A stretch of DNA of 64,000 nucleotides. Source: Amphibalanus amphitrite. Lineage: Eukaryota; Arthropoda; Thecostraca; Balanomorpha; Balanidae. The position numbers and the translations under genes were made by a program. The stretch is from contig NW_024881790.1 in the NCBI RefSeq assembly GCF_019059575.1, positions 372,001 to 436,000 on the forward strand. The letters are read 5' to 3'. Of this stretch, positions 1 through 64,000 are shown one piece after another (within the stretch, counting starts at the first letter, position 1; every line of letters begins with the position of its first letter). The notes under the pieces were generated by a model that saw only the letters and a program-made list of their open reading frames with translations, ran no database searches and was not told the DNA's origin.

Positions 1-1023
1 TTTTGTTTTTTCATATATAATTTTTAAGATTTAAATTCAACATAATTGTTTTATAAATTCTCGTAAAAAAAATAAGTGTTGACATGAAATTGTAATTTGT
101 AGGACGCTTGATAAATTACGGTAACTACGCAAATGTGCTTAGTTACGGAGGTGTAAACAATTCCAGCTGTGGCTTTGTGAAACGGATTTATTTGCGCTCC
201 GTAGTTTGAAAGGGTGTGAATTACGGAAAGGTGTAAGTTACGGCAGAGTTTTATGAAACGAGGCCCTGGTGGCTGCTTTTCTGCTGTATGCAGGTATTGG
301 GGTTTTGCCAGATGTGGTTCCTACTGCTACACCACTATGTTTACCCAATACTAGAAAAGTTATTTTGCTAGTAAAAGGCAAGCAAATTGGAAGTTAATTT
401 ATCAAATTGGTTATAAATGATTACGAGATAGTAATAAATACATTTTGATTGAATAATTGTTTAAATACTCAACCGTGAAACTGTATTCTGGTAGGTTTAG
501 TAGAAATAAGTCCGTGCAACCTTGTATTTAGGGCCTTGGTATTCACAATCATTGGTTAAGGGTAGGGGTAGGAGTAACGGACGGGTAACGGGTTATTTTT
601 GTGGCCGTATTCACAATCGAAGTTTACCCCTGATGGTCGCCCGGCGCCACGCAGACGGCACCACGCAGGCCAGGTGTATTATAATGTAACGTATAACTAT
701 CATGGACGAAACCGCTTACTCGATTATAACCTCGGCAACAGTGAAAAACGAAGTTTTCCCCAAATTCGTCGAAACTTTGTCCCATCGTACGGACATTGGG
801 TGCCTGCTGCCGCCAGTGACGTCATAGTATGCTAATTTTTCAAGACACAATTTTCGGTTACTTACCGTGCACAATTTGAAATCGAATATTTTTTCGGTAA
901 GAAATTCTTGGCCAGACGCTGAAGCTGCCAAAACTCACGTGAGAGCTTCGATCAGGAGCTTGGAGCCAGCGTCCTTTTGAAAAAAAAAAAACGAACTATA
1001 GTCCACGATCCTAGCCACTACAC
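1..1023. other. AT-rich stretch without recognisable gene
   Basis: I see no gene here. The short open frames (for example 599-835 on the plus strand and 716-931 on the minus strand) have no recognisable motif and overlap one another on opposite strands. The stretch contains a GGTTAAGGGTAGGGGTAGG-like segment near 555-575 and an A-run near 980-990. The mariner insertion follows directly. Confidence 0.5.
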
Positions 1024-1025
1024 TA

Positions 1026-2383
1026 CAGGGTGGAAAGTAATTACGCGAACATACTTTTTCGTCTTATAGCAATGGAAAAAGCGGCGGTGACATGAAAATT
1101 TCATCTTTTCATATATTCCTATTTATGTGCGATACACTGACAAAGGCGTTCAGGCATAATTGACATGAGCATGTCAAGCACTGTTGGCCAAAGCTTAGTC
1201 CACGCCTCCTGGAGCTGTCTGGTGAGGCAATCGATGTTAGTGGCTACTAGCAGCTCTTAGACGCTCTCCTGAAGAGTCGCCTGGATATTTTTGATCAAAT
1301 TGAGGTCTGGGCTATTCCCAGATTGACCATTATATGCCCAGAAGAAGAACGGGTTCTCAAAGCACCAGTCTTGCGTCTTTTTGGCCGTGAGAGGAAGGAC
1401 TTTATCAATCATGAAGAAGAGTTTCTTTGCGTCGGGCACAAAAGTGCGCTCAATCATTTTGCCCCTTTTGGTGCATTGATGGATTAAATAAAGAGATTCG
1501 TCTGGAAGGATGTTCCACTAGTTGTATACTTTATTTTTTGTGGCCTTGTTGGTCACTACATGCAATTCTGACACCATCCGGGCGCTCATAACACGCTGAT
1601 GTGTGTTCCTTTGCCGGATGTTTGAAGGTTGGGACGGGCGGGACGTCGGACGCATCAGCAGCCCCCAACGCGTTGTTCTGCAGGTTTGACGGATGAAATA
1701 GCTTCGAAGATGTCTCACCCAACCACAAAGCCAGCTGCCTGTCCTCCTCTGTTCAGGTTTGGCGGTCTTAAGAAAACTTAAATTGACAATCCTGCTGTTA
1801 ATTCATGAATTTTGGCCATCTCGATTGTTTGTACGGCTTGATTTTCGAATTTTCACGGATTTATGTATGAATCGTGATATCTTAGATGGGGTACCCGGCC
1901 AAAGTAAACCATTTCGCCTGTTTTCGGGTCGACTGTTGTCGTTTGGTCGCGGAAATGGTGACCACCCATTCGGCGCCTGAATTCGCCGAGGTTTTACTGC
2001 CGCCAACGGCTTTGCTTTTTAAGTCCTCTTAAGTTTTATTATGCTTCAACCAAACGTGTAATTGAGTAATGCTGGTGCCGAGACCGTTCCGAGTCCCTTC
2101 CGCACCAATCCAGCCAAAATAATCACAAACGCTTTCCCTGGCAACTTCAAATTGATCTCTTTGCCCATTTTGGTCTTGAGCAGCGTATGGCGTCAGCACC
2201 ACTCGAAGCCGAGAGGTGTTGTAGACCTTCCAAGTCATTTTTCAAAGTAAGGTCACTTTTGTTAGATGAGGCGACAACAAACACGACCAGTCATGTTCCA
2301 TAACAGCCCGCGCTCATGCAAAATCTCCACTGACAGGCGAAATTGTAAGAAAATACATGTTCGCGTAATTACTTTCCACCCTG
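1026..2383 (-). mobile_element. Decayed Tc1/mariner-type transposon
   Basis: Perfect terminal inverted repeats of about 27 bp begin CAGGGTGGAAAGTAATTACG at the left end, and the reverse complement closes the element at 2383. Both ends are flanked by TA (1024-1025 and 2384-2385), the target duplication of Tc1/mariner elements. The length of 1358 bp is normal for a full mariner. The minus strand holds broken pieces of a transposase, so the coding sense is right to left. The unbroken inverted repeats and TA duplications show that the whole insertion is present although its gene is dead. It may still respond to a transposase supplied elsewhere, which cannot be judged from this window. Confidence 0.92.
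1257..2238 (-). pseudogene. mariner transposase pseudogene
   Basis: Three minus-strand frames carry transposase-like pieces in the correct order. The frame 1803-2006 is probably from the N-terminal half. The frame 1531-1728 contains DASDVPPVPTFKHPAKEH, resembling the 'D..VPPVP..KHP..VM' stretch of some mariner transposases that sits between catalytic acidic residues. The frame 1257-1457 contains SGNSPDLNLIKNIQATLQ, the decayed form of the conserved 'SPDLNPIENLWA.LK' box that carries the third catalytic acidic residue. The pieces lie in different frames separated by stops, so at least two frameshifts have accumulated. The family assignment rests on motif memory, not on a search. Confidence 0.75.
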
Positions 2384-2385
2384 TA

Positions 2386-3030
2386 TAGTGTGGTGGCTAG
2401 CCGCGGCTGCCGTATACGGCAGCCGCGGCTGGGGAGCTCATTAGTGTGAATTTTGAACCTAATCCCAATAGATGCCAGCTTGTATCATATAGCTCAGTAT
2501 GTGACATCATTGTGACGTCACCCGCAAGATGGCGCTAATTGGTCGGCCGATTCGTGTAATACACTTGGCGAATACAATGCCAGGTCAGGAGAAAGGGGAC
2601 GAGTGAAGGAGAGAGGGATGGTCAGCCGTTTTCGGAGGGCCGATCGGCAGAGGGCTGCGTGGCGCAAGAATCTTTTACCTGTAAGATACCGATCATTTAT
2701 CACGGACGCCGATAAAAATCGCCTTTCAGTGCACTAATACGGGCTGGCAGGGACGTCTCAAAATGACTGTGGGAGCGCGCGCGCTAGAGTCGCCGGCCGT
2801 CACCGGCCACACAGAGTGAGAACGGCAGCCACCACGCGCACTAATCGCTTCCGGCTTTTTGAACGGTGTGCTCCCGGCTGCCGGCGTCCCGGCCCAGTGG
2901 GGCTGCTCCCGGCTCCCGCAATCAGTGTCTCACTGTCTAATCAAGCTGCGGCCTGTCCGATGAAATGGACGCAGCCACAGTTTGACTCGATCATTGAGTA
3001 GCCGCTTCTCTGAAGCAGAGGGTTTAGTTG
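2386..3030. other. Non-coding stretch between two transposons
   Basis: No gene recognised. GCCGCGGCTGCCGTATACGGCAGCCGCGGC-type inverted repeat sequence at about 2400-2430 could form a strong hairpin. The rest, including the GC-rich part near 2760-2960, shows no coding signal that I can support. Confidence 0.4.
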
Positions 3031-3034
3031 TTAA

Positions 3035-4224
3035 CCCGCGCCCTGCTGGGGGGGGGGGTGTTTGAACACCCCCCCTTGTGGTTTTTCGCGAATATCTCAA
3101 AAACGGCGGCGCGGAGCGCCGCCGTTTTTGGTACACCTTATCATACATCAATTCTACACATGTTGTGAAAATTTCAGATCAAGGTCATTCAAGGTCAGGT
3201 CACCAGGTCACTTGAAGTGACCTCACCTCATAAAAAGTTTCAATGCCTGTCATAGCTACACCGAGTGACCGATCGCTTTGAAACTTTCAGCGATTGCTAA
3301 GAGCAATAGCATGTACAAAATGTATATCTCAGAATTTTGATATCGATGACCTAAGGTCAGGTCAATTTTGCGACCTCCCCATTATAAGTCAATGGGAGAA
3401 AATTGAAATGCGCCTCTTTTGGACGAAGGACATTATAAACACTCCCAAACACCGAATTACAAGTGGTTTAGACACACTGAACATGAAAATGGTGTCCGTG
3501 ACCCTTGTTTGTGCCCTGAGGTCATCTTAGGTCACGAATGGTATCTAACAGTTTTTCGCAAATAACTTTTGATAGAGACATGCTAGAGCGATGAAAACGC
3601 CTTATATGTGTTCAGCTCGACGATACGGATCGACTGATATGCAACATGACCCTTTCCGGTCAGGTCATGACCTTGACCTGAGGTCAAATTTTCAAGTTGA
3701 CCTTTCAAGGTCAAGTTATAGTTCATTCGATGCGTCTTGACGAGAGGAACACGATACCAGTAAAAGTAAGCTGGTACAAGGCTTGGGTCAAAAGTTATTG
3801 CAGAAAAACTGTTTCCGAAAAAATCGGCTATTTTTGCAGTTTTTGCCCCCTGCAGGCAAAACCGTTGACGTTAGGTCAAATCTGAGAGAATTACTCAGAA
3901 AGGGCGTTAATAGGGCTATCGAATGCACTTTTCCGCGGCGCTGTAGCTCTATTGGTTCCCGAGTTATGCGTTAGCTTCTTGGAAATTTTCGACATTCGAC
4001 CTGGAAATCGGCGAAATTTTGCCTTCAATGACCTCTGGTGACCTGACCTTTGACCTGACCAAAAAATTGACCGAAGTGATTTCGTCATTATTTTTTACGC
4101 TCTTTCGAACGCCGCCTTCCGCGTATCGCTACGTGGCCCAGGAGCCGAGTTACAAGGGGGGGTGTTCAAACACCCCCCCCCCCCAGCAGGGCGTGGAAAT
4201 CCAGGACCCCCAGCGGGGCGCGGG
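3035..4224. mobile_element. TTAA-flanked non-autonomous element, family A (CCCGCGCCCTGCTGGGG tips)
   Basis: TTAA at 3031-3034 and 4225-4228 flanks inverted ends: the left starts CCCGCGCCCTGCTGGGG and the right reads ...GGGGCGCGGG. Just inside each end lies a G-run, a short TGTTTGAACA-type spacer and a C-run, so each tip can fold into a hairpin. The right tip holds the tip motif twice (near 4180 and 4205). The interior has no open frame of note but is packed with AGGTCA/TGACCT motifs (about 3170-3240, 3340-3370, 3530-3550, 3640-3720, 4025-4065). TTAA target sites and CCC-starting ends recall piggyBac-type elements, but no transposase is present and the superfamily is inferred only from the ends. 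Confidence 0.8.
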
Positions 4225-4244
4225 TTAAGACATTTCAATTTTAA

Positions 4245-4330
4245 AGGTAGTGTGCCACCTTCCAATGATTTCCCATTTTATTTTTCCTAGGATAATAAGC
4301 CTCTGTTTTTAGTAAAAACATCAATCTGCC
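4245..4330 (+). mobile_element. End fragment of TTAA-flanked element (AGGTAGTGTGCCA family)
   Basis: After TTAA at 4241-4244 the sequence AGGTAGTGTGCCACCTT begins a stretch of about 75 bp that closely matches the left end of the element at 15969 (both continue with GATTTCCCATTTTATTTTTC). I found no matching right end nearby, so this is a solo end or a copy cut by later events. Where the copy stops inside 4330-4860 is not visible. Confidence 0.65.
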
Positions 4331-4863
4331 CCCGAGTGTACCGACCTCCCGGAAACCCATTTTGTATACATTTAAACGAGGAACTTATAGAAAGAACACC
4401 TTTCTATTTTTTTGCATGTCGATTTTTAAGGACCTGAGGTTTATTTTGAAGAAATAAAAATGACAAAAATGTTGGTCCCTAGGGCCATTATAGACAGTTA
4501 AAAAAATACTACGACTTTTTTCAATATGTAAAGCTTTTCTTTCCAATTTTAAAAATACTGTATTAATCTTTGATTCATCGTTAGTTCAAAGCTGTTTACC
4601 GTTTGTTGCTTGCTTAGCTCGTTTTTGAGTTATAGCTCATCAAACTCACCCTTACAATCTGAAGTTTAGACAATATTATGCAATGTAACTCAAAAAGTTT
4701 TCATCTGAGAAGTCTGATATTTTGGCAGGTGTTTTTGGAGCCTATGATTACCCCTTGGCCTTGCACCAATTTTCATTCAAATATGAGAGATGAGGGTGAC
4801 GGGCCTGGTACGATCTATCGTGGAATGCCCCACCTACTATGGATAGCCGCTAGGACGCCTAAT

Positions 4864-5232
4864 GGTTGAGTGTTGACCTGACCTGACCTGACCCGATCTG
4901 GCCTAAATGCATGAAGAAATCATCTGTGATCAAAACTAACATGATATTCGTGATCAGCACCCCGAAAAACCCGATAACAGCTTCACTTTACGCAGTTCTA
5001 GCAGGTCCCGATTTTCCCGACTTTTGGAACATTGACCTGACCTGGAAGGTCAACCAATGGCCTAGGACCTTAAAATTGGGTATCATCGGCTACCTCTCGT
5101 CACGGGCAACACCCTCGTTTTTTTTCCGCGAAGCTCTTGCTTGATCAGGGGCCGAACGGCAGGGGGTCCAACCGACCCCCCCCCCCTCCCCCTACACATT
5201 AGAATCTGGAAAACGCCGCACACATGCGAGGG
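4864..5232 (-). mobile_element. End fragment of a TTAA-flanked G-run hairpin element
   Basis: The right edge reads GCGAGGG followed by TTAA (5233-5236); read inward this is TTAA-CCCTCGCATG, like the 16282 element. About 50 bp inside is a G-run/C-run hairpin (5160-5195, GGGGGTCCAACCGACCCCC). The stretch 4870-5060, including a (TGACC)n run at about 4874-4893, recurs in inverted orientation at about 28740-28915 in Helitron intron 1. The left end was not found. Confidence 0.6.
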
Positions 5233-5509
5233 TTAATATTGTCAATATTGACTACCGTAAAAAGTAAAAGCGGCCAACTTAGCCATTTTCGAAGATATCG
5301 GGATAAAAATTTTGACAGTGGGTCATCGGTTCGGTATGTGTTCAATCACATGCTCCATTTCCCTTTTATTCTTAAGCACAAATGTAAGTTTTGAAGACAG
5401 TCACAATAGCAAATGCTTCGAAAGATGGATAGTGGGCAACATATCCTGAATTCGCCGTGCTGCATGGGAAGTAGTGTTGATGAGAAAAGGGTTTTTGGTT
5501 CAGATTATT

Positions 5510-5570
5510 GTGGGTGCAGAATACATTGTCTGCACCCACTGGAAAAATATTGTGGGTGCAGCTGCACCCT
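5510..5570. repeat. Short palindromes of GTGGGTGCAG
   Basis: GTGGGTGCAG at 5510-5519 is followed after ten bases by its exact reverse complement CTGCACCCAC at 5530-5539. A second copy at 5552-5570 is fused back-to-back with its complement (GGGTGCAGCTGCACCC). Each can form a hairpin. A related GTGGGTGCATCTTCACCCAC palindrome occurs at about 15285-15305, so this looks like a dispersed motif. Confidence 0.7.
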
Positions 5571-5775
5571 TGCACCCATGGTTCCTACGCTTATGGGTAG
5601 ACTGATGTATTTGATATTACAGTTAATGTGTTTGCCCATTTGTTAGGACATCATGCATTTGGGAGAAATGTGTCATGATTGCCATTTTTCTTCATGCAGT
5701 GTCATTTAGCAAATCAAATTTGAGTTCAGAAGGTATATCAAAAATGCTTTCAAATCTTTTATGGCAGTAGTTGAT

Positions 5776-5876
5776 TTTCATGATACCGACAAAATACCAA
5801 ATGCTTTTGGTATATGATACCGAATACCGAATCGGTTTTGGTTCGGTATCGGTATACCGAAATTTTGGTAACCGAT
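5776..5876. repeat. ACCGA/TCGGT-rich imperfect inverted repeats
   Basis: A run of TACCGA and its complement TCGGTA recurs about ten times in 100 bp (for example ATACCGAATACCGAATCGG followed by GGTTCGGTATCGGTATACC). The arms can fold on each other. No gene overlaps it convincingly. Confidence 0.6.
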
Positions 5877-5894
5877 TGACACCACTAGTTTTAA

Positions 5895-6893
5895 CCCGCG
5901 CACCGACGGGGGTCTGCGCCAACTTCGCACCGACGGGGGGGTGGCGGATGACCGCCCCCCCTGAGATCTCGAGAACGAAGCAAGATAGCGACAAGCGGTA
6001 AACGGCATCGGATACGCACGGACAAGGTCTACAATTTTTACTAAGGTCATTTTCAAGTCAGGCCAAAGATGCCGTCACAGGGGTCGAAAAAGTCAAAATG
6101 GCGGCGCTGGATATGGAGTTTTTCTTGAATAACTTTCGAATTAGTCAAGATAGGAACAAACTAAGGGCATCATCGTGATTCTCTCGTCAATCCGCATCGA
6201 ATGATATATATGTTGACCTCGAAAGGTCAAGGTCAAAGGTTGACCTCAGGTCACGTGACCTCGAGGTCATCATGTATATCATTCGATGCGTCTTGACGAG
6301 CTGAACACAATGAGATCATCCGCGCGGCTGTATCTTGTTCCTGTACGGAGTTATTGGCAAAAACCCTTTGGTGACCTTTGATGACGTCACATGACCTTAC
6401 AGCTGCCCAACAGCAAAACAGACCTCAAGGTAGTGAAGGTTGATCGTATATGAAGTCATGTATGGTATATGGGGCCATTCCGACCCGTTTTAGTGGTAAA
6501 AACAGGGAGTTGATTTTTCCCCCATTGACTTCTTATGGGGAGGTCGCGAAATTGACCTGACCTTAGGTCACCGACAGCAAAATTCCGAGATATACAAATT
6601 GTAGCTACTAATGACTTAATAACATCCTGCGACTTTCAAAGGCCTCCGACATCTACTGTAGTTCTGGCACGGTGACAAAGTTGCAAAAAAGTGACTTGAG
6701 GTTGGGTCATTCAAAGTGACCACTGACCTGGTGACCTGACCTTTAAAGTTAGGAGGTTCAAACTTGCACACCATGTGTAAAATTGATGAGAGAATAGTCG
6801 TACTAAAGTTCGCGGCGCTACGCGCCGCGGTTTTCCCGCTATTCGCGAAAAACCGCAGGGGGGGCGGATATCCGCCCCCCGTCGGTGCGCGGG
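5895..6893. mobile_element. TTAA-flanked non-autonomous element, family B (CCCGCGCACCGACGGGG tips)
   Basis: TTAA at 5891-5894 and 6894-6897 flanks ends that are inverted copies: CCCGCGCACCGACGGGG at left and its complement at right. The inner tip hairpin has the spacer GGCGGATATCCGCC. The interior shares blocks with family A. The motif ATTCGATGCGTCTTGACGAG at about 6278 matches 3726, and the block ending near 6650 is the inverse of 3290-3380. So families A and B have a common core but different tips. It has many AGGTCA motifs and no transposase. Confidence 0.82.
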
Positions 6894-7080
6894 TTAACAC
6901 GCGCAGTGGAAGGGGGGCGGATTTCGCCCACCCCTCCTGTTTTTCACCAATAACTCGCGCCGCAAGCATAATATCAATGTGAAATTTCGGCTACCTGTCC
7001 AGAATTGAATTGCGGATCTTCTCGTGCAAGAAGTAAGAAAATCGGTTCACAACTTTTCTAGTAATAGCGGTGTAAAGTCA

Positions 7081-7130
7081 AACATCCTGCCGCCGCGGCG
7101 GCGCGGCGGCGCGGCGGCCGGCGCTAGCCG
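7081..7130. repeat. GGC-rich short tandem repeat
   Basis: A run of (GCGGCG)-type repeats, about 40 bp, nearly all G and C, ending in GGCCGGCGCTAGCC. It lies inside the family C element. It is self-complementary enough to fold. Confidence 0.7.
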
Positions 7131-7426
7131 TTACGCGCCGCCTGAATTGTAGACTGTGCCGGGGCGGGACGGTTCCGTCTTTACATCGCGCTCCTTACCG
7201 CTGATTATATTAGATTCGCGTCAAATTCGGTGAGAAGACTGAGAAATGTACAGGCAATCATATGGTTAAAGAATTTTGAAAATCGGCCGGTAACAACTTG
7301 AGTTATGAGTGTGTAAACACAAAATTGTGATTGCCGCGTTTCCCGCGTCGGCCGATGCCGCTTCAGCCGGCGACATATTACCCTTAGCAGGCTTCTAACT
7401 GCCATATTTATTGTTGGATTATCTAG

Positions 7427-9505
7427 AAATTCAACGCTTCCCATCTTCAGAAAAGTAAGGAAGAACTAGAGCATCATCGACAAACATACATAAATGGCCT
7501 GATCATTAGGTCCAGGACAAAATGGCATGAGGAAGGTGAAAAGTCTTCAAAATACTTTCTAGGATTAGAAAAGAGAAATGCAATTAAAAAAGCTGTGACA
7601 ACACTCAAAGTAAATGATAAAACAATAACAAGTACAAAGTCAATGTTACAAATATTCACAAATGATATGCAAAATAAATACAACAATACACACACCTTGA
7701 CACCAGAGGTTGACGATTATATTAACACAAATGTCACGACCACCTTAACAAATAACGAGCAAAACATTTTGGAGCAACCTATATCATTCCAAGAATTAAC
7801 GGACGCAATAAAGAACATGAAAAAAGGTAAATCTCCTGGGTCAAATGGATTTACCGCATGCTTTTTCAGACACTTCTGGAATAGAGTAGGACCCTTTCTC
7901 TTAAGAGCGTTCACTTTCTGTGCCGCTCAAGGAAAAATGCTGCAGTCACATAAGGAAGGCATAATAACATTAATCCCGAAACCTGGAAAAGCAACAAATA
8001 ATGTAAAAGCCTGGCGTCCTATAACGCTTCTAAACGTCGACTTCAAAATTATATCTTCTGCCGTTTCCTCCAGACTACAGCGTGTAATCGAAAAATTAAT
8101 AGATCCAGCTCAAACTGCATATATCAAAGGGAGATACATCGGAGAGAATACAAGACTTGTGTATGACGTAATTGATAGAGTGGTCAATAACAAAGATTCC
8201 GGTTTAATAATGTCAGCAGATTTCGAGGCAGCCTTCGATTCCCTATCATGGGAATATTTGTCAAAGGTTTTAGGGCAATACAATTTCGGACCTTACTTGC
8301 AGAAGATCATTAAAACGTTGTATCTGAACCCGGAAAACTTTTCTAGAGTAATATTAAATGGTCATCTTGGAGATAAAATACATCTAAAATGCGGGATACG
8401 ACAAGGTGACCCGGTTTCCGGATACCTCTTTAATCTTGCTGTCAACCCGCTTGCAAATCAAATAAAATCTTCCAACAAAATTACAGGTATCAAACTTGCA
8501 AACAGCATCGAAGTTCGTATATCTCAATATGCCGACGATACTTTACTTTTCCTAAAAAACTCCGTTGATTGCTTGCAGGGTGCATTGCGGGAATTGAAAG
8601 ACTTCTCGAATATATCCGGCCTAAAGCTAAATGTAGAAAAAACGTCATGTCTTTCCATTGGCGAACCTAAACGGCAGAATATGGAGGATCACGGCGTCAA
8701 CTGGGTAGACCGTATGAAGGTGCTAGGTGTAACATTCATAAACAATAACAAAAACATTACTCAAATAAATCTAGAACCAAAAGTAGCAAACATTGAAAGG
8801 GAAATAGCTCAATGGAAAAGGAGATATCTAACCCCAATAGGAAAAATAACTGTTATTAAATCACTATTGATATCTAAGATAGTGCATTTATTAATAGCTT
8901 TACCAAATCCCACCCAACAAGAACTAAAAAAGATTGAACGTCTATTTTTCTCGTTTCTTTGGGGTGGCCAACGGGATCCCATCAAAAGAGCTAAAACAAT
9001 ACAAGACTACGAAAGTGGAGGACTACGGATGCTAGATATCAATGCCTTTGCAAACAGTATGAAACTGACGTGGCTAAAAAGATTAAACACTTCAAATGCT
9101 CCGTGGACACAAATGTTAGAATGTAGCTTACCAAACGCCAGAGATATTCCACTATACGGTGCTAAAAAACTAACAAAAGTAGCGAATAGAATACAAAATC
9201 CATTCTGGAAGGACGTACTTCAGACATTTATCACTTATAACTCTCTTTCCAAGCCAGACACGCCTTCATTACTAACCGAAAGTCTTTGGTACTCAGACTA
9301 CGCAAAATTTAAAGGCTCCATCATCAAGGACTGGGATCGTAAAGGACTTCGATTTATCGTAGACCTTTTTGACGAGAAGAATAGAAAGTGGTACACAAAG
9401 GATATGCTAGAGAACAGATACAACATAAAAATGACATTTCTTTGCTATTCAAGTTTAATAAGAAATTCACCATACATACTCACAAATGTTTGTTCTTTCG
9501 TATAG
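7427..9505 (+). CDS. LINE reverse transcriptase ORF, 5'-truncated (L1/Tx1-like)
   Basis: An open frame runs from about 7427 to the stop at 9503-9505 with no convincing ATG at its start, so it is a 5'-truncated second ORF of a non-LTR retrotransposon. The first recognisable residues are IIRSRTKWHEEGEKSSKYF (about 7505-7560), the segment just before the reverse transcriptase in L1-like proteins. The RT motifs follow in order: WRPITLLNVDFKIIS, the SADFEAAFDSLSW block with its catalytic Asp, GIRQGDPVSGYLFNLAV, and YADDTLLF with the catalytic Asp pair (about 8527-8550). The C-terminal half keeps LIALPNPTQQELKKIE, FLWGG and YESGGLRMLD, typical downstream of RT in the L1/Tx1 group. The endonuclease domain is absent. 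No poly(A) tail or 3' UTR is evident; the end abuts a repeat motif. The ORF is much richer in A and T than its surroundings. LINE RTs copy their RNA onto nicked target DNA. Confidence 0.88.
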   Translation, partial: KFNASHLQKSKEELEHHRQTYINGLIIRSRTKWHEEGEKSSKYFLGLEKRNAIKKAVTTLKVNDKTITSTKSMLQIFTNDMQNKYNNTHTLTPEVDDYINTNVTTTLTNNEQNILEQPISFQELTDAIKNMKKGKSPGSNGFTACFFRHFWNRVGPFLLRAFTFCAAQGKMLQSHKEGIITLIPKPGKATNNVKAWRPITLLNVDFKIISSAVSSRLQRVIEKLIDPAQTAYIKGRYIGENTRLVYDVIDRVVNNKDSGLIMSADFEAAFDSLSWEYLSKVLGQYNFGPYLQKIIKTLYLNPENFSRVILNGHLGDKIHLKCGIRQGDPVSGYLFNLAVNPLANQIKSSNKITGIKLANSIEVRISQYADDTLLFLKNSVDCLQGALRELKDFSNISGLKLNVEKTSCLSIGEPKRQNMEDHGVNWVDRMKVLGVTFINNNKNITQINLEPKVANIEREIAQWKRRYLTPIGKITVIKSLLISKIVHLLIALPNPTQQELKKIERLFFSFLWGGQRDPIKRAKTIQDYESGGLRMLDINAFANSMKLTWLKRLNTSNAPWTQMLECSLPNARDIPLYGAKKLTKVANRIQNPFWKDVLQTFITYNSLSKPDTPSLLTESLWYSDYAKFKGSIIKDWDRKGLRFIVDLFDEKNRKWYTKDMLENRYNIKMTFLCYSSLIRNSPYILTNVCSFV

Positions 9506-9924
9506 TGAAAGATTTTAAAAAATCGGCCGGTAACTTTTTGAGTTATCGGCGTGTAAACGCAAAAAAGTCGCTAATATGGCAGACTTGACCACATTTGACC
9601 TCATTTGACCTTGTAGATATTGACCTAGGGTTATGAAATTCACACACAACAGAGTTCCCCATGGCCCCCACCTACCCTCCAAATTTTGTCTTTCTACCTC
9701 CACTGGGAGCTGAGATCTTAGGGGGGGGGCGACATCCGCCCCCCCTTCCACTGGGCGTAGTACTCGCAACCCTTCCACTGCGCGTGTTAAGAGACCATAT
9801 TGACAAAAATTGGCGCTTGAGCTGAAATATCGTTTGCCAAAATTTCAAGCTAAGTGGACAAAAATTGAAGAAATTATCGCCGAAAAGTAGGGTCTCATGG
9901 GGTCTGAAATGCATAGTAGTGACC

Positions 9925-10065
9925 TGGCCTTGAATGACCTTGGTCTGAAATTTTCACAACATGTGTAGAATTGATGTATGATAAGGTGTACCAAAAACGG
10001 CGGCCGGAAATTCGCGAAAACCCACAAGGGGGGTGTTCAACCCCCCCCCCCCAGCAGGGCGCGGG
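9925..10065 (-). mobile_element. Inverted end fragment of family A TTAA element
   Basis: The stretch is the reverse complement of the left end of the 3035 element: ACATGTGTAGAATTGATGTATG, the GTACCAAAAACGGCGG block, then the C-run hairpin and CAGCAGGGCGCGGG against TTAA (10066-10069). Only about 140 bp is present. Confidence 0.78.
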
Positions 10066-10069
10066 TTAA

Positions 10070-11639
10070 CATACGCAAAAAAAAAATCGAAGAGTGACCA
10101 TAAACGCCTCCACATCCGGGCCAAAGATACGTACGCTGGTCTGTATTTCTACCTGCATCATGCATGCCGGTCTGTATGTCGGTGTGTATCCGTATGCCGG
10201 TCTGTATGCCTGTCTGCATCTGTGTGTGGTATGTATGCCAGCCTCGGATGGATGTGCTAGGGAATACGATTCAACCCTCATTCGACTTTTTTGCGCTCGA
10301 ATTCGACTTTGCGCAAAATAAAACGACAGCGCTTAAAAGCGACAGTTGCCGCAAATTGCACACTCAAACTGCGCTGAAATACGACATTTCTTTCATGTCG
10401 CAAAATCTTCAAAGTTATGCATTCTAGGAAGCTCGCTGCAAAGAAAAGAGGTAAATTTAGCCCCCCGGAATATGTGATAGTATCAGGACACTGTTTGATT
10501 CCGCCACAAATGAGAAAAACGCGATGCAGAACGATGCGGTGAAACTGCGCTCATTCGCGACAAATCGTGGGTAAATTGCGCCTGTATTCAACAGTCCTGT
10601 TGGAGCCTGAGTGGTCGAGCACTTTCCGTTTTTCTGTTCTCATTCGTTTATTTCGTAACCAATCTTTAAAAAATGATGCTCATTTGAAAGAGATTTTCTC
10701 GCTCGTCATTTCTGATGCATAATGCATACATTTGGTACATCACACTCACAACCATATGTACTTGAATTTTCAGATGAAGGATTTTGCCGCGAAGACGGAG
10801 TGGGTGTCGTATACCTTACCTAGATGTTGAGCTGGAATTCGGTGAACAAGTTTTTTTTAAATAATGACCTGAAGGTGACCCAAACACTTTTAATTGATAG
10901 GTGTGTTTGGAAAACGCATTCCGACAGCTTTTGTTTTGCTTTTAACACTGTATTTTTCTCGAAATACCTGTTTGAATAATTTTCCCGAGTCGACTTCAGG
11001 CGCAATTATCAGACACTTAGCCTAAAAACGACACTACCGAGTCAGATAAAAGCGCACTGCGCCATTTTACGACACTCTGCAGTATGATCCGAGCGCATAT
11101 GCGCCCTTTCCAGACACTTTTATGTTTGATTTGGGCGCATTGCACTTACACTTGACGGCACAATTTACTTGACAGAGGCGGCTTCAGCCACTGGTTTTGT
11201 GGATTTAATGCCTTTTATGCTATACTTTAGCATGTTTAGATGTTAACGATCAGTTTTGTTGTATTTACTCTATGCACATACTTACCTGTTGCTTGCGCGG
11301 GACCCCTCTTCATTAGGCCTGTTATGCGTAAAGTATTAGCGGAGGGGATTTCCTTCGCACTGGTGTATGTGCTGCCAAATGTGTCCGTGTGGCGCTCAGC
11401 TGGTCGGTGTTGGCCGAGATATGAACGCATAGGTGTATGCAAGGCGGACGGCTCCAGTGGCGGTCGCAGGGGGGGGGGGGCATCAGGGCCATGCCCCCCA
11501 AAAGGCAAATCAGGGGGGCATCATATCATTTGCCCCCCCCCCCCCAAAACAACCGATGGGCCCCCATGGCCGTATGGGGCCCTGGCCCGTATTCGATTGT
11601 CACGAGGCTCGAGAAACCCACGCCAGCTATTAACAGCTC
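10070..11639. other. Non-coding region with GCGCA-type short motifs
   Basis: No gene recognised. 10138-10250 is a degenerate low-complexity run of GTCTGTATGCC-like units. From about 10270 to 11160 the motifs GCGCA/TGCGC and GACAC/CGACA recur often, and similar motifs return at 18790-18905. That pattern could be the subterminal repeats of a DNA transposon, but I could not find its ends. A G-run/C-run pair lies at 11469-11545. Confidence 0.4.
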
Positions 11640-14600
11640 CTATACCAGTCTTTGAGGGTCCTACACTGACCTCTGAGAGCCCTTCAGTGGCGGTCAAGCG
11701 TCCACATTGACCGCTGAGGACCCACATTGACCTCTGAGGGCCCTCCACTGGCCTTTAAGGGCCCCTAAACCGGCCTCAGGGGCCCATCCGGCGTCTGATA
11801 GCCTCACGCCGGCCTCTGGTGGCCTCATTTCTGTCTCTCTAGTCCCAAGACTAGCCTTTAAGTGCCTCTGAGGGCCCCGCACTGGATTCTGAAGACCCGA
11901 TGTCGGCCTCTAAGAGCCCGCATCGGCCTCTGGGGGCCCATTTTGGCCTTTGAGGGCCCTCCGCTGGTCTCTGGGGTCCAACGCCGGCCCATGCCGGCCT
12001 TTAAGGGCCCCACACTGACCTCTAAGGGCCCCATGCTGGCCTGTAAGGACCCACATTAGCCTCTGAGGGCCCCTGCACTGGATTCTGAAGACCCAATGCC
12101 GGCCGCTCAGGGCCCGCATCGGCGTCTGAGGGCCCATCTTGGCCTTTGAGGGCCCTCCGCTGGCCTCTGGGGTCCAACGCCGGCCCATGCCGGTCTTTTA
12201 GGGCCCCACACTGACCTCTGAGGGCCCATGCTGGCCTGAAAGGACACACATTAGCCTCTATGGGCCCCGCACTGGATTCTGAAGACCCCATGCCGGCCTC
12301 TAAGGGTCAGCATCGGCTTCTGAGGGCCCATCTTGGCCTTTGAGGGCCTTCTGTTGGCCTCTGGGTTCCAACGCCGGCCAATGCCAGTCTTTTAGGGTCC
12401 CATTCTGACCTTTGAGGGCCCCATGCCGGTCTGTATGGGCCTACATTAGCCTCTGAGGGCCCCCCGCACTGGATTCTGAAGACCTGATGCCGGCCTCTAA
12501 GAGCCCGCATCGGCTTCTGAGGGCCCATCTTGGCCTTTGAGAGCCTTCTGTTGGCCTCTGGGGTCCAACGCCGGCCCATGCCGGTCTTTTAGGGCCCCAC
12601 ACTGACCTCTGCTGGCCCGTGCTGGCCTGTAAGGACCCACCTTAGCCTCTGAGGGCCCCGCACGGGCTTCTGAAGACCTGATGCCGGCCTCTAAGAGCCC
12701 GCATCGGCCTCTGGGGGCCCATTTTGGCCTTTGAGGGCCCTCTGCTGGTCTCTGGGGTCCAACGCCGGCCCATGCCGGCCTTTAAGGGCCCCACACTGAC
12801 CTCTAAGGGCCCCATGCTGGCCTGTAAGGACCCACATTAGCCTCTGAGGGCCCCTGCACTGGATTCTGAAGACCCAATGCCGGCCGCTCAGGGCCCGCAT
12901 CGGCGTCTGAGGGCCCATCTTGGCCTTTGAGGGCCCTCCGCTGGCCTCTGGGGTCCAACGCCGGCCCATGCCGGTCTTTTAGGGCCCCACACTGACCTCT
13001 GAGGACCTCATGCTGGCCTGAAAGGACACACATTAGCCTCTATGGGCCCCGCACTGGATTCTGAAGACCCCATGCCGGCCTCTAAGGGTCCGCATCGGCT
13101 TCTGAGGGCCCATCTTGGCCTTTGAGGGCCTTCTGTTGGCCTCTGGGTTCCAACTCCGGCCAATGCCAGTCTTTTAGGGTCCCATTCTGACCTTTGAGGG
13201 CCCCATGCCGGTCTGTATGGGCCTACATTAGCCTCTGAGGGCCCCCCGCACTGGATTCTGAAGACCTGATGCCGGCCTCTAAGAGCCCGCATCGGCTTCT
13301 GAGGGCCCATCTTGGCCTTTGAGAGCCTTCTGTTGGCCTCTGGGGTCCAACGCCGGCCCATGCCGGTCTTTTAGGGCCCCACACTGACCTCTGCTGGCCC
13401 GTGCTGGCCTGTAAGGACCCACCTTAGCTTCTGAGGGCCCCGCACGGGCTTCTGAAGACCTGATGCCGGCCTCTAAGAGCCCGCATCGGCCTCTGGGGGC
13501 CCATTTTGGCCTTTGAGGGCCCTCTGCTGGTCTCTGGGGTCCAACGCCGGCCCATGCCGGCCTTTAAGGGCCCCACACTGACCTCTAAGGGCCCATGCTG
13601 GCCTGTAAGGACCCACATTAGCCTCTGAGGTCCCCTGCACTGGATTCTGAAGACCCAATGCCGGCCGCTCAGGGCCCGCATCGGCGTCTGAGGGCCCATC
13701 TTGGCCTTTGAGGGCCCTCCGCTGGCCTCTGGGGTCCAACGCCGGCCCATGCCGGTCTTTTAGGGCCCCACACTGACCTCTGAGGACCCCATGCTGGCCT
13801 GAAAGGACACACATTAGCCTCTATGGGCCCCGCACTGGATTCTGAAGACCCCATGCCGGCCTCTAAGGGTCCGCATCGGCCTCTGAGGGCCCACCTTGGC
13901 CTTTGAGGGCCTTCTGCTGGCCTCTGGGTTCCAACGCCGGCCAATGCCAGTCTTTTAGGGTCCCATTCTGACCTTTGAGGGCCCCATGCCGGTCTGTATG
14001 GGCCCACATTAGCTTCTGAGGGCCCACCGCACTGGATTCTGCAGACCCGATGCCGACCTCTAAGGGTCAGCATCGGCTTCTGAGGGCCCATCTTGGCCTT
14101 TGAGGGCCTTCTGTTGGCCTCTGGGGTCCAACGCCGGCCCATGCCGGTCTTTTAGGGCCCCACACTGACCTCTGATGGCCCGTGCTGGCCTGTAAGGACT
14201 CACCTTAGCCTCTGAGGGCCCCGCACGGGCTTCTGAAGACCTGATGCCGGCCTCTAAGGGCCCGCATCGGCCTCTGAGGGCCCATCTTAGCCTTTGAGGG
14301 CCCTCTGATGGCCTCTGGGGCCCAACGCCGGCCCATGTTGGTCTTTTAGGGCCCCACGCTAACCTCTGAGGGCCCCATGCTGGCCTCAAAGGACCCACAT
14401 TAGCCTCTGAGTGCCCAATTCGGTTTCTGATGGTCTCAAACTGCCCTTTGCAGGTCCTGTACTGGTCTCTGAGGGCCCTAATTTTGCCCCTAAGGACCCA
14501 AACCAGCCTCTAAAAGTCCCACACCGGCTTCTGATGATCCCAACTCCCATTTCTGTCTTTGGGACCCAAACTGACCCTTATGTGCCTCTGAGGGCCCCGT

Positions 14601-14935
14601 ACTGGCTTCTGAAGGATCGATGCCGGCTTCTGAGGACCCATAACGGTCTTTAAGTGCCTCATACCGACACCTGAGGCCCCACACTAGCCTCTGAGGGGCC
14701 CCAAACTGGCCTATGAGGTCTCTACACCGGCCACTGATGGCCCTATTATGTTCTCTGGGGGGCTCAAGCCTTACCTTTGGGCGTCACGCACTTGCCTCTG
14801 AAGGCCCACATCAGCCTCTGGGGCCCTACCTTGGGCCTTTGCCCTTTGAGGCCCTTCGCTGACCCTTGGGTCTAACACCGGCCTCTGGGGGGTCTGACAC
14901 CGTACTCTAAGGGCCCCATTGCAGCCTCTAGGCGA
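11640..14935. repeat. GC-rich satellite with ~30-bp monomers and a ~781-bp higher-order unit
   Basis: The basic unit is about 30 bp, centred on CTCTGAGGGCCC and GGCCTCTGAGG with a variable middle (GCACTGG, GCCGGCC, ATCGGCC). A distinctive variant, CCCATTTTGGCCTTTGAGG, occurs near 11940, 12721 and 13503, giving spacings of 781 and 782 bp. Other variants (GCACTGGATTCTGAAGACC) follow the same order. So two to three higher-order copies lie inside less ordered flanks. Many long open frames on the minus strand (for example 11910-12188, 12691-12969, 13669-14142) come from the repeat structure and have no protein-family look. Confidence 0.9.
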
Positions 14936-14939
14936 TAGG

Positions 14940-15450
14940 TACCTATCGCCGAAGCGCTATCGATGGGCCCATAAGGGCGCTGTACGGTGAGGAGGGCGCT
15001 ATAATACGATAAGGAGGGCGCTGACAGGTCAGGAGGGCGCTGGCAAGTGTGGAGGGCGCAGAAAGATCAGGATGCTGTGTGGTAAGGACCATGAAGGCGC
15101 CGACTGGTCAGCCCAGAGGGCGCCGAATGTGAAAAGGGCGCCGGCAGGCCATAAGAGCGCTGAATGGCGAGAAGGGCGCCGACAGATCAGAAGGGCGCCG
15201 AACAGACAGAAGGGCGCTGAAGCTGATGCCAGGGTGCTAGATGGTCAGGAGATTGGGGGTGGATGTCTGGCAGTTCAGGATTGTGGGTGCATCTTCACCC
15301 ACAAAGAGATATAAAATTGTAAACCTGGGCGCCAGTGCCGCATGGTGTACCGCAATGGCTAACCGTCGAGGGCGCCTAGAGTGCTGGACATTAGAAAGGC
15401 GCCTTCGGCGCCCCGAAATGATCGTGGAAGGCGCCATCCAGTGAGGGCGC
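14940..15450. repeat. GGGCGC-based minisatellite
   Basis: Directly after the satellite, units of roughly 20-30 bp each contain AGGGCGCT or AAGGGCGCCG followed by a variable GACAGRTCAG-like part. About 20 units can be counted to 15450. GGCGCC is palindromic, so units can pair with one another. It ends near a G-run/C-run segment at 15462-15500. Confidence 0.8.
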
Positions 15451-15964
15451 CTACTAGCTTTGGGGGGTGGGGCTAAAGCCCAGTGTGCCCCCCCCCCCCT
15501 TGGCTGCGCCCCTATTTAGAGCGTTTTACTGTTGTGTTTTCTATCAAGATAAGGTCGATGAGATTGTTGCCTGTGCCCGCGTTATGTACATACAGTCCAC
15601 AGCAGAAGTAATGTGGGGTTTCAGTCATGGGTATGTTCTGCTTCTGAAGCTTAGGAACGATTAGCCGAACTACAATGAAACTTTGAATGTAGCTTATATG
15701 TATCGTCACCTTTGCAGCTGCAATTTTAGCTATTCACATCTTCTTTTCGATCACTCCGCATTAAACAATCGCCAGTCAAAGCCAATCGTTGAGATTAGTA
15801 AAACCCTACATTACTTTAGCGGTGGGCTGTACCTACCTACTGTGTGCGGCCGTCTGATCCTTGCGGGGCGGACGACCATTGACGTCATTTCGTCAGCTGA
15901 GCAAATGTAAACAAACCTACTGACGAGTTAACCCCCTAATATACGGCCTTGGACGATAAACCGA
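15451..15964. other. Unassigned stretch
   Basis: No gene or known repeat recognised apart from a short G-rich/C-rich pair at 15461-15500. The open frames here are short and without motifs. Confidence 0.4.
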
Positions 15965-15968
15965 TTAA

Positions 15969-17777
15969 AGGTAGTGTGCCACCTTTGAAAGATTTCCCAT
16001 TTTATTTTTCCTAGGATAAGAAGCTTCTGTTTTTACCTAATATCGCAAAAAAAAATCAAAAATGGGCCTGGAATAGTGCCTTTTTCGCCTAAAAGTTTTT
16101 TCGGTTTTTAGATATGTATAACAACTGTAGTGGGCTCACCTGCAAACAGGCGTCGGGCAACAATCGCGAATGCGGCGCACTTGTGACAATAAGCAAAGGT
16201 CATTATAGTGTTACGACCATACGACGTACGGGAATGAGTTATCAGCTGTCTAATCGTAGACAACACAATGTCGAGCCTTAACCCTCGCACGACCAGGCCA
16301 TTTCTCATAACACGAACGACCAGGGGGGGGGGGTTGTTACGACCCCCCCCTGGCGTTTCGAAACGGAAGGTCGTAGAGCTTAGCGGAAAAAAGCAACGGA
16401 TTGCTCTCAACGAGATCTCGCGATTGGTGGTATATTTTTTGGTCCTAGGTCAACATTTGACCTACTTTTGACCGGTCAAAGGTCAAATTTTCAGAAAAAT
16501 AGACTTTTTTCAACTTTCGGCGGCGATTGCGGCAAAACGGTGGGAGATATCGACTTGAAACCTTCACTATCGTGTTCCTTGATCAATTCTCTATCGTTTG
16601 GTATGTATTTCGTTTCCCTAGCTCTAAAAATAGCGCGTTGGGAGCGCCGGAAGTCGGCAAGGTCACAGTCGACGGCAGAAATTCGAAAAATCAAAATTTA
16701 AATTTTTGAAATCTGATTGTATTTTTGGATTTGGGAGGTCCATTTGCTCCCTATAGAAGCTAATATTGCTGCATATTCCCATTGAGGTGACAAGAATTAG
16801 CAAAATAGTGGTTCGGGCGCTTTTCAAAAATAGTACCGGACGCTGTTCCTCTTGTGACGTCATAGCTCCATGACCTGACCTGACCCGGTCAAATTTCTTA
16901 TACCATATGATAGCCAATACTTGCCCCAACATGCATGGGAAGTTTCATCACGATCCATCAACCGATGTCCGTACCACCGGCAGGAAACCTCGGGCGTTGG
17001 CACTCAGTTTGTGAAAATCCGGCCGGAGGCTGTACCTCTTATGACGTCATAACTCCGTGACCTGACATGACCCGATCAATTTTTTTTCGGCAAAAGATGC
17101 GCAAAGGTTGCCCCAGAGGGCATTGAAAATTCCAGCCCGCTACGACAAGCCGTTTAGCGTGCACTTCGAAAAAACCTCAGGGGGGGGGGGGTTGATACAA
17201 CCCCCCCCCCTAGGCGTTCTAGGGTTAAACTGTAAGCCCGTATTGGTATTGTTTCTTTTATTTGGCTGTTGAACATTATTTATGGTTTGAAATATGATTT
17301 TATGTAAAATAATTGATATGAAAAAGCCGTCTTATAAGTTATGACCCCATTTCACCACACGCAAGTGGCAGAAATGACAATGATCAGCTGACGCATTTTT
17401 CTTGGCCGAAGTCAGAGCGCGCGGCCCGATGCACCACGCGTATTTGGAAATTCCGACCTCGACGAGCATCAGAAGCCACCTAACAGGCGTGTTCGAAACC
17501 GCAGGAGATGATGATGAACGGGTTTATCGAAACTTGATTGGATGAGCATATCGGTAATAGCGATTTCAGTGTGTGCATTTATTGTTCATAGTGGTGTGAA
17601 ATGTGGTTGGGGTACGACCGACAACCCGTCGGGGCGAATTTCGCACTGGGGTACTCAAAATTTGAAGAATTTAAGACGTTTCCATGAGTTTTGAAGGTAT
17701 GGATAAGTTCTAAAAATCCGGTTCTCCTTATCTGGGCCATTAACTCCATACGGTCCAAGAAAGCTGGCACACTACCT
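15969..17777. mobile_element. TTAA-flanked element with AGGTAGTGTGCCA ends
   Basis: TTAA at 15965-15968 and 17778-17781 flanks inverted ends AGGTAGTGTGCCACCTTTG (left) and AGGTAGTGTGCCAGCTTTC (right, read inward). Total 1809 bp, of which 16282-17224 is a second element nested inside, leaving about 860 bp of its own sequence. No transposase frame is present. The left end matches the fragment at 4245. Confidence 0.82.
16282..17224. mobile_element. Nested TTAA-flanked element, family D (CCCTAGAACG / CCCTCGCACG tips)
   Basis: TTAA at 16278-16281 and 17225-17228 flanks a left end CCCTCGCACGACC and a right end that read inward is CCCTAGAACGCCTAGGGG. Both tips carry a G-run/C-run hairpin with a GGGTTGTTACGACCC or GGGTTGTATCAACCC spacer. 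CCCTAGAA is also the start of the classical piggyBac terminal repeat, which with TTAA makes a piggyBac link plausible. The interior has TGACC/GGTCA repeats. No open frame of note. Confidence 0.8.
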
Positions 17778-17781
17778 TTAA

Positions 17782-19936
17782 TGAATATTGTCCTGGGCCC
17801 TGGCCCCTGTCACACCGCCCGACGCTGCGCGCGCTGGGAGCTAAGGCATACCCCTGACGTCACTCGAATGACGTTGCGAGCGATCTGTTAGCTTATGATG
17901 AATCGCGTTTGGAACAGAGGTCCTAAGGAACCAAGTACAAAGGGACAGAGGTTTGAGTGCGAATGCTGCTAGCGTGCTGGCGGAGCGGCGCGCTAGCGTT
18001 TTGCGATGACGTCATAGCTTAGCGTCAGAGTGAAGTTTGTTGATATTGCCATGGAAACCCAACGCGCCGACGCGCGCAGCGCACTCAGCGATCTGCTGTG
18101 AAACACCACCCTGGAGTCAAGGTCACTGGAGTAATTGGGAGACATTTTCACTGAAGTTCCTCTACGTCATTAACGCCTTTGGTTTCACACTCGAACGCCG
18201 TCAACAGCCACAGTATTTATAATAGGGCAAAGTTTCCCGAGTATTTCATGATAGTAACTACAGAATGCAGATGGACCAGAGACATGCGATCAGCAGCTCA
18301 TGACTATGACATTCGGTTGAAATAAATCAACCACCAATGAAGTCATAGCCTACGATTAGGCAGCCCAATTCAAAGAAGATATGGAGCCGTAGATTTGTGG
18401 ACGGCTCCGGCTCCGGTTGAGTACCTAGGCTCTTATTGAGCTTCGGACGCCACAAGCCATTTGCTACTTCTTCCCCACTTTCTTACCCCCCCCCCTTCCT
18501 CCCTGATTCCGCCACTGGCGGTTTCTGTCGCCTGCCGGCGCAGATGGAATGGGTGCGCTCGGACGGCTCAGTCGACTGTTGTTGTAAAGCGCAATTTGTT
18601 AAAATATGTGCAATTCTAACGCCGAATTAATTCGAAAAAGTGTCGAATGCCAAATCGTCTCCTGACTACAATGTTTGATGGATTGGCAATATCGTTGGTA
18701 CCGAAGCATTATGAAACATTTATCTCGCTTTATTGAAGAGAGCAGGTTAAACTGAGCACGTTTATTGTCTTTAATTGCGTACAACTCTCGGTTCGATATA
18801 AGCGCACTCTGTCTATTGAAAGCGCACCTCTAGGTCACGTGACTGGGGTGTGTCACGTGATTGCGCTTAAAACCGAAATCGGCGTCACAGGAGTGAAAAC
18901 GACACGGTGTGTCGGAGCGGCCGCCGAGTCAGCTACCGACTTTCTCACGGAGCCCGGAGAGGCAGCTGCTCCTAACTGGAGCCTTCCTCCTCCCAGCGGA
19001 GAGTAGAGCCGTGTACGCCTTCATTCAGCTTCCGACCGAGCGCAAAAAGGCCTCCGAGATAATTATCGTCCGAGCCCGCACGAGCGTAGTGCGACGGACG
19101 CCGGCTTTTTACCACCGGCTGCCAATTATCCAAATAATCGTAACTGCTACACGAGCTGGTACGTGCTAAATCACGTTCAGGTTCTGCAGAGAATAGCCCG
19201 TAGTGACACCGTGTGGCGCGCTAGCCTGCGAGATACATCTGGGCAACAAAAATGGGCCGTGAAAAATGCCACAATGGCCAAATAGCAGTGTTCAACTGGT
19301 CGGCTACCCGGGGCGTGCGGAGGCCATTACGCCAAAAGGCGTGAGTGGCGGCGGCGGCTGGCCACGGGCGCCCGGCGGCCGGCCCGGCCCGCCGACCGGC
19401 GCGGCGCCCCGCCGCCTCCCAGCTGAGCCCACCGACGGCCGACGGCGCCCGACAGTCGGAGCGGCGCCGTCGGGCACTGACCACTGACCAGTGTGTGAGC
19501 CAATCCTTAGGTCACTGGCAAGGTCACTGGCCAGTGTGAGCCCATGACTGGGACTGGGGGGGGGGGGGGGGTCTACACTCTACAGAGCCCCTCCCGTTTT
19601 TCAATCTTCTACATAAATTGCTGGATGTATCAAGTATCAACACAAAACTTTCAATCCCTTCGGCTGCATCAAGTGACACCTTGTATGCAAATAAAAAGTC
19701 CGTATTCGAGCAAAACATTGAACAACAGCAATCGCTCTCAAGAGCTCGGTTAACGGTTTCTAGGCTAGATCCAATTACCTACTTTGCATGACAGGACTTA
19801 CTACACAGGACCAAGGTCATATATCACAGGACTAGCAAACTGCTATCTTAGATTTTGCAAGGGAACGATTTAATGGACATCTTGGAGACGCACGCGACAA
19901 ACACACAGACACACCGTTGGTCTCGCATCAAAACCA
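17782..19936. other. Region without recognisable gene
   Basis: No gene can be supported. 18790-18905 carries GCGCA/GCGC motifs and CACGTGA like 10270-11160. 18905-19170 and 19260-19490 are GC-rich, the latter with open frames in several phases caused by GCC/GGC repetition. A G-run of about 15 lies at 19557-19571. Confidence 0.4.
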
Positions 19937-20037
19937 ACACCTAGGTATGACCTACGCGCCCCTCTAAACACCTAGGTATGACCTACGCGCCCCTCTGACT
20001 GACCTGACCTACGCACTGACCTACGCACCCCTCTGAC
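19937..20037. repeat. Short tandem repeat of TGACCTACGCGCCCCTCT
   Basis: CACCTAGGTATGACCTACG-CGCCCCTCT is present twice in near-exact form, followed by two shortened copies with GACCTACGCAC. The unit is about 36 bp. Confidence 0.7.
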
Positions 20038-20334
20038 ATGCAACAACTTTAAAGTGAACATTCTGGCTCGCGCCAAGGATGGTCCCGACAAAAAAAATAA
20101 AAATAAAGTAGTCCATGCTCATCAAAAAGCAAAAACCTACGCTCAACACCCAGACTAGCCCGTGACAGAGAATGGATGTCTCATGGATGGATGTAGATAT
20201 ATGTAGATCGCACAAACTGGATATATGTATGTAGATTGTAGATACTTTACGTTTGTATGTCTGTGCAGAAGCATATTGCATGTATGTTAAATCTCTAAAT
20301 CTGTATATGTATCAGTGATGTCAATCGGATACAA

Positions 20335-20499
<165 letters not shown>

Positions 20500-20607
20500 G
20501 GGGGTGATCAATGATCATTGTATTATGAAGTATTAACAGACTCGAAGTCCAAAAACATGGTTGGCTCGTACTGCCTTCAGCAGGCAGACTTGTGCAGTGA
20601 CTAAAAA

Positions 20608-20960
20608 TCAAGATCCAGGATCCTCAAGGTCCCACGGCAAAATAATTTTTTTAGAATCCAAGGTTTCCAAGGTCCCACGACTACATAGTATACATTGTAG
20701 GATCCACAGTCCCTAAGGTCCCAAGACAAGTATAAATTTCAGGATTCACAGTCCCCAAGGTCCCACGACAAGAATATGTACAGTCTGTCTTGAAAGTACC
20801 GCAGCATGGCGGGGTGGCGCTGGTGATCCGGCGCGGCGGAGGGCGGTCAGGTTTGAGGGCCACTGGATCGCCTGACCCTTGGGGGGAGGGGAGGAGGGAG
20901 GAGAGGGATGGGCGCGAGTGAGCGGGCTCTCGGTGCTGCCAGTGCGGCAGACAAGGCGCT
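20608..20960 (+). repeat. Dispersed repeat with AAGGTCCCACGAC units
   Basis: Between 20608 and 20773 a ~50-bp unit (CACAGTCCCTAAGGTCCCA followed by ACGACAAGTATA-like sequence) recurs four to five times. The segment GTCTGTCTTGAAAGTACCGC (about 20782-20801) and its surroundings recur as the reverse complement near 24040-24075, and the flanks are alignable too. So one repeat family lies in opposite orientations about 3.2 kb apart. Confidence 0.7.
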
Positions 20961-22018
20961 GTTTTATGAATACCTTATACAGAGACACCAGCTAAGCGTA
21001 GTAATTCTTTTCCTGACATGAAAGTTTTGATAAATAGAAATTGATGCTTCCTTTCCGAGCCTCGCCAGACATTTACGTGTTACACATGTAATCCGGCCAG
21101 AGGGTAGCGGGTGCGGCCTCCGTCGTTTGGCTCAGATTAAGCTAGGGCTTCCAAAAAATTGTGTGCGTGGTTACGAGACACAGTGACTGGTAACTTTATA
21201 GCGCTTTATAGCGTCTACTGATGGAAATGGTTCGTAGGAACCCGCCTTACAGCCGATCGGCTCCTGATCGGCCATGTAAAATGATCAGGTCGGCCCTGAA
21301 TCACAAAATGCCTGGAAACGCGTGGATAATATGCGCTGACATGCATGGAATCGGCATCTTGGCCTGACATAGTATCGAGAAAGAGGTTACGGGTCAAAGG
21401 CCATTGGGTTCAGGGTCATATTTTTAGGGAAGATATAACATTGGTCAATTCGAAGATATTGAAAGTTTTGTCGTGGTCGGTCGGTCGGTCGCTTTTTACG
21501 CGAGTTATTCGTGAAAAAGCTGTGAGGGACGCATCGGTTTGAACTCCTCCTGTAAGTGTGAAGGTTAAGATATCGGGCGACGGGCCAATCGCTGATCTCT
21601 CGAGCATTATTCAGTGCCGGCGAGCATTATAACTTTTCCTGAGGTTTTGTTAAGAAAGGATTTAAAATCACTTATCAGGTATGGGTGGAGGGATGTCTCG
21701 CAACCCCCCCCCCCCCTCCAACGCAGCAGTGTGCAGAGAGCCTGCTTTTAAGTAATAAATCTAGCCAGCTACTTTGAAGCCGAAAATATAAAGATAAGGG
21801 GTTCTGAGTCGCGACGGCGCTGTTCCGACTGCAACTCTAAATCTGACCGGCCTGCTGATGGGCTCCGACTCCGACTCTGACTCCGGACCAGTGCACTGCC
21901 ATAAGCTAAACGGATCACTTGCCGGTACGGGGATGGACGCAACAGTCCCGGACTACTTTGGTAGCTAGCCTCTGCAACATTTGTTGGAGTCTGCTAAAAT
22001 TTTCAGCATCTTATGGAG
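20961..22018. other. Region without recognisable gene
   Basis: No coding signal seen. There is a C-run at 21704-21716 and a GGTCGGTCGGTCGG stretch near 21477-21490. Confidence 0.4.
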
Positions 22019-22021
22019 GGA

Positions 22022-22111
<90 letters not shown>
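22019..22111. repeat. (GA)n microsatellite
   Basis: About 90 bp of GA repeat, again with a GGGA interruption close to the 5' side, the same form as the tract at 20335. It ends 16 bp before a TTAA-flanked element. Confidence 0.97.
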
Positions 22112-22114
<3 letters not shown>

Positions 22115-22130
22115 TTTGATAGATCGTTAA

Positions 22131-22597
22131 AGGGACACTCCCACCTTAACATTAGTTTTGAGTTGAGATAGCCAAATTGGTGGCCATGGCCTCCAAATAC
22201 CGGTTTGGGCACTCACAACATCGACAAATGCTTTAATTCGGAAATATGGAATTTCAAACTTGCAGTTTTCGGATTCTAAGGGGCTAGTGCATTGGTATGC
22301 CCCCTTAGAATTTGTGACGTCAGCGGAGATCTAACGATTTTTAAATCTTTTACTAAAACGTTTGGTAGCACGCGGTGGTATATGCTGCTTTGCGCGCAAC
22401 AAATGCCGCACTTTCAAATAAAGTCGCTAGGAACAGCGGAGATCCCAAAAAGTAAACAAAAGTTAAAGTCTAATATCTTGAAAACCGGTGAATATTTTTC
22501 GATGAAATTTGGTAGACATTCGTTTTTGCTCTTTCTGAACCGAGCGACATCACTTTCGTGCCAATTCATTAACTTTTTTGAAGGTGGGAGGGTCTCT
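22131..22597. mobile_element. TTAA-flanked MITE (AGGGACACTCCCACCTT ends)
   Basis: TTAA at 22127-22130 and 22598-22601 flanks inverted ends: AGGGACACTCCCACCTT on the left, and AGAGACCCTCCCACCTTC read inward from the right (two mismatches). 467 bp, no gene. The subterminal stretch (CACCTTAACATTAG...GAGATAGCCAAATTGGTGG) resembles the one in the 56030 element, so the two belong to one superfamily with different outermost bases. Confidence 0.85.
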
Positions 22598-22601
22598 TTA
22601 A

Positions 22602-23479
22602 ACGAATAAAATTCACACTATACAGTCCCGTATGATCTCAACTCTCATCCTGAGCTGAACAGTGAACAGTGAGCACTCAGGAACTGAAAAATTAATTTGC
22701 CGCTACCTGTTAATACCCATTATCTCAGTGACCTCCCGCATAAATCTGCATAATTCGTGTTTGGTATACAATTATCAAAGTGATCGTAACCTCTACCTGG
22801 AAGTAGGCGCTATGAACAATTGCTTGGCCATTTGATCGTAAAAAGAAAATATTTGCCTGCAAGTTTCATGGATAGGAAACAAAGGAGTATAATGGGCTGG
22901 TTATTTTGTGATGTTTTTTATGTAGGAGCCATTGGTTGTCTATAGTTTGAGTGGTTCGAAACGTTTTTTTTTTTTGCATGATAGTGATTTTTCTTGTAAT
23001 GAGATGGAAGAAAAGAAGACGAAAAACACCCAAGTGTATGATATGCTTTGGCTTCCTTTAGTTAGTTATGCGCAAAAGCCCCAAAAGGTTTCCATTCCAT
23101 CTTACTTCCATTCGCTTTCGCTTTTCGTGTTTCAATCTCAACAAGGGTGGTGATAATGGTATTTCTTTTTTATCTCGCATAGATAAATCCGAAACAAATT
23201 ATCTTATCCTAAGTTACTGGATCAATCGATCAGATTTTAGCCCATAGTTCTGAGACTTTCGACAAAACTACTGCGTTGGCATTGTTCTGTGTTGTTATTC
23301 ACATCATTACTTCAGTTTTATTACATTTATTCTGTTCCGTTCCATGATCGTAACTTATTGTTCAATATGTGCCATGTCCTGATAACAATGCAAGCTTGTT
23401 TGTTTGTTTGTTTGTTTTGTTGGGTTAGGCCCTTTCGGTCGACAAGACCATTGCAGAGCCGGAAGGATGATAGGAATTA
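22602..23479. other. AT-rich region without recognisable gene
   Basis: No gene recognised. A short (TTTG)n tract lies at 23397-23418. A short frame at 22932-23153 has no motif. Confidence 0.4.
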
Positions 23480-24110
23480 GGGGGAGACATTGGTCTGGGC
23501 AGGCACCCTAGAGAGTCGCCGGGGCTGAGCCCGTCCATAGGACAGGCCGACCAGCCCCCCAAGCACTCTCTGCACCCGGCTACGGGGTGCAGCTCCCTCG
23601 GGAGCAGCGGTGCCGCTCCAAGGGAGCAGCCCGCATGAGATAAAGTTGCCTGTCCAGCCCGGAAGGGGGTTGTGGCGTGGAGGAGAAGGATTTCAGTATC
23701 CTGAGGATAGAAGCACGGATAGGTGAATGCAAGCAGTCGCGCTCATCCTTTAGATTGGCTACGTCTGTCTTTTCGTCGAGAATAAAGCGGTTCCAACTTC
23801 CAAGGGGGATCCGGCCACCGGGGGATCGGCCGGGCCGGTCAAGTTCTCCACTCGTGCTCGCAGACGGTCTGTGCCCTCGGGCGACAGGCGCCGCAGCGGG
23901 GTGGAAACTGGAAAGAGTAAGGGAGAGCGGCACCCCACGCGACCTGCCCGGTCACTCTCTCCTGGCTCGCTGCCGTCACGTGCTCTGGGGCTCTCAAACC
24001 ACCGAGCTCCCGACCTTCAGTTCGCCGGGCCGCCGCAGCCCATGCTGCGGTACTTTCAAGACAGACTGTACCTGTACATCTCAGGATACACAGTCCCCAA
24101 GGTTTTGAGA
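23480..24110 (-). repeat. GC-rich repeat, inverted relative to 20608-20960
   Basis: 24038-24075 is the reverse complement of part of 20775-20812, and the sequence outward from it (TTTGAGAGCC, GTCCCCAAGG) is also related. Open frames cross this stretch on both strands: plus 23677-24108 (143 codons) and minus 23580-23933 (117 codons). The minus frame contains WNRFILDEKTDVANLKDERD, which looks protein-like, but I cannot name a family and do not call a gene. Confidence 0.45.
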
Positions 24111-24239
24111 TGCCTGAGCACTAGGTACTGAAATTTTAATTTTTTAAGGCTAAAACCTACAGCTTACACATTGATTAGCACTAGCAGTCCAACCTGTAGG
24201 TATCGGTATCATGCCAAAGAATATCCCAGTCACGTTGAA

Positions 24240-24490
24240 AGTTGTGGAGTGGAATTTTTTACACATGTAAAAATTTCAGACCCAGGGCTCTCAAGGTCAG
24301 GTCACCAGGTCACGTCAAGTGACCTCACCTCAGAAAAAGTTGCAATCCTCGTTATAGCTACACCGATTGAACGATCGCCTTGAAACTTTCAGCGATTGAT
24401 ATGAGTAACAGTATGTACAAAATGTTTATCTCGGAACTTTGATATCGGTGACCAAGGTCAGGTCAATTTTGCGACCTCTCCATTACACTA
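24240..24490 (+). mobile_element. Internal fragment of family A TTAA element
   Basis: The sequence from AGGTCAGGTCACCAGGTCAC (about 24293-24312) through AACTTTCAGCGATTGATATG to GGTCAGGTCAATTTTGCGACC follows 3190-3380 closely, in the same orientation. Neither terminal hairpin is attached. Confidence 0.7.
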
Positions 24491-24790
24491 TGCAACAGTC
24501 ATTTTGTGCCTGAGTAACGACCGATTTTTTTGGACTCATTGGGTCTCATTATAACGGAAATGGGCATTTGTTTTATCTGAAAATGCTTTTCCGGTTTTCA
24601 GAGACGATTTTCAATTTTTGGCCCCGAAATTCGGTTTTTGGCCCAGGCCGTGTGTCCGATGTAATTGAGTAATCGACTCGCGGTAACAAACATTCTAGGT
24701 TTGTGAAATAAACATTTTTTCCTTTTGCGAAATACAAAATAGTATTCGAAGTCCGATGAGAAACAGTTTCGGGTAGGTATGTAGGTTTAA

Positions 24791-24940
24791 CATGCGCAGT
24801 GGAAGGGTTCCGAGAACTATGCCCAGTGGATGGGGGTGGCGAATGTCGCTCCCCCCCCCAAGATCTCAGTTCCTACGGAAGTCAAAAAGACGAAATTCGG
24901 GGGGTTGGTTGGGGACGGTGTGGAGTAGTGTTGCCAGTTG
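24791..24940 (+). mobile_element. End fragment of family C TTAA element
   Basis: After TTAA at 24787-24790 the sequence CATGCGCAGTGGAAGGGTT matches, inverted, the right tip of the 6898-9786 element, including the second tip motif (GCCCAGTGGATGGGGG) and the AAGATCTCAG block inside the hairpin. The rest of the element is missing; the Helitron begins about 140 bp further on. Confidence 0.75.
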
Positions 24941-25099
24941 CAGAAAATGTATGTCCAATGTCCGTCCAGCGTATACGGCAGTTCAGTCGACTCTCCGTCC
25001 AAAGACGTTCAAGTCAGCCATTTGTCCGAAAGATGTCCGAAAACTACGCAATAATTAACACTGAGCACTGTCATCGGATCTATATTATGATTTATAAGT

Positions 25100-25165
25100 T
25101 GTCCGTGCGTTCTCCATCCATCCATCCGTGTGTCAGACCTTATGTGTCTTATTGCGCCTGAAAGG
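25100..25165 (+). promoter_or_regulatory. Helitron 5' terminal region with conserved hairpin
   Basis: About 70 bp from the 5' end, TTGCGCCTGAAAGGCGCCG (near 25154) can fold with a GCGCC/GGCGC stem. In the array units the same place reads GCGCCGGAACGGCGC, with a different loop and an extra stem pair. A stem kept despite base change suggests a structural role in the 5' end. Confidence 0.5.
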
Positions 25166-25907
25166 CGCCGCGTATCGGCGTGAAATTTGGCATGCCGAAT
25201 CTGTGGGCGTGGGCGGCCTTTGTATTAAAATTTGGGCGTGATCGGACCAGGGGTGCGCCGTCGGCACGTGCAAAAGGGCGCTCTCATAGGGCTAGCATGG
25301 TGTCGGCGAGAGCGGCGGTCGGCCGAAAATCGGGCCGACACGGCTCGCTTTCCGGCTTGATATCTCGGCAACGGGTGATTGCAGCGAGAAGCGGTTGCCA
25401 CCAATGGATAGAGGAGAGTTGGAACTAGCGTATTGATATGGATTTATAGTATAGCACGCGTCACGTGCAAGGCAATACCCCCGGTTGTGAAAAAATGACC
25501 GATTTCGTGCATTGTGACGGGAAAATCGATGCCGCTGGAAAACGGTTTGACGGAATGAAATCGGTGTTGTATCATTTTGCAGACAAATGTACGTGTAATG
25601 ATAGGAAAACAAATAAAAAGTGATGATCCGTACCATTTCCTTAAAAATGAAAAATTAATTTGAAAATTTGATTCGCGCGGAGCGCGTTGTCTTTTACAAC
25701 ATCAAAACGTATTGAAAACGCTGATCAATCGCTATGAAACCTACATATTCGGAAAGAGCATTCTTTTCTGACCAATATCCACCCAAAACATTATCGAAAA
25801 GTCAATAAACTTTTATGAAAATGACTCAAGCACACGACCGTGTTTCGCTAGCGTGACACTGTTTCCGACGAAATTTTAATTAATCGCGTCGAAATAGAAA
25901 AGGACCA

Positions 25908-25980
25908 CCGCCCGTCCGGGAATCGAACCCGGGACCTAAACGATGGAAGACGGATACGCTACCGATTGCGCCAGAGCGGA
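25908..25980 (-). pseudogene. tRNA-like sequence with intact A and B boxes (Gly-TCC-like)
   Basis: Read on the minus strand this is exactly 73 bases with a good tRNA layout. The D arm GCGC-AATCGGTA-GCGT pairs. The T arm CCGGG-TTCGATT-CCCGG pairs perfectly. The loop CTTCCAT would put TCC at the anticodon. The A box (TGGCGCAATCGG) and B box (GGTTCGATTCC) are intact, so RNA polymerase III could recognise it. The anticodon stem (TCCGT/CGTTT) does not pair, and the acceptor stem pairs only if shifted by one or two bases, so it is unlikely to be a working tRNA. It lies in the 5' part of the Helitron, just past the block shared with the array units. Confidence 0.65.
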
Positions 25981-26605
25981 CTGATGAATGGGAGCTCCAA
26001 TACCGTAGTACATCAGATCGCGGTTACGATATGACTGAAATTTTAAGATGGAGAGAGCAAGTGTTTCTACGTATATAACTCATATGATTCCTCATATAAC
26101 ATTTTAGATATTTAAGTAGGTACACTTCAAGGTAAAATTTTATTTGCATAGCGTGAGAGATTTATTCATCAAAACTTGATGAAAATTTTCGTTCCCTTTT
26201 TAGCCACGACCTTGATTTGTCGCATAGCAACGGGACACGCAACAATAGTGGTAAACAATTTCAGCAAGAGCAGCCGGTGAGTGAATGCACCACAGGCTCG
26301 AGCCTCGAGTAATAGGTTTCGGTGTTGGGATGACTGTTGACTATTCGAGAGGCGATCGTTTGAGTGAAATTTTGCGCCTTTTTGTGCGTATTATCTGCGC
26401 TCACTTGATTGTTAATCGTCTCAGTAAGCCCTGATGTGAATTTCCTTGCTCAACGGCTGATCATTGAAACTTTGCGCGGAGTTATTTGATTGAGTAATTC
26501 GAGTCATTCGGGTAGGTACCATACCTGCCGTTAGCTTGATTACTCATAAGTTGTCCAAAAGCATCATCTACTGTCTGCACTTTTGCCCAGCTAACTTAGA
26601 CAGCC

Positions 26606-29600
26606 ATGCCGCGTCATGATCGGGGCAGTGCTGCACGGGCGGCGAATGCTGCCGCTCAACGCCGGCGGCGTGAACGGATGGCTCAGGCCAGGCGGGAGGC
26701 CGAGGCGCTCCGTAACGCCGAGCGGGAAAGACAGCGACGGGCGGCCTTCGATGAGGCACAAAGAGAAGCGGACGCTGAACGGCAGCGACAGCGACGGGCG
26801 GCCTTCGATGATGCTGAACGGCAGGCGGACGCTGAACGGCAGCGACAGCGGCGGGCTGCCATGGATGACGCCGAGAGAGAAGCGGACGCTGAACGGCAGC
26901 GACAGCGGCGGGCTGTCATGGATGACGCCGAGAGAGAAGCGGACGCTGAAAGGCAGCGGCAGAGGTGGGCTGCCATGGATGAGGCTGAACGGGACGCGGT
27001 TGCTGAAAGACAGCGACAGCGGCGGGCGGCCTTCGGTGACGCCGAGAGAGCGGCGCACGCTGAACGTGAGCGACAGCGGCGGGCTGAATTGCCAGACGAG
27101 GTACGTGACGCAGAACGGGCGGCCAACGCGAGGGGTCACATAGAGGGGCGCCGCAGAGCCGACCGGGCCAATCGAGCCGCCTGTGACGCCGACTCTGTGC
27201 TGTCCGGTCGCCAGCCGGTGGCCAGGCTCGACACGGGGGCACGCGACACGGTATGTCCGCACTGCGGCGCCCTCCTCTGGCGAGAGGAGCGGGCCACTCT
27301 GTGCTGTTCGGGGGGAAAGGTAAACCTAGATCCCCTGCCCGCCCCGCCACCGCTGCTCCGTGAACTGTGGACGGGTGACACGCTGGAGGCACGCACATTC
27401 AGACAGCACTCCCGGCGCCTGAACACGGCGCTGTCGCTGGCGTCTATGATGACACGGGAGGTGAGGCCGGCGGACGGTGGGTATGCACCATCAGTGATCA
27501 TTCAAGGTAGGTTGTACCACCGCGTCGGTCCGCTGCAGGCCAGAGACGGGGAGCGGCCGTCGTTCGCCCAGATTTATGTGAATGACCCGGACTGTGACGA
27601 CCCGGCGGCCGAGGCCGCGCTGCGTCTAGGACACGTGCCGCTGCCCCGCGGCACCCGGGAGCCGGAGCGGGCGCGCCTGCTGACGCTGCTCGAACAGCTG
27701 CAGGTCCTGCTGCGTCAGGTAAATCCCTATGTGCAGGACTTTATCCACGCCGCCGAGCTGCCAGAGGAGGAGGTTCAGCAGCAGAGACTGGTGGTAAGTG
27801 CCGACGCCCGCCCGGCCGACCAGCACCCCCGACGGTACAACCGCGCCGAGGGGTTCCGGGAGGTGGCCGTGCTGATGGACGAGGAGCCCGTCCATCAGGA
27901 CATCGTGCTGCGTCGCCGTGCCGATGCCGAAGGTCCGTTCCTCCAGACGGTAAATGAGACGCACCGGGCGTTTGAGGCTCTGCACTTCGTGCTCCTTCTG
28001 CCGTTTGGCACAGACGGCTGGCAGCCTGACCTACGGCAGGCGGTGGCAAACGGGCGCGGGGACGTGAGGGGCGTGTCGCTGATGCAGTACTACGCTCATC
28101 GGCTGCAGCTGCGACCCGACCTCGATGACTCACTGTTCCGCGCAGGACGCCTGTTTCAGGAGTACGTGTGCATGGCTTTTGCGCGCGTAGAGACCCAGCG
28201 TCTGCTGTACCTGGCTCGGAACCAGGCCGGCCTGCGTGCCGAGCTGTACCAGCGCCTACAGGACGCGCTGCCGGGGGACGCCGAAAGGGAGCTGGCCGGC
28301 GGAGACCGCGTCGGTCAGCGTGTCATCCTGCCGGCTTCCTTCACCGGCGGGCCCCGGTACTACCAGCGCAGGTGAATTATTTACGAGCGCGTTACATTGC
28401 TTATTATGTAGAAATCGGTTGTTGAATCAAATGTTTAATCCGTGCCCTGCTGGGGGGGGGGGGGAAGTGTGATTTTGAACAGCCCCCCCCCCCGCCCCGC
28501 TGGGGTTTTTCGTGAATATCTCAAAAATTGTTGCCACCGTTTTTGGTACACATCATAATGCATCTATTCTGCATGTGTTGTGAAAATTGCATACCAAGAT
28601 CACTCAAGGTCAGGTCACCAGGTCATGTCAAATGACTTTAGTTACAAATAGAGCCTCGCCGAAAAAAACATCGTGTAGGTCGTTACGAGACGAAGCCAAC
28701 GGTACACGGTTTTAAGGTCATAGGTCAAATGGTGACCTCTGAGGTCAGTTCAATTACCCAAAAGTCGGGAAAACCGGGACCTGTTAGAACGTCGTAAAGT
28801 GTGGCTGTTATGGGGTTTCCGGGGTGGTTATCACGAATATCATATTAGTTTTGATCGCAATGATGTCTTCATGCATTAAGGTCAGGTCGGGTCAGGTCAG
28901 GTCAGGTCAACCAGTAGGTGTTCTGCCGGGTATTCGCGGTAGGTGTCAACCGTCTCTGTCAGCTTCATAACATGTTCCGAAATCCGAAGGCACCAAAACT
29001 ACTTCGTACATGTTCAAATGGTCGCTAAATTCGAATTCAGCTCCAAAGAATAGCTAGCCTCGAAACATGTAAAACTCGAAAAGTGAGCCGAGGTCATCAA
29101 AGGTCAATGACCTGACCTGACCTTCAGGTGACTTTGATACCCACCCTAATGCCTGGGACCAACATCATATCACATTGTTTGAACGCTTGAAACCACGAAA
29201 AGACTGCAAACGCGCGGCTAATGCGAGCCGACATACTCCGAATCGCGATTCCGGCCAAACATGGTCTCGAAAAGTAGGTCACAGGTCAAAGGTCATTTGG
29301 GTCAGGGTCATGAAATTTTCATGATATGACCGTGTTCATGTAACTACGGATATTCTGGGCTCTCGAGAACGGAAGGGCTCTATTTTGAATACTGATGACG
29401 TCACATTTGTGTGGTGAGGTCACGAAAGGCCACAATTCCAAAGAGCCACACAATCTCATCCCCCCCCTCTCTCTCTCCCCCAACCAGTTGGTCGCGTTGT
29501 GATAGGTGTATATGTCAGCCTTTAGATAGGATTTTTGCGATACTTCATTTCCTCATTTGGTGTTTTACCTTTGTCTCAATGAATCAGGTACCAAGACGCC

Positions 29601-32600
29601 ATGGCCATCGTGCGAGTGTACGGCAGGCCGACGTACTTCGTGACGTTCACCTGCAACCCAAACTGGCCTGAGATCCAGGCGGCGCTCCTGCCCGGCCAGG
29701 ATGCGCATCCCGCCCCGATCTGGTGGCCAGGGTGTTCCACCTGAAGCTGAAGGCCCTGCTGAAGGAGCTCACCACCAGCGGCATCTTCGGACGCTGTGTC
29801 TCCATGCTGATGGTGGTCGAGTTCCAAAAACGAGGTGAGTAGGCACTAAAGGTTTGTGTTCGTGTGTGTGTGTGGGGGGGGGGGGAGGAGGGAGTGTGAA
29901 GGAAACCAATACAGCTCATCATGCATCAATTTTACGTCGTGTGCATAATTTTAGCGCTCAGGTCACTTAGGTCAGGTCGAACTTACAAGTCTAAACCGCA
30001 AGATTTCTTTTTTCAGAATCGCAACATCTGCCCAGTTGCAATGAGCAAAGTGCAGCTTATAGCCAGCAGTGGCCCGAAAGGTCATGTTGGTTCATAAAAA
30101 GTCACCACATGACTTTGACCTGAAGTTAATTTTTTAAGGTCCTATTCTATCTCAATCGCCGCTTAAAACATTATTTACTTTCCCTGCAGGTCTGCCGCAC
30201 GGCCATATCCTGGTCATCGTCCGGCAGGAGGACCGCCCGCGGACTGCCGACGATGTAGACGCGGTGATCACGGCGGAACTGCCCGACCCGGCCAGGTCAG
30301 ACCAGGCGCGCCGCCTGCACGAAATCGTGGTGAGTACCATGGTACACCGCCAGTGCGGCGCCGCCAACCCGACGGCCGCCTGCATGGACGGCGGCCGCTG
30401 CTCCAAGGGCTTCCCCAAGCCGTTCGCCAACGAGACAGAGTGGCGGGATGACCATCCGTACCCTGTCTACAGGCGGCGACCGGCGGCCGAGGGCGGCCAG
30501 GAGTTTGTGCGTGACGGGCGGCTCATCACCAACCAGTGGGTGGTACCCTTCTCTCCATACCTGTCCCTGAAATATGAGGCTCACGTGAACGTGGAGGTGT
30601 GCTGTTCGGTGCAGAGTGTCAAGTATCTTTTCAGGTACATCTACAAGGGCCCGGACCGCCAGATGGTGCGCGCTGACAACCTGATCGGCGGCGATGACGA
30701 GATCGCCGAGTACCAGGACATGCGCTCGATCGGCGCCAGTGAAGCCTGCTGGCGTCTGTTCGACATGCCGATGAGCCAGCGGCAGCCGAACGTGGTCGCT
30801 CTACAGGTGCACCTCGAGGATCACCAGCTGGTGTACTTCGAGCCGGGACAGGAGCGGCAGGCGGCTCAGGCCGCCCGACGCACCCACCTCACCGCCTGGC
30901 TGGAGTATAACCGGGAGTCGGCCGCCGCCGACCCGGACTGCCGCCGACTGCTCTACCCGGACTTCCCGTCGCGGTATACCTGGCAGGCCGGCCAGAAGGT
31001 GTGGCGCAAACGGCGCCAACAGCAGGCGGCAGAGGCCATCGGCCGCGTGGTGAGCCTCTCACCGCGTCACGGCGACGTGTTCTATCTCCGCGTGCTGCTG
31101 CACCACGTCGCGGGGGCGACGTCCTTTGAGGAGCTGCGCACCGTGGACGGCGTGGTCTGTGCCACCTATCGTGAGGCGTGCTGCCTGCGCGGCCTTCTGC
31201 AGGACGACCGCGAGTGGGAGGTGACGATGGAGGACGCGGCGCACGCACAGATGCCGGCTCAAATCCGGCGCCTCTTCGTGACGCTGCTGCTCTTCTGCGC
31301 ACCAGCCGATCCGTCAGAGCTGTTCCGGCGTCACCTGGACGCCATGTCTGATGACTTCGGCCGTCGTCATCGCGACCTGCCGGACGAGCTGCGCGCTGCA
31401 CTAACACTGGTGGACCTGGAGCGGCAGCTACAGCAGGCCGGCAAAGAGCTCCGAGACTTCGGTCTGCCGGAGGTGACGCCCGATCAGCGGGCGCGGGCAG
31501 CTGAGCTGCAGCAGGCCGCCGAGCTGCGCCAGCTGCCGCGGCTCATTCAAGAGGAGCTGGAATATGACGCAGCAGCGCTCAGAGACCAGGTGGCCATCCA
31601 GCTGCCCACTCTGCTGCCGCCGCAGCGCCACGTCTTCGACCTGGTGATGACGGCCGTCGACGGGCGGCGTCCGCTGGCCGTGTTCGTGGACGCCGCTGGT
31701 GGCACCGGAAAGACGTACGTCTTCAACACGCTGCTGGCGGCGGTGCGCTCGCAGGGTATGGTAGCGCTCGCAGTGGCCTTCAGTGGAATTGCTGCCACTC
31801 TGCTGGACGGCGGGCGCACATACCACTCGCGTTTTAAGGCACCGCTGCAGGTGGACGCGACATCAACGTGCGCCATCAGCGCGCAGAGCCCGCTGGCGGA
31901 GCTCATCCGACGGACGGCGCTCATCGTGTGGGACGAGGCGCCTATGGCCCACCGTCACCACCTGGAGGCGTTCGACCGCACGCTGCGTGACGTCACTGGC
32001 AGCGAGGAGCCGTTCGGCGGAAAAGTCCTCGTGCTGGGCGGGGATTTCCGCCAAATTCTCCCAGTCATCAGGTAACTAACAACAACAGGCGTTCAGTGTG
32101 TATGAGAAAAAAGTATATACAAAAATAGCTGTGGTACGTTTGTTGTTATAAATGTGCAATTGAATACGACTGATATAATGCTCTTCGGCGCAATCACATT
32201 ATTGCAGTTTAACATGTGAAATAAGTCGTAGCCATGAACATTCAACCGCTATGCCTTCAAAACGTATTCACTGATTTATATCGATGCCAGCGTCGTAAAC
32301 ACACTGCCGCAGCGGATTGATCGTAGACCGCATGTTTTGTGGTTTATTTAGCTTCGCCCTGGTGGGGGGGGGGGGGGGCTTTTTGACCACACTCGCCAGT
32401 TTACACTCACACTCGCCCACACAGTGAGCCCAGTAAAGAAATCTGGGCTAAATTTGTTATGGCCGAAAATAAATTCACTGTGCATCGTATGAGTTATTTC
32501 TTACTTCCGGTCACATAACGTCAACGGGTCTCCAGATTAAGATTAAGACGGGTCATCCAGCAGTTTTTTGCGATAACTTTAGGTAAACATGTTAGAACGA

Positions 32601-33893
32601 TACAAACGCGTTAGTTAGATGGATTCAGTTAAACAATACAAATCGACAGTTATGACACATTACCTTTACCGGTAGGGTCACGACCTCGACCCTAGGTCAG
32701 ATTTTGCAGTCGGACTTTTGAGGTGAGATTATACTTCATTCGACGCGTCTCAACGAGCGGAATGCGTCGCTGATAAAATTGACAGTACAACCTTGATGAG
32801 AAAGTTTCGCAGAAAAACGTTTCCCGAAAAATGTTAATGCTTTAGTTTTTCCCCTGTGGCTTAGACCCCCACCAGGGCGCCGGCTAAACAGCCATTTCTG
32901 AGCATTAGTGGCCGTCTCGGCGCGTTTTTATATGCATCTTTTGTCCGTTTCAGGCACGGTACCCGCGCACAGGTGGTGGACGCCTGTCTGCGGCGGTCAG
33001 CGCTGTGGCGTCACTTCATTGTGGCGCCGCTGCTGGAGAACATGCGGGCGCGGCGGGCAGCCGGGCCGGACGGTCCAGAGCTGCGGGCGTTCTGTGACTG
33101 GCTGCTCGAGCTGGGAGAGGGGCGCGCAGAGGGCCCCGAGGATGGGTTCGTTCAGCTGCCCCCGCACCTGGTGATGGATGCCGATATCGACGCTGTCATT
33201 GACTGGGTGTTTGATGACCTGGCAGGGCGACACGGTGACCGAGAGTGGATGGCGTCGCGGGCGGTGCTCGCGCCGCGGAACACTCGGGTCGACGAGCTGA
33301 ACGCCGCAGTCACCGAGCGCTTCCCCGGAGAGGCCGTCCGCCTGCTGAGCGCCGACAGTCTGGTGGAGGAGGCCGAGCAGCTGGATATCCCACATGAGTA
33401 TCTAAACACTCTGTGCGCTCCCGGCTTCCCACCTCACTGCTTGATGATAAAGCCAGGCATGCCACTCATGCTACTTCGTAATCTGTCCGCCACTGACGGA
33501 CTGTGCAATGGCACGCGACTTATCGCTGGTCGTATCATCAGCCCGCGACTCATGGAGGCCACCATCGCCTGCGGCAAAAACGCCGGAAGGCAGGTGCTAA
33601 TTCCACGGCTCCCACTCCAGCCCCCGGATGACGCGTTTCCCTTCCGCTGGGAGCGTCGCCAGTTCCCCGTGCGGCCAGGTTTCGCCATGACGGTGAACAA
33701 AGCCCAGGGGCAGACGCTCGGTCGGGTCGCGGTCTTTCTGGAGGAGCCAGTGTTCAGCCACGGGCAGCTGTACGTGGCTGCATCGCGGGTCGGCCGGCCG
33801 GCGGATCTGAGGATCGCGCTGCCCAGAGGTGGCCAGGGCGCAACACCCAATGTGGTGTACACGGAGGTGATGGGCCGAGGTGAAGGCCGGTAG
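26606..33893 (+). CDS. Helitron Rep/helicase (RepHel), four exons
   Basis: Exons by splice consensus and reading frame: 26606-28371, 29588-29834, 30190-32071, 32954-33893 (introns GT...AG), about 1610 residues. It begins with a highly charged 19-residue repeat (about residues 35-170), then a CPHC...CC zinc-finger-like segment (about 217-240), then the Helitron N-terminal domain (MQYYAHRLQLRP, LFQEYVCMAFARVE). The HUH nuclease spans exons 2-3: YFVTFTCNPNWPEI, then GLPHGHILV with the two metal-binding His, then KYLFRYIYKG with the paired Tyr that nick and rejoin DNA. The PIF1-type helicase follows: GGTGKT (Walker A), LIVWDEAPM (Walker B), GGDFRQILP, and NKAQGQTL and YVAASRV near the end. The reading frame slips by one base in exon 2 around 29690-29712 (a lost base or a sequencing error); all other domains read through. 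The first ATG at 26606 is the chosen start. Splice sites and exons are inferred from sequence alone. Confidence 0.88.
26720..27110 (+). repeat. 57-bp tandem repeat inside the Rep gene
   Basis: About seven copies of a 57-bp unit encode the 19-residue motif DAERQRQRRAAxDDAEREA. The unit length is a multiple of three, so copy-number change keeps the frame. The product should be a long, charged alpha helix. Long open frames on the minus strand and in other plus-strand phases over this stretch are by-products. Confidence 0.85.
28439..29300 (+). mobile_element. Family A-type insertion(s) in Helitron intron 1
   Basis: TTAA at 28435-28438 is followed by TCCGTGCCCTGCTGGGG, a G-run/C-run pair and the GTTTTTGGTACACATCAT block of the family A left end. 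From about 28650 to 28915 the sequence is instead the inverse of 4870-5150, with (GGTCA)n at about 28885-28910, so two elements or a composite are present. No matching right tip was found before the acceptor site at 29587. Confidence 0.65.
32351..32884. mobile_element. G-run hairpin element in Helitron intron 3
   Basis: The left end GCTTCGCCCTGGTGGGGG follows TTTA (32347-32350), and the right end read inward is GCCGGCGCCCTGGTGGGGG before TAAA (32885-32888), so the flanks are not TTAA as in the other families. The interior contains ATTCGACGCGTCTCAACGAG (about 32740), related to the shared core at 3726 and 6278. About 534 bp. Confidence 0.65.
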
Positions 33894-34375
33894 ATCCACG
33901 GGTCGCAGAGGCGACGGGTAGCCAGAGCGCTACGAGCAACGCGGAGAGGAGGAGCGAGGAGCAACGAGGAGAAAACGGCCGGCCGACCGTGATGCAGGAC
34001 GGATCAATCATGGCGAGCCAATGCGCCGCCAAGTGGAAAATTTACACATTAACATAAAATGCCGCAACTGGCTTTGGTGACCTCCAATGCGCGAGCGCAA
34101 CTTATATTTTGAGGATAAATCAATGTATTGAGTGGCATGTTATAAAACATGTTTGATATGCCCTGATGATATATTTGATTTTTGATGATATATTTTGATA
34201 TTTGAGAGCACATCTAACAGTGGGCGTTTGCCCCCAGCTATACAATCGGCTGCGAGTAGCACACACCGAGTACTTCTCGGGGGGCCTTATTGCCGCTGCC
34301 CACGGCCGCCGTGTCTTCCCTCACCAGAGGTGTGCGCTCTGCACTCGGTGAGGGGTCTCGGGCGTTAAATAGAGA

Positions 34376-34426
34376 CGCAACCCGATGTGGCAGCCTCCAC
34401 GTGGCGGGTTGCGGGGTAAAAGCTAA
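34376..34426 (+). promoter_or_regulatory. Helitron 3' terminal hairpin and CTAA end
   Basis: CGCAACCCG at 34376-34384 pairs exactly with CGGGTTGCG at 34405-34413; inside it ATGTGG pairs with CCACGT (one G-T pair), leaving a two-base bulge and a CAGCCT loop. Nine bases later comes CTAA, then T. This is the standard layout of a Helitron 3' terminus, where the hairpin marks the end of the mobilised strand. Confidence 0.85.
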
Positions 34427-34690
34427 TAGCCACACAGAGCGACACGTAAGTATTTCACTGTTGTATTCACTAGATTTGATTGCGTTGCAGAAACATGGCA
34501 TGTACTGTCACCTGCGCACTGCAGCTGCTGCTTCCACTTCTTATCACGACATGACTTAGTGTCAGCCCCGAGGAAGACAAGAGGACGCACGAGCGCTGCG
34601 CTGGATTCTCCGACAGCATCTTCTTAGCCGCGGTGGTGACTGATACAACCAGCGTCTTACGGGTAAGGCAAGAAATAAAGCATGGTTTGG
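34427..34690. other. Short spacer between the Helitron and the array
   Basis: No gene recognised. It begins right after the Helitron 3' end and ends where TAGGG-like repeats of the array start. Confidence 0.45.
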
Positions 34691-35172
34691 TATGTGTTGA
34701 GTAGAACTTCTGGGTAGGGTAGGGTAGTGTAGCATATGGTAGGGTTGAGTGCATAAGGGCCAGCATGCGAAAGACTCAAACAACCCGTAATCAGCACCAT
34801 CATACCATACACTTTAAAGAATCAAATTTCACCTAACTCATACAAATAAAAATCAACCTCATACATCAAACTAATGGCACCATGAACAATAGCCATCGAA
34901 ACGTACAGTTATCGCGTTCATCCATCCATCCATCCTGGGTAGGGTAGGGTATTGTAGTGTATGTTAAGTTTGAGTGCATAAGGGCCCAACATCCGAAAGA
35001 CTCAAACAACCCGGTAATCAGCACCAGCATACCATACAGTTCAATTAAAACCAAATGTCAAACTTCACCTAGCTCATACAAATAAGAATATAACCTCATA
35101 CACCCAAACTAATGCCCCCATTAACAATATCTATCGAATCTATACAGTTATCGCGCAAACATGGCCATCTAG
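34691..35172 (+). repeat. Array left edge: two copies of a ~215-bp tail-like segment
   Basis: TGGGTAGGGTAGGGTA followed by GAGTGCATAAGGGCC, GAAAGACTCAAACAACCC and CAAACTAATG occurs at about 34710-34914 and again at about 34937-35150. The second copy ends ACAGTTATCGCGCAAAC...ATCTAG at 35172, resembling the unit tails. A short (ATCC)n tract lies at 34918-34935. Confidence 0.7.
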
Positions 35173-37605
35173 TCGGATATATTATAAAAGAGAAGTTGTC
35201 TGTGTGTCACAAACGAAAAGTGTCATCCACATCTGGGTGTCTTGCGCCGGAACGGCGCCATGTAGGGGCGTGAAATTTGGCAGGCACCAAGCGTGGTCAA
35301 ATCGAACGATGGTATTAAAATTTGGGCGCGATCCGACCAAGGGTGCGTCTCTGGCAGGGTCGCGAGCACGAGGCACGCTCGCCATTGGTTTAACACGGGG
35401 CGCGAAAAACGGCGACATCGGCCGAAATCGCTCCGACGCCTGCTCCTCTCCGGGCCTATATCTTGACGACCGGTGGTCACAGCGACACGCGGTTGCCACC
35501 GATCGATAGAGGAGAGATAAAGCTACCGTATTGATATAGTTTTATAACGTTGGTCGCGTCACGTGCACATCAGGACCTTTTGTTGTACAGAAATGGACGA
35601 TTTCGTGCCTCGTAGACATAAAATCGGTGCCGTTTGAAAACGGTTTGGCCGAATGAAATCGGTATGGCACCATTTTTTAGGTAATTGCACGTGTGATGCA
35701 ATGAATGAAAAGAAAAAGTGATTTTTACTACCACTTCCTTAATAATGAAAAATTTATTTGAAAGTGTGATGCGCGCAGAGTGCGCTGTCCTTTACAACAT
35801 CATAACGCATCGAAAACGTTAAAAATTGACCATGAAACGCACATATTCGGATAGCGCATTCTTTTCTGATCAATATCCACCCAAAATATTATCAAAAAGT
35901 CAATAAACTACCGTGAAAATGACTCAGGCATACCACAGTGTTTTGTTAACGTTAGACATATTTTCCGATGAAATCCGATCGATGGCTTATAGCCGGCATG
36001 TCATTAAACATTTGACTATCAGTCAGCACGGCATAGGCTGCAAGGCACCGCCCGCTTAGGGATATCGCAAACCCTTGAAAATTGTACTTGCATATAACTC
36101 AGTCGTTTCTGGGCCGATTGCGCTGAAACTTGGACTTTCGGCAGGCAAGGCACTCACCAAGCGATGTACGGTCATGTGTCACAGGTGGGGTGGACTCATG
36201 CACGTGCGCACGTGTGGGGTCCCTTTCTACATCTCAAGAACGGCTGGGCCGATTTCACTCACATTTTGTACACTGTTAGGGACAATTTAGACAGGTGGCT
36301 TACATAAGTCATCTGGAGTCTCAGTAAGCGCGTGCGCACGTGCAGGGGCCCATTTATATATCTCAAGAACCGGTAGGACGACAGCACTCAAATGTTGTGA
36401 AACTCTTTGGTCAAGTATGAGTAGGGCATGAGTATGCCGGGTATAGGTAGGGTACGGTATGGGAAGGGTAGGGTATGGGTAGGGTAGGGTAGGGTAGGGT
36501 AGGGTAGGGTAGGGTATTGTATGGGTAGGGTATTGTAAAGGATAGAGGTAGTTTTGGGTATGGGTAGGATAGGGTAGAGGTAGGTTTGCCGTTTGGGTAG
36601 GGTAGGGTAAAGTTGGGTATGATAGGGTAAAGTTCGGTATGGTAGGGTATAAGGTAATCGTAGGGTAGGGTATGGGTAGGGTATGGGTAGGACTAGGGTA
36701 TGGGTAGGGTATGTATATTGGTAGGGTAGGGTAGGGCCTTTTGCGGCTTTTCCTATTGGCGGCGGTTAGGCGTGCGATGTGGGCGGTTTCCTTTGTTGCG
36801 GCGTTTGCGGCGTTTTGCGGTTGGCGGCGGGCAGGCGTGCGATTCGGGCGGGCGGTTTTTTGCGGCGGCGTTTGCGTTTTTGCGGTGTTTGCGTTTATCG
36901 GCACGCGGTCGTTTTTTGCGGCGTTTTGCGGTTGGCGGCGGGCAGGCGTGCGATGCGGGCGGTTTTTTGCGGCGGTGTTTGTTTGGTGGCGGTCGGGCGG
37001 GCGATGCGGGCGGTTTTGATTTGTTTTCGGCGTTTTTGCGTTTTTTTGCGGTTTACGGCGGGCGGGCGATTTTTTATTTGTTTTTATTTATTGCGACGTT
37101 TGCGTTGGCGCTTCGGGCGTGCGTTTTGCGTTTGGGGCGGGCGGGCGCTTTTTTGGTTCCTTTTTTCGGTGTTTGCGTTTGGGGCGAGCGGGCGCTTTTT
37201 TGCGGTGTTTGCGTTTGGTGGCGGGCGGGCGATTTTTAGGCGTTTTCGGTTGGCGGTTAGCGTGCGTTCGATGCGAACGGTTTTATTTTTGCGGCGTTTT
37301 TGCGTTTTTTTGCGTCGGGCGGGCGATTCTTTATTTTTTTGCGACGTTTGCGTCGGCATTTCGGGCGTGCCTTTGGCGCATTTTGCGGTGTTTGCGTTTT
37401 GCGGCGGGCGGGCGGCGTTTCACAATTCAAAGTCCCAACATTCGGATCTCAATTGCTCCTCGAAAAGCCATACACACCTACTATACAGTTTAATGAAGAA
37501 ACTACCAAACTCTACTTATTAAACCTAGAAGTTTTGACAACCAAACTGATAATCCCCTTAATATATCTCGAACCTATACAGTTATCGCGTAAACCTGTAT
37601 TCTAG
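35173..37605 (+). repeat. Array unit 1 (2433 bp)
   Basis: Starts TCGGATATATTATAAAAG directly after CTAG, and ends ...GTATTCTAG. Blocks: Helitron-like 5' block 35173-36420, TAGGG-rich block 36421-36735, G+T block 36736-37420, tail 37421-37605. Its G+T block is the shortest of the array, and the longest pure TAGGG run (about 36477-36513) is here. The open frames it contains (for example plus 36779-37522) are products of the skewed composition. Confidence 0.85.
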
Positions 37606-40287
37606 TCGGATATATTATAAAAGAGAAGTTGTCGGTCTGTACGTCTGTGTGTCACAAACGAAAAGTGTCATCCACATCTGGGTGTCTTGCGCCGGAACGG
37701 CGCCATGTAGAGGCGTGAAATTTGAAAGTCGACAAGCGTGGTCAAATCGAACGATCGTATCAAAATCTGGGCGCGATCCGACCAGGGGTGCGTCTCTGGC
37801 AGGGTCGCGAGCACGAGCCACGCTCGCCATTGGTTTAGCACGGGGCGCGAAAATTGGCGATATTGGCCGAAATCGGTGCGACGCGTGCTCCTTTCCGGGC
37901 TTATATCTTGACGACCGCTGGTCACAGCGACACGCGGTTGCCACCGATCGATAGAGGAGAGATAACGCTAGCGTATTGATATGTTTTTATAACGTTGGGC
38001 GCGTCACGTGCACATCAGGACCAATTGTTGTGAAAAAATGACCGATTTCGTGCCTCGTGGAGGAAAAATCGGTGCCGTTTGAAAACGGTTTGACCGAATT
38101 AAATCGGTGTCATTCCATTTTTTAGGTAAATATACGAGTAAATGAATGATGGAAAACAAAAAGTGATTATGTCTACCATTTCCTTAATAACGAAAGATTT
38201 ATTTGAAAGTTTGATACACGCCGAGTGCGCTGTCTTTACAACATCATAACGCATCGAAAACGTTGAAAATTGACCATGAAACGCACATATTCGGATAGCG
38301 CATTCTTTTCTGATCAATATCCACCCAAAATATTATCAAAAAGTCAATAAACTTCCGTGAAAATGACTCAGGCATACCACCGTGTTTTGTTAACGTTAGA
38401 CATATTTTCCGATGAAATCCGATCGATGGCTTATAGCCGGCATGTCATTAAACTTTTGCCAATCAGTCAGCACGGCATAGGCTACAAGGCACCGCTGGCT
38501 TAAGGATATCGCCAAACCCTTGAAAATTGTACTTGCATATAACTCAGTCGTTTCTGGGCCGATTGCGCTGAAACTTGGACTTTCGGCAGGCAGGGCACTC
38601 ACCAAGCGATGTAGGGTCATGTGTCACAGGTGGGGTGGACTCATGCACGTGCGCACGTGAGGGGGTCCGCTTCTACATCTGATGAATCCCTGGGTCGATT
38701 TCACTCAAATTTTGTACATTTTTGGGGACAATTTAGATAGGTGGCTCACATAACTCATCTGGAGTCTCAGTAAGCGCGTGCGCACGTGCAGGGGTCCATT
38801 TATATACCTCAAGAACAGGTAGGACGATAGCACTCAAATTTGGTTACACTCCTCGGTCAAGTATGAGTAGGGCATGAGTATGCCGGGTATAGGTAGGGTA
38901 CGGTATGGGAAGGGTAGGGTTTGGGTAGGGTAGGCTTTGGGTAGGGTAGGGTAGGATAGGATAGGGTACGTATGGGTAGGGTAGGGTAGGTTATTGTATG
39001 GGTAGTGTATAGGATAGATGTAGTTTTGGGTATGGGTAGGGTTAAGTCGTATGGTAAGGTATAGGGTAGGGGTAGGTTTGCCGTTTGGGTAGGGAAGGGT
39101 AAAGTTGGGTATGCTAGGTTAAAGTTGGGTATGGTAGGGTATAAGGTAAACGTAGGGTAGGGTATGGGTAGGGTATTGGTAGGACTAGGGTATGGGTAGG
39201 GTATGTATATTGGTAGGGTAGGGTAGGGCCTTTTGCGGCTTTTTCGATTGGCGGCGGTTAGGCGTGCGATGCGGGCGGTTTCCTTTGTCGCGGCGTTTGC
39301 GGTGTTTTGCGGTTGGCGGCGGGCAGGCGTGCGATGCGGGCGTTTTTTTGCGGCGGTGTTTGCGTTTTTGCGGTGTTTGCGTTTGTCGGCGGGCGGCCGT
39401 TTTTTTGCGGCGTTTTGCGGTTGGCGGCGGGCAGGCGTTCGATGCGGGCGGTTTTTTTGCGGCGGTGTTTGTGTTTGGCGGCGGGCGGGCGGGCGATGCG
39501 GGCGGTTTTGATTTGTTTGCGGCGTTTTGCGTTTTTTGCGGTTTGCGACGGGGGGCGATTTTTTATTTGTTTTAATTTATTGCGACGTTTGCGTTGGGGT
39601 TTCGGGCGTGCGTTTTGCGTTTTGGGTCGGGCGGGCGCTATTTTGTTTCTTTTTTACGGTGTTTGCGTTTGAGGCGAGCGGGCACTTTTTTGCGGTGTTT
39701 GTGTTTGGTGGCGGGCGGGCGATTTTTAGGCGTTTTCGGTTGGCCGTTAGCGTGCGTGCGATGCAGACGGTTTTTAGGCGTTTTTGCGTTTTTTTTTGCG
39801 TTGGGCGGGCGATTGTTTATTTTTTGCGGCGTTTGCGTCGGAATTTCGGGTGTGCCTTTGGCGCATTTTGCGGTTTTAGTGTTTGGCGGCGAGCGGCCGT
39901 TTTTTTTTTCGAGGCGTTTGCGGTTGGCGGCGGGTGGGCGGGCGATGCGGGCGGTTTTCATTTTTCCGGCGTTTGCGGTTGGCGGCGGGCTGCGCGCGAT
40001 GCGGGCGGTTTTTATTTTTTTTGCGGCGTTTGCGGTTGGAAGCGGTCGTTTTTTATTTTTGCGGACTTTGCGGTTGGCGGCGGGCGGGCGTGTTTTTTTT
40101 TTTAATAATTCAAAGTCCAAACTTTTGGATCCGTAGTGCTCCTCGAAAAGCCATGCCTACCTACTATACATTTAAATAAAGTAACTATCAAACTCAACCC
40201 TACTTATATAAACATACAAACCAAACTAATGGCCCCATCAACAATATCTATCCAAACGTACAGTTATCGCGTAAACCTGTATTCTAG
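37606..40287 (+). repeat. Array unit 2 (2682 bp), near-identical to unit 6
   Basis: Blocks: 5' block 37606-38870, TAGGG-rich 38871-39229, G+T 39230-40098, tail 40099-40287. Sequence agrees with unit 6 almost base for base at a constant offset of 11890 until a few single-base length changes in homopolymer runs of the G+T block. Other units differ from it by several percent. Confidence 0.88.
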
Positions 40288-42869
40288 TCGGCTATATTAT
40301 AAAAGAGAAGTTGTCGGTCTGTCTGTAACAACCAAAAAGTGTCATCCACATCTGGGTGTCTTGCGCCGGAACGGCGCCATGTAGGAGCGTGAAATTTGGC
40401 AGGCACCAAGAGTGGTCAAATCGAACGATCGTATTAAAATTTGGGCGCGATCCGACCAGGGGTGTGTCTCTGGCAGGGTCGCGAGCACGAGGCACGCTCG
40501 CCATTGGTTTAACACGGGGCGCGAAAACGGCGCCGTCGGCCGAAATCGGTGCGAGCCGTGTCCCTTTCCGGGCTTATATCTTGACGACCAGTTGTCACAG
40601 CGACACGCGGTTGCCACCGATCGATAGAGGAGAGATAAAGCTAGCGTGTTGATATGGTTTTATAACGTTGGGCGCGTCACGTGCACATCAGGACCCATTG
40701 TTGTGAAAAAATGACCGATTTCGTGCCTCGTGGAGGAAAAATCGGTGCCGTTTGAAAACGGTTTGGCCGAATGAAATCGGTGTGGTACCATTTTTTAGGT
40801 AAATATATGAGAAAATGGATGATGGTAAACAAAAAGTGATTATGTCTACCATTTCCTTAATAATGTAAAATTCATTTGAAAGGTTGATGCGCGCCGAGTA
40901 CGCTGTCGTTTACAACACGATAACGTATCGAAAACGTTGAAAATTGACCATGAAACACACATATTCGGATAGCGCATTCTTTTCTGATCAATATCCACCC
41001 AAAATATTATCGAAAAGTCAATAAACTTCCGTGAAAATGACTCAGGCATACCACCGTGTTTTGTTAACGTTAGACATATTTTCCGATGAAATCCGATCGA
41101 TGGCTTATAGCCGGCATGTCATTAAACTTTTGCCAATCAGTCAGCACGGCATAGGCTACAAGGTACCGCTGGCTTAAGGATATCGCCAAACCCTTGAAAA
41201 TTGTACTTGCATATAACTCAGTCGTTTCTGGGCCGATTCCGCTGAAACTTGGACTGTCGGTAGGCAGGGCACTCACCAAGCGATGTAGGGTCATGTGTCA
41301 CAGGTGGGGTGGACTCATGCACGTGCGCACGTGAGGGGTCTGCTTCTACATCTGATGAATCCCTGGGTCGATTTCACTCAAATTTTGTACATGACCATGA
41401 CTATGACCATGACTATGACTATGATGACCATGACTACGGTTAGGGACCAGTTATTAGGGTGCCGTGCACAAGTCAGTTGGGACCCATTTTGCACGTGCGC
41501 ACGTGCAGGGTGCCGCTTCCAGATCTCGAGAACGGCTGGGCCGATTGTGCTCAAATTTGGCACATTGCTAGAGACCGGTTAGTAGGGTGCCGTGCACAAG
41601 TCAGTTGGAGGTACCCCCTCGAAATTTCGCACGTGCAAGGCTCACCCTCTCGCTCGCTCCGTTAGTCGCCCCAAAAGGCGTTATACTGGCAGGGTATAAG
41701 GTAAACGTAGGGTAGGGTATGGATAGGGTATGGGTAGGACTAGGGTATGAGTAGAGCATGTATATTGGTAGGGTAGGGCCTTTTGCGGCTTTTTCGATTG
41801 GCGGCGGTTGGGCGTGCGATGCGGGCGGTTTCCTTTGTTGCGGCGTTTGCGGCGTTTTGCGGTTGGCGGCGGGCAGGCGTGCGATGCGGGCGGTTTTTTG
41901 CGGCGGTGTTTGCGTTTTTGCGGTGTTTGCGTTTGTCGGCGGGTGGCCATTTTTTGCGGCGTTTTGCGGTTGGCGGCGGGCAGGCGTGCGATGCGGGCGG
42001 TTTTTTTTGCGGAGGTGTTTGAGTTTGGCGGCGGGCGGGCGGGCGATGCGGGCGGTTTTGATTTGTTTGCGGCATTTTTGCGTTTTTTTTTGCGGTTTGC
42101 GGCGGGCGGGCGATTTTTTATTTGTTTTAATTTATTGCGACGTTTGCGTTGGCGTTTCGGGCGTGCGTTTTGAGCGTTTTGCGTTTTCGGGTGGGCGGGC
42201 GCTTTTTTGTTTCCTTTTTACGGTGTTTGCGTTTGGGGCGAGCGGGCGCTTTTTTGCGGTGTTTGTGTTTGGTGGCGGGCGGGCGATTTTTAGGCGTTTT
42301 CGGTTGGCGGTTAGCGTACGTACGATGCAGACGGTTTTTTAGGCGTTTTTGCGTTTTTTTTTTTGCGTTGGGCGGGCGATTGTTTATTTTTTGCCACGTT
42401 TGCGTCGGCATTTCGGGCGTGCCTTTGGCGCATTTTGCGGTTTTAGCGTTTGGCGGCGACCGGCCGTTTTTTCGAGGCGTTTGCGGTTGGCGGCGGGCGG
42501 GCGTGCGATGCAGGCGGTTTTCATTTTTGCGGCGTTTGCGGTTGGCGGCGGGCGGGCGCGCGATGCGGGCAGTTTTTATTTTTTGCGGCGTTTGCGGTAT
42601 TTTTTTGCGGTTGGAGGCGGTCGTTTTTTATTTGTGCGGCGTTTGCGGTTGGCGGCGGGCGGGCGTGTTTTTTTTTTTTAATTCAATGTCCAAACTTTTG
42701 GATCCGTAGTGCTCCTCGAAAAGCCACACCCACCTATTACACAATTGAATAAAGTAACTATCAAACTCAACCCTACTTATATAAACATAAAAGTTTTGAC
42801 AACCAAACTAATGGCCCCATCTACAGTATCTATCCAAACGTACAGTTATCGCGTAAACCTGTATTCTAG
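40288..42869 (+). repeat. Array unit 3 (2582 bp)
   Basis: Blocks: 5' block 40288-41690, a reduced TAGGG-rich block 41691-41780, G+T 41781-42680, tail 42681-42869. Within the 5' block it has a (CATGACTATGAC)-type microsatellite at 41392-41440, then a direct duplication of about 120 bp (AGGGTGCCGTGCACAAGTCA near 41456 and 41585) not seen in the other units. Confidence 0.85.
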
Positions 42870-43155
42870 TCGGATATATTATAAAAGAGAAGTTGTCTGT
42901 GTGTCACAAACGAAAAGTGTCATCCACATCTGGGTGTCTTGCGCCGGAACGGCGCCATGTAGGAGCGTGAAATTTGGCAGTCGACAAGCGCGGTCAAATC
43001 GAACGATCGTATTAAAATTTGGGCGCGATCCGACCAGGGGTGCGTCTCTGGCGGCGTCGCGAGCACGAGCCACGCTCGCCATTGGTTTAGCACGGGGCGC
43101 GAAAAACGGCGCCGTCGGCCGAAATCGGTCCGACGCGTGCTCCTTTCCGGGCCTA

Positions 43156-45075
43156 CACTGTAAAAAATGCTAACAAACCAGTTAGTTAATTCTTCAAGCA
43201 AAATCTAGTATTAAAACACACGTTGTTGCAAAAAACGGGTCAGATAACACATATGTTTGCAACCTAACACCACAGCCATTTCATCGAAGCAGAAAAGCTA
43301 ACATCATTGTAAGCCGACAAATATTATCCGTGCAAACCATGCCGTGTTATTTGACAAACATGTTTGTTTATGCTTCCTTTGCCTTTTTTTCTAGATAACG
43401 TGTTAACTAACAAATGAAACGCATGTTGAAACCCACAATCTTAGTTTTCTTACTACCCTTTTTGTTGTAGCATTACAAAGACCTTAGTTAATTGAAAAAA
43501 ATCGCCATTTTGTGCGCCCCTCTGCGCCCGCCATGTTCAGTCTGTGCCAAGTCGGAGAAGGGAGAGGACGTGTGCGTTGTGAAGGAGCTGAGCTGTGGCG
43601 TATAAGTGTTGCGTGTGCAGTATGTAAGGAGCTGCTGTGATGTTAAGAATAAGAATAATAATAAGTCAAACAGTGAAATGATATGGATTGTTGGAAATGG
43701 CTTTCATCCTTACTGGTATGGTGAGTGATTATGGGAAAGATCAGTGCAGATATTGCTGGCGTTTTAGTGTGGTTTATGTACCTATGTCACTCATTTTCTT
43801 TTCAATTGAACCTCCAACCAGGCTTTATAGGGTCTCAGGTTGGAGACACTCACTGTTCATTTGTTGACTGTCAATTGACGTCTATAAGTACAAATGACGG
43901 ACTGAACAATGAGCCTGTTGCACACTAAAACCGCATTAAGCTTTGAACAAGAAATTAAATGTACCTAATTTTTGGTTGGGCACTCAACCAGTGAACGCGG
44001 TGAGGTGCTGTTTTATGCAATTCCTGTCACTGCACCCATGTTGTCAAATAAATTTCTTGTAGACACATGAGCCACCATTGTTCGGTCAGGGATTTTTTGC
44101 CATTTTGTTGCAATTTAGTTTACCCATATCGACAGAAATGAAGCATTCTCAATGTTTTCGTGATAGTTATTTGGAGCCTGTATGGTGTCATGGCTGGTGC
44201 GGATTCCTGCAGGCTATATATAATTGCAGGTGTGAATCAGTGCAGATTTGTCACCACGACCGGTGCAGATTACCGACTGATTTATGACGTTGGTTGGCTT
44301 GAGGTTGGTTGCGTTGCTTCATTCGTTGGTTTGAATAAACATCTTTGTGTTTAAATACTCGTCTGTATGATACTTTTTTTTAAATAAAAATTTCGACGCC
44401 TGTCGCAACACGGTGTGTGAAAACGCACAACATGTATATAAACTGTAAAACATATTTGCACGTTTCGAGTCATCCTGGCAAATCTCACTAACCAAATGCG
44501 TGTAAACTTTGTATTTACACACTGCATCCCGATCCCGAAGTTTATAACGCATTTGGCTAATGATATTTGCCTGGATAACATGTGCACGTTGTGCAACTCT
44601 CGGCAGAAGCTTGTGAAGCTTACTCACATTTTGCGTGTAAGCGTGTTTCTTCTGTGTGTGTTATGTAACACCGAAGTTAGTTATCCTGCAACTAGGCGAT
44701 GCCTAGTTGCATGATAACTGACTTCGGTGTTACATAACACGCACAAAAGGAAACACGCTTACACGCAAAATGCTAGTAAGCTTCACACGCTTTTGCCTAG
44801 TGAGATTTGCCAGGATAACTAACTTTTTAGTTACTCTACACGCATAATATTAGTACATTGACAGGTAGATATTAGTTAAGTAACACGGTCACACGCAAAA
44901 GGCGTGTAGGTCAACACCACGTCGAAAACTAATGTCTTAGTTTCATAACACGTTTTTTCTTAAAAGCGTGTTATATAAAACACGTTTGACCAGTAGATGC
45001 GTGTAAACTTTACACGCTTTAGGTTAGTGAGATTTGCCATGATAACACGGAAGTTAGTTAACATTTTTTACAGTG
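43156..45075. mobile_element. TA-flanked non-autonomous DNA transposon
   Basis: Inverted ends CACTGTAAAAAATGCTAAC (left) and CACTGTAAAAAATGTTAAC (right, read inward), flanked by TA at 43154-43155 and 45076-45077. Other array units read GGGCCTATATCTTGACG across the site, so the empty site is known exactly. 1920 bp. The right half (about 44400-45070) is full of inverted copies of a motif like ACACGCTTACACGC. The left half (43500-44350) looks unrelated and gene-like in composition (several short frames, one AATAAA near 44334) but I recognise no protein. TA duplication suggests Tc1/mariner mobilisation. Confidence 0.85.
44609..44789. repeat. Large palindrome, ~89-bp arms
   Basis: The arm 44609-44697 and the arm 44701-44789 are inverted copies (about nine of ten bases agree) separated by only three bases (GAT). 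The centre is AACTAGGC-GAT-GCCTAGTT. It can extrude as a long hairpin. Related inverted pieces occur near 44470-44530 and 44990-45050. Confidence 0.85.
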
Positions 45076-47475
45076 TATATCTTGACGACCGGTTGTCACA
45101 GCGACACGCGGTTGCCACCGATCGATAGAGAAGAGATAAGGCTAGCGTATTGATATGGTTTTATAACGTTGGGCGCGTCACGTGCACATCAGGACCCATT
45201 GTTGTGAAAAAATGACCGATTTCGTGCCTCGTGGAGGAAAAATCGGTGCCGTTTGAAAACGGTTTGGCCGAATGAAATCGGTGTGGTACCATTTTTTAGG
45301 TAAATATATGAGAAAATGGATGATGGTAAACAAAAAGTGATTATGTCTACCATTTCCTTAATAATGTAAAATTCTTTTGAAAGTTTGATGCGCGCCGAGT
45401 GCGCTGTCCTTTACAACATCATAACATATCGAAAAACTTGAAATTTGACCATGAAACACACATATTCGGATAGCGCATGCTTTCGTGATCAATATCCACC
45501 CAAAACATTATCAAAAAGTCAATTAACTTCCGTAAAAATGACTCAGTCATACCACCGTGTTTTGTTAACGTTAGACATATTTTCCGATGAAATCCGATCG
45601 ATGGCTTATAGCCGGCATGTCTTTGAACATTTGACCATTAGTCAGCACGGCATAGGCTGTAAGGCACCGCCCGCTTAGGGATATCGCCAAACCCTTGAAA
45701 ATCGTACTTGCATATAACTCAGCCGTTTCTGGGCCGATTGCGCTGAAACTTGGACTGTCGACAGGCAGGGCACTCACCAAGCGATGTAGGGTCATGTGTC
45801 ACAGGTGAGGTGGACTCATGCACGTGCGCTCGTGAGGGGGTCTGCTTCTACATCTGATGAATCCCTGGGTCGATTTCAATCAAATTTTGTACACTGCTAG
45901 GGACAATTTAGACAGGTGGCTGACATAAGTCATCTGGAGTTTATTAAGCGCGTGCGCACGTGCAGGGGCCCATTTATACATATCTCAAGAACAGGTAGGA
46001 CGATGGCTCTCAAATCTGGTAAAACTCCTCGGTCAAGTATGAGTAGGGGATTGAGTATGACGGGTATAGGTAGGGTGCGGTATGGGAAGGGTAGGGTATG
46101 GGTAGGGTATGGTAGGGTAGGCTTTTAATAGGGTAGGGTAGGGTACGTATGGGTAGGGTGGGGTAGGGTATTTATTGTATGGGTAGGGTAGTGTATATGA
46201 TAGAGGTAGCTTTGGGTATGGGTAGGGTAGGGTAAAGTATGGGTATGGTAAGGTATAGGGTAGAGGTAGGTTTGCCGTTTGGGTAGGGTAAGGTAAAATT
46301 GGGTATGGTAAGGTATAAGTTAGACATAGGGTAGGGTATGGGTAGGGTATGTATATTGGTAGGGTAGGGTAGGGCCTTTTGCGGCTTTTCCGATTGGCGG
46401 CGGTTGGGCGTGCGATGCGGGCAGTTTTATTTGTTGCGGCGTTTGTTGTGTTGTTCGTGGTTGGCGGCGCTGTTTTTTATTGCGACGCTTGCGTTGGATT
46501 TTGGGCGTGCGTTTTGCGCGTTTTTGCGGTGTTTGCGTTTGTTGGCGGGCGGCCGTTTTTTTGCGGCGTTCGCGGTTGGCGGCGGGCAGGCGTGCGATGC
46601 GGGCGGTTTTTTGCGGCGGTGTTTGCGTTTTTGCGGTGTTTGTTTTTCAGGCGGCGGGCGGGCGGGTGATGCGGGCGGTTTTGATTTTTTGCGGCGTTTT
46701 TGCGTTTTTTGCGGTTTGCGGCGGGCGGGCGATTTTTATTTGTTTGAATTTATTGCGACGTTTGCGTTGGCGTTTCGGGCGTGCGTTTTGCGCGTTTTGC
46801 GTTTGGGGGCGGGCGGGCACTTTTTTGTTTCCTTTTTACGGTGTTTGCGTTTGGGGCGAGCGGGCGCTTTTTTGCGGTGTTTGCGTTTGGTGGCGGGCGG
46901 GCGATTTTGAGGCGATTTCGGTTGGCGGTTAGCGTGCGTGCGATGCCAACGGTTTTATTTTTGCGGCGTTTTTGCGTTTTTTTTTTGCGTCGGGCGTGCA
47001 ATTCTGTATCTTTTGCGACGCTTACGTCGGCATTTCGGGCGTGCCTTTGGCGCATTTTGCGGTTTTAGCGTTTGGCGGCGAGCGGCCGTTTTTTTCGAGG
47101 CGTTTGCGGTTTGCGGCGGGCGGGCGTGCGATGCGGGCGGTTTTCATTTTTGCGGCGTTTGCGGTTAGTGGCGGGCGGGCGCGCGATGCGGGCGGTTTTT
47201 ATTTTTTGCGGCGTTTGCGGCGTTGTTTGCGGTTAGAGGCGGTCGTTTTTTATATTTGCGGCGTTTGCGTTTGGCGGCGGGCGGGCGTGTTTTTTTTTAT
47301 AAATCAAAGTCCAAACTTTGGGATCCGTAGTGCTCCTCGAAAAGCCATGCCTACCTACTATATGTACATTTAAATAAGGTAACTATCAAACTCAACCCTA
47401 CTTATATAAACATACATACCAAACAAATGGTCCCATCAACAATATCTATCCAAACGTACAGTTATCGCGTAAACC

Positions 47476-49495
47476 AGGACCAATTGTTGTGAAAAAATTA
47501 CCGTTTTCGTGCCTCGTGGAGGAAAAATCGGTGCCGTTTGAAAACGGTTTGCCCGAATGAAATCGGTGTGGTACCATTTTTTAGGTAATTGCACGTGTGA
47601 TGCAATGAATGAAAATAAAAAGTGATTGCAACTACCACTTCCTTAATAACGAAAGATTCATTTGAAAGTTTGATGCGCGCAGAGTGCGCTGTCCTTTACA
47701 ACACGATAACGTATTGAAAACGTTGAAAATTGGCCATGAAACACACATATTCGGATAGCGCATTCTTTTCTGATCAATATCCACCCAAAATATTATCAAA
47801 AAGTCAATAAATTTCAGTGAAAATGACTCAGGCATACCACCGTGTTTCGTTAACGTTAGACATATTTTCCGATGAAATCCGATCGATGGCTTATAGCCGG
47901 CATGTCTTTAAACATTTGACCATCAGTCAGCACGGCATAGGCTGTAAGGCACCGCCCGCTTAGGGATATCGCCAAACCCTTGAAAATTGTACTTGCATAT
48001 AACTCAGCCGTTTCTGGGCCGATTGCGCTGAAACTTGGACTGTCGGCAGGCAGGGCACTCACCAAGCGATGTAGGGTCATGTGTCACAGGTGGGGTGGAC
48101 TCATGCACGTGCGCACGAGAGGGGGTCTGCTTCTACATCTGATGAATCCCTGGGTCGATTTCACTCAAATTTTGTACACTGCTAGGGACAATTTAGACAG
48201 GTGGTTCGCATAAGTCATCTGGAGTCTCAGTAAGCGCGTACGCACGTGCAGGGGCCCATTCATATATCTCAAGAACAGGTAGGACGATAGTGTTCAAATT
48301 TGGTAAAACCCCTCGCCTCGGTCAAGTATGAGTAGGGCATGAGTATGCCGGGTATAGGTAGGGTACGGTATGGGAAGGGTAGGGTAGGGTAGGCTTTGGA
48401 TAGGGTAGGGTAGGGTAGGGTAGGGTAGGGTAGGACTAGGGTATGGGTAGGGTATGTATATTGGTAGGGTAGGGTAGGGCCTTTTGCGGCTTTTTCGATT
48501 GGCGGCGGTTGGGCGTGCGATGCGGGCGGTTTCCTTTGTTGCGGCGTTTGCGGCGTTTTGCGGTGTTTGCGTTTGTCGGCGGGCGGCCGTTTTTTTTGCG
48601 GCGTTTTGCGGTTGGCGGCGGGCAGGCGTGCGATGCGGGCAGTTTTTGCGGCGGTGTTTGAGTTTGGCGGCGGGCGGGCGGGCGATGCGGGCGGTTTTGA
48701 TTTGTTTGTGGCATTTTTGCGTTTTTTGCGGTTTGGGGCGGGCGGGCGATTTTTTATTTGTTTTAATTTATTGCGACGTTTGCGTTGGCGTTTCGGGCGT
48801 GCGTTTTGCGCGTTTTGCGTTTGGGGGCGGGCGGGCGCTTTTTTGTTTCCTTTTTACGGTGTTTGCGTTTGGGGCGAGCGGGCGCTTTTTTGCGGTGTTT
48901 GTGTTTGGTGGCGGACCGTCGATTTTTAGGCGTTTTCGGTTGGCGGTTAGCGTGCGTGCGATGCGGACGGTTTTTTTTCGGCGTTTTTGCGTTTTTTGCG
49001 TTGGGCGGGCGATTGTTTATTTTTTGTGACGTTTTCGCCGGCATTTCGGGCGTTCGTTTTGCGCATTTTTGCGGTGTTTGCGCTTGTCGGCGGGCGGCCG
49101 TTTTTTCGAGGCGTTTGCGGTTGGCGGCGGGCGGGCGGGCGATGCGGGCGGTTTTTTTGCGGCGTTTGCGGTTGGCCGCGGGCGGGCGCGCGATGTGGGC
49201 GGTTTATTGCGGCGTTTGCGGTGTTGTTAGCGGTTGGCGGCGGTCGTTGTTTATTTTTGCGGAGTTTGTGGTTGGCGGCGGGCGGGCGTTTTTTTATAAA
49301 TAATTCAATGTCCAAACTTTTGGATCCGTAGTGCTCTTCGAAAAGCCATACCTACCTACTGTATGTATAATTAGATAAAGCAACTATCAAACTCAACCCT
49401 ACTGATATAAACATTCAAGTTTTGACAACCAAACTAATGGCCCCATCAACAATATCTATCCAAACGTACAGTTATCGCGTAAACCTGTATTCTAG
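47476..49495 (+). repeat. Array unit 5, lacking its 5' ~400 bp
   Basis: Begins within the 5' block (AGGACCAATTGTTGTG), so the terminus, the 5' hairpin and about 400 bp are missing. Blocks: 47476-48325, TAGGG-rich 48326-48480, G+T 48481-49295, tail 49296-49495 ending CTAG. Confidence 0.84.
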
Positions 49496-52178
49496 TCGGA
49501 TATATTATAAAAGAGAAGTTGTCGGTCTGTACGTCTGTGTGTCACAAACGAAAAGTGTCATCCACATCTGGGTGTCTTGCGCCGGAACGGCGCCATGTAG
49601 AGGCGTGAAATTTGAAAGTCGACAAGCGTGGTCAAATCGAACGATCGTATCAAAATCTGGGCGCGATCCGACCAGGGGTGCGTCTCTGGCAGGGTCGCGA
49701 GCACGAGCCACGCTCGCCATTGGTTTAGCACGGGGCGCGAAAATTGGCGATATTGGCCGAAATCGGTGCGACGCGTGCTCCTTTCCGGGCTTATATCTTG
49801 ACGACCGCTGGTCACAGCGACACGCGGTTGCCACCGATCGATAGAGGAGAGATAACGCTAGCGTATTGATATGTTTTTATAACGTTGGGCGCGTCACGTG
49901 CACATCAGGACCAATTGTTGTGAAAAAATGACCGATTTCGTGCCTCGTGGAGGAAAAATCGGTGCCGTTTGAAAACGGTTTGACCGAATTAAATCGGTGT
50001 CATTCCATTTTTTAGGTAAATATACGAGTAAATGAATGATGGAAAACAAAAAGTGATTATGTCTACCATTTCCTTAATAACGAAAGATTTATTTGAAAGT
50101 TTGATACACGCCGAGTGCGCTGTCTTTACAACATCATAACGCATCGAAAACGTTGAAAATTGACCATGAAACGCACATATTCGGATAGCGCATTCTTTTC
50201 TGATCAATATCCACCCAAAATATTATCAAAAAGTCAATAAACTTCCGTGAAAATGACTCAGGCATACCACCGTGTTTTGTTAACGTTAGACATATTTTCC
50301 GATGAAATCCGATCGATGGCTTATAGCCGGCATGTCATTAAACTTTTGCCAATCAGTCAGCACGGCATAGGCTACAAGGCACCGCTGGCTTAAGGATATC
50401 GCCAAACCCTTGAAAATTGTACTTGCATATAACTCAGTCGTTTCTGGGCCGATTGCGCTGAAACTTGGACTTTCGGCAGGCAGGGCACTCACCAAGCGAT
50501 GTAGGGTCATGTGTCACAGGTGGGGTGGACTCATGCACGTGCGCACGTGAGGGGGTCCGCTTCTACATCTGATGAATCCCTGGGTCGATTTCACTCAAAT
50601 TTTGTACATTTTTGGGGACAATTTAGATAGGTGGCTCACATAACTCATCTGGAGTCTCAGTAAGCGCGTGCGCACGTGCAGGGGTCCATTTATATACCTC
50701 AAGAACAGGTAGGACGATAGCACTCAAATTTGGTTACACTCCTCGGTCAAGTATGAGTAGGGCATGAGTATGCCGGGTATAGGTAGGGTACGGTATGGGA
50801 AGGGTAGGGTTTGGGTAGGGTAGGCTTTGGGTAGGGTAGGGTAGGATAGGATAGGGTACGTATGGGTAGGGTAGGGTAGGTTATTGTATGGGTAGTGTAT
50901 AGGATAGATGTAGTTTTGGGTATGGGTAGGGTTAAGTCGTATGGTAAGGTATAGGGTAGGGGTAGGTTTGCCGTTTGGGTAGGGAAGGGTAAAGTTGGGT
51001 ATGCTAGGTTAAAGTTGGGTATGGTAGGGTATAAGGTAAACGTAGGGTAGGGTATGGGTAGGGTATTGGTAGGACTAGGGTATGGGTAGGGTATGTATAT
51101 TGGTAGGGTAGGGTAGGGCCTTTTGCGGCTTTTTCGATTGGCGGCGGTTAGGCGTGCGATGCGGGCGGTTTCCTTTGTCGCGGCGTTTGCGGTGTTTTGC
51201 GGTTGGCGGCGGGCAGGCGTGCGATGCGGGCGTTTTTTGCGGCGGTGTTTGCGTTTTTGCGGTGTTTGCGTTTGTCGGCGGGCGGCCGTTTTTTTTGCGG
51301 CGTTTTGCGGTTGGCGGCGGGCAGGCGTTCGATGCGGGCGGTTTTTTTTGCGGCGGTGTTTGTGTTTGGCGGCGGGCGGGCGGGCGATGCGGGCGGTTTT
51401 GATTTGTTTGCGGCGTTTTGCGTTTTTTGCGGTTTGCGACGGGGGGCGATTTTTTATTTGTTTTAATTTATTGCGACGTTTGCGTTGGGGTTTCGGGCGT
51501 GCGTTTTGCGTTTTGGGTCGGGCGGGCGCTATTTTGTTTCTTTTTTTACGGTGTTTGCGTTTGAGGCGAGCGGGCACTTTTTTGCGGTGTTTGTGTTTGG
51601 TGGCGGGCGGGCGATTTTTAGGCGTTTTCGGTTGGCCGTTAGCGTGCGTGCGATGCAGACGGTTTTTAGGCGTTTTTTGCGTTTTTTTTTTGCGTTGGGC
51701 GGGCGATTGTTTATTTTTTGCGGCGTTTGCGTCGGAATTTCGGGTGTGCCTTTGGCGCATTTTGCGGTTTTAGTGTTTGGCGGCGAGCGGCCGTTTTTTT
51801 TTCGAGGCGTTTGCGGTTGGCGGCGGGTGGGCGGGCGATGCGGGCGGTTTTCATTTTTCCGGCGTTTGCGGTTGGCGGCGGGCGGCGCGCGATGCGGGCG
51901 GTTTTTATTTTTTTGCGGCGTTTGCGGTTGGAAGCGGTCGTTTTTTATTTTTGCGGACTTTGCGGTTGGCGGCGGGCGGGCGTGTTTTTTTTTTAATAAT
52001 TCAAAGTCCAAACTTTTGGATCCGTAGTGCTCCTCGAAAAGCCATGCCTACCTACTATACATTTAAATAAAGTAACTATCAAACTCAACCCTACTTATAT
52101 AAACATACAAACCAAACTAATGGCCCCATCAACAATATCTATCCAAACGTACAGTTATCGCGTAAACCTGTATTCTAG
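49496..52178 (+). repeat. Array unit 6 (2683 bp), near-identical to unit 2
   Basis: Blocks: 5' block 49496-50755, TAGGG-rich 50756-51119, G+T 51120-51990, tail 51991-52178. High identity with unit 2 appears to begin around 49461 (just inside the preceding tail) and to end around 52180, close to the unit boundaries. Confidence 0.88.
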
Positions 52179-54898
52179 TCGGATATATTATAAAAGAGAA
52201 GTTGTCGGTCTGTACGTCTGTACGTAACAATCGCAAAGTGTCATCCACTTCTGGGTGTCTTGCGCCGGAACGGCGCCATGTAGGAGCGTAAAATTTGGCA
52301 GGCACCGAGCGTGGTCAAATCGAACGATCGTATCAAAATCTGGGCGCAATCCGACCAGGGGTGCGTCTCTGACAGGGTCGCGAGCACGAGGCACGCTCGC
52401 CATTGGTTTAGCACGGGGCGCGAAAAATGGCGATATTGGCCGAAATCGGTGCGACGCGTGCTCCTTCCCTGGCTTATATCTTGACGACCGGTGGTCACAG
52501 CGACACGCGGTTGCCACCGATCGATAGAGGAGAGATAAAGCTAGCGTATTGATAAGGTTTTATAACGTTGGTCGCGTCACGTGCACATCAGGACCAATTG
52601 TTGTGAAAAAATGGCCGATTTCGTGCCTCGTGGAGGAAAAATCGGTGCCGTTTGAAAACGGTTTGACCGAATGAAATCGGTGTGGTACCATTTTTTAGGT
52701 AATTATATGAGAAAATGGATGATGGTAAACAAAAAGTGATTATGTCTACCATTTCCTTAATAATGTAAAATTCATTTGAAAGGTTGATGCGCGCCGGGTG
52801 CGCTGTCCTTAACAACATCATAACGTATCGAAAACGTTGAAAATTGACCATAAAACACACATATTCGGATAGCGCATTCTTTTGTGATCAATATCCACCC
52901 AAAATATTATCAAAAAGTCAATAAATTTCCGTGAAAATGACCCAGGCATACCACCGTGTTTCGTTAACGTTAGACATATTTTCCGATGAAATCCGATCGA
53001 TGGCTTATAGCCGGCATGTCATTAAACATTTGACCATCAGTCAGCACGGCATAGGCTGCAAGGCACCGCCCGCTTAGGGATATCGCCAAACCCTTGAAAA
53101 TTGTACTTGCATATAACTCAGCCGTTTCTGGGCCAATTGCACTGAAACTTGGACTGTCGGCAGGCAGGGCACTCACCAAGCGATGTAAGGTCATGTGTCA
53201 CAGGTGGGGTGGACTCATGCACGTGCGCACGTGAGGGGGTCTGCTTCTACATCTGATGAATCCCTGGGTCGATTTCACTCAAATTTTGTACACTTTTGGG
53301 GACAATTTAGACAGGTGGCTGACATAAGTCATCTGGAGTCTCAGTAAGCGCGTGCGCACGTGCAGGGGTCCATTTATATACAAGACAAGACAATACAAGA
53401 CAATACAAGACAATACAAGACCAGGTTAGACGATAGCACTCAAATTCGGTAAAACTCCTCGGTCAAGTATGAGTAGGGCATGAGTATGCCGGGTATAGGT
53501 AGGGTACGGTATGGGAAGGGTAGGGTAGGCTTTGGGTAGGGTAGGGTAGGGTAGGGTAGGGTAGGGTAGGATAGGGTACGTATGGGTAGGGTAGGGTAGG
53601 TTATTGTATGGGTAGTGTATAGGATAGATGTAGTTTTGGGTATGGGTAGGGTTAAGTATAGGTATGGTAAGGTATAGGGTAGAGGTGGGTTCGCCGTTTG
53701 GGTAGGGAAGGGTAAAGTTGGATATGCTAGGTTAAAGTTGGGTATGGTAGGGTATAAGGTAAACGTAGGGTAGGGTATGGGTAGGGTATGGGTAGGTTTA
53801 GGGTATGGGTAGGGTATGTATATTGGTAGGGTAGGGTAGGGCCTTTTGCGGCTTTTTCGGTTGGCGGCGGTTATACGTGCGATGCGGGCGGTTTCCTTTG
53901 TTGCGGCGTTTGCGGCGTTTTGCGGTTGGCGGCGGGCAGGCGTGCGATGCGGGCGGTTTTTTGCGGCGGTGTTTGCGTTTTTGCGGTGTTTGCGTTTGTC
54001 GGCGGGCGGCCGTTTTTTTTTGCGGCGTTTTGCGGTTGGCGGCGGGCAGGCGTGCGATGCGGGCGGTTTTTTTTGCGGCGGTGTTTGTGTTTGGCGGCGG
54101 GCAGGCGGGCGATGCGGGCGGCTTTGATTTGTTTGCGGGGTTTTTGCGTTTTTTTGCGGTTTGCGACGGGGCGGCGATTTTTTATTTGTTTTAATTTATT
54201 GCGACGTTTCGGTTTGCGACGGGGCGGCGATTTTTTATTTGTTTTAATTTATTGCGACGTTTGCGTTGGCGTTTCGGGCGTGCGTTTTGCGCGTTTTGCA
54301 TTTTGGCGGGCGGGCGATTTTTAGGCGTTTTCGGTTGGCGGTTAGCGTGCGTGCGATGCGGACGGTTTTTTAGGCGTTTTAAGTATTTTTTTTTGCGTTG
54401 GGCGGGCGATTGTTTATTTTTGCGACGCTTGCGTCGGCATTTCGGGCGTGCCTTTGGCGCATTTTGCGGTTTTAGCGTTTGGCGGCGAGCGGCCGTTTTT
54501 TTCGAGGCGTTTGCGGTTGGCGGCGGGCGGGCGTGCGATGCGGGCGGTTTTCATTTTTGCGGCGTTTGCGGTTAGCGGCGGGCGGGCACGCGATGCGGGC
54601 GGTTTTTATTTTTTGCGGCGTTTGCGGCGTTGTTTGCGGTTAGAGGCGGTCGTTTTTTATTTTTGCGGCGTTTGCGTTTGGCGGCGGGCGGGCGTGTTTT
54701 TTTTTTAAGAATTCAAAGTCCAAACTTTGGGATCCGTAGTGCTCCTCGAAAAGCCATGCCTACCTACTATATGTACATTTAAATAAAGTAACTTTCAAAC
54801 TCATCCCTACTTATATAAACATAGGTACATACCAAACAAATGGTCCCATCAACAATATCTATCCAAACGTACAGTTATCGCGTAAACCTGTATTCTAG
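52179..54898 (+). repeat. Array unit 7 (2720 bp)
   Basis: Blocks: 5' block 52179-53468, TAGGG-rich 53469-53840, G+T 53841-54705, tail 54706-54898. A short (ACAAGACAAT)n tract lies at 53380-53425. The G+T block has a direct duplication of about 60 bp (TTTGCGACGGGGCGGCGATT near 54161 and 54212). Confidence 0.85.
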
Positions 54899-57800
54899 TC
54901 GGATATATTATAAAAGAGAAGTTGTCGGTCTGTACGTACGTGTGTCACAAAAGAAAAGTGTCATCCACATCTGGGTGTCTTGCGCCGGAACGGCGCCATG
55001 TAGGAGCGTGCAATTTGGCAGGCACCAAGTGTGGTCAAATCGAACGATCGTATCAAAATCTGGGTGCGATCCGACCAGGGGTGTGTCTCTGGTAGGGTCA
55101 AGAGCACGAGGCACGCTCGCCATTGGTTTAACACGCGGCGCGAAAAACGGCGACATCGGCCGAAATCGGTCCGACGCGTGTCCCTTTCCGGGCCTATATC
55201 TTGACGACCGGCTGTCACAGCGACACGCGGTTGCCACCGATCGATAGAGGAGAGCTAAAGCTAGCGTATTGTTATGGTTTTATAACGTTGGGCGCGTAAC
55301 GTGCAAATCAGAACCCATTGTTGTGAAAAAATGGCCGATTTCGTGCCTCGTAGAGGAAAAATCGGTGCCCTTTGAAAACGGTTTGGCCGAATGAAATCGG
55401 TGCGGTACCATTTTTTAGGTAATTGCACGTGTGATGCAATGAATGAAAAGAAAAGGTGATTGTTATTACCACTTTCTTAATAATGAAAAATTTATTTGAA
55501 AGTTTGATGCGCGCCGAGTGCGCTGTCCTTTACAACATCATAACGTATCGAAAACGTTGAAAATTGACCATGAAACACACATATTCGGATAGCGCATTCT
55601 TTTCTGATCAATATCCACCCAAAATATTATCAAAAAGTCAATAAACTTCCGTGAAAATGACTCAGGCATACCACCGTGTTTTGTTAACGTTAGACATATT
55701 TTCCGATGAAATCCGATCGATGACTTATAGCCGGCATGTCATTAAACTTTTTCCAATCAGTCAGCACGGCATAGGCTACAGGGCACCGCCCGCTTAGGTA
55801 TATCGCCAAACCCTTGAAAACTGTACTTGCATATAACTCAGCCGTTTCTGGGCCGATTGCGCTGAAACTTGGACTGTCGGCAGGCAGGGCACTCACCAAG
55901 CGATGTAGGGTCATGTGTCACAGGTGGGGTGGATTCATGCACGTGCGCACGTGAGGGGGTCTGCTTCTACATCTAATGAAACCCTGGGTCGATTTCAATC
56001 AAATTTTGTACACTGCTAGGGACAATTAAAGGAAAAGGGCCACCTTTAACATGGGGATTGAAACTGAGATAGCCATCTTGTAGCCCGTGTCCGAAAACCT
56101 ATCTGTCTACCTCCTTACGGCCGATTTCGGCCTCCATTCGTAGATATCGGCAATTTTAAAAGAAAATACGCCAGGAATGCGTTCTTATCCAAGGAATGCG
56201 TTCTTATCCGACAATACAGTCGCCCGCGGCGAGGCTTTGGTTTTTTACCAATCAGCTCCAACCAGCTCAGCTTTAACCAATCAGCTTATCTGACACAATC
56301 CGACGAGTCTGTCTTCTGAACGCTGATTGGCTTGAGTGTGACGTCATCGCTATGCCATCATACAGTAGGTGCCGTAGAGAGTATCAACATAGTACCAATA
56401 TGTTAAATAGTTTTAAATACTTTTTCGCGAATTGTGCACTTCTGGCACCAGTTTTAAAAAGAAAATGAAAAATAATAATGTCAAAATGAAAAACAACGAT
56501 ATCTTCATATTTCACGAAGGTGGCCCTTTTCCTTTAAGACAGGTGGCTGACATAAGTCATCTGGAGTTTATTAAGCGCGTGCGCACGTGCAGGGGCCCAT
56601 TTATACATGTCTCAAGAACAGGTAGGTCGATAGTACTCAAATTTGGTAAACCTCCTCGGTCAAGTATGAGTAGGGCATGAGTATGCCGGCTATAGGTAGG
56701 ATACGGTATGGCAAGGGTAGGGTATGGGTAGGGTAGGGTAGAGTACGTATAGGTAGGGTAGGGTAGTGTATAGGATAGAGATAGGTTTGAGTATGGGAAG
56801 GGTATGGTAAAGTATGGGTATGGTAAGGTATAGGGTAGAGGTAGGTTTGCCGTTTGGGTAGAGTAGGGTAAAGTTGGGTATGGTAGAGTATAAGGTAAAC
56901 GTAGGGTAGGGTATGGGTAGGGTATGGATAGGACTAGGGTATGGGTAGGTTATGTATATTGGTAGGGTAAGGTAGGACGTTTTGCGGCTTTTTCGATTGT
57001 CGGCGGTTAGGTGTGCGATGCGGGCGGTTTCCTTTGTTGCGGCGTTTGCGGCGTTTTGAGGTTGGCGGCGGCCAGGCGTGCGATGCGGGCGTTTTTTTGC
57101 GGCGGTGTTTGCGTTTTTGCGGTGTTTGCGTTTGTCGGCGGGCGGCCGTTTTTTGCGGCGTTTTGCAATTGGCGGCGGGCAGGCGTGCGATGCGGGCAGT
57201 TTTTTTGCGGCGGTGTTTGTGTTTGGTGGCGGGCGGTTGGGCGATGCGGGTGGTTTTGCTTTGTTTGCGGCGTTTTTGCGTTTTGTTTTGCGGTTTGCGG
57301 CGAGCGGGCGATTTTTTATTTGTTTTAATTTATTGCGACGTTTGCGTTGGTGTTTCGGGAGTGCGTTTTGCGTTTTGGGGCGGGCGGGCGCTTTTTTGTT
57401 TCCTTTTTACGGTGTTTGCGTTTGGGGCGAGCGGGCGCTTTTTTGCGGTGTTTGCCTTTGGTGGCGGGCGGGCGATTTTTAGGCGTTTTCGGTTGGCGGT
57501 TTGCGTGCGTGCGATGCGGACGTTTTTTCGGAGTTTCTGCGTTTTTTGCGTTGGGCGGGCGATTGTTTATTTTTTGCGACGTTTGTCGGGCGTGCCTTTC
57601 GCGCATTTTGCGGTTTTAGCGTTTGGCGGCGGGTGGCCGTTTTTCGAGGCGTTTGCGGTTGGCGGCGGGCGGGCGTGCGATGCGGGCGGTTTTCATTTTT
57701 GCGGCGTTTGCGGTTGGCGGCGGGCGGGCGCGCGATGCGGGCGGTTTTTATTTTTTGCGGCGTTTACGGTGTTATTTGCGGTTGGAGGCGATCGTTTTTT

Positions 57801-58037
57801 ATTTTTGCGGCGTTTGCGGTTGGCGGCGGGCGGGCGTGTTTTTATAAATAATTCAAAGGCCAAACTATTGGATCCGTAGTGCTCCTCGAAAAGCCATACC
57901 TACCTACTTACAATTAAATAAATAACTATAAAACTCAACCCTACCTATATAAGCATACAAGTTTTGACAACCAAACTAATGGCCCCATCAACAATATCTA
58001 TCCAAACGTACAGTTATCGCGTAAACCTGTATTCTAG
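54899..58037 (+). repeat. Array unit 8, interrupted by a TTAA MITE
   Basis: 3139 bp including the MITE at 56030-56533; about 2631 bp without it. Blocks: 5' block to 56660, TAGGG-rich 56661-56980, G+T 56981-57845, tail 57846-58037. Its CTAG is joined to TCTATATTATGATTTATAA, the terminus of the other subfamily. Confidence 0.85.
56030..56533. mobile_element. TTAA-flanked MITE (AGGAAAAGGGCCACCTT ends)
   Basis: Perfect inverted ends AGGAAAAGGGCCACCTT, with TTAA at 56026-56029 and 56534-56537. 504 bp, no gene. Other units read GGGACAATTTAGACAGG at this place, so the insertion is bounded exactly, and the target in this copy must have been TTAA instead of TTTA. Confidence 0.92.
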
Positions 58038-58071
58038 TCTATATTATGATTTATAACATGTCCGTGCGTTC
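58038..58071 (+). repeat. Divergent array unit, 5' piece (left of LTR element)
   Basis: TCTATATTATGATTTATAAC and 14 more bases match the Helitron 5' end at 25079 much better than they match the units 1-8. The unit continues at 62784 after the LTR element. Confidence 0.8.
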
Positions 58072-58255
58072 TGAAGTAGACAGCACGGCGTCCCGTTCAA
58101 AACTGTATTGCTTCCCGGCCGCTCACCCGAGGTCGTGTCACAGATACTGCCCGAGGCACCGGGCGAGTCCACTGGGACGAGAGGGGTGACCAGTATGCGA
58201 GGGAGAGAGGGAGAGGGAGGGAGGCCGCCGGTAGAGGCGAGAGCCGGTTATGACA
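58072..58255 (-). repeat. 3' LTR of the Ty3/gypsy element
   Basis: 184 bp, TG...CA ends, apparently identical to 62595-62778. It contains a purine-rich GGGAGAGAGGGAGAGGG stretch. Confidence 0.95.
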
Positions 58256-58349
58256 TCCCTCCACCCCGCAATATAACATAATCACAACTAACGTAACAAC
58301 AAAACTCTGGTCACTTTTAACGATATCAGGCACGGAGCGCTCACAAACT

Positions 58350-60950
58350 TCACTCACACAACAGCCGGTCCGGCCGCCGTAACGTCTCTCGCGGACGCAG
58401 ATTGTATCGCGGCGCCGGCGGCGGTCCGCCCGCCGGGACCGACGGTGACCCGTCCGGAGCAGCCGGGGCCACCGCCCGAGCCGTCAGTCCGGCCCTCGGC
58501 GGTACGTCGGCATCAAAGAGGTCCCGCCGCGTCCGATCCAGGTCCAGCGCCCGTCCAGCGGTCGGCGGCGGCACGTCGGCCATGGTCCGGCGCGGCCGGA
58601 CCCGATCCAGATGCCTCCAGATCACTCTCCCATCCTGCAACTGAACAGCCAGTTTTACTCCCTTCCGCACCACTATCACACCCGGCAGCCATTTACAACC
58701 AGCAGCACTTTGTACACGATCAACGGCTGACACAAACACAGCATCGCCTACGCACACGGAACGTTCATAGGAGCCCCTGTCGGCGTACAGTTTTTGTTTG
58801 TCCTGGTTTTTCCTCACTCTACCACTCAGATCAGGCCTGACCAGATCCAGCGGGGTTCGCACCGTCCTGCCAAGGAATAATGCCGCTGGGGACACCTGGG
58901 TGGTTGTGTGCGGTGTTGTGCGATAGCGCAGCAGGAAACGCGCTATTTTGGTGTGAATCGTGCCCGATGTTTGCTTTTTAATACTGTTTTTCAATGTCTG
59001 AACACTACGCTCCGCCAAACCGTTAGATTTCGGAGACAGTGCAGGAGAAGTCAAATGGTGAATGCCATTCGAGCGACAGAACGTCTGAAAAGTCTCAGAC
59101 AAGAAACATTGTGCGTTGTCAGACACAAGAGTCTTTGGCAGCCCCCACGAGGAAAATGAAGCGCGCAAATGTTCTATGGTGGTCTCGGACGTGCATGATC
59201 GCGACGGAAACACGTCCATCCACTTTGAATGAGCGTCAATGACAATTAATACCCACCAGCCATCAATTGGACCACAATAATCTACGTGCACACGCTCCCA
59301 TGGTTTTGATGGCCAAATCCATGGGTGCAGCGGAGTCTCAGGTACGTTGGCACGATAAGCCTGACATTTGCCACAATTCTGTGCAATGGATGTGATGTCC
59401 TGATCGAGGTTAGGCCACCACACATACATTCTTGCGAAAGACTTGGTGCGCGTCTCTCCGCAGTGCCCGTCGTGTAGAAGACTCAAAATTTTTGCCCTTC
59501 CCTGTGGCGGTATCACAACGCGCGAACCCCACAATATACATCCATCCTGAATGCTCAGCTCGGCTTTACGGGACCTAAAAGGTCGGAAATCTGGCGACAG
59601 CACCTCCCCGTCATCCGGCCAGCCCTCCTGAACATACTGAAGCACGACAGCCAAGACAGGGTCTCTAGAGGTCCACCGGCGAATGTGGTCCACAGTGACC
59701 GGAGACGCGTCTAAAAACTCCATCAAATGTATCGTCTCCGCCGGAACGGGGCTCGACTGACCGACCACCGACGACGGGACGGGCAGCCGACTGAGCGCGT
59801 CACAGTGAGTTTGTTTAACGCCGGGGACGAATTCAAGGCGATAATCATACGCTCCCAGCATAAGGGCCCACCTGACCACCCGGGGCGATGCCATCAGTGG
59901 GAGCGGCTTGGACTCACCTATCAGCCCCAGCAGGGGCTTATGATCGGTCCGTATTGAAAACGGACGGCCCGCCAGATAATAGTGGAACCTCTTTACACCG
60001 GCCACCACCGCCAAACCCTCCCGGTCGGTCTGGGAGTAGCGCCTTTCAGTCTCGTTTAAAGAGCGCGAATAAAACGCGATCGGTCTCTCCCCTTGCCTCG
60101 TTTGCTGGCTAAGAATGCACCCCAATCCCACTGGACTGGCGTCACATGCCAAAATCACAGGGAGTTTTGGGTCAAAATGTCCCAAAACGGGAGGGCTTTT
60201 GAGCAAACGTTTCGCATCCTCAAAAGCTCTCCTTTCAATGTGCGTCCACTGCCAAGGGCGATTTTTCCGTAACAGAACATACAGCGGCGAAAGGGTGGTG
60301 GCCAAACCCTGCAAAAATTTTCCGTAGTAATTGATAAGGCCGAGCCAGCACCGCAGCTCGGAGACATCTCGGGGCTCTGGCGCGCCCGTGATGGCAGCGA
60401 CCTTTTCCTCAGTCGTCTCCACGCCGCTCCCGCTGACCTTGTGACCCAGGTACGTTACGCTGTCCACGCCCAAACAGCACTTGTCCCGGTTCGCCCTGAG
60501 ACCCGCCTCACGCAGCCGGCGCAACACCTCACGCAGCGCTACATCATGACTTTCCACAGTCTCACCCGCCACGACAACATCATCGAGGAACACACACACA
60601 CCCTGTATCCCCGCTAACAGCGTGTCCATGGTTCTCTGGAACAGGGACGGGGCTGAAGCGTACCCGAAGCTAAGTCTCGTGGGTCTCAGCAATCCCCTCT
60701 GTGTGTTTACGGTCAGAAAGTCACGTGAATTCTGATCGAGAACCATCTGGTTGTACGCGGACTTAAGGTCTATCTTTGAAAAGACCTTACTGCCTGTTAA
60801 GCGTGTAAGCAGCTCTTCCACGCGTGGAAGCGGATATTGGTCCACCTTGGCCACCCTGTTGACCGTGAGGCGATAGTCCCCACATAACCTGATCTTTCCC
60901 CCGGGTTTTGGCACGACGACTAGGGGGGGCGGCCCACTTACTGTGCTCCA
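58350..60950 (-). mobile_element. Pol part: reverse transcriptase, RNase H, integrase
   Basis: Minus-strand coding part of the LTR element. Reverse transcriptase is shown by FSKIDLKSAYNQM and FLDDVVV (active-site Asp pair). RNase H follows (ILACDASPVGLGCIL, then FSIRTDHKPLLGL). Integrase has its zinc-binding HHCC segment (ending CGKCQAYRA) and catalytic core (VDYCGPIDGWW, VSDNAQCF, ERSVQTLKN). The C-terminal tail carries RYNLRPRE, common at the ends of Ty3/gypsy Pol proteins. Described as part of a fossil element only. Confidence 0.93.
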
Positions 60951-62553
60951 CTGGCTCCCACAGTCCTTGCTGGATCTGTTTCTCCAGCTCGGCATCCACC
61001 TGCTCGCGGAATGCCAGTGGGACTGTGCGAGCTTTGAAGAATCTCGGCTTCACATCGGGATCCACCGAAATGGTCACCTCAGCGCCACGATAGCACCCCA
61101 AACCATCGCTGAAAACTTCAGAAAACTCCTGAACGAGCGTCTGAGCCCGAGAGCGGTCGGTAAGCTGACATATGGAGGGCCAGTCAAGTCGTATGGTCGA
61201 CAGCCAGTTTCGACCAAAAAGAAATGGTCCCTCGCCCTTAACTACCACCAGCGGCAGCTGCGCTCGCTGCCCGCCATACTGAACATCCACCATCGCCTGA
61301 CCACACACCCCTAACACCTCACCGCTGTAAGTTTTCAACAGTTTGTCACATGGCCTAAGATGGGGCCCACCGACCGGCCAAGTACCCTTGAACACTTTCT
61401 CTGAGCAAACAGACAATGCAGCTCCCGTATCTAACTCCATACGCAGCGGGCAGCCGTCCACACATACATCAACCATTAGTGGTGGTTTACGATCTACTCC
61501 CAACTGCACCCCTTGAGCACGGAACAAGTAATATGGCTCGTCCTCACCGTCATTGTGGGGCGCCGCGCCACTCTGAGAAGTCCCAGGCGTCACGGACGGC
61601 TCCGGCTGCTCCTCCTCCTCCAGCAGCCGGACACGCTGAGACTCGGCGCGGCTCCGGCAGGCCGCTCTGGTGTGGCCCACGGCTCCGCACGCATAACAGT
61701 TCTGCGAGCGGAAGGGGCAGGCCGCCGGGACGTGCCGTCGGCTGAGACAGCGGCTGCAGGCACCCCGCGCCGGCGGAGCGCGGGAGGCAGCCCCGCCGGT
61801 GTCCAGGGGACGCCGATTGTCGTTCACCAGTGCTCGCCGGCTGTCGTTCACCAGGGCTGGTCGGCTGTCGTTCACCAGTGCTCGCCGACTGTCGTTCACC
61901 AGTGCTCGCCGGCTGTCGTTCACCAGGGCTGGTCGGCTGTCGTTCACCATCCTCCGTGGTGTCCCATCGACCCGTCCGATGACGGCAGACGACTCGGAGC
62001 GGCCGCTGAGCTCGGCTGCACTGGCTGCTGCCGACTCGTGGGCCTGAGCGATCTCCAGAGCCGTGTCCAGAGTCAGCCGCGGCTCGCTCAGCAGACGTGA
62101 TTGCAGCCGCTCATGCTGAATACCGCAAACCAGTCGGTCACGAAGCATCTCGTCCAGCTGGCCTGGCTGAAACTTGCAGGGCTTCGCAAGCTTGCGGAGC
62201 CTCGCCGAAAACGACGACACTGACTCTCCAGCATCGCGAGTGCAGGAGTGAAACCGAAATCTGGAGACAATTGCAGATTGTTGCGGTTCAAAGTGGTCGA
62301 CCAATATCTTCACCAGCTCCTTGAACGTTTTGTCTCCCACTGCGGCTGGGGCTATGAGGTCCTCCAGGAGGCTGAAGGTGCTGGCGCCAACCGCGCTCAG
62401 CAGTATGGCGCGGCGCTTCTCGACTTCATCTTCACCGACGCTGTTGGCGACAAAGTGCTGTTCGAGACGCCTGCTGTACGCGCCGAACGACTCCACTGCC
62501 GCATCAAACTCGGGCGCCCGGCTCACTGACGCCATCACTGCTTCCCTTGCCAC
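60950..62553 (-). mobile_element. Gag and protease part
   Basis: Minus-strand coding part. The N-terminal half resembles Ty3/gypsy Gag capsid (LEQHFVANSVGED, then FKELVKILVDHFEP, and LRDRLVCGI). A tandem eight-residue repeat (VNDSRRAL type, encoded by 24-bp units at about 61812-61955) follows. Next comes a CCHC zinc knuckle (CYACGAVGHTRAAC) and an aspartic protease motif (LDTGAALSV). The boundary with the pol part is given only approximately. Confidence 0.9.
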
Positions 62554-62594
62554 TAATCACCGCGCGGCGCACACGTTCACCGCCTCGTCGCCAT

Positions 62595-62778
62595 TGAAGT
62601 AGACAGCACGGCGTCCCGTTCAAAACTGTATTGCTTCCCGGCCGCTCACCCGAGGTCGTGTCACAGATACTGCCCGAGGCACCGGGCGAGTCCACTGGGA
62701 CGAGAGGGGTGACCAGTATGCGAGGGAGAGAGGGAGAGGGAGGGAGGCCGCCGGTAGAGGCGAGAGCCGGTTATGACA
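62595..62778 (-). repeat. 5' LTR of the Ty3/gypsy element
   Basis: 184 bp, apparently identical to the copy at 58072-58255. CGTTC target duplication follows at 62779-62783. Confidence 0.95.
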
Positions 62779-62783
62779 CGTTC

Positions 62784-63801
62784 TCCATCCATCCATCCGT
62801 GTGTCATGACTTATGTGTCTTATTGCGTCGGAACGGCGGCACGTAGCGACGTGAAATTTGGCATGCCGAATCTGTGGGCATGGGCGGCCTTTATATTAAA
62901 ATTTGGGCGTGATCGGACCAGGGGTGCGCCGTCGGCACGTGCAAAAGGGCGCTCTCATAGGGATAGCATGGTGTCGGCGAGAGCGGCGGTCGGCCGAAAA
63001 TCGGGCCGACACGGCTCGCTTTCCGGCTTGATATCTCGGCAATGGGTGGACGCAGCGAAAAGCGGTTGCCACCAATGGATAGAGGAAAGATGGGCCTAGC
63101 GTATTGATATGGTTTCATAGTGTAGCACGCGCCACGTGCAAGACAGCATCCCCGGTTGTGAAAAAATGACCGATTTCGTGCATTGTGACGGGAAAATCGA
63201 TGCCGCTGGAAAACGTCTTGACGGAATGAAATCGGTGTTGTATCATTTTGCAGACAAATGTATGTGTAATCAGAGAATAGCAAACAAAAGCTGATGATCC
63301 GTACCATTTCCTTAATAATCAAAAATTAATTTGAAAATTTGATTCGCGCGGAGCGCGACGTCCTTTACAACATCAAAACGTATTGAAAACGCTGATCAAT
63401 CGCTATGAAACCTACATATTCGGAAAGAGCATTCTTTTCTGACCAATATCCACCCAAAATATTATCGAAAAGTCAATAAACTTTTGTGAAAATGACTCAA
63501 ACAGACGACCGCGTTTCGTTAACGTTACGGGTATTTTTCGACGAAATCGGTGGCTTCGGCAGGCAGGCATTCAACCACTGACAACAAACGGTACCGGAAG
63601 GCACCTCTCGCCAGGGGAATTCGCCAGTAAATAAAATAAATTTATTCTTGCAATAACTCAGCCGCTACCGGGCCGATTGTGCTGAATTTTGGGACTGTCA
63701 ACGGGCACATATCGAACGACACATTACCATATGTAGGGTGCTAAATGCTAATGCACGTGCACACCTGGAAAGGAGCAGTTTCCTATCTCAAGAACGGCTG
63801 G
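62784..63801 (+). repeat. Divergent array unit, main piece
   Basis: Continues the unit begun at 58038. To about 63540 it matches the Helitron at 25105-25870 closely, including TCCATCCATCCATCCGTGTG and the GGCATGCCGAATCTGTGGGC block. After that it follows units 1-8 in diverged form (AACTCAGCCGCTACCGGGCC; ATGCACGTGCACACCTGG). It ends in CAAGAACGGCTGG, without CTAG, TAGGG or G+T blocks, so its 3' part is missing. Confidence 0.82.
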
Positions 63802-64000
63802 TCGGATATATATTATAAAAGAGAAGTTGTCTGTGTGTCACAAACGAAAAGTGTCATCCACATCTGGGTGTCTTGCGCCGGAACGGCGCCATGTAGGAGC
63901 GTGAAATTTGGCAGTCGACAAGCGTGGTCAAATCGAACGATCGTATTAAAATTTGGGTGCGATCCGACCAGGGGTGCGTCTCTGACAGGGTCGCGAGCAC
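63802..64000 (+). repeat. Array unit 9 (start only, runs off the window)
   Basis: TCGGATATATATTATAAAAG and the following sequence match units 1-8, including the GCGCCGGAACGGCGC hairpin. The unit is cut by the window end, so the array continues to the right. Confidence 0.88.

What the first reader, a model, noticed from the sequence alone, without database searches (positions are those of the whole stretch)
35173..64000. Head-to-tail array of Helitron-like units joined as CTAG|TC
Seven joins (35172, 37605, 40287, 42869, 49495, 52178, 54898) read CTAG directly followed by TCGGATATATTATAAAAG, and an eighth (58037) joins CTAG to TCTATATTATG. Helitrons begin TC and end CTRR, so the joins are what rolling-circle read-through from one 3' end into the next 5' end would make. 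A small hairpin (ACAG...CTGT with TTA/TAA inside) sits just before CTAG. The first ~0.8 kb is related to the coding Helitron 10 kb to the left. Helitron-derived tandem repeats are known (for example DINE-1-derived satellites in Drosophila), but here the units are long (2.4-2.7 kb), complex, and next to a likely source of Rep.
Basis: partly seen in the sequence, partly recalled or inferred. Interest (0 to 1): 0.88.

Follow-up and report, generated by a model that had tools for sequence, protein, structure and literature searches.

The report
Helitrons stacked by serial self-targeted insertion
In this genome, rolling-circle jumping genes called Helitrons sit head to tail in long stacks, apparently because new copies keep landing, mostly one at a time, at the front end of copies already there, rather than being copied out as one long strip.

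Summary
The joins are real: all eight are in the window, one of the first seven with a single mismatch. The array is larger than reported. It starts at 25079 with the 10.1-kb coding Helitron, whose CTAG is the first join, and runs past the window. The exact join occurs 125 times in the 807.6-Mb assembly; 125 of 146 counted 5' ends of the unit family follow CTAG.

Helitron identity is supported: 19 of 20 unjoined 5' ends follow A, and joined flanks of one array match repeat copies without insert or target duplication.

Read-through fails for most joins. Among 64 units from 14 contigs neighbours are only slightly more alike than random. Of 35 near-identical pairs 22 link different arrays, and in 0 of 38 comparisons are their neighbours also near-identical. 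Coding-family and non-coding units are joined exactly. In three fully read cases, and probably two more, newcomers landed 5 bp inside a resident, leaving TCGGA in front and a headless unit behind.

Best reading: units insert independently at the 5' ends of residents, probably because Rep cleaves there. Growth direction is unproven, many headless units have no known stub, and read-through may explain a few identical runs.

The parts
25074..25078 (+). TCGGA: probable 5-bp stub of the 5' end of a resident B-type unit split by the array; the candidate rest begins CTAG|TATATATTATAAAAG at G000:C293:443275
   Evidence: loss of CGG in that unit would give the same letters
25079..35172 (+). Coding (A-type) Helitron, 10,094 bp, TC...CTAG, first member of the array
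   Evidence: 5' end TCTATATTATG preceded by TCGGA; 3' end joined to the next TC
26600..28372 (+). Stop-to-stop ORF with the start of Helitron_like_N
   Evidence: Pfam PF14214, E 1.1e-12
30138..32072 (+). ORF with PHGH (HUH-like), GTGKT and DEAP motifs, PIF1 helicase
   Evidence: Pfam PF05970, E 4e-55; motifs by script
32865..33890 (+). ORF with PIF1 C-terminal part and Pif1 2B domain
   Evidence: Pfam PF21530, PF05970
35173..37605 (+). B-type unit, 2,433 bp, near-identical to units in C257, C103 and C576 and to one further along the same array
37606..40287 (+). B-type unit, 2,682 bp, near-identical to 49496-52178 and to a C72 unit
40288..42869 (+). B-type unit, 2,582 bp, starts TCGGCT
42870..49495 (+). 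Composite: B unit with a TIR-like insert (about 43155-45076), fused at 47475 to a 5'-truncated second B unit
49496..52178 (+). B-type unit, 2,683 bp
52179..54898 (+). B-type unit, 2,720 bp
54899..58037 (+). B-type unit, 3,139 bp
58038..63801 (+). A-type unit (starts TCTATATTATG, ends CTGG) carrying an LTR retroelement
63802..64000 (+). Start of the next B-type unit (TCGGATATATATT), continuing beyond the window

Best explanation
The arrays are stacks of mostly independent Helitron insertions. A newly mobilised copy, coding-family (A) or non-coding (B), is inserted as one complete unit at the 5' terminus of a Helitron already in place. Two A^T dinucleotides are offered there: position 0 (host A plus the T of TC) gives a perfect CTAG|TC join; position +5 (TCGGA^T) leaves a 5-bp stub in front and a unit lacking TCGGA behind. 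Shown: assembly mostly one unit at a time, A^T insertion without target duplication, and insertion at +5 in three fully read cases. Inferred: the resident 5' end is a target because the Rep protein recognises and nicks it, as donor origin or because CTAG|TC looks like the junction of the circular intermediate; and B units are moved by the A family's Rep. Not shown: whether growth occurs only at the 5' edge or also at internal joins.
For: Of 146 exact B 5' ends counted, 125 follow CTAG, 19 an A and 1 a T, 1 a GG. In 64 complete units from 14 contigs mean identity is 93.07 for 44 adjacent pairs, 92.67 for 179 within-array pairs and 92.33 for 1,837 between-array pairs; of 35 pairs above 99%, 22 are between arrays, and 0 of 38 comparisons of their neighbours exceed 99%. 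Units matching from TC to CTAG beside unlike neighbours argue against exchange within units. A- and B-type units are joined exactly, in both orders. TCGGA precedes an A-type 5' end at 7 sites. Stub and headless unit pair up in C1627 and twice in C22, all read through, and probably in C11 (between them about 10.5 kb, mostly unread) and C293. In fetched DNA, which was chosen for joins and stubs, 69 of 89 5' ends follow CT[AG]G and 8 follow TCGGA, while one unit offers 176 AT dinucleotides. The joined flanks of the C924 array match 40 of 40 listed repeat copies across the junction (40 scored of 424 candidates); four read in full show no insert or duplication, and one reads CACCATAA|TTTGAG exactly.
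Against: Near-identical pairs are enriched within the same array (13 against 3.1 in shuffles, reached in 1 of 5,000) and among neighbours (4 against 0.8, 20 of 5,000), and adjacent identity is slightly above random (32 of 5,000), so some local hopping, duplication or read-through occurs. Of 7 TCGGA stubs, 3 (C12, C76, C22:1663439) have no assigned headless unit; of 16 headless joins, 11 (C924 seven, C503 four) have no known stub and need another source, such as a headless parent that transposed. Units with a near-identical sister are not enriched at the A-bounded 5' edge (3 of 10, against 32 of 64 overall), so strict 5'-edge growth is unsupported. The C293 pair could instead reflect loss of CGG. 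A test of the C81 edge unit was uninformative: the search did not return even the query's own place.
Confidence: 0.75

Rival explanations
1. Rolling-circle read-through: Rep passes the 3' terminator, or a circle is copied repeatedly, giving a head-to-tail concatemer inserted in one event.
For: Joins are precise, and 4 of 44 adjacent pairs are near-identical: C257, C344, C924 and presumably two 2,374-bp C50 units. Bypass is the explanation cited for Helitron arrays in bats and silkworm (PMC4067079, passage).
Against: Other neighbours are nearly as unlike as units from different arrays; 0 of 38 neighbour comparisons of near-identical pairs match. Mixed A/B joins and stub/headless pairs are not predicted.
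Confidence: 0.12
2. Unequal crossing-over, or recombination of circles with residents, expands the arrays as in satellite DNA.
For: Near-identical units are enriched within arrays (13 against 3.1). One deletion-like fusion exists at window 47475.
Against: Recombination inside units would give mosaics; instead whole units match end to end and neighbours of matching units differ. It would not make mixed A/B exact joins or +5 insertions. No mosaic scan was run.
Confidence: 0.06
3. No targeting: insertion is random at A^T and arrays are only where copies survive (safe haven).
For: Helitrons prefer AT in general (49 de novo wheat insertions, PMC13286980, passage).
Against: Random insertion into tolerated units should hit any of about 176 AT sites in a unit; 125 of 146 counted B 5' ends in the genome are exactly at a CTAG.
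Confidence: 0.03
4. Assembly artefact.
For: Units are repetitive and could be misassembled; reads were not available.
Against: Joins occur on many contigs with different flanks, orders and unit sequences; the joined flanks of one array match empty copies.
Confidence: 0.02

Closest known systems
[quoted passage not shown] passages read)
   Same: CTAG directly followed by TC between two unlike Helitrons; the authors infer consecutive insertion and discuss the AT made by host A plus the T of TC.
   Different: One pair, order unresolved. Here: arrays across the genome, two related families mixed, and +5 insertions with stub and headless unit.
Tandem Helitron arrays of Myotis bats and silkworm (the primary papers, by recall Pritham and Feschotte 2007 and Thomas 2010, are not held; seen as cited in PMC2267711 and PMC4067079, passages)
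   Same: Perfect head-to-tail junctions and clusters.
   Different: Ascribed there to bypass of the termination signal; here neighbours are mostly not copies of one template.
Helraiser circles (PMC4778049, PMC5876387; passages read)
   Same: Precise CTAG-TC junction; the transposase cleaves the plus strand at the junction in vitro.
   Different: The junction belongs to a circular intermediate; use of a chromosomal join or 5' end as target is not in the passages read.
Fusarium and Metarhizium Helitrons (PMC5148889; passages read)
   Same: Three copies in tandem, with insertion into another's 5' end offered as one option; self-insertion discussed.
   Different: Non-canonical (Helitron2-type) termini and single cases.
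Maize Helitrons insert preferentially near other Helitrons (Yang and Bennetzen 2009, not held; cited in PMC12477314, passage)
   Same: Bias towards other Helitrons.
   Different: Proximity, as cited, rather than base-exact insertion at the 5' end.

Membership tests
Canonical Helitron | 5' TC end | tested here: met
   146 exact 5' ends TCGGATATATT counted; a minority of units start TATATT after CTAG (15)
Canonical Helitron | 3' CTRR end | tested here: met
   CTAG, occasionally CTGG
[quoted passage not shown]
   Short ACAG...CTGT in one B unit tested, z -0.25; not evident at the coding element's 3' end, z +1.13
Canonical Helitron | Insertion between A and T, no target duplication | tested here: met
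   19 of 20 unjoined 5' ends follow A; empty copies of the C924 site; TCGGA + TATATT restores a 5' end
Canonical Helitron | RepHel protein in an autonomous relative | tested here: met
   Helitron_like_N and PIF1 in 25079-35172, PHGH motif; the Rep part changes frame, so this copy may be inactive
Canonical Helitron | B units are mobilised by the A family's RepHel | not testable with these tools
   Shared 5' region (74.7%) and similar 3' end only
Rolling-circle read-through concatemer | Neighbouring units are copies of one template | tested here: not met
   4 of 44 adjacent pairs above 99%
DINE-1 / Helentron-derived satellite | T-rich insertion site (PMC4067079) | tested here: not met
   TC/CTAG ends and A^T insertion
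DINE-1 / Helentron-derived satellite | Sub-terminal inverted repeats | not tested
   No search for them was made

The most novel reading that the evidence does not exclude
This Helitron lineage has a genuine target specificity for its own 5' terminus: Rep treats a resident's 5' end, or a CTAG|TC join that mimics the circle junction, as its preferred target, so arrays are self-reinforcing landing pads that gather coding and non-coding families, and units that lose TCGGA go on to transpose with a new 5' end.
Probability: 0.53. Interest if true: 0.75.

Novelty: new variant of a known kind. Interest (0 to 1): 0.62.

Why it matters
Head-to-tail Helitron arrays have been taken as a footprint of rolling-circle replication. 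Here the same footprint appears to be made mostly by serial insertion, so arrays alone cannot be read as evidence of read-through. It also suggests that a Helitron can direct itself to a defined site, which bears on how Rep chooses targets and on how such stacks arise. The +5 insertions offer a direct test.

Tried and rejected
Rejected for most joins: read-through concatemers, unequal crossing-over, recombining circles, random insertion, assembly artefact (see rivals).

Led nowhere: age gradient along arrays (near-identical units not enriched at the 5' edge). Nearest relative of the C81 edge unit: 8 of 3,752 candidates were scored and the query's own place was not among the matches, so nothing follows. 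CTAG followed by G (48 of 52) first looked like another kind of join; 16 of 17 sampled read CTAG|GCCGGCCGGCC, and in C22 this lies inside a longer stretch, so I read it as an internal old 3' end. Rfam: no match. The species was not identified; two paper searches on a recalled guess (barnacle) gave nothing usable.

Units dropped before the similarity counts: those over 3.3 kb (C293 414870, C81 1037759, C50 704170), A-type units, and units cut by the edges of fetched DNA or lacking a recognised 3' end. B 5' ends preceded by AG but not CTAG were not counted. The base before A-type 5' ends (52 G, 48 A) was counted by eye from the first 100 of 597 listed.

Changed on checking: confidence in the best explanation lowered from 0.78 to 0.75, and the novel reading from 0.55 to 0.53, because stubs and headless units without partners were at first not fully told; the read-through and recombination rivals were raised from 0.10 and 0.05 to 0.12 and 0.06.
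Full report
OBSERVATION. The eight joins are present at the stated places. At 40287 the right side reads TCGGCTATATT; the other six of the first seven are exact. The 58037 join leads into TCTATATTATG, also the 5' end of the coding Helitron at 25079. I call the coding family A (5' TCTATATTATGA) and the non-coding units B (5' TCGGATATATTATAAAAG). The window is G000:C293:372001-436000 of an 807.55-Mb assembly in 2,644 contigs; the species was not identified.

EXTENT. The coding Helitron runs from 25079 to 35172 (10,094 bp), and its CTAG is the first join. It holds Helitron_like_N and PIF1 helicase ORFs, with a PHGH motif and Walker-type motifs; by eye the Rep part changes frame between 28.4 and 30.2 kb, through introns, damage or both. 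Joins continue past the window at C293:438198 and 440631, and at 443275 the right side reads CTAG|TATATATTATAAAAG. Inside the window, 42870-49495 is a composite of an insert and two fused units, and 58038-63801 is an A-type unit with an LTR element, ending CTGG|TCGG.

GENOME-WIDE. The 22-base join occurs 125 times exactly, against 0 for the pattern read backwards. Exact B 5' ends preceded by A, C or T number 20: 19 A, 1 T. One is preceded by a G that does not follow A. So 125 of 146 counted B 5' ends are joined to CTAG; ends preceded by AG but not CTAG were not counted. For A, 597 exact 5' ends are preceded by A or G and 10 by C or T; among the first 100 of the 597 listed, 52 have G and 48 have A. 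For the B-type 3' end, 57 exact copies are followed by T and then A, G or T (this includes headless joins) and 52 by G, A or C, most of the latter being, by the sample, an internal old 3' end.

HELITRON IDENTITY. Unjoined 5' ends follow A (19 of 20). The C924 array begins CACCATAA|TCGG and a 3' end about 44 kb on reads CTAG|TTTGAGC; the middle, C924:186501-203000, is known only from pattern hits. The two flanks, joined, match a dispersed repeat: all 40 listed copies (40 scored of 424 candidates) run across the junction at 90-98% identity. Four of these read in full carry the site without insert or duplication; the closest reads CACCATAA|TTTGAG exactly, two have A before the T, one has G. That is insertion at A^T with no target duplication. 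The 3' hairpin is weak and is not evident at the coding element's end.

HOW THE ARRAYS ARE BUILT. Arrays at C72, C81, C103, C257, C344, C576, C588, C713, C799 and C924 begin after an A and run head to tail; in C72 the DNA in front is itself an A-type Helitron 3' end. I compared 64 complete B-type units (headless ones included) from 14 contigs. Mean identity is 93.07 for 44 adjacent pairs, 92.67 for 179 within-array pairs and 92.33 for 1,837 between-array pairs. Thirty-five pairs exceed 99%; 22 of these link different arrays. For those pairs I compared left with left and right with right neighbours wherever both were complete and different: 0 of 38 comparisons exceed 99% (maximum 97.8). Near-identical units therefore arrived separately, as whole units, not within blocks. 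A- and B-type units are joined in both orders with exact ends.

RESULTS AGAINST A PURE FORM OF THIS. Near-identical pairs are over-represented within the same array (13, shuffled mean 3.11, reached in 1 of 5,000 shuffles) and among neighbours (4, mean 0.77, 20 of 5,000); adjacent identity is slightly high (32 of 5,000). Some units therefore come from the same array, by local hopping, read-through or duplication.

INSERTION FIVE BASES IN. TCGGA directly precedes an A-type 5' end at 7 places; about one would be expected by chance if some 300 A-type ends follow an A, which is my estimate. An eighth stub precedes a TCTTACTT 5' end in C22. In C1627 and twice in C22, all read through, the order is CTAG|TCGGA|[insert]CTAG|TATATTATAAAAG. 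In C11 the stub (L024) is followed about 10.5 kb on by a headless unit behind an A-type 3' end (L039), with most of the stretch between unread. In C293 the stub at 25074-25078 may belong to the headless unit at 443275, the only CTAGTATATATTATAAAAG in the genome; loss of CGG from that unit would give the same letters. In these cases stub plus headless unit restores a B-type 5' end, an internal empty site at A^T. Not everything pairs: the stubs at C12, C76 and C22:1663439 have no assigned headless unit, and of 16 headless joins (15, 1) the 7 in C924 and 4 in C503 have no known stub. In C924 the left edge shows none. A headless unit that later transposed with its new 5' end would explain these, but this is not shown.

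HOT SPOT. In the fetched DNA, which was chosen for joins and stubs and so is not a fair sample, 89 exact A or B 5' ends fall as follows: 69 after CTAG or CTGG, 8 after TCGGA, 10 after another A (all B), 2 others. One unit offers 176 AT dinucleotides. The fair figure is the genome count for B, 125 of 146.

MECHANISM. Shown: assembly mostly unit by unit, A^T insertion, and use of position +5. Inferred: the host A plus the element's own T make a legal A^T target at the 5' edge, an idea already discussed for one maize pair (PMC2267711, passages); and Rep, which cleaves the CTAG-TC junction of circles in vitro (PMC5876387, passages), nicks the resident's 5' end and lets the newcomer in. Direction is open: units with near-identical sisters are not concentrated at the 5' edge (3 of 10 A-bounded edge units against 32 of 64), and the one genome search meant to test an edge unit was uninformative.

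AGAINST WHAT IS KNOWN. Perfect Helitron head-to-tail junctions are known in maize and bats; arrays in bats and silkworm are ascribed to bypass of the terminator (PMC4067079, passage). Helitrons near or in other Helitrons are known (PMC12477314; PMC5148889; passages). In the passages read I found no report of genome-wide stacks with unit-by-unit evidence, nor of +5 insertion with stub and headless unit; searches. Key primary papers are not held, so prior description cannot be excluded.

VERDICT. A real and striking feature; Helitrons by the tests made, with the hairpin inconclusive; read-through replaced, for most joins, by serial and apparently self-targeted insertion. New variant of a known kind.

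Noticed in passing
58072-62778: LTR retroelement inside an A-type Helitron unit: identical 184-bp direct repeats (TG...CA) flanked by CGTTC on both sides; gag-like and RT/RNase H/integrase ORFs on the minus strand. Identical LTRs suggest recent insertion.
   Followed up: partly
43155-45076: Insert of about 1.9 kb with inverted ends (ACACTGTAAAAAATG... / ...TTTTTTACAGTGT) in a B unit, looking like a TIR DNA transposon.
   Followed up: no
47475: Two B units fused with loss of the join: 3' end of one cut short, the next starting at about unit position 411.
   Followed up: partly
L041-L056, L059; genome list: CTAG|GCCGGCCGGCC follows the 3' end in 16 of 17 sampled G-followed copies: probably a composite Helitron family that read through an old 3' end and kept it inside.
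   Followed up: partly
L023, L034, L035 (C924:158501-186500): Five units beginning TATATT directly after CTAG, so a Helitron 5' end without TC; two are near-identical neighbours and may have transposed with the new end.
   Followed up: partly
B units of the window, e.g. 53467-54700: B units hold a G-rich GGGTA/GGTAG-like stretch and then a GC-rich region of about 55-bp repeats; role unknown.
   Followed up: no
7427-9502: ORF with reverse transcriptase domain (PF00078, E 3e-38), possibly a non-LTR element.
   Followed up: no
11864-14416: Tandem array of 195-bp units (about 13 copies), outside the Helitron array.
   Followed up: no
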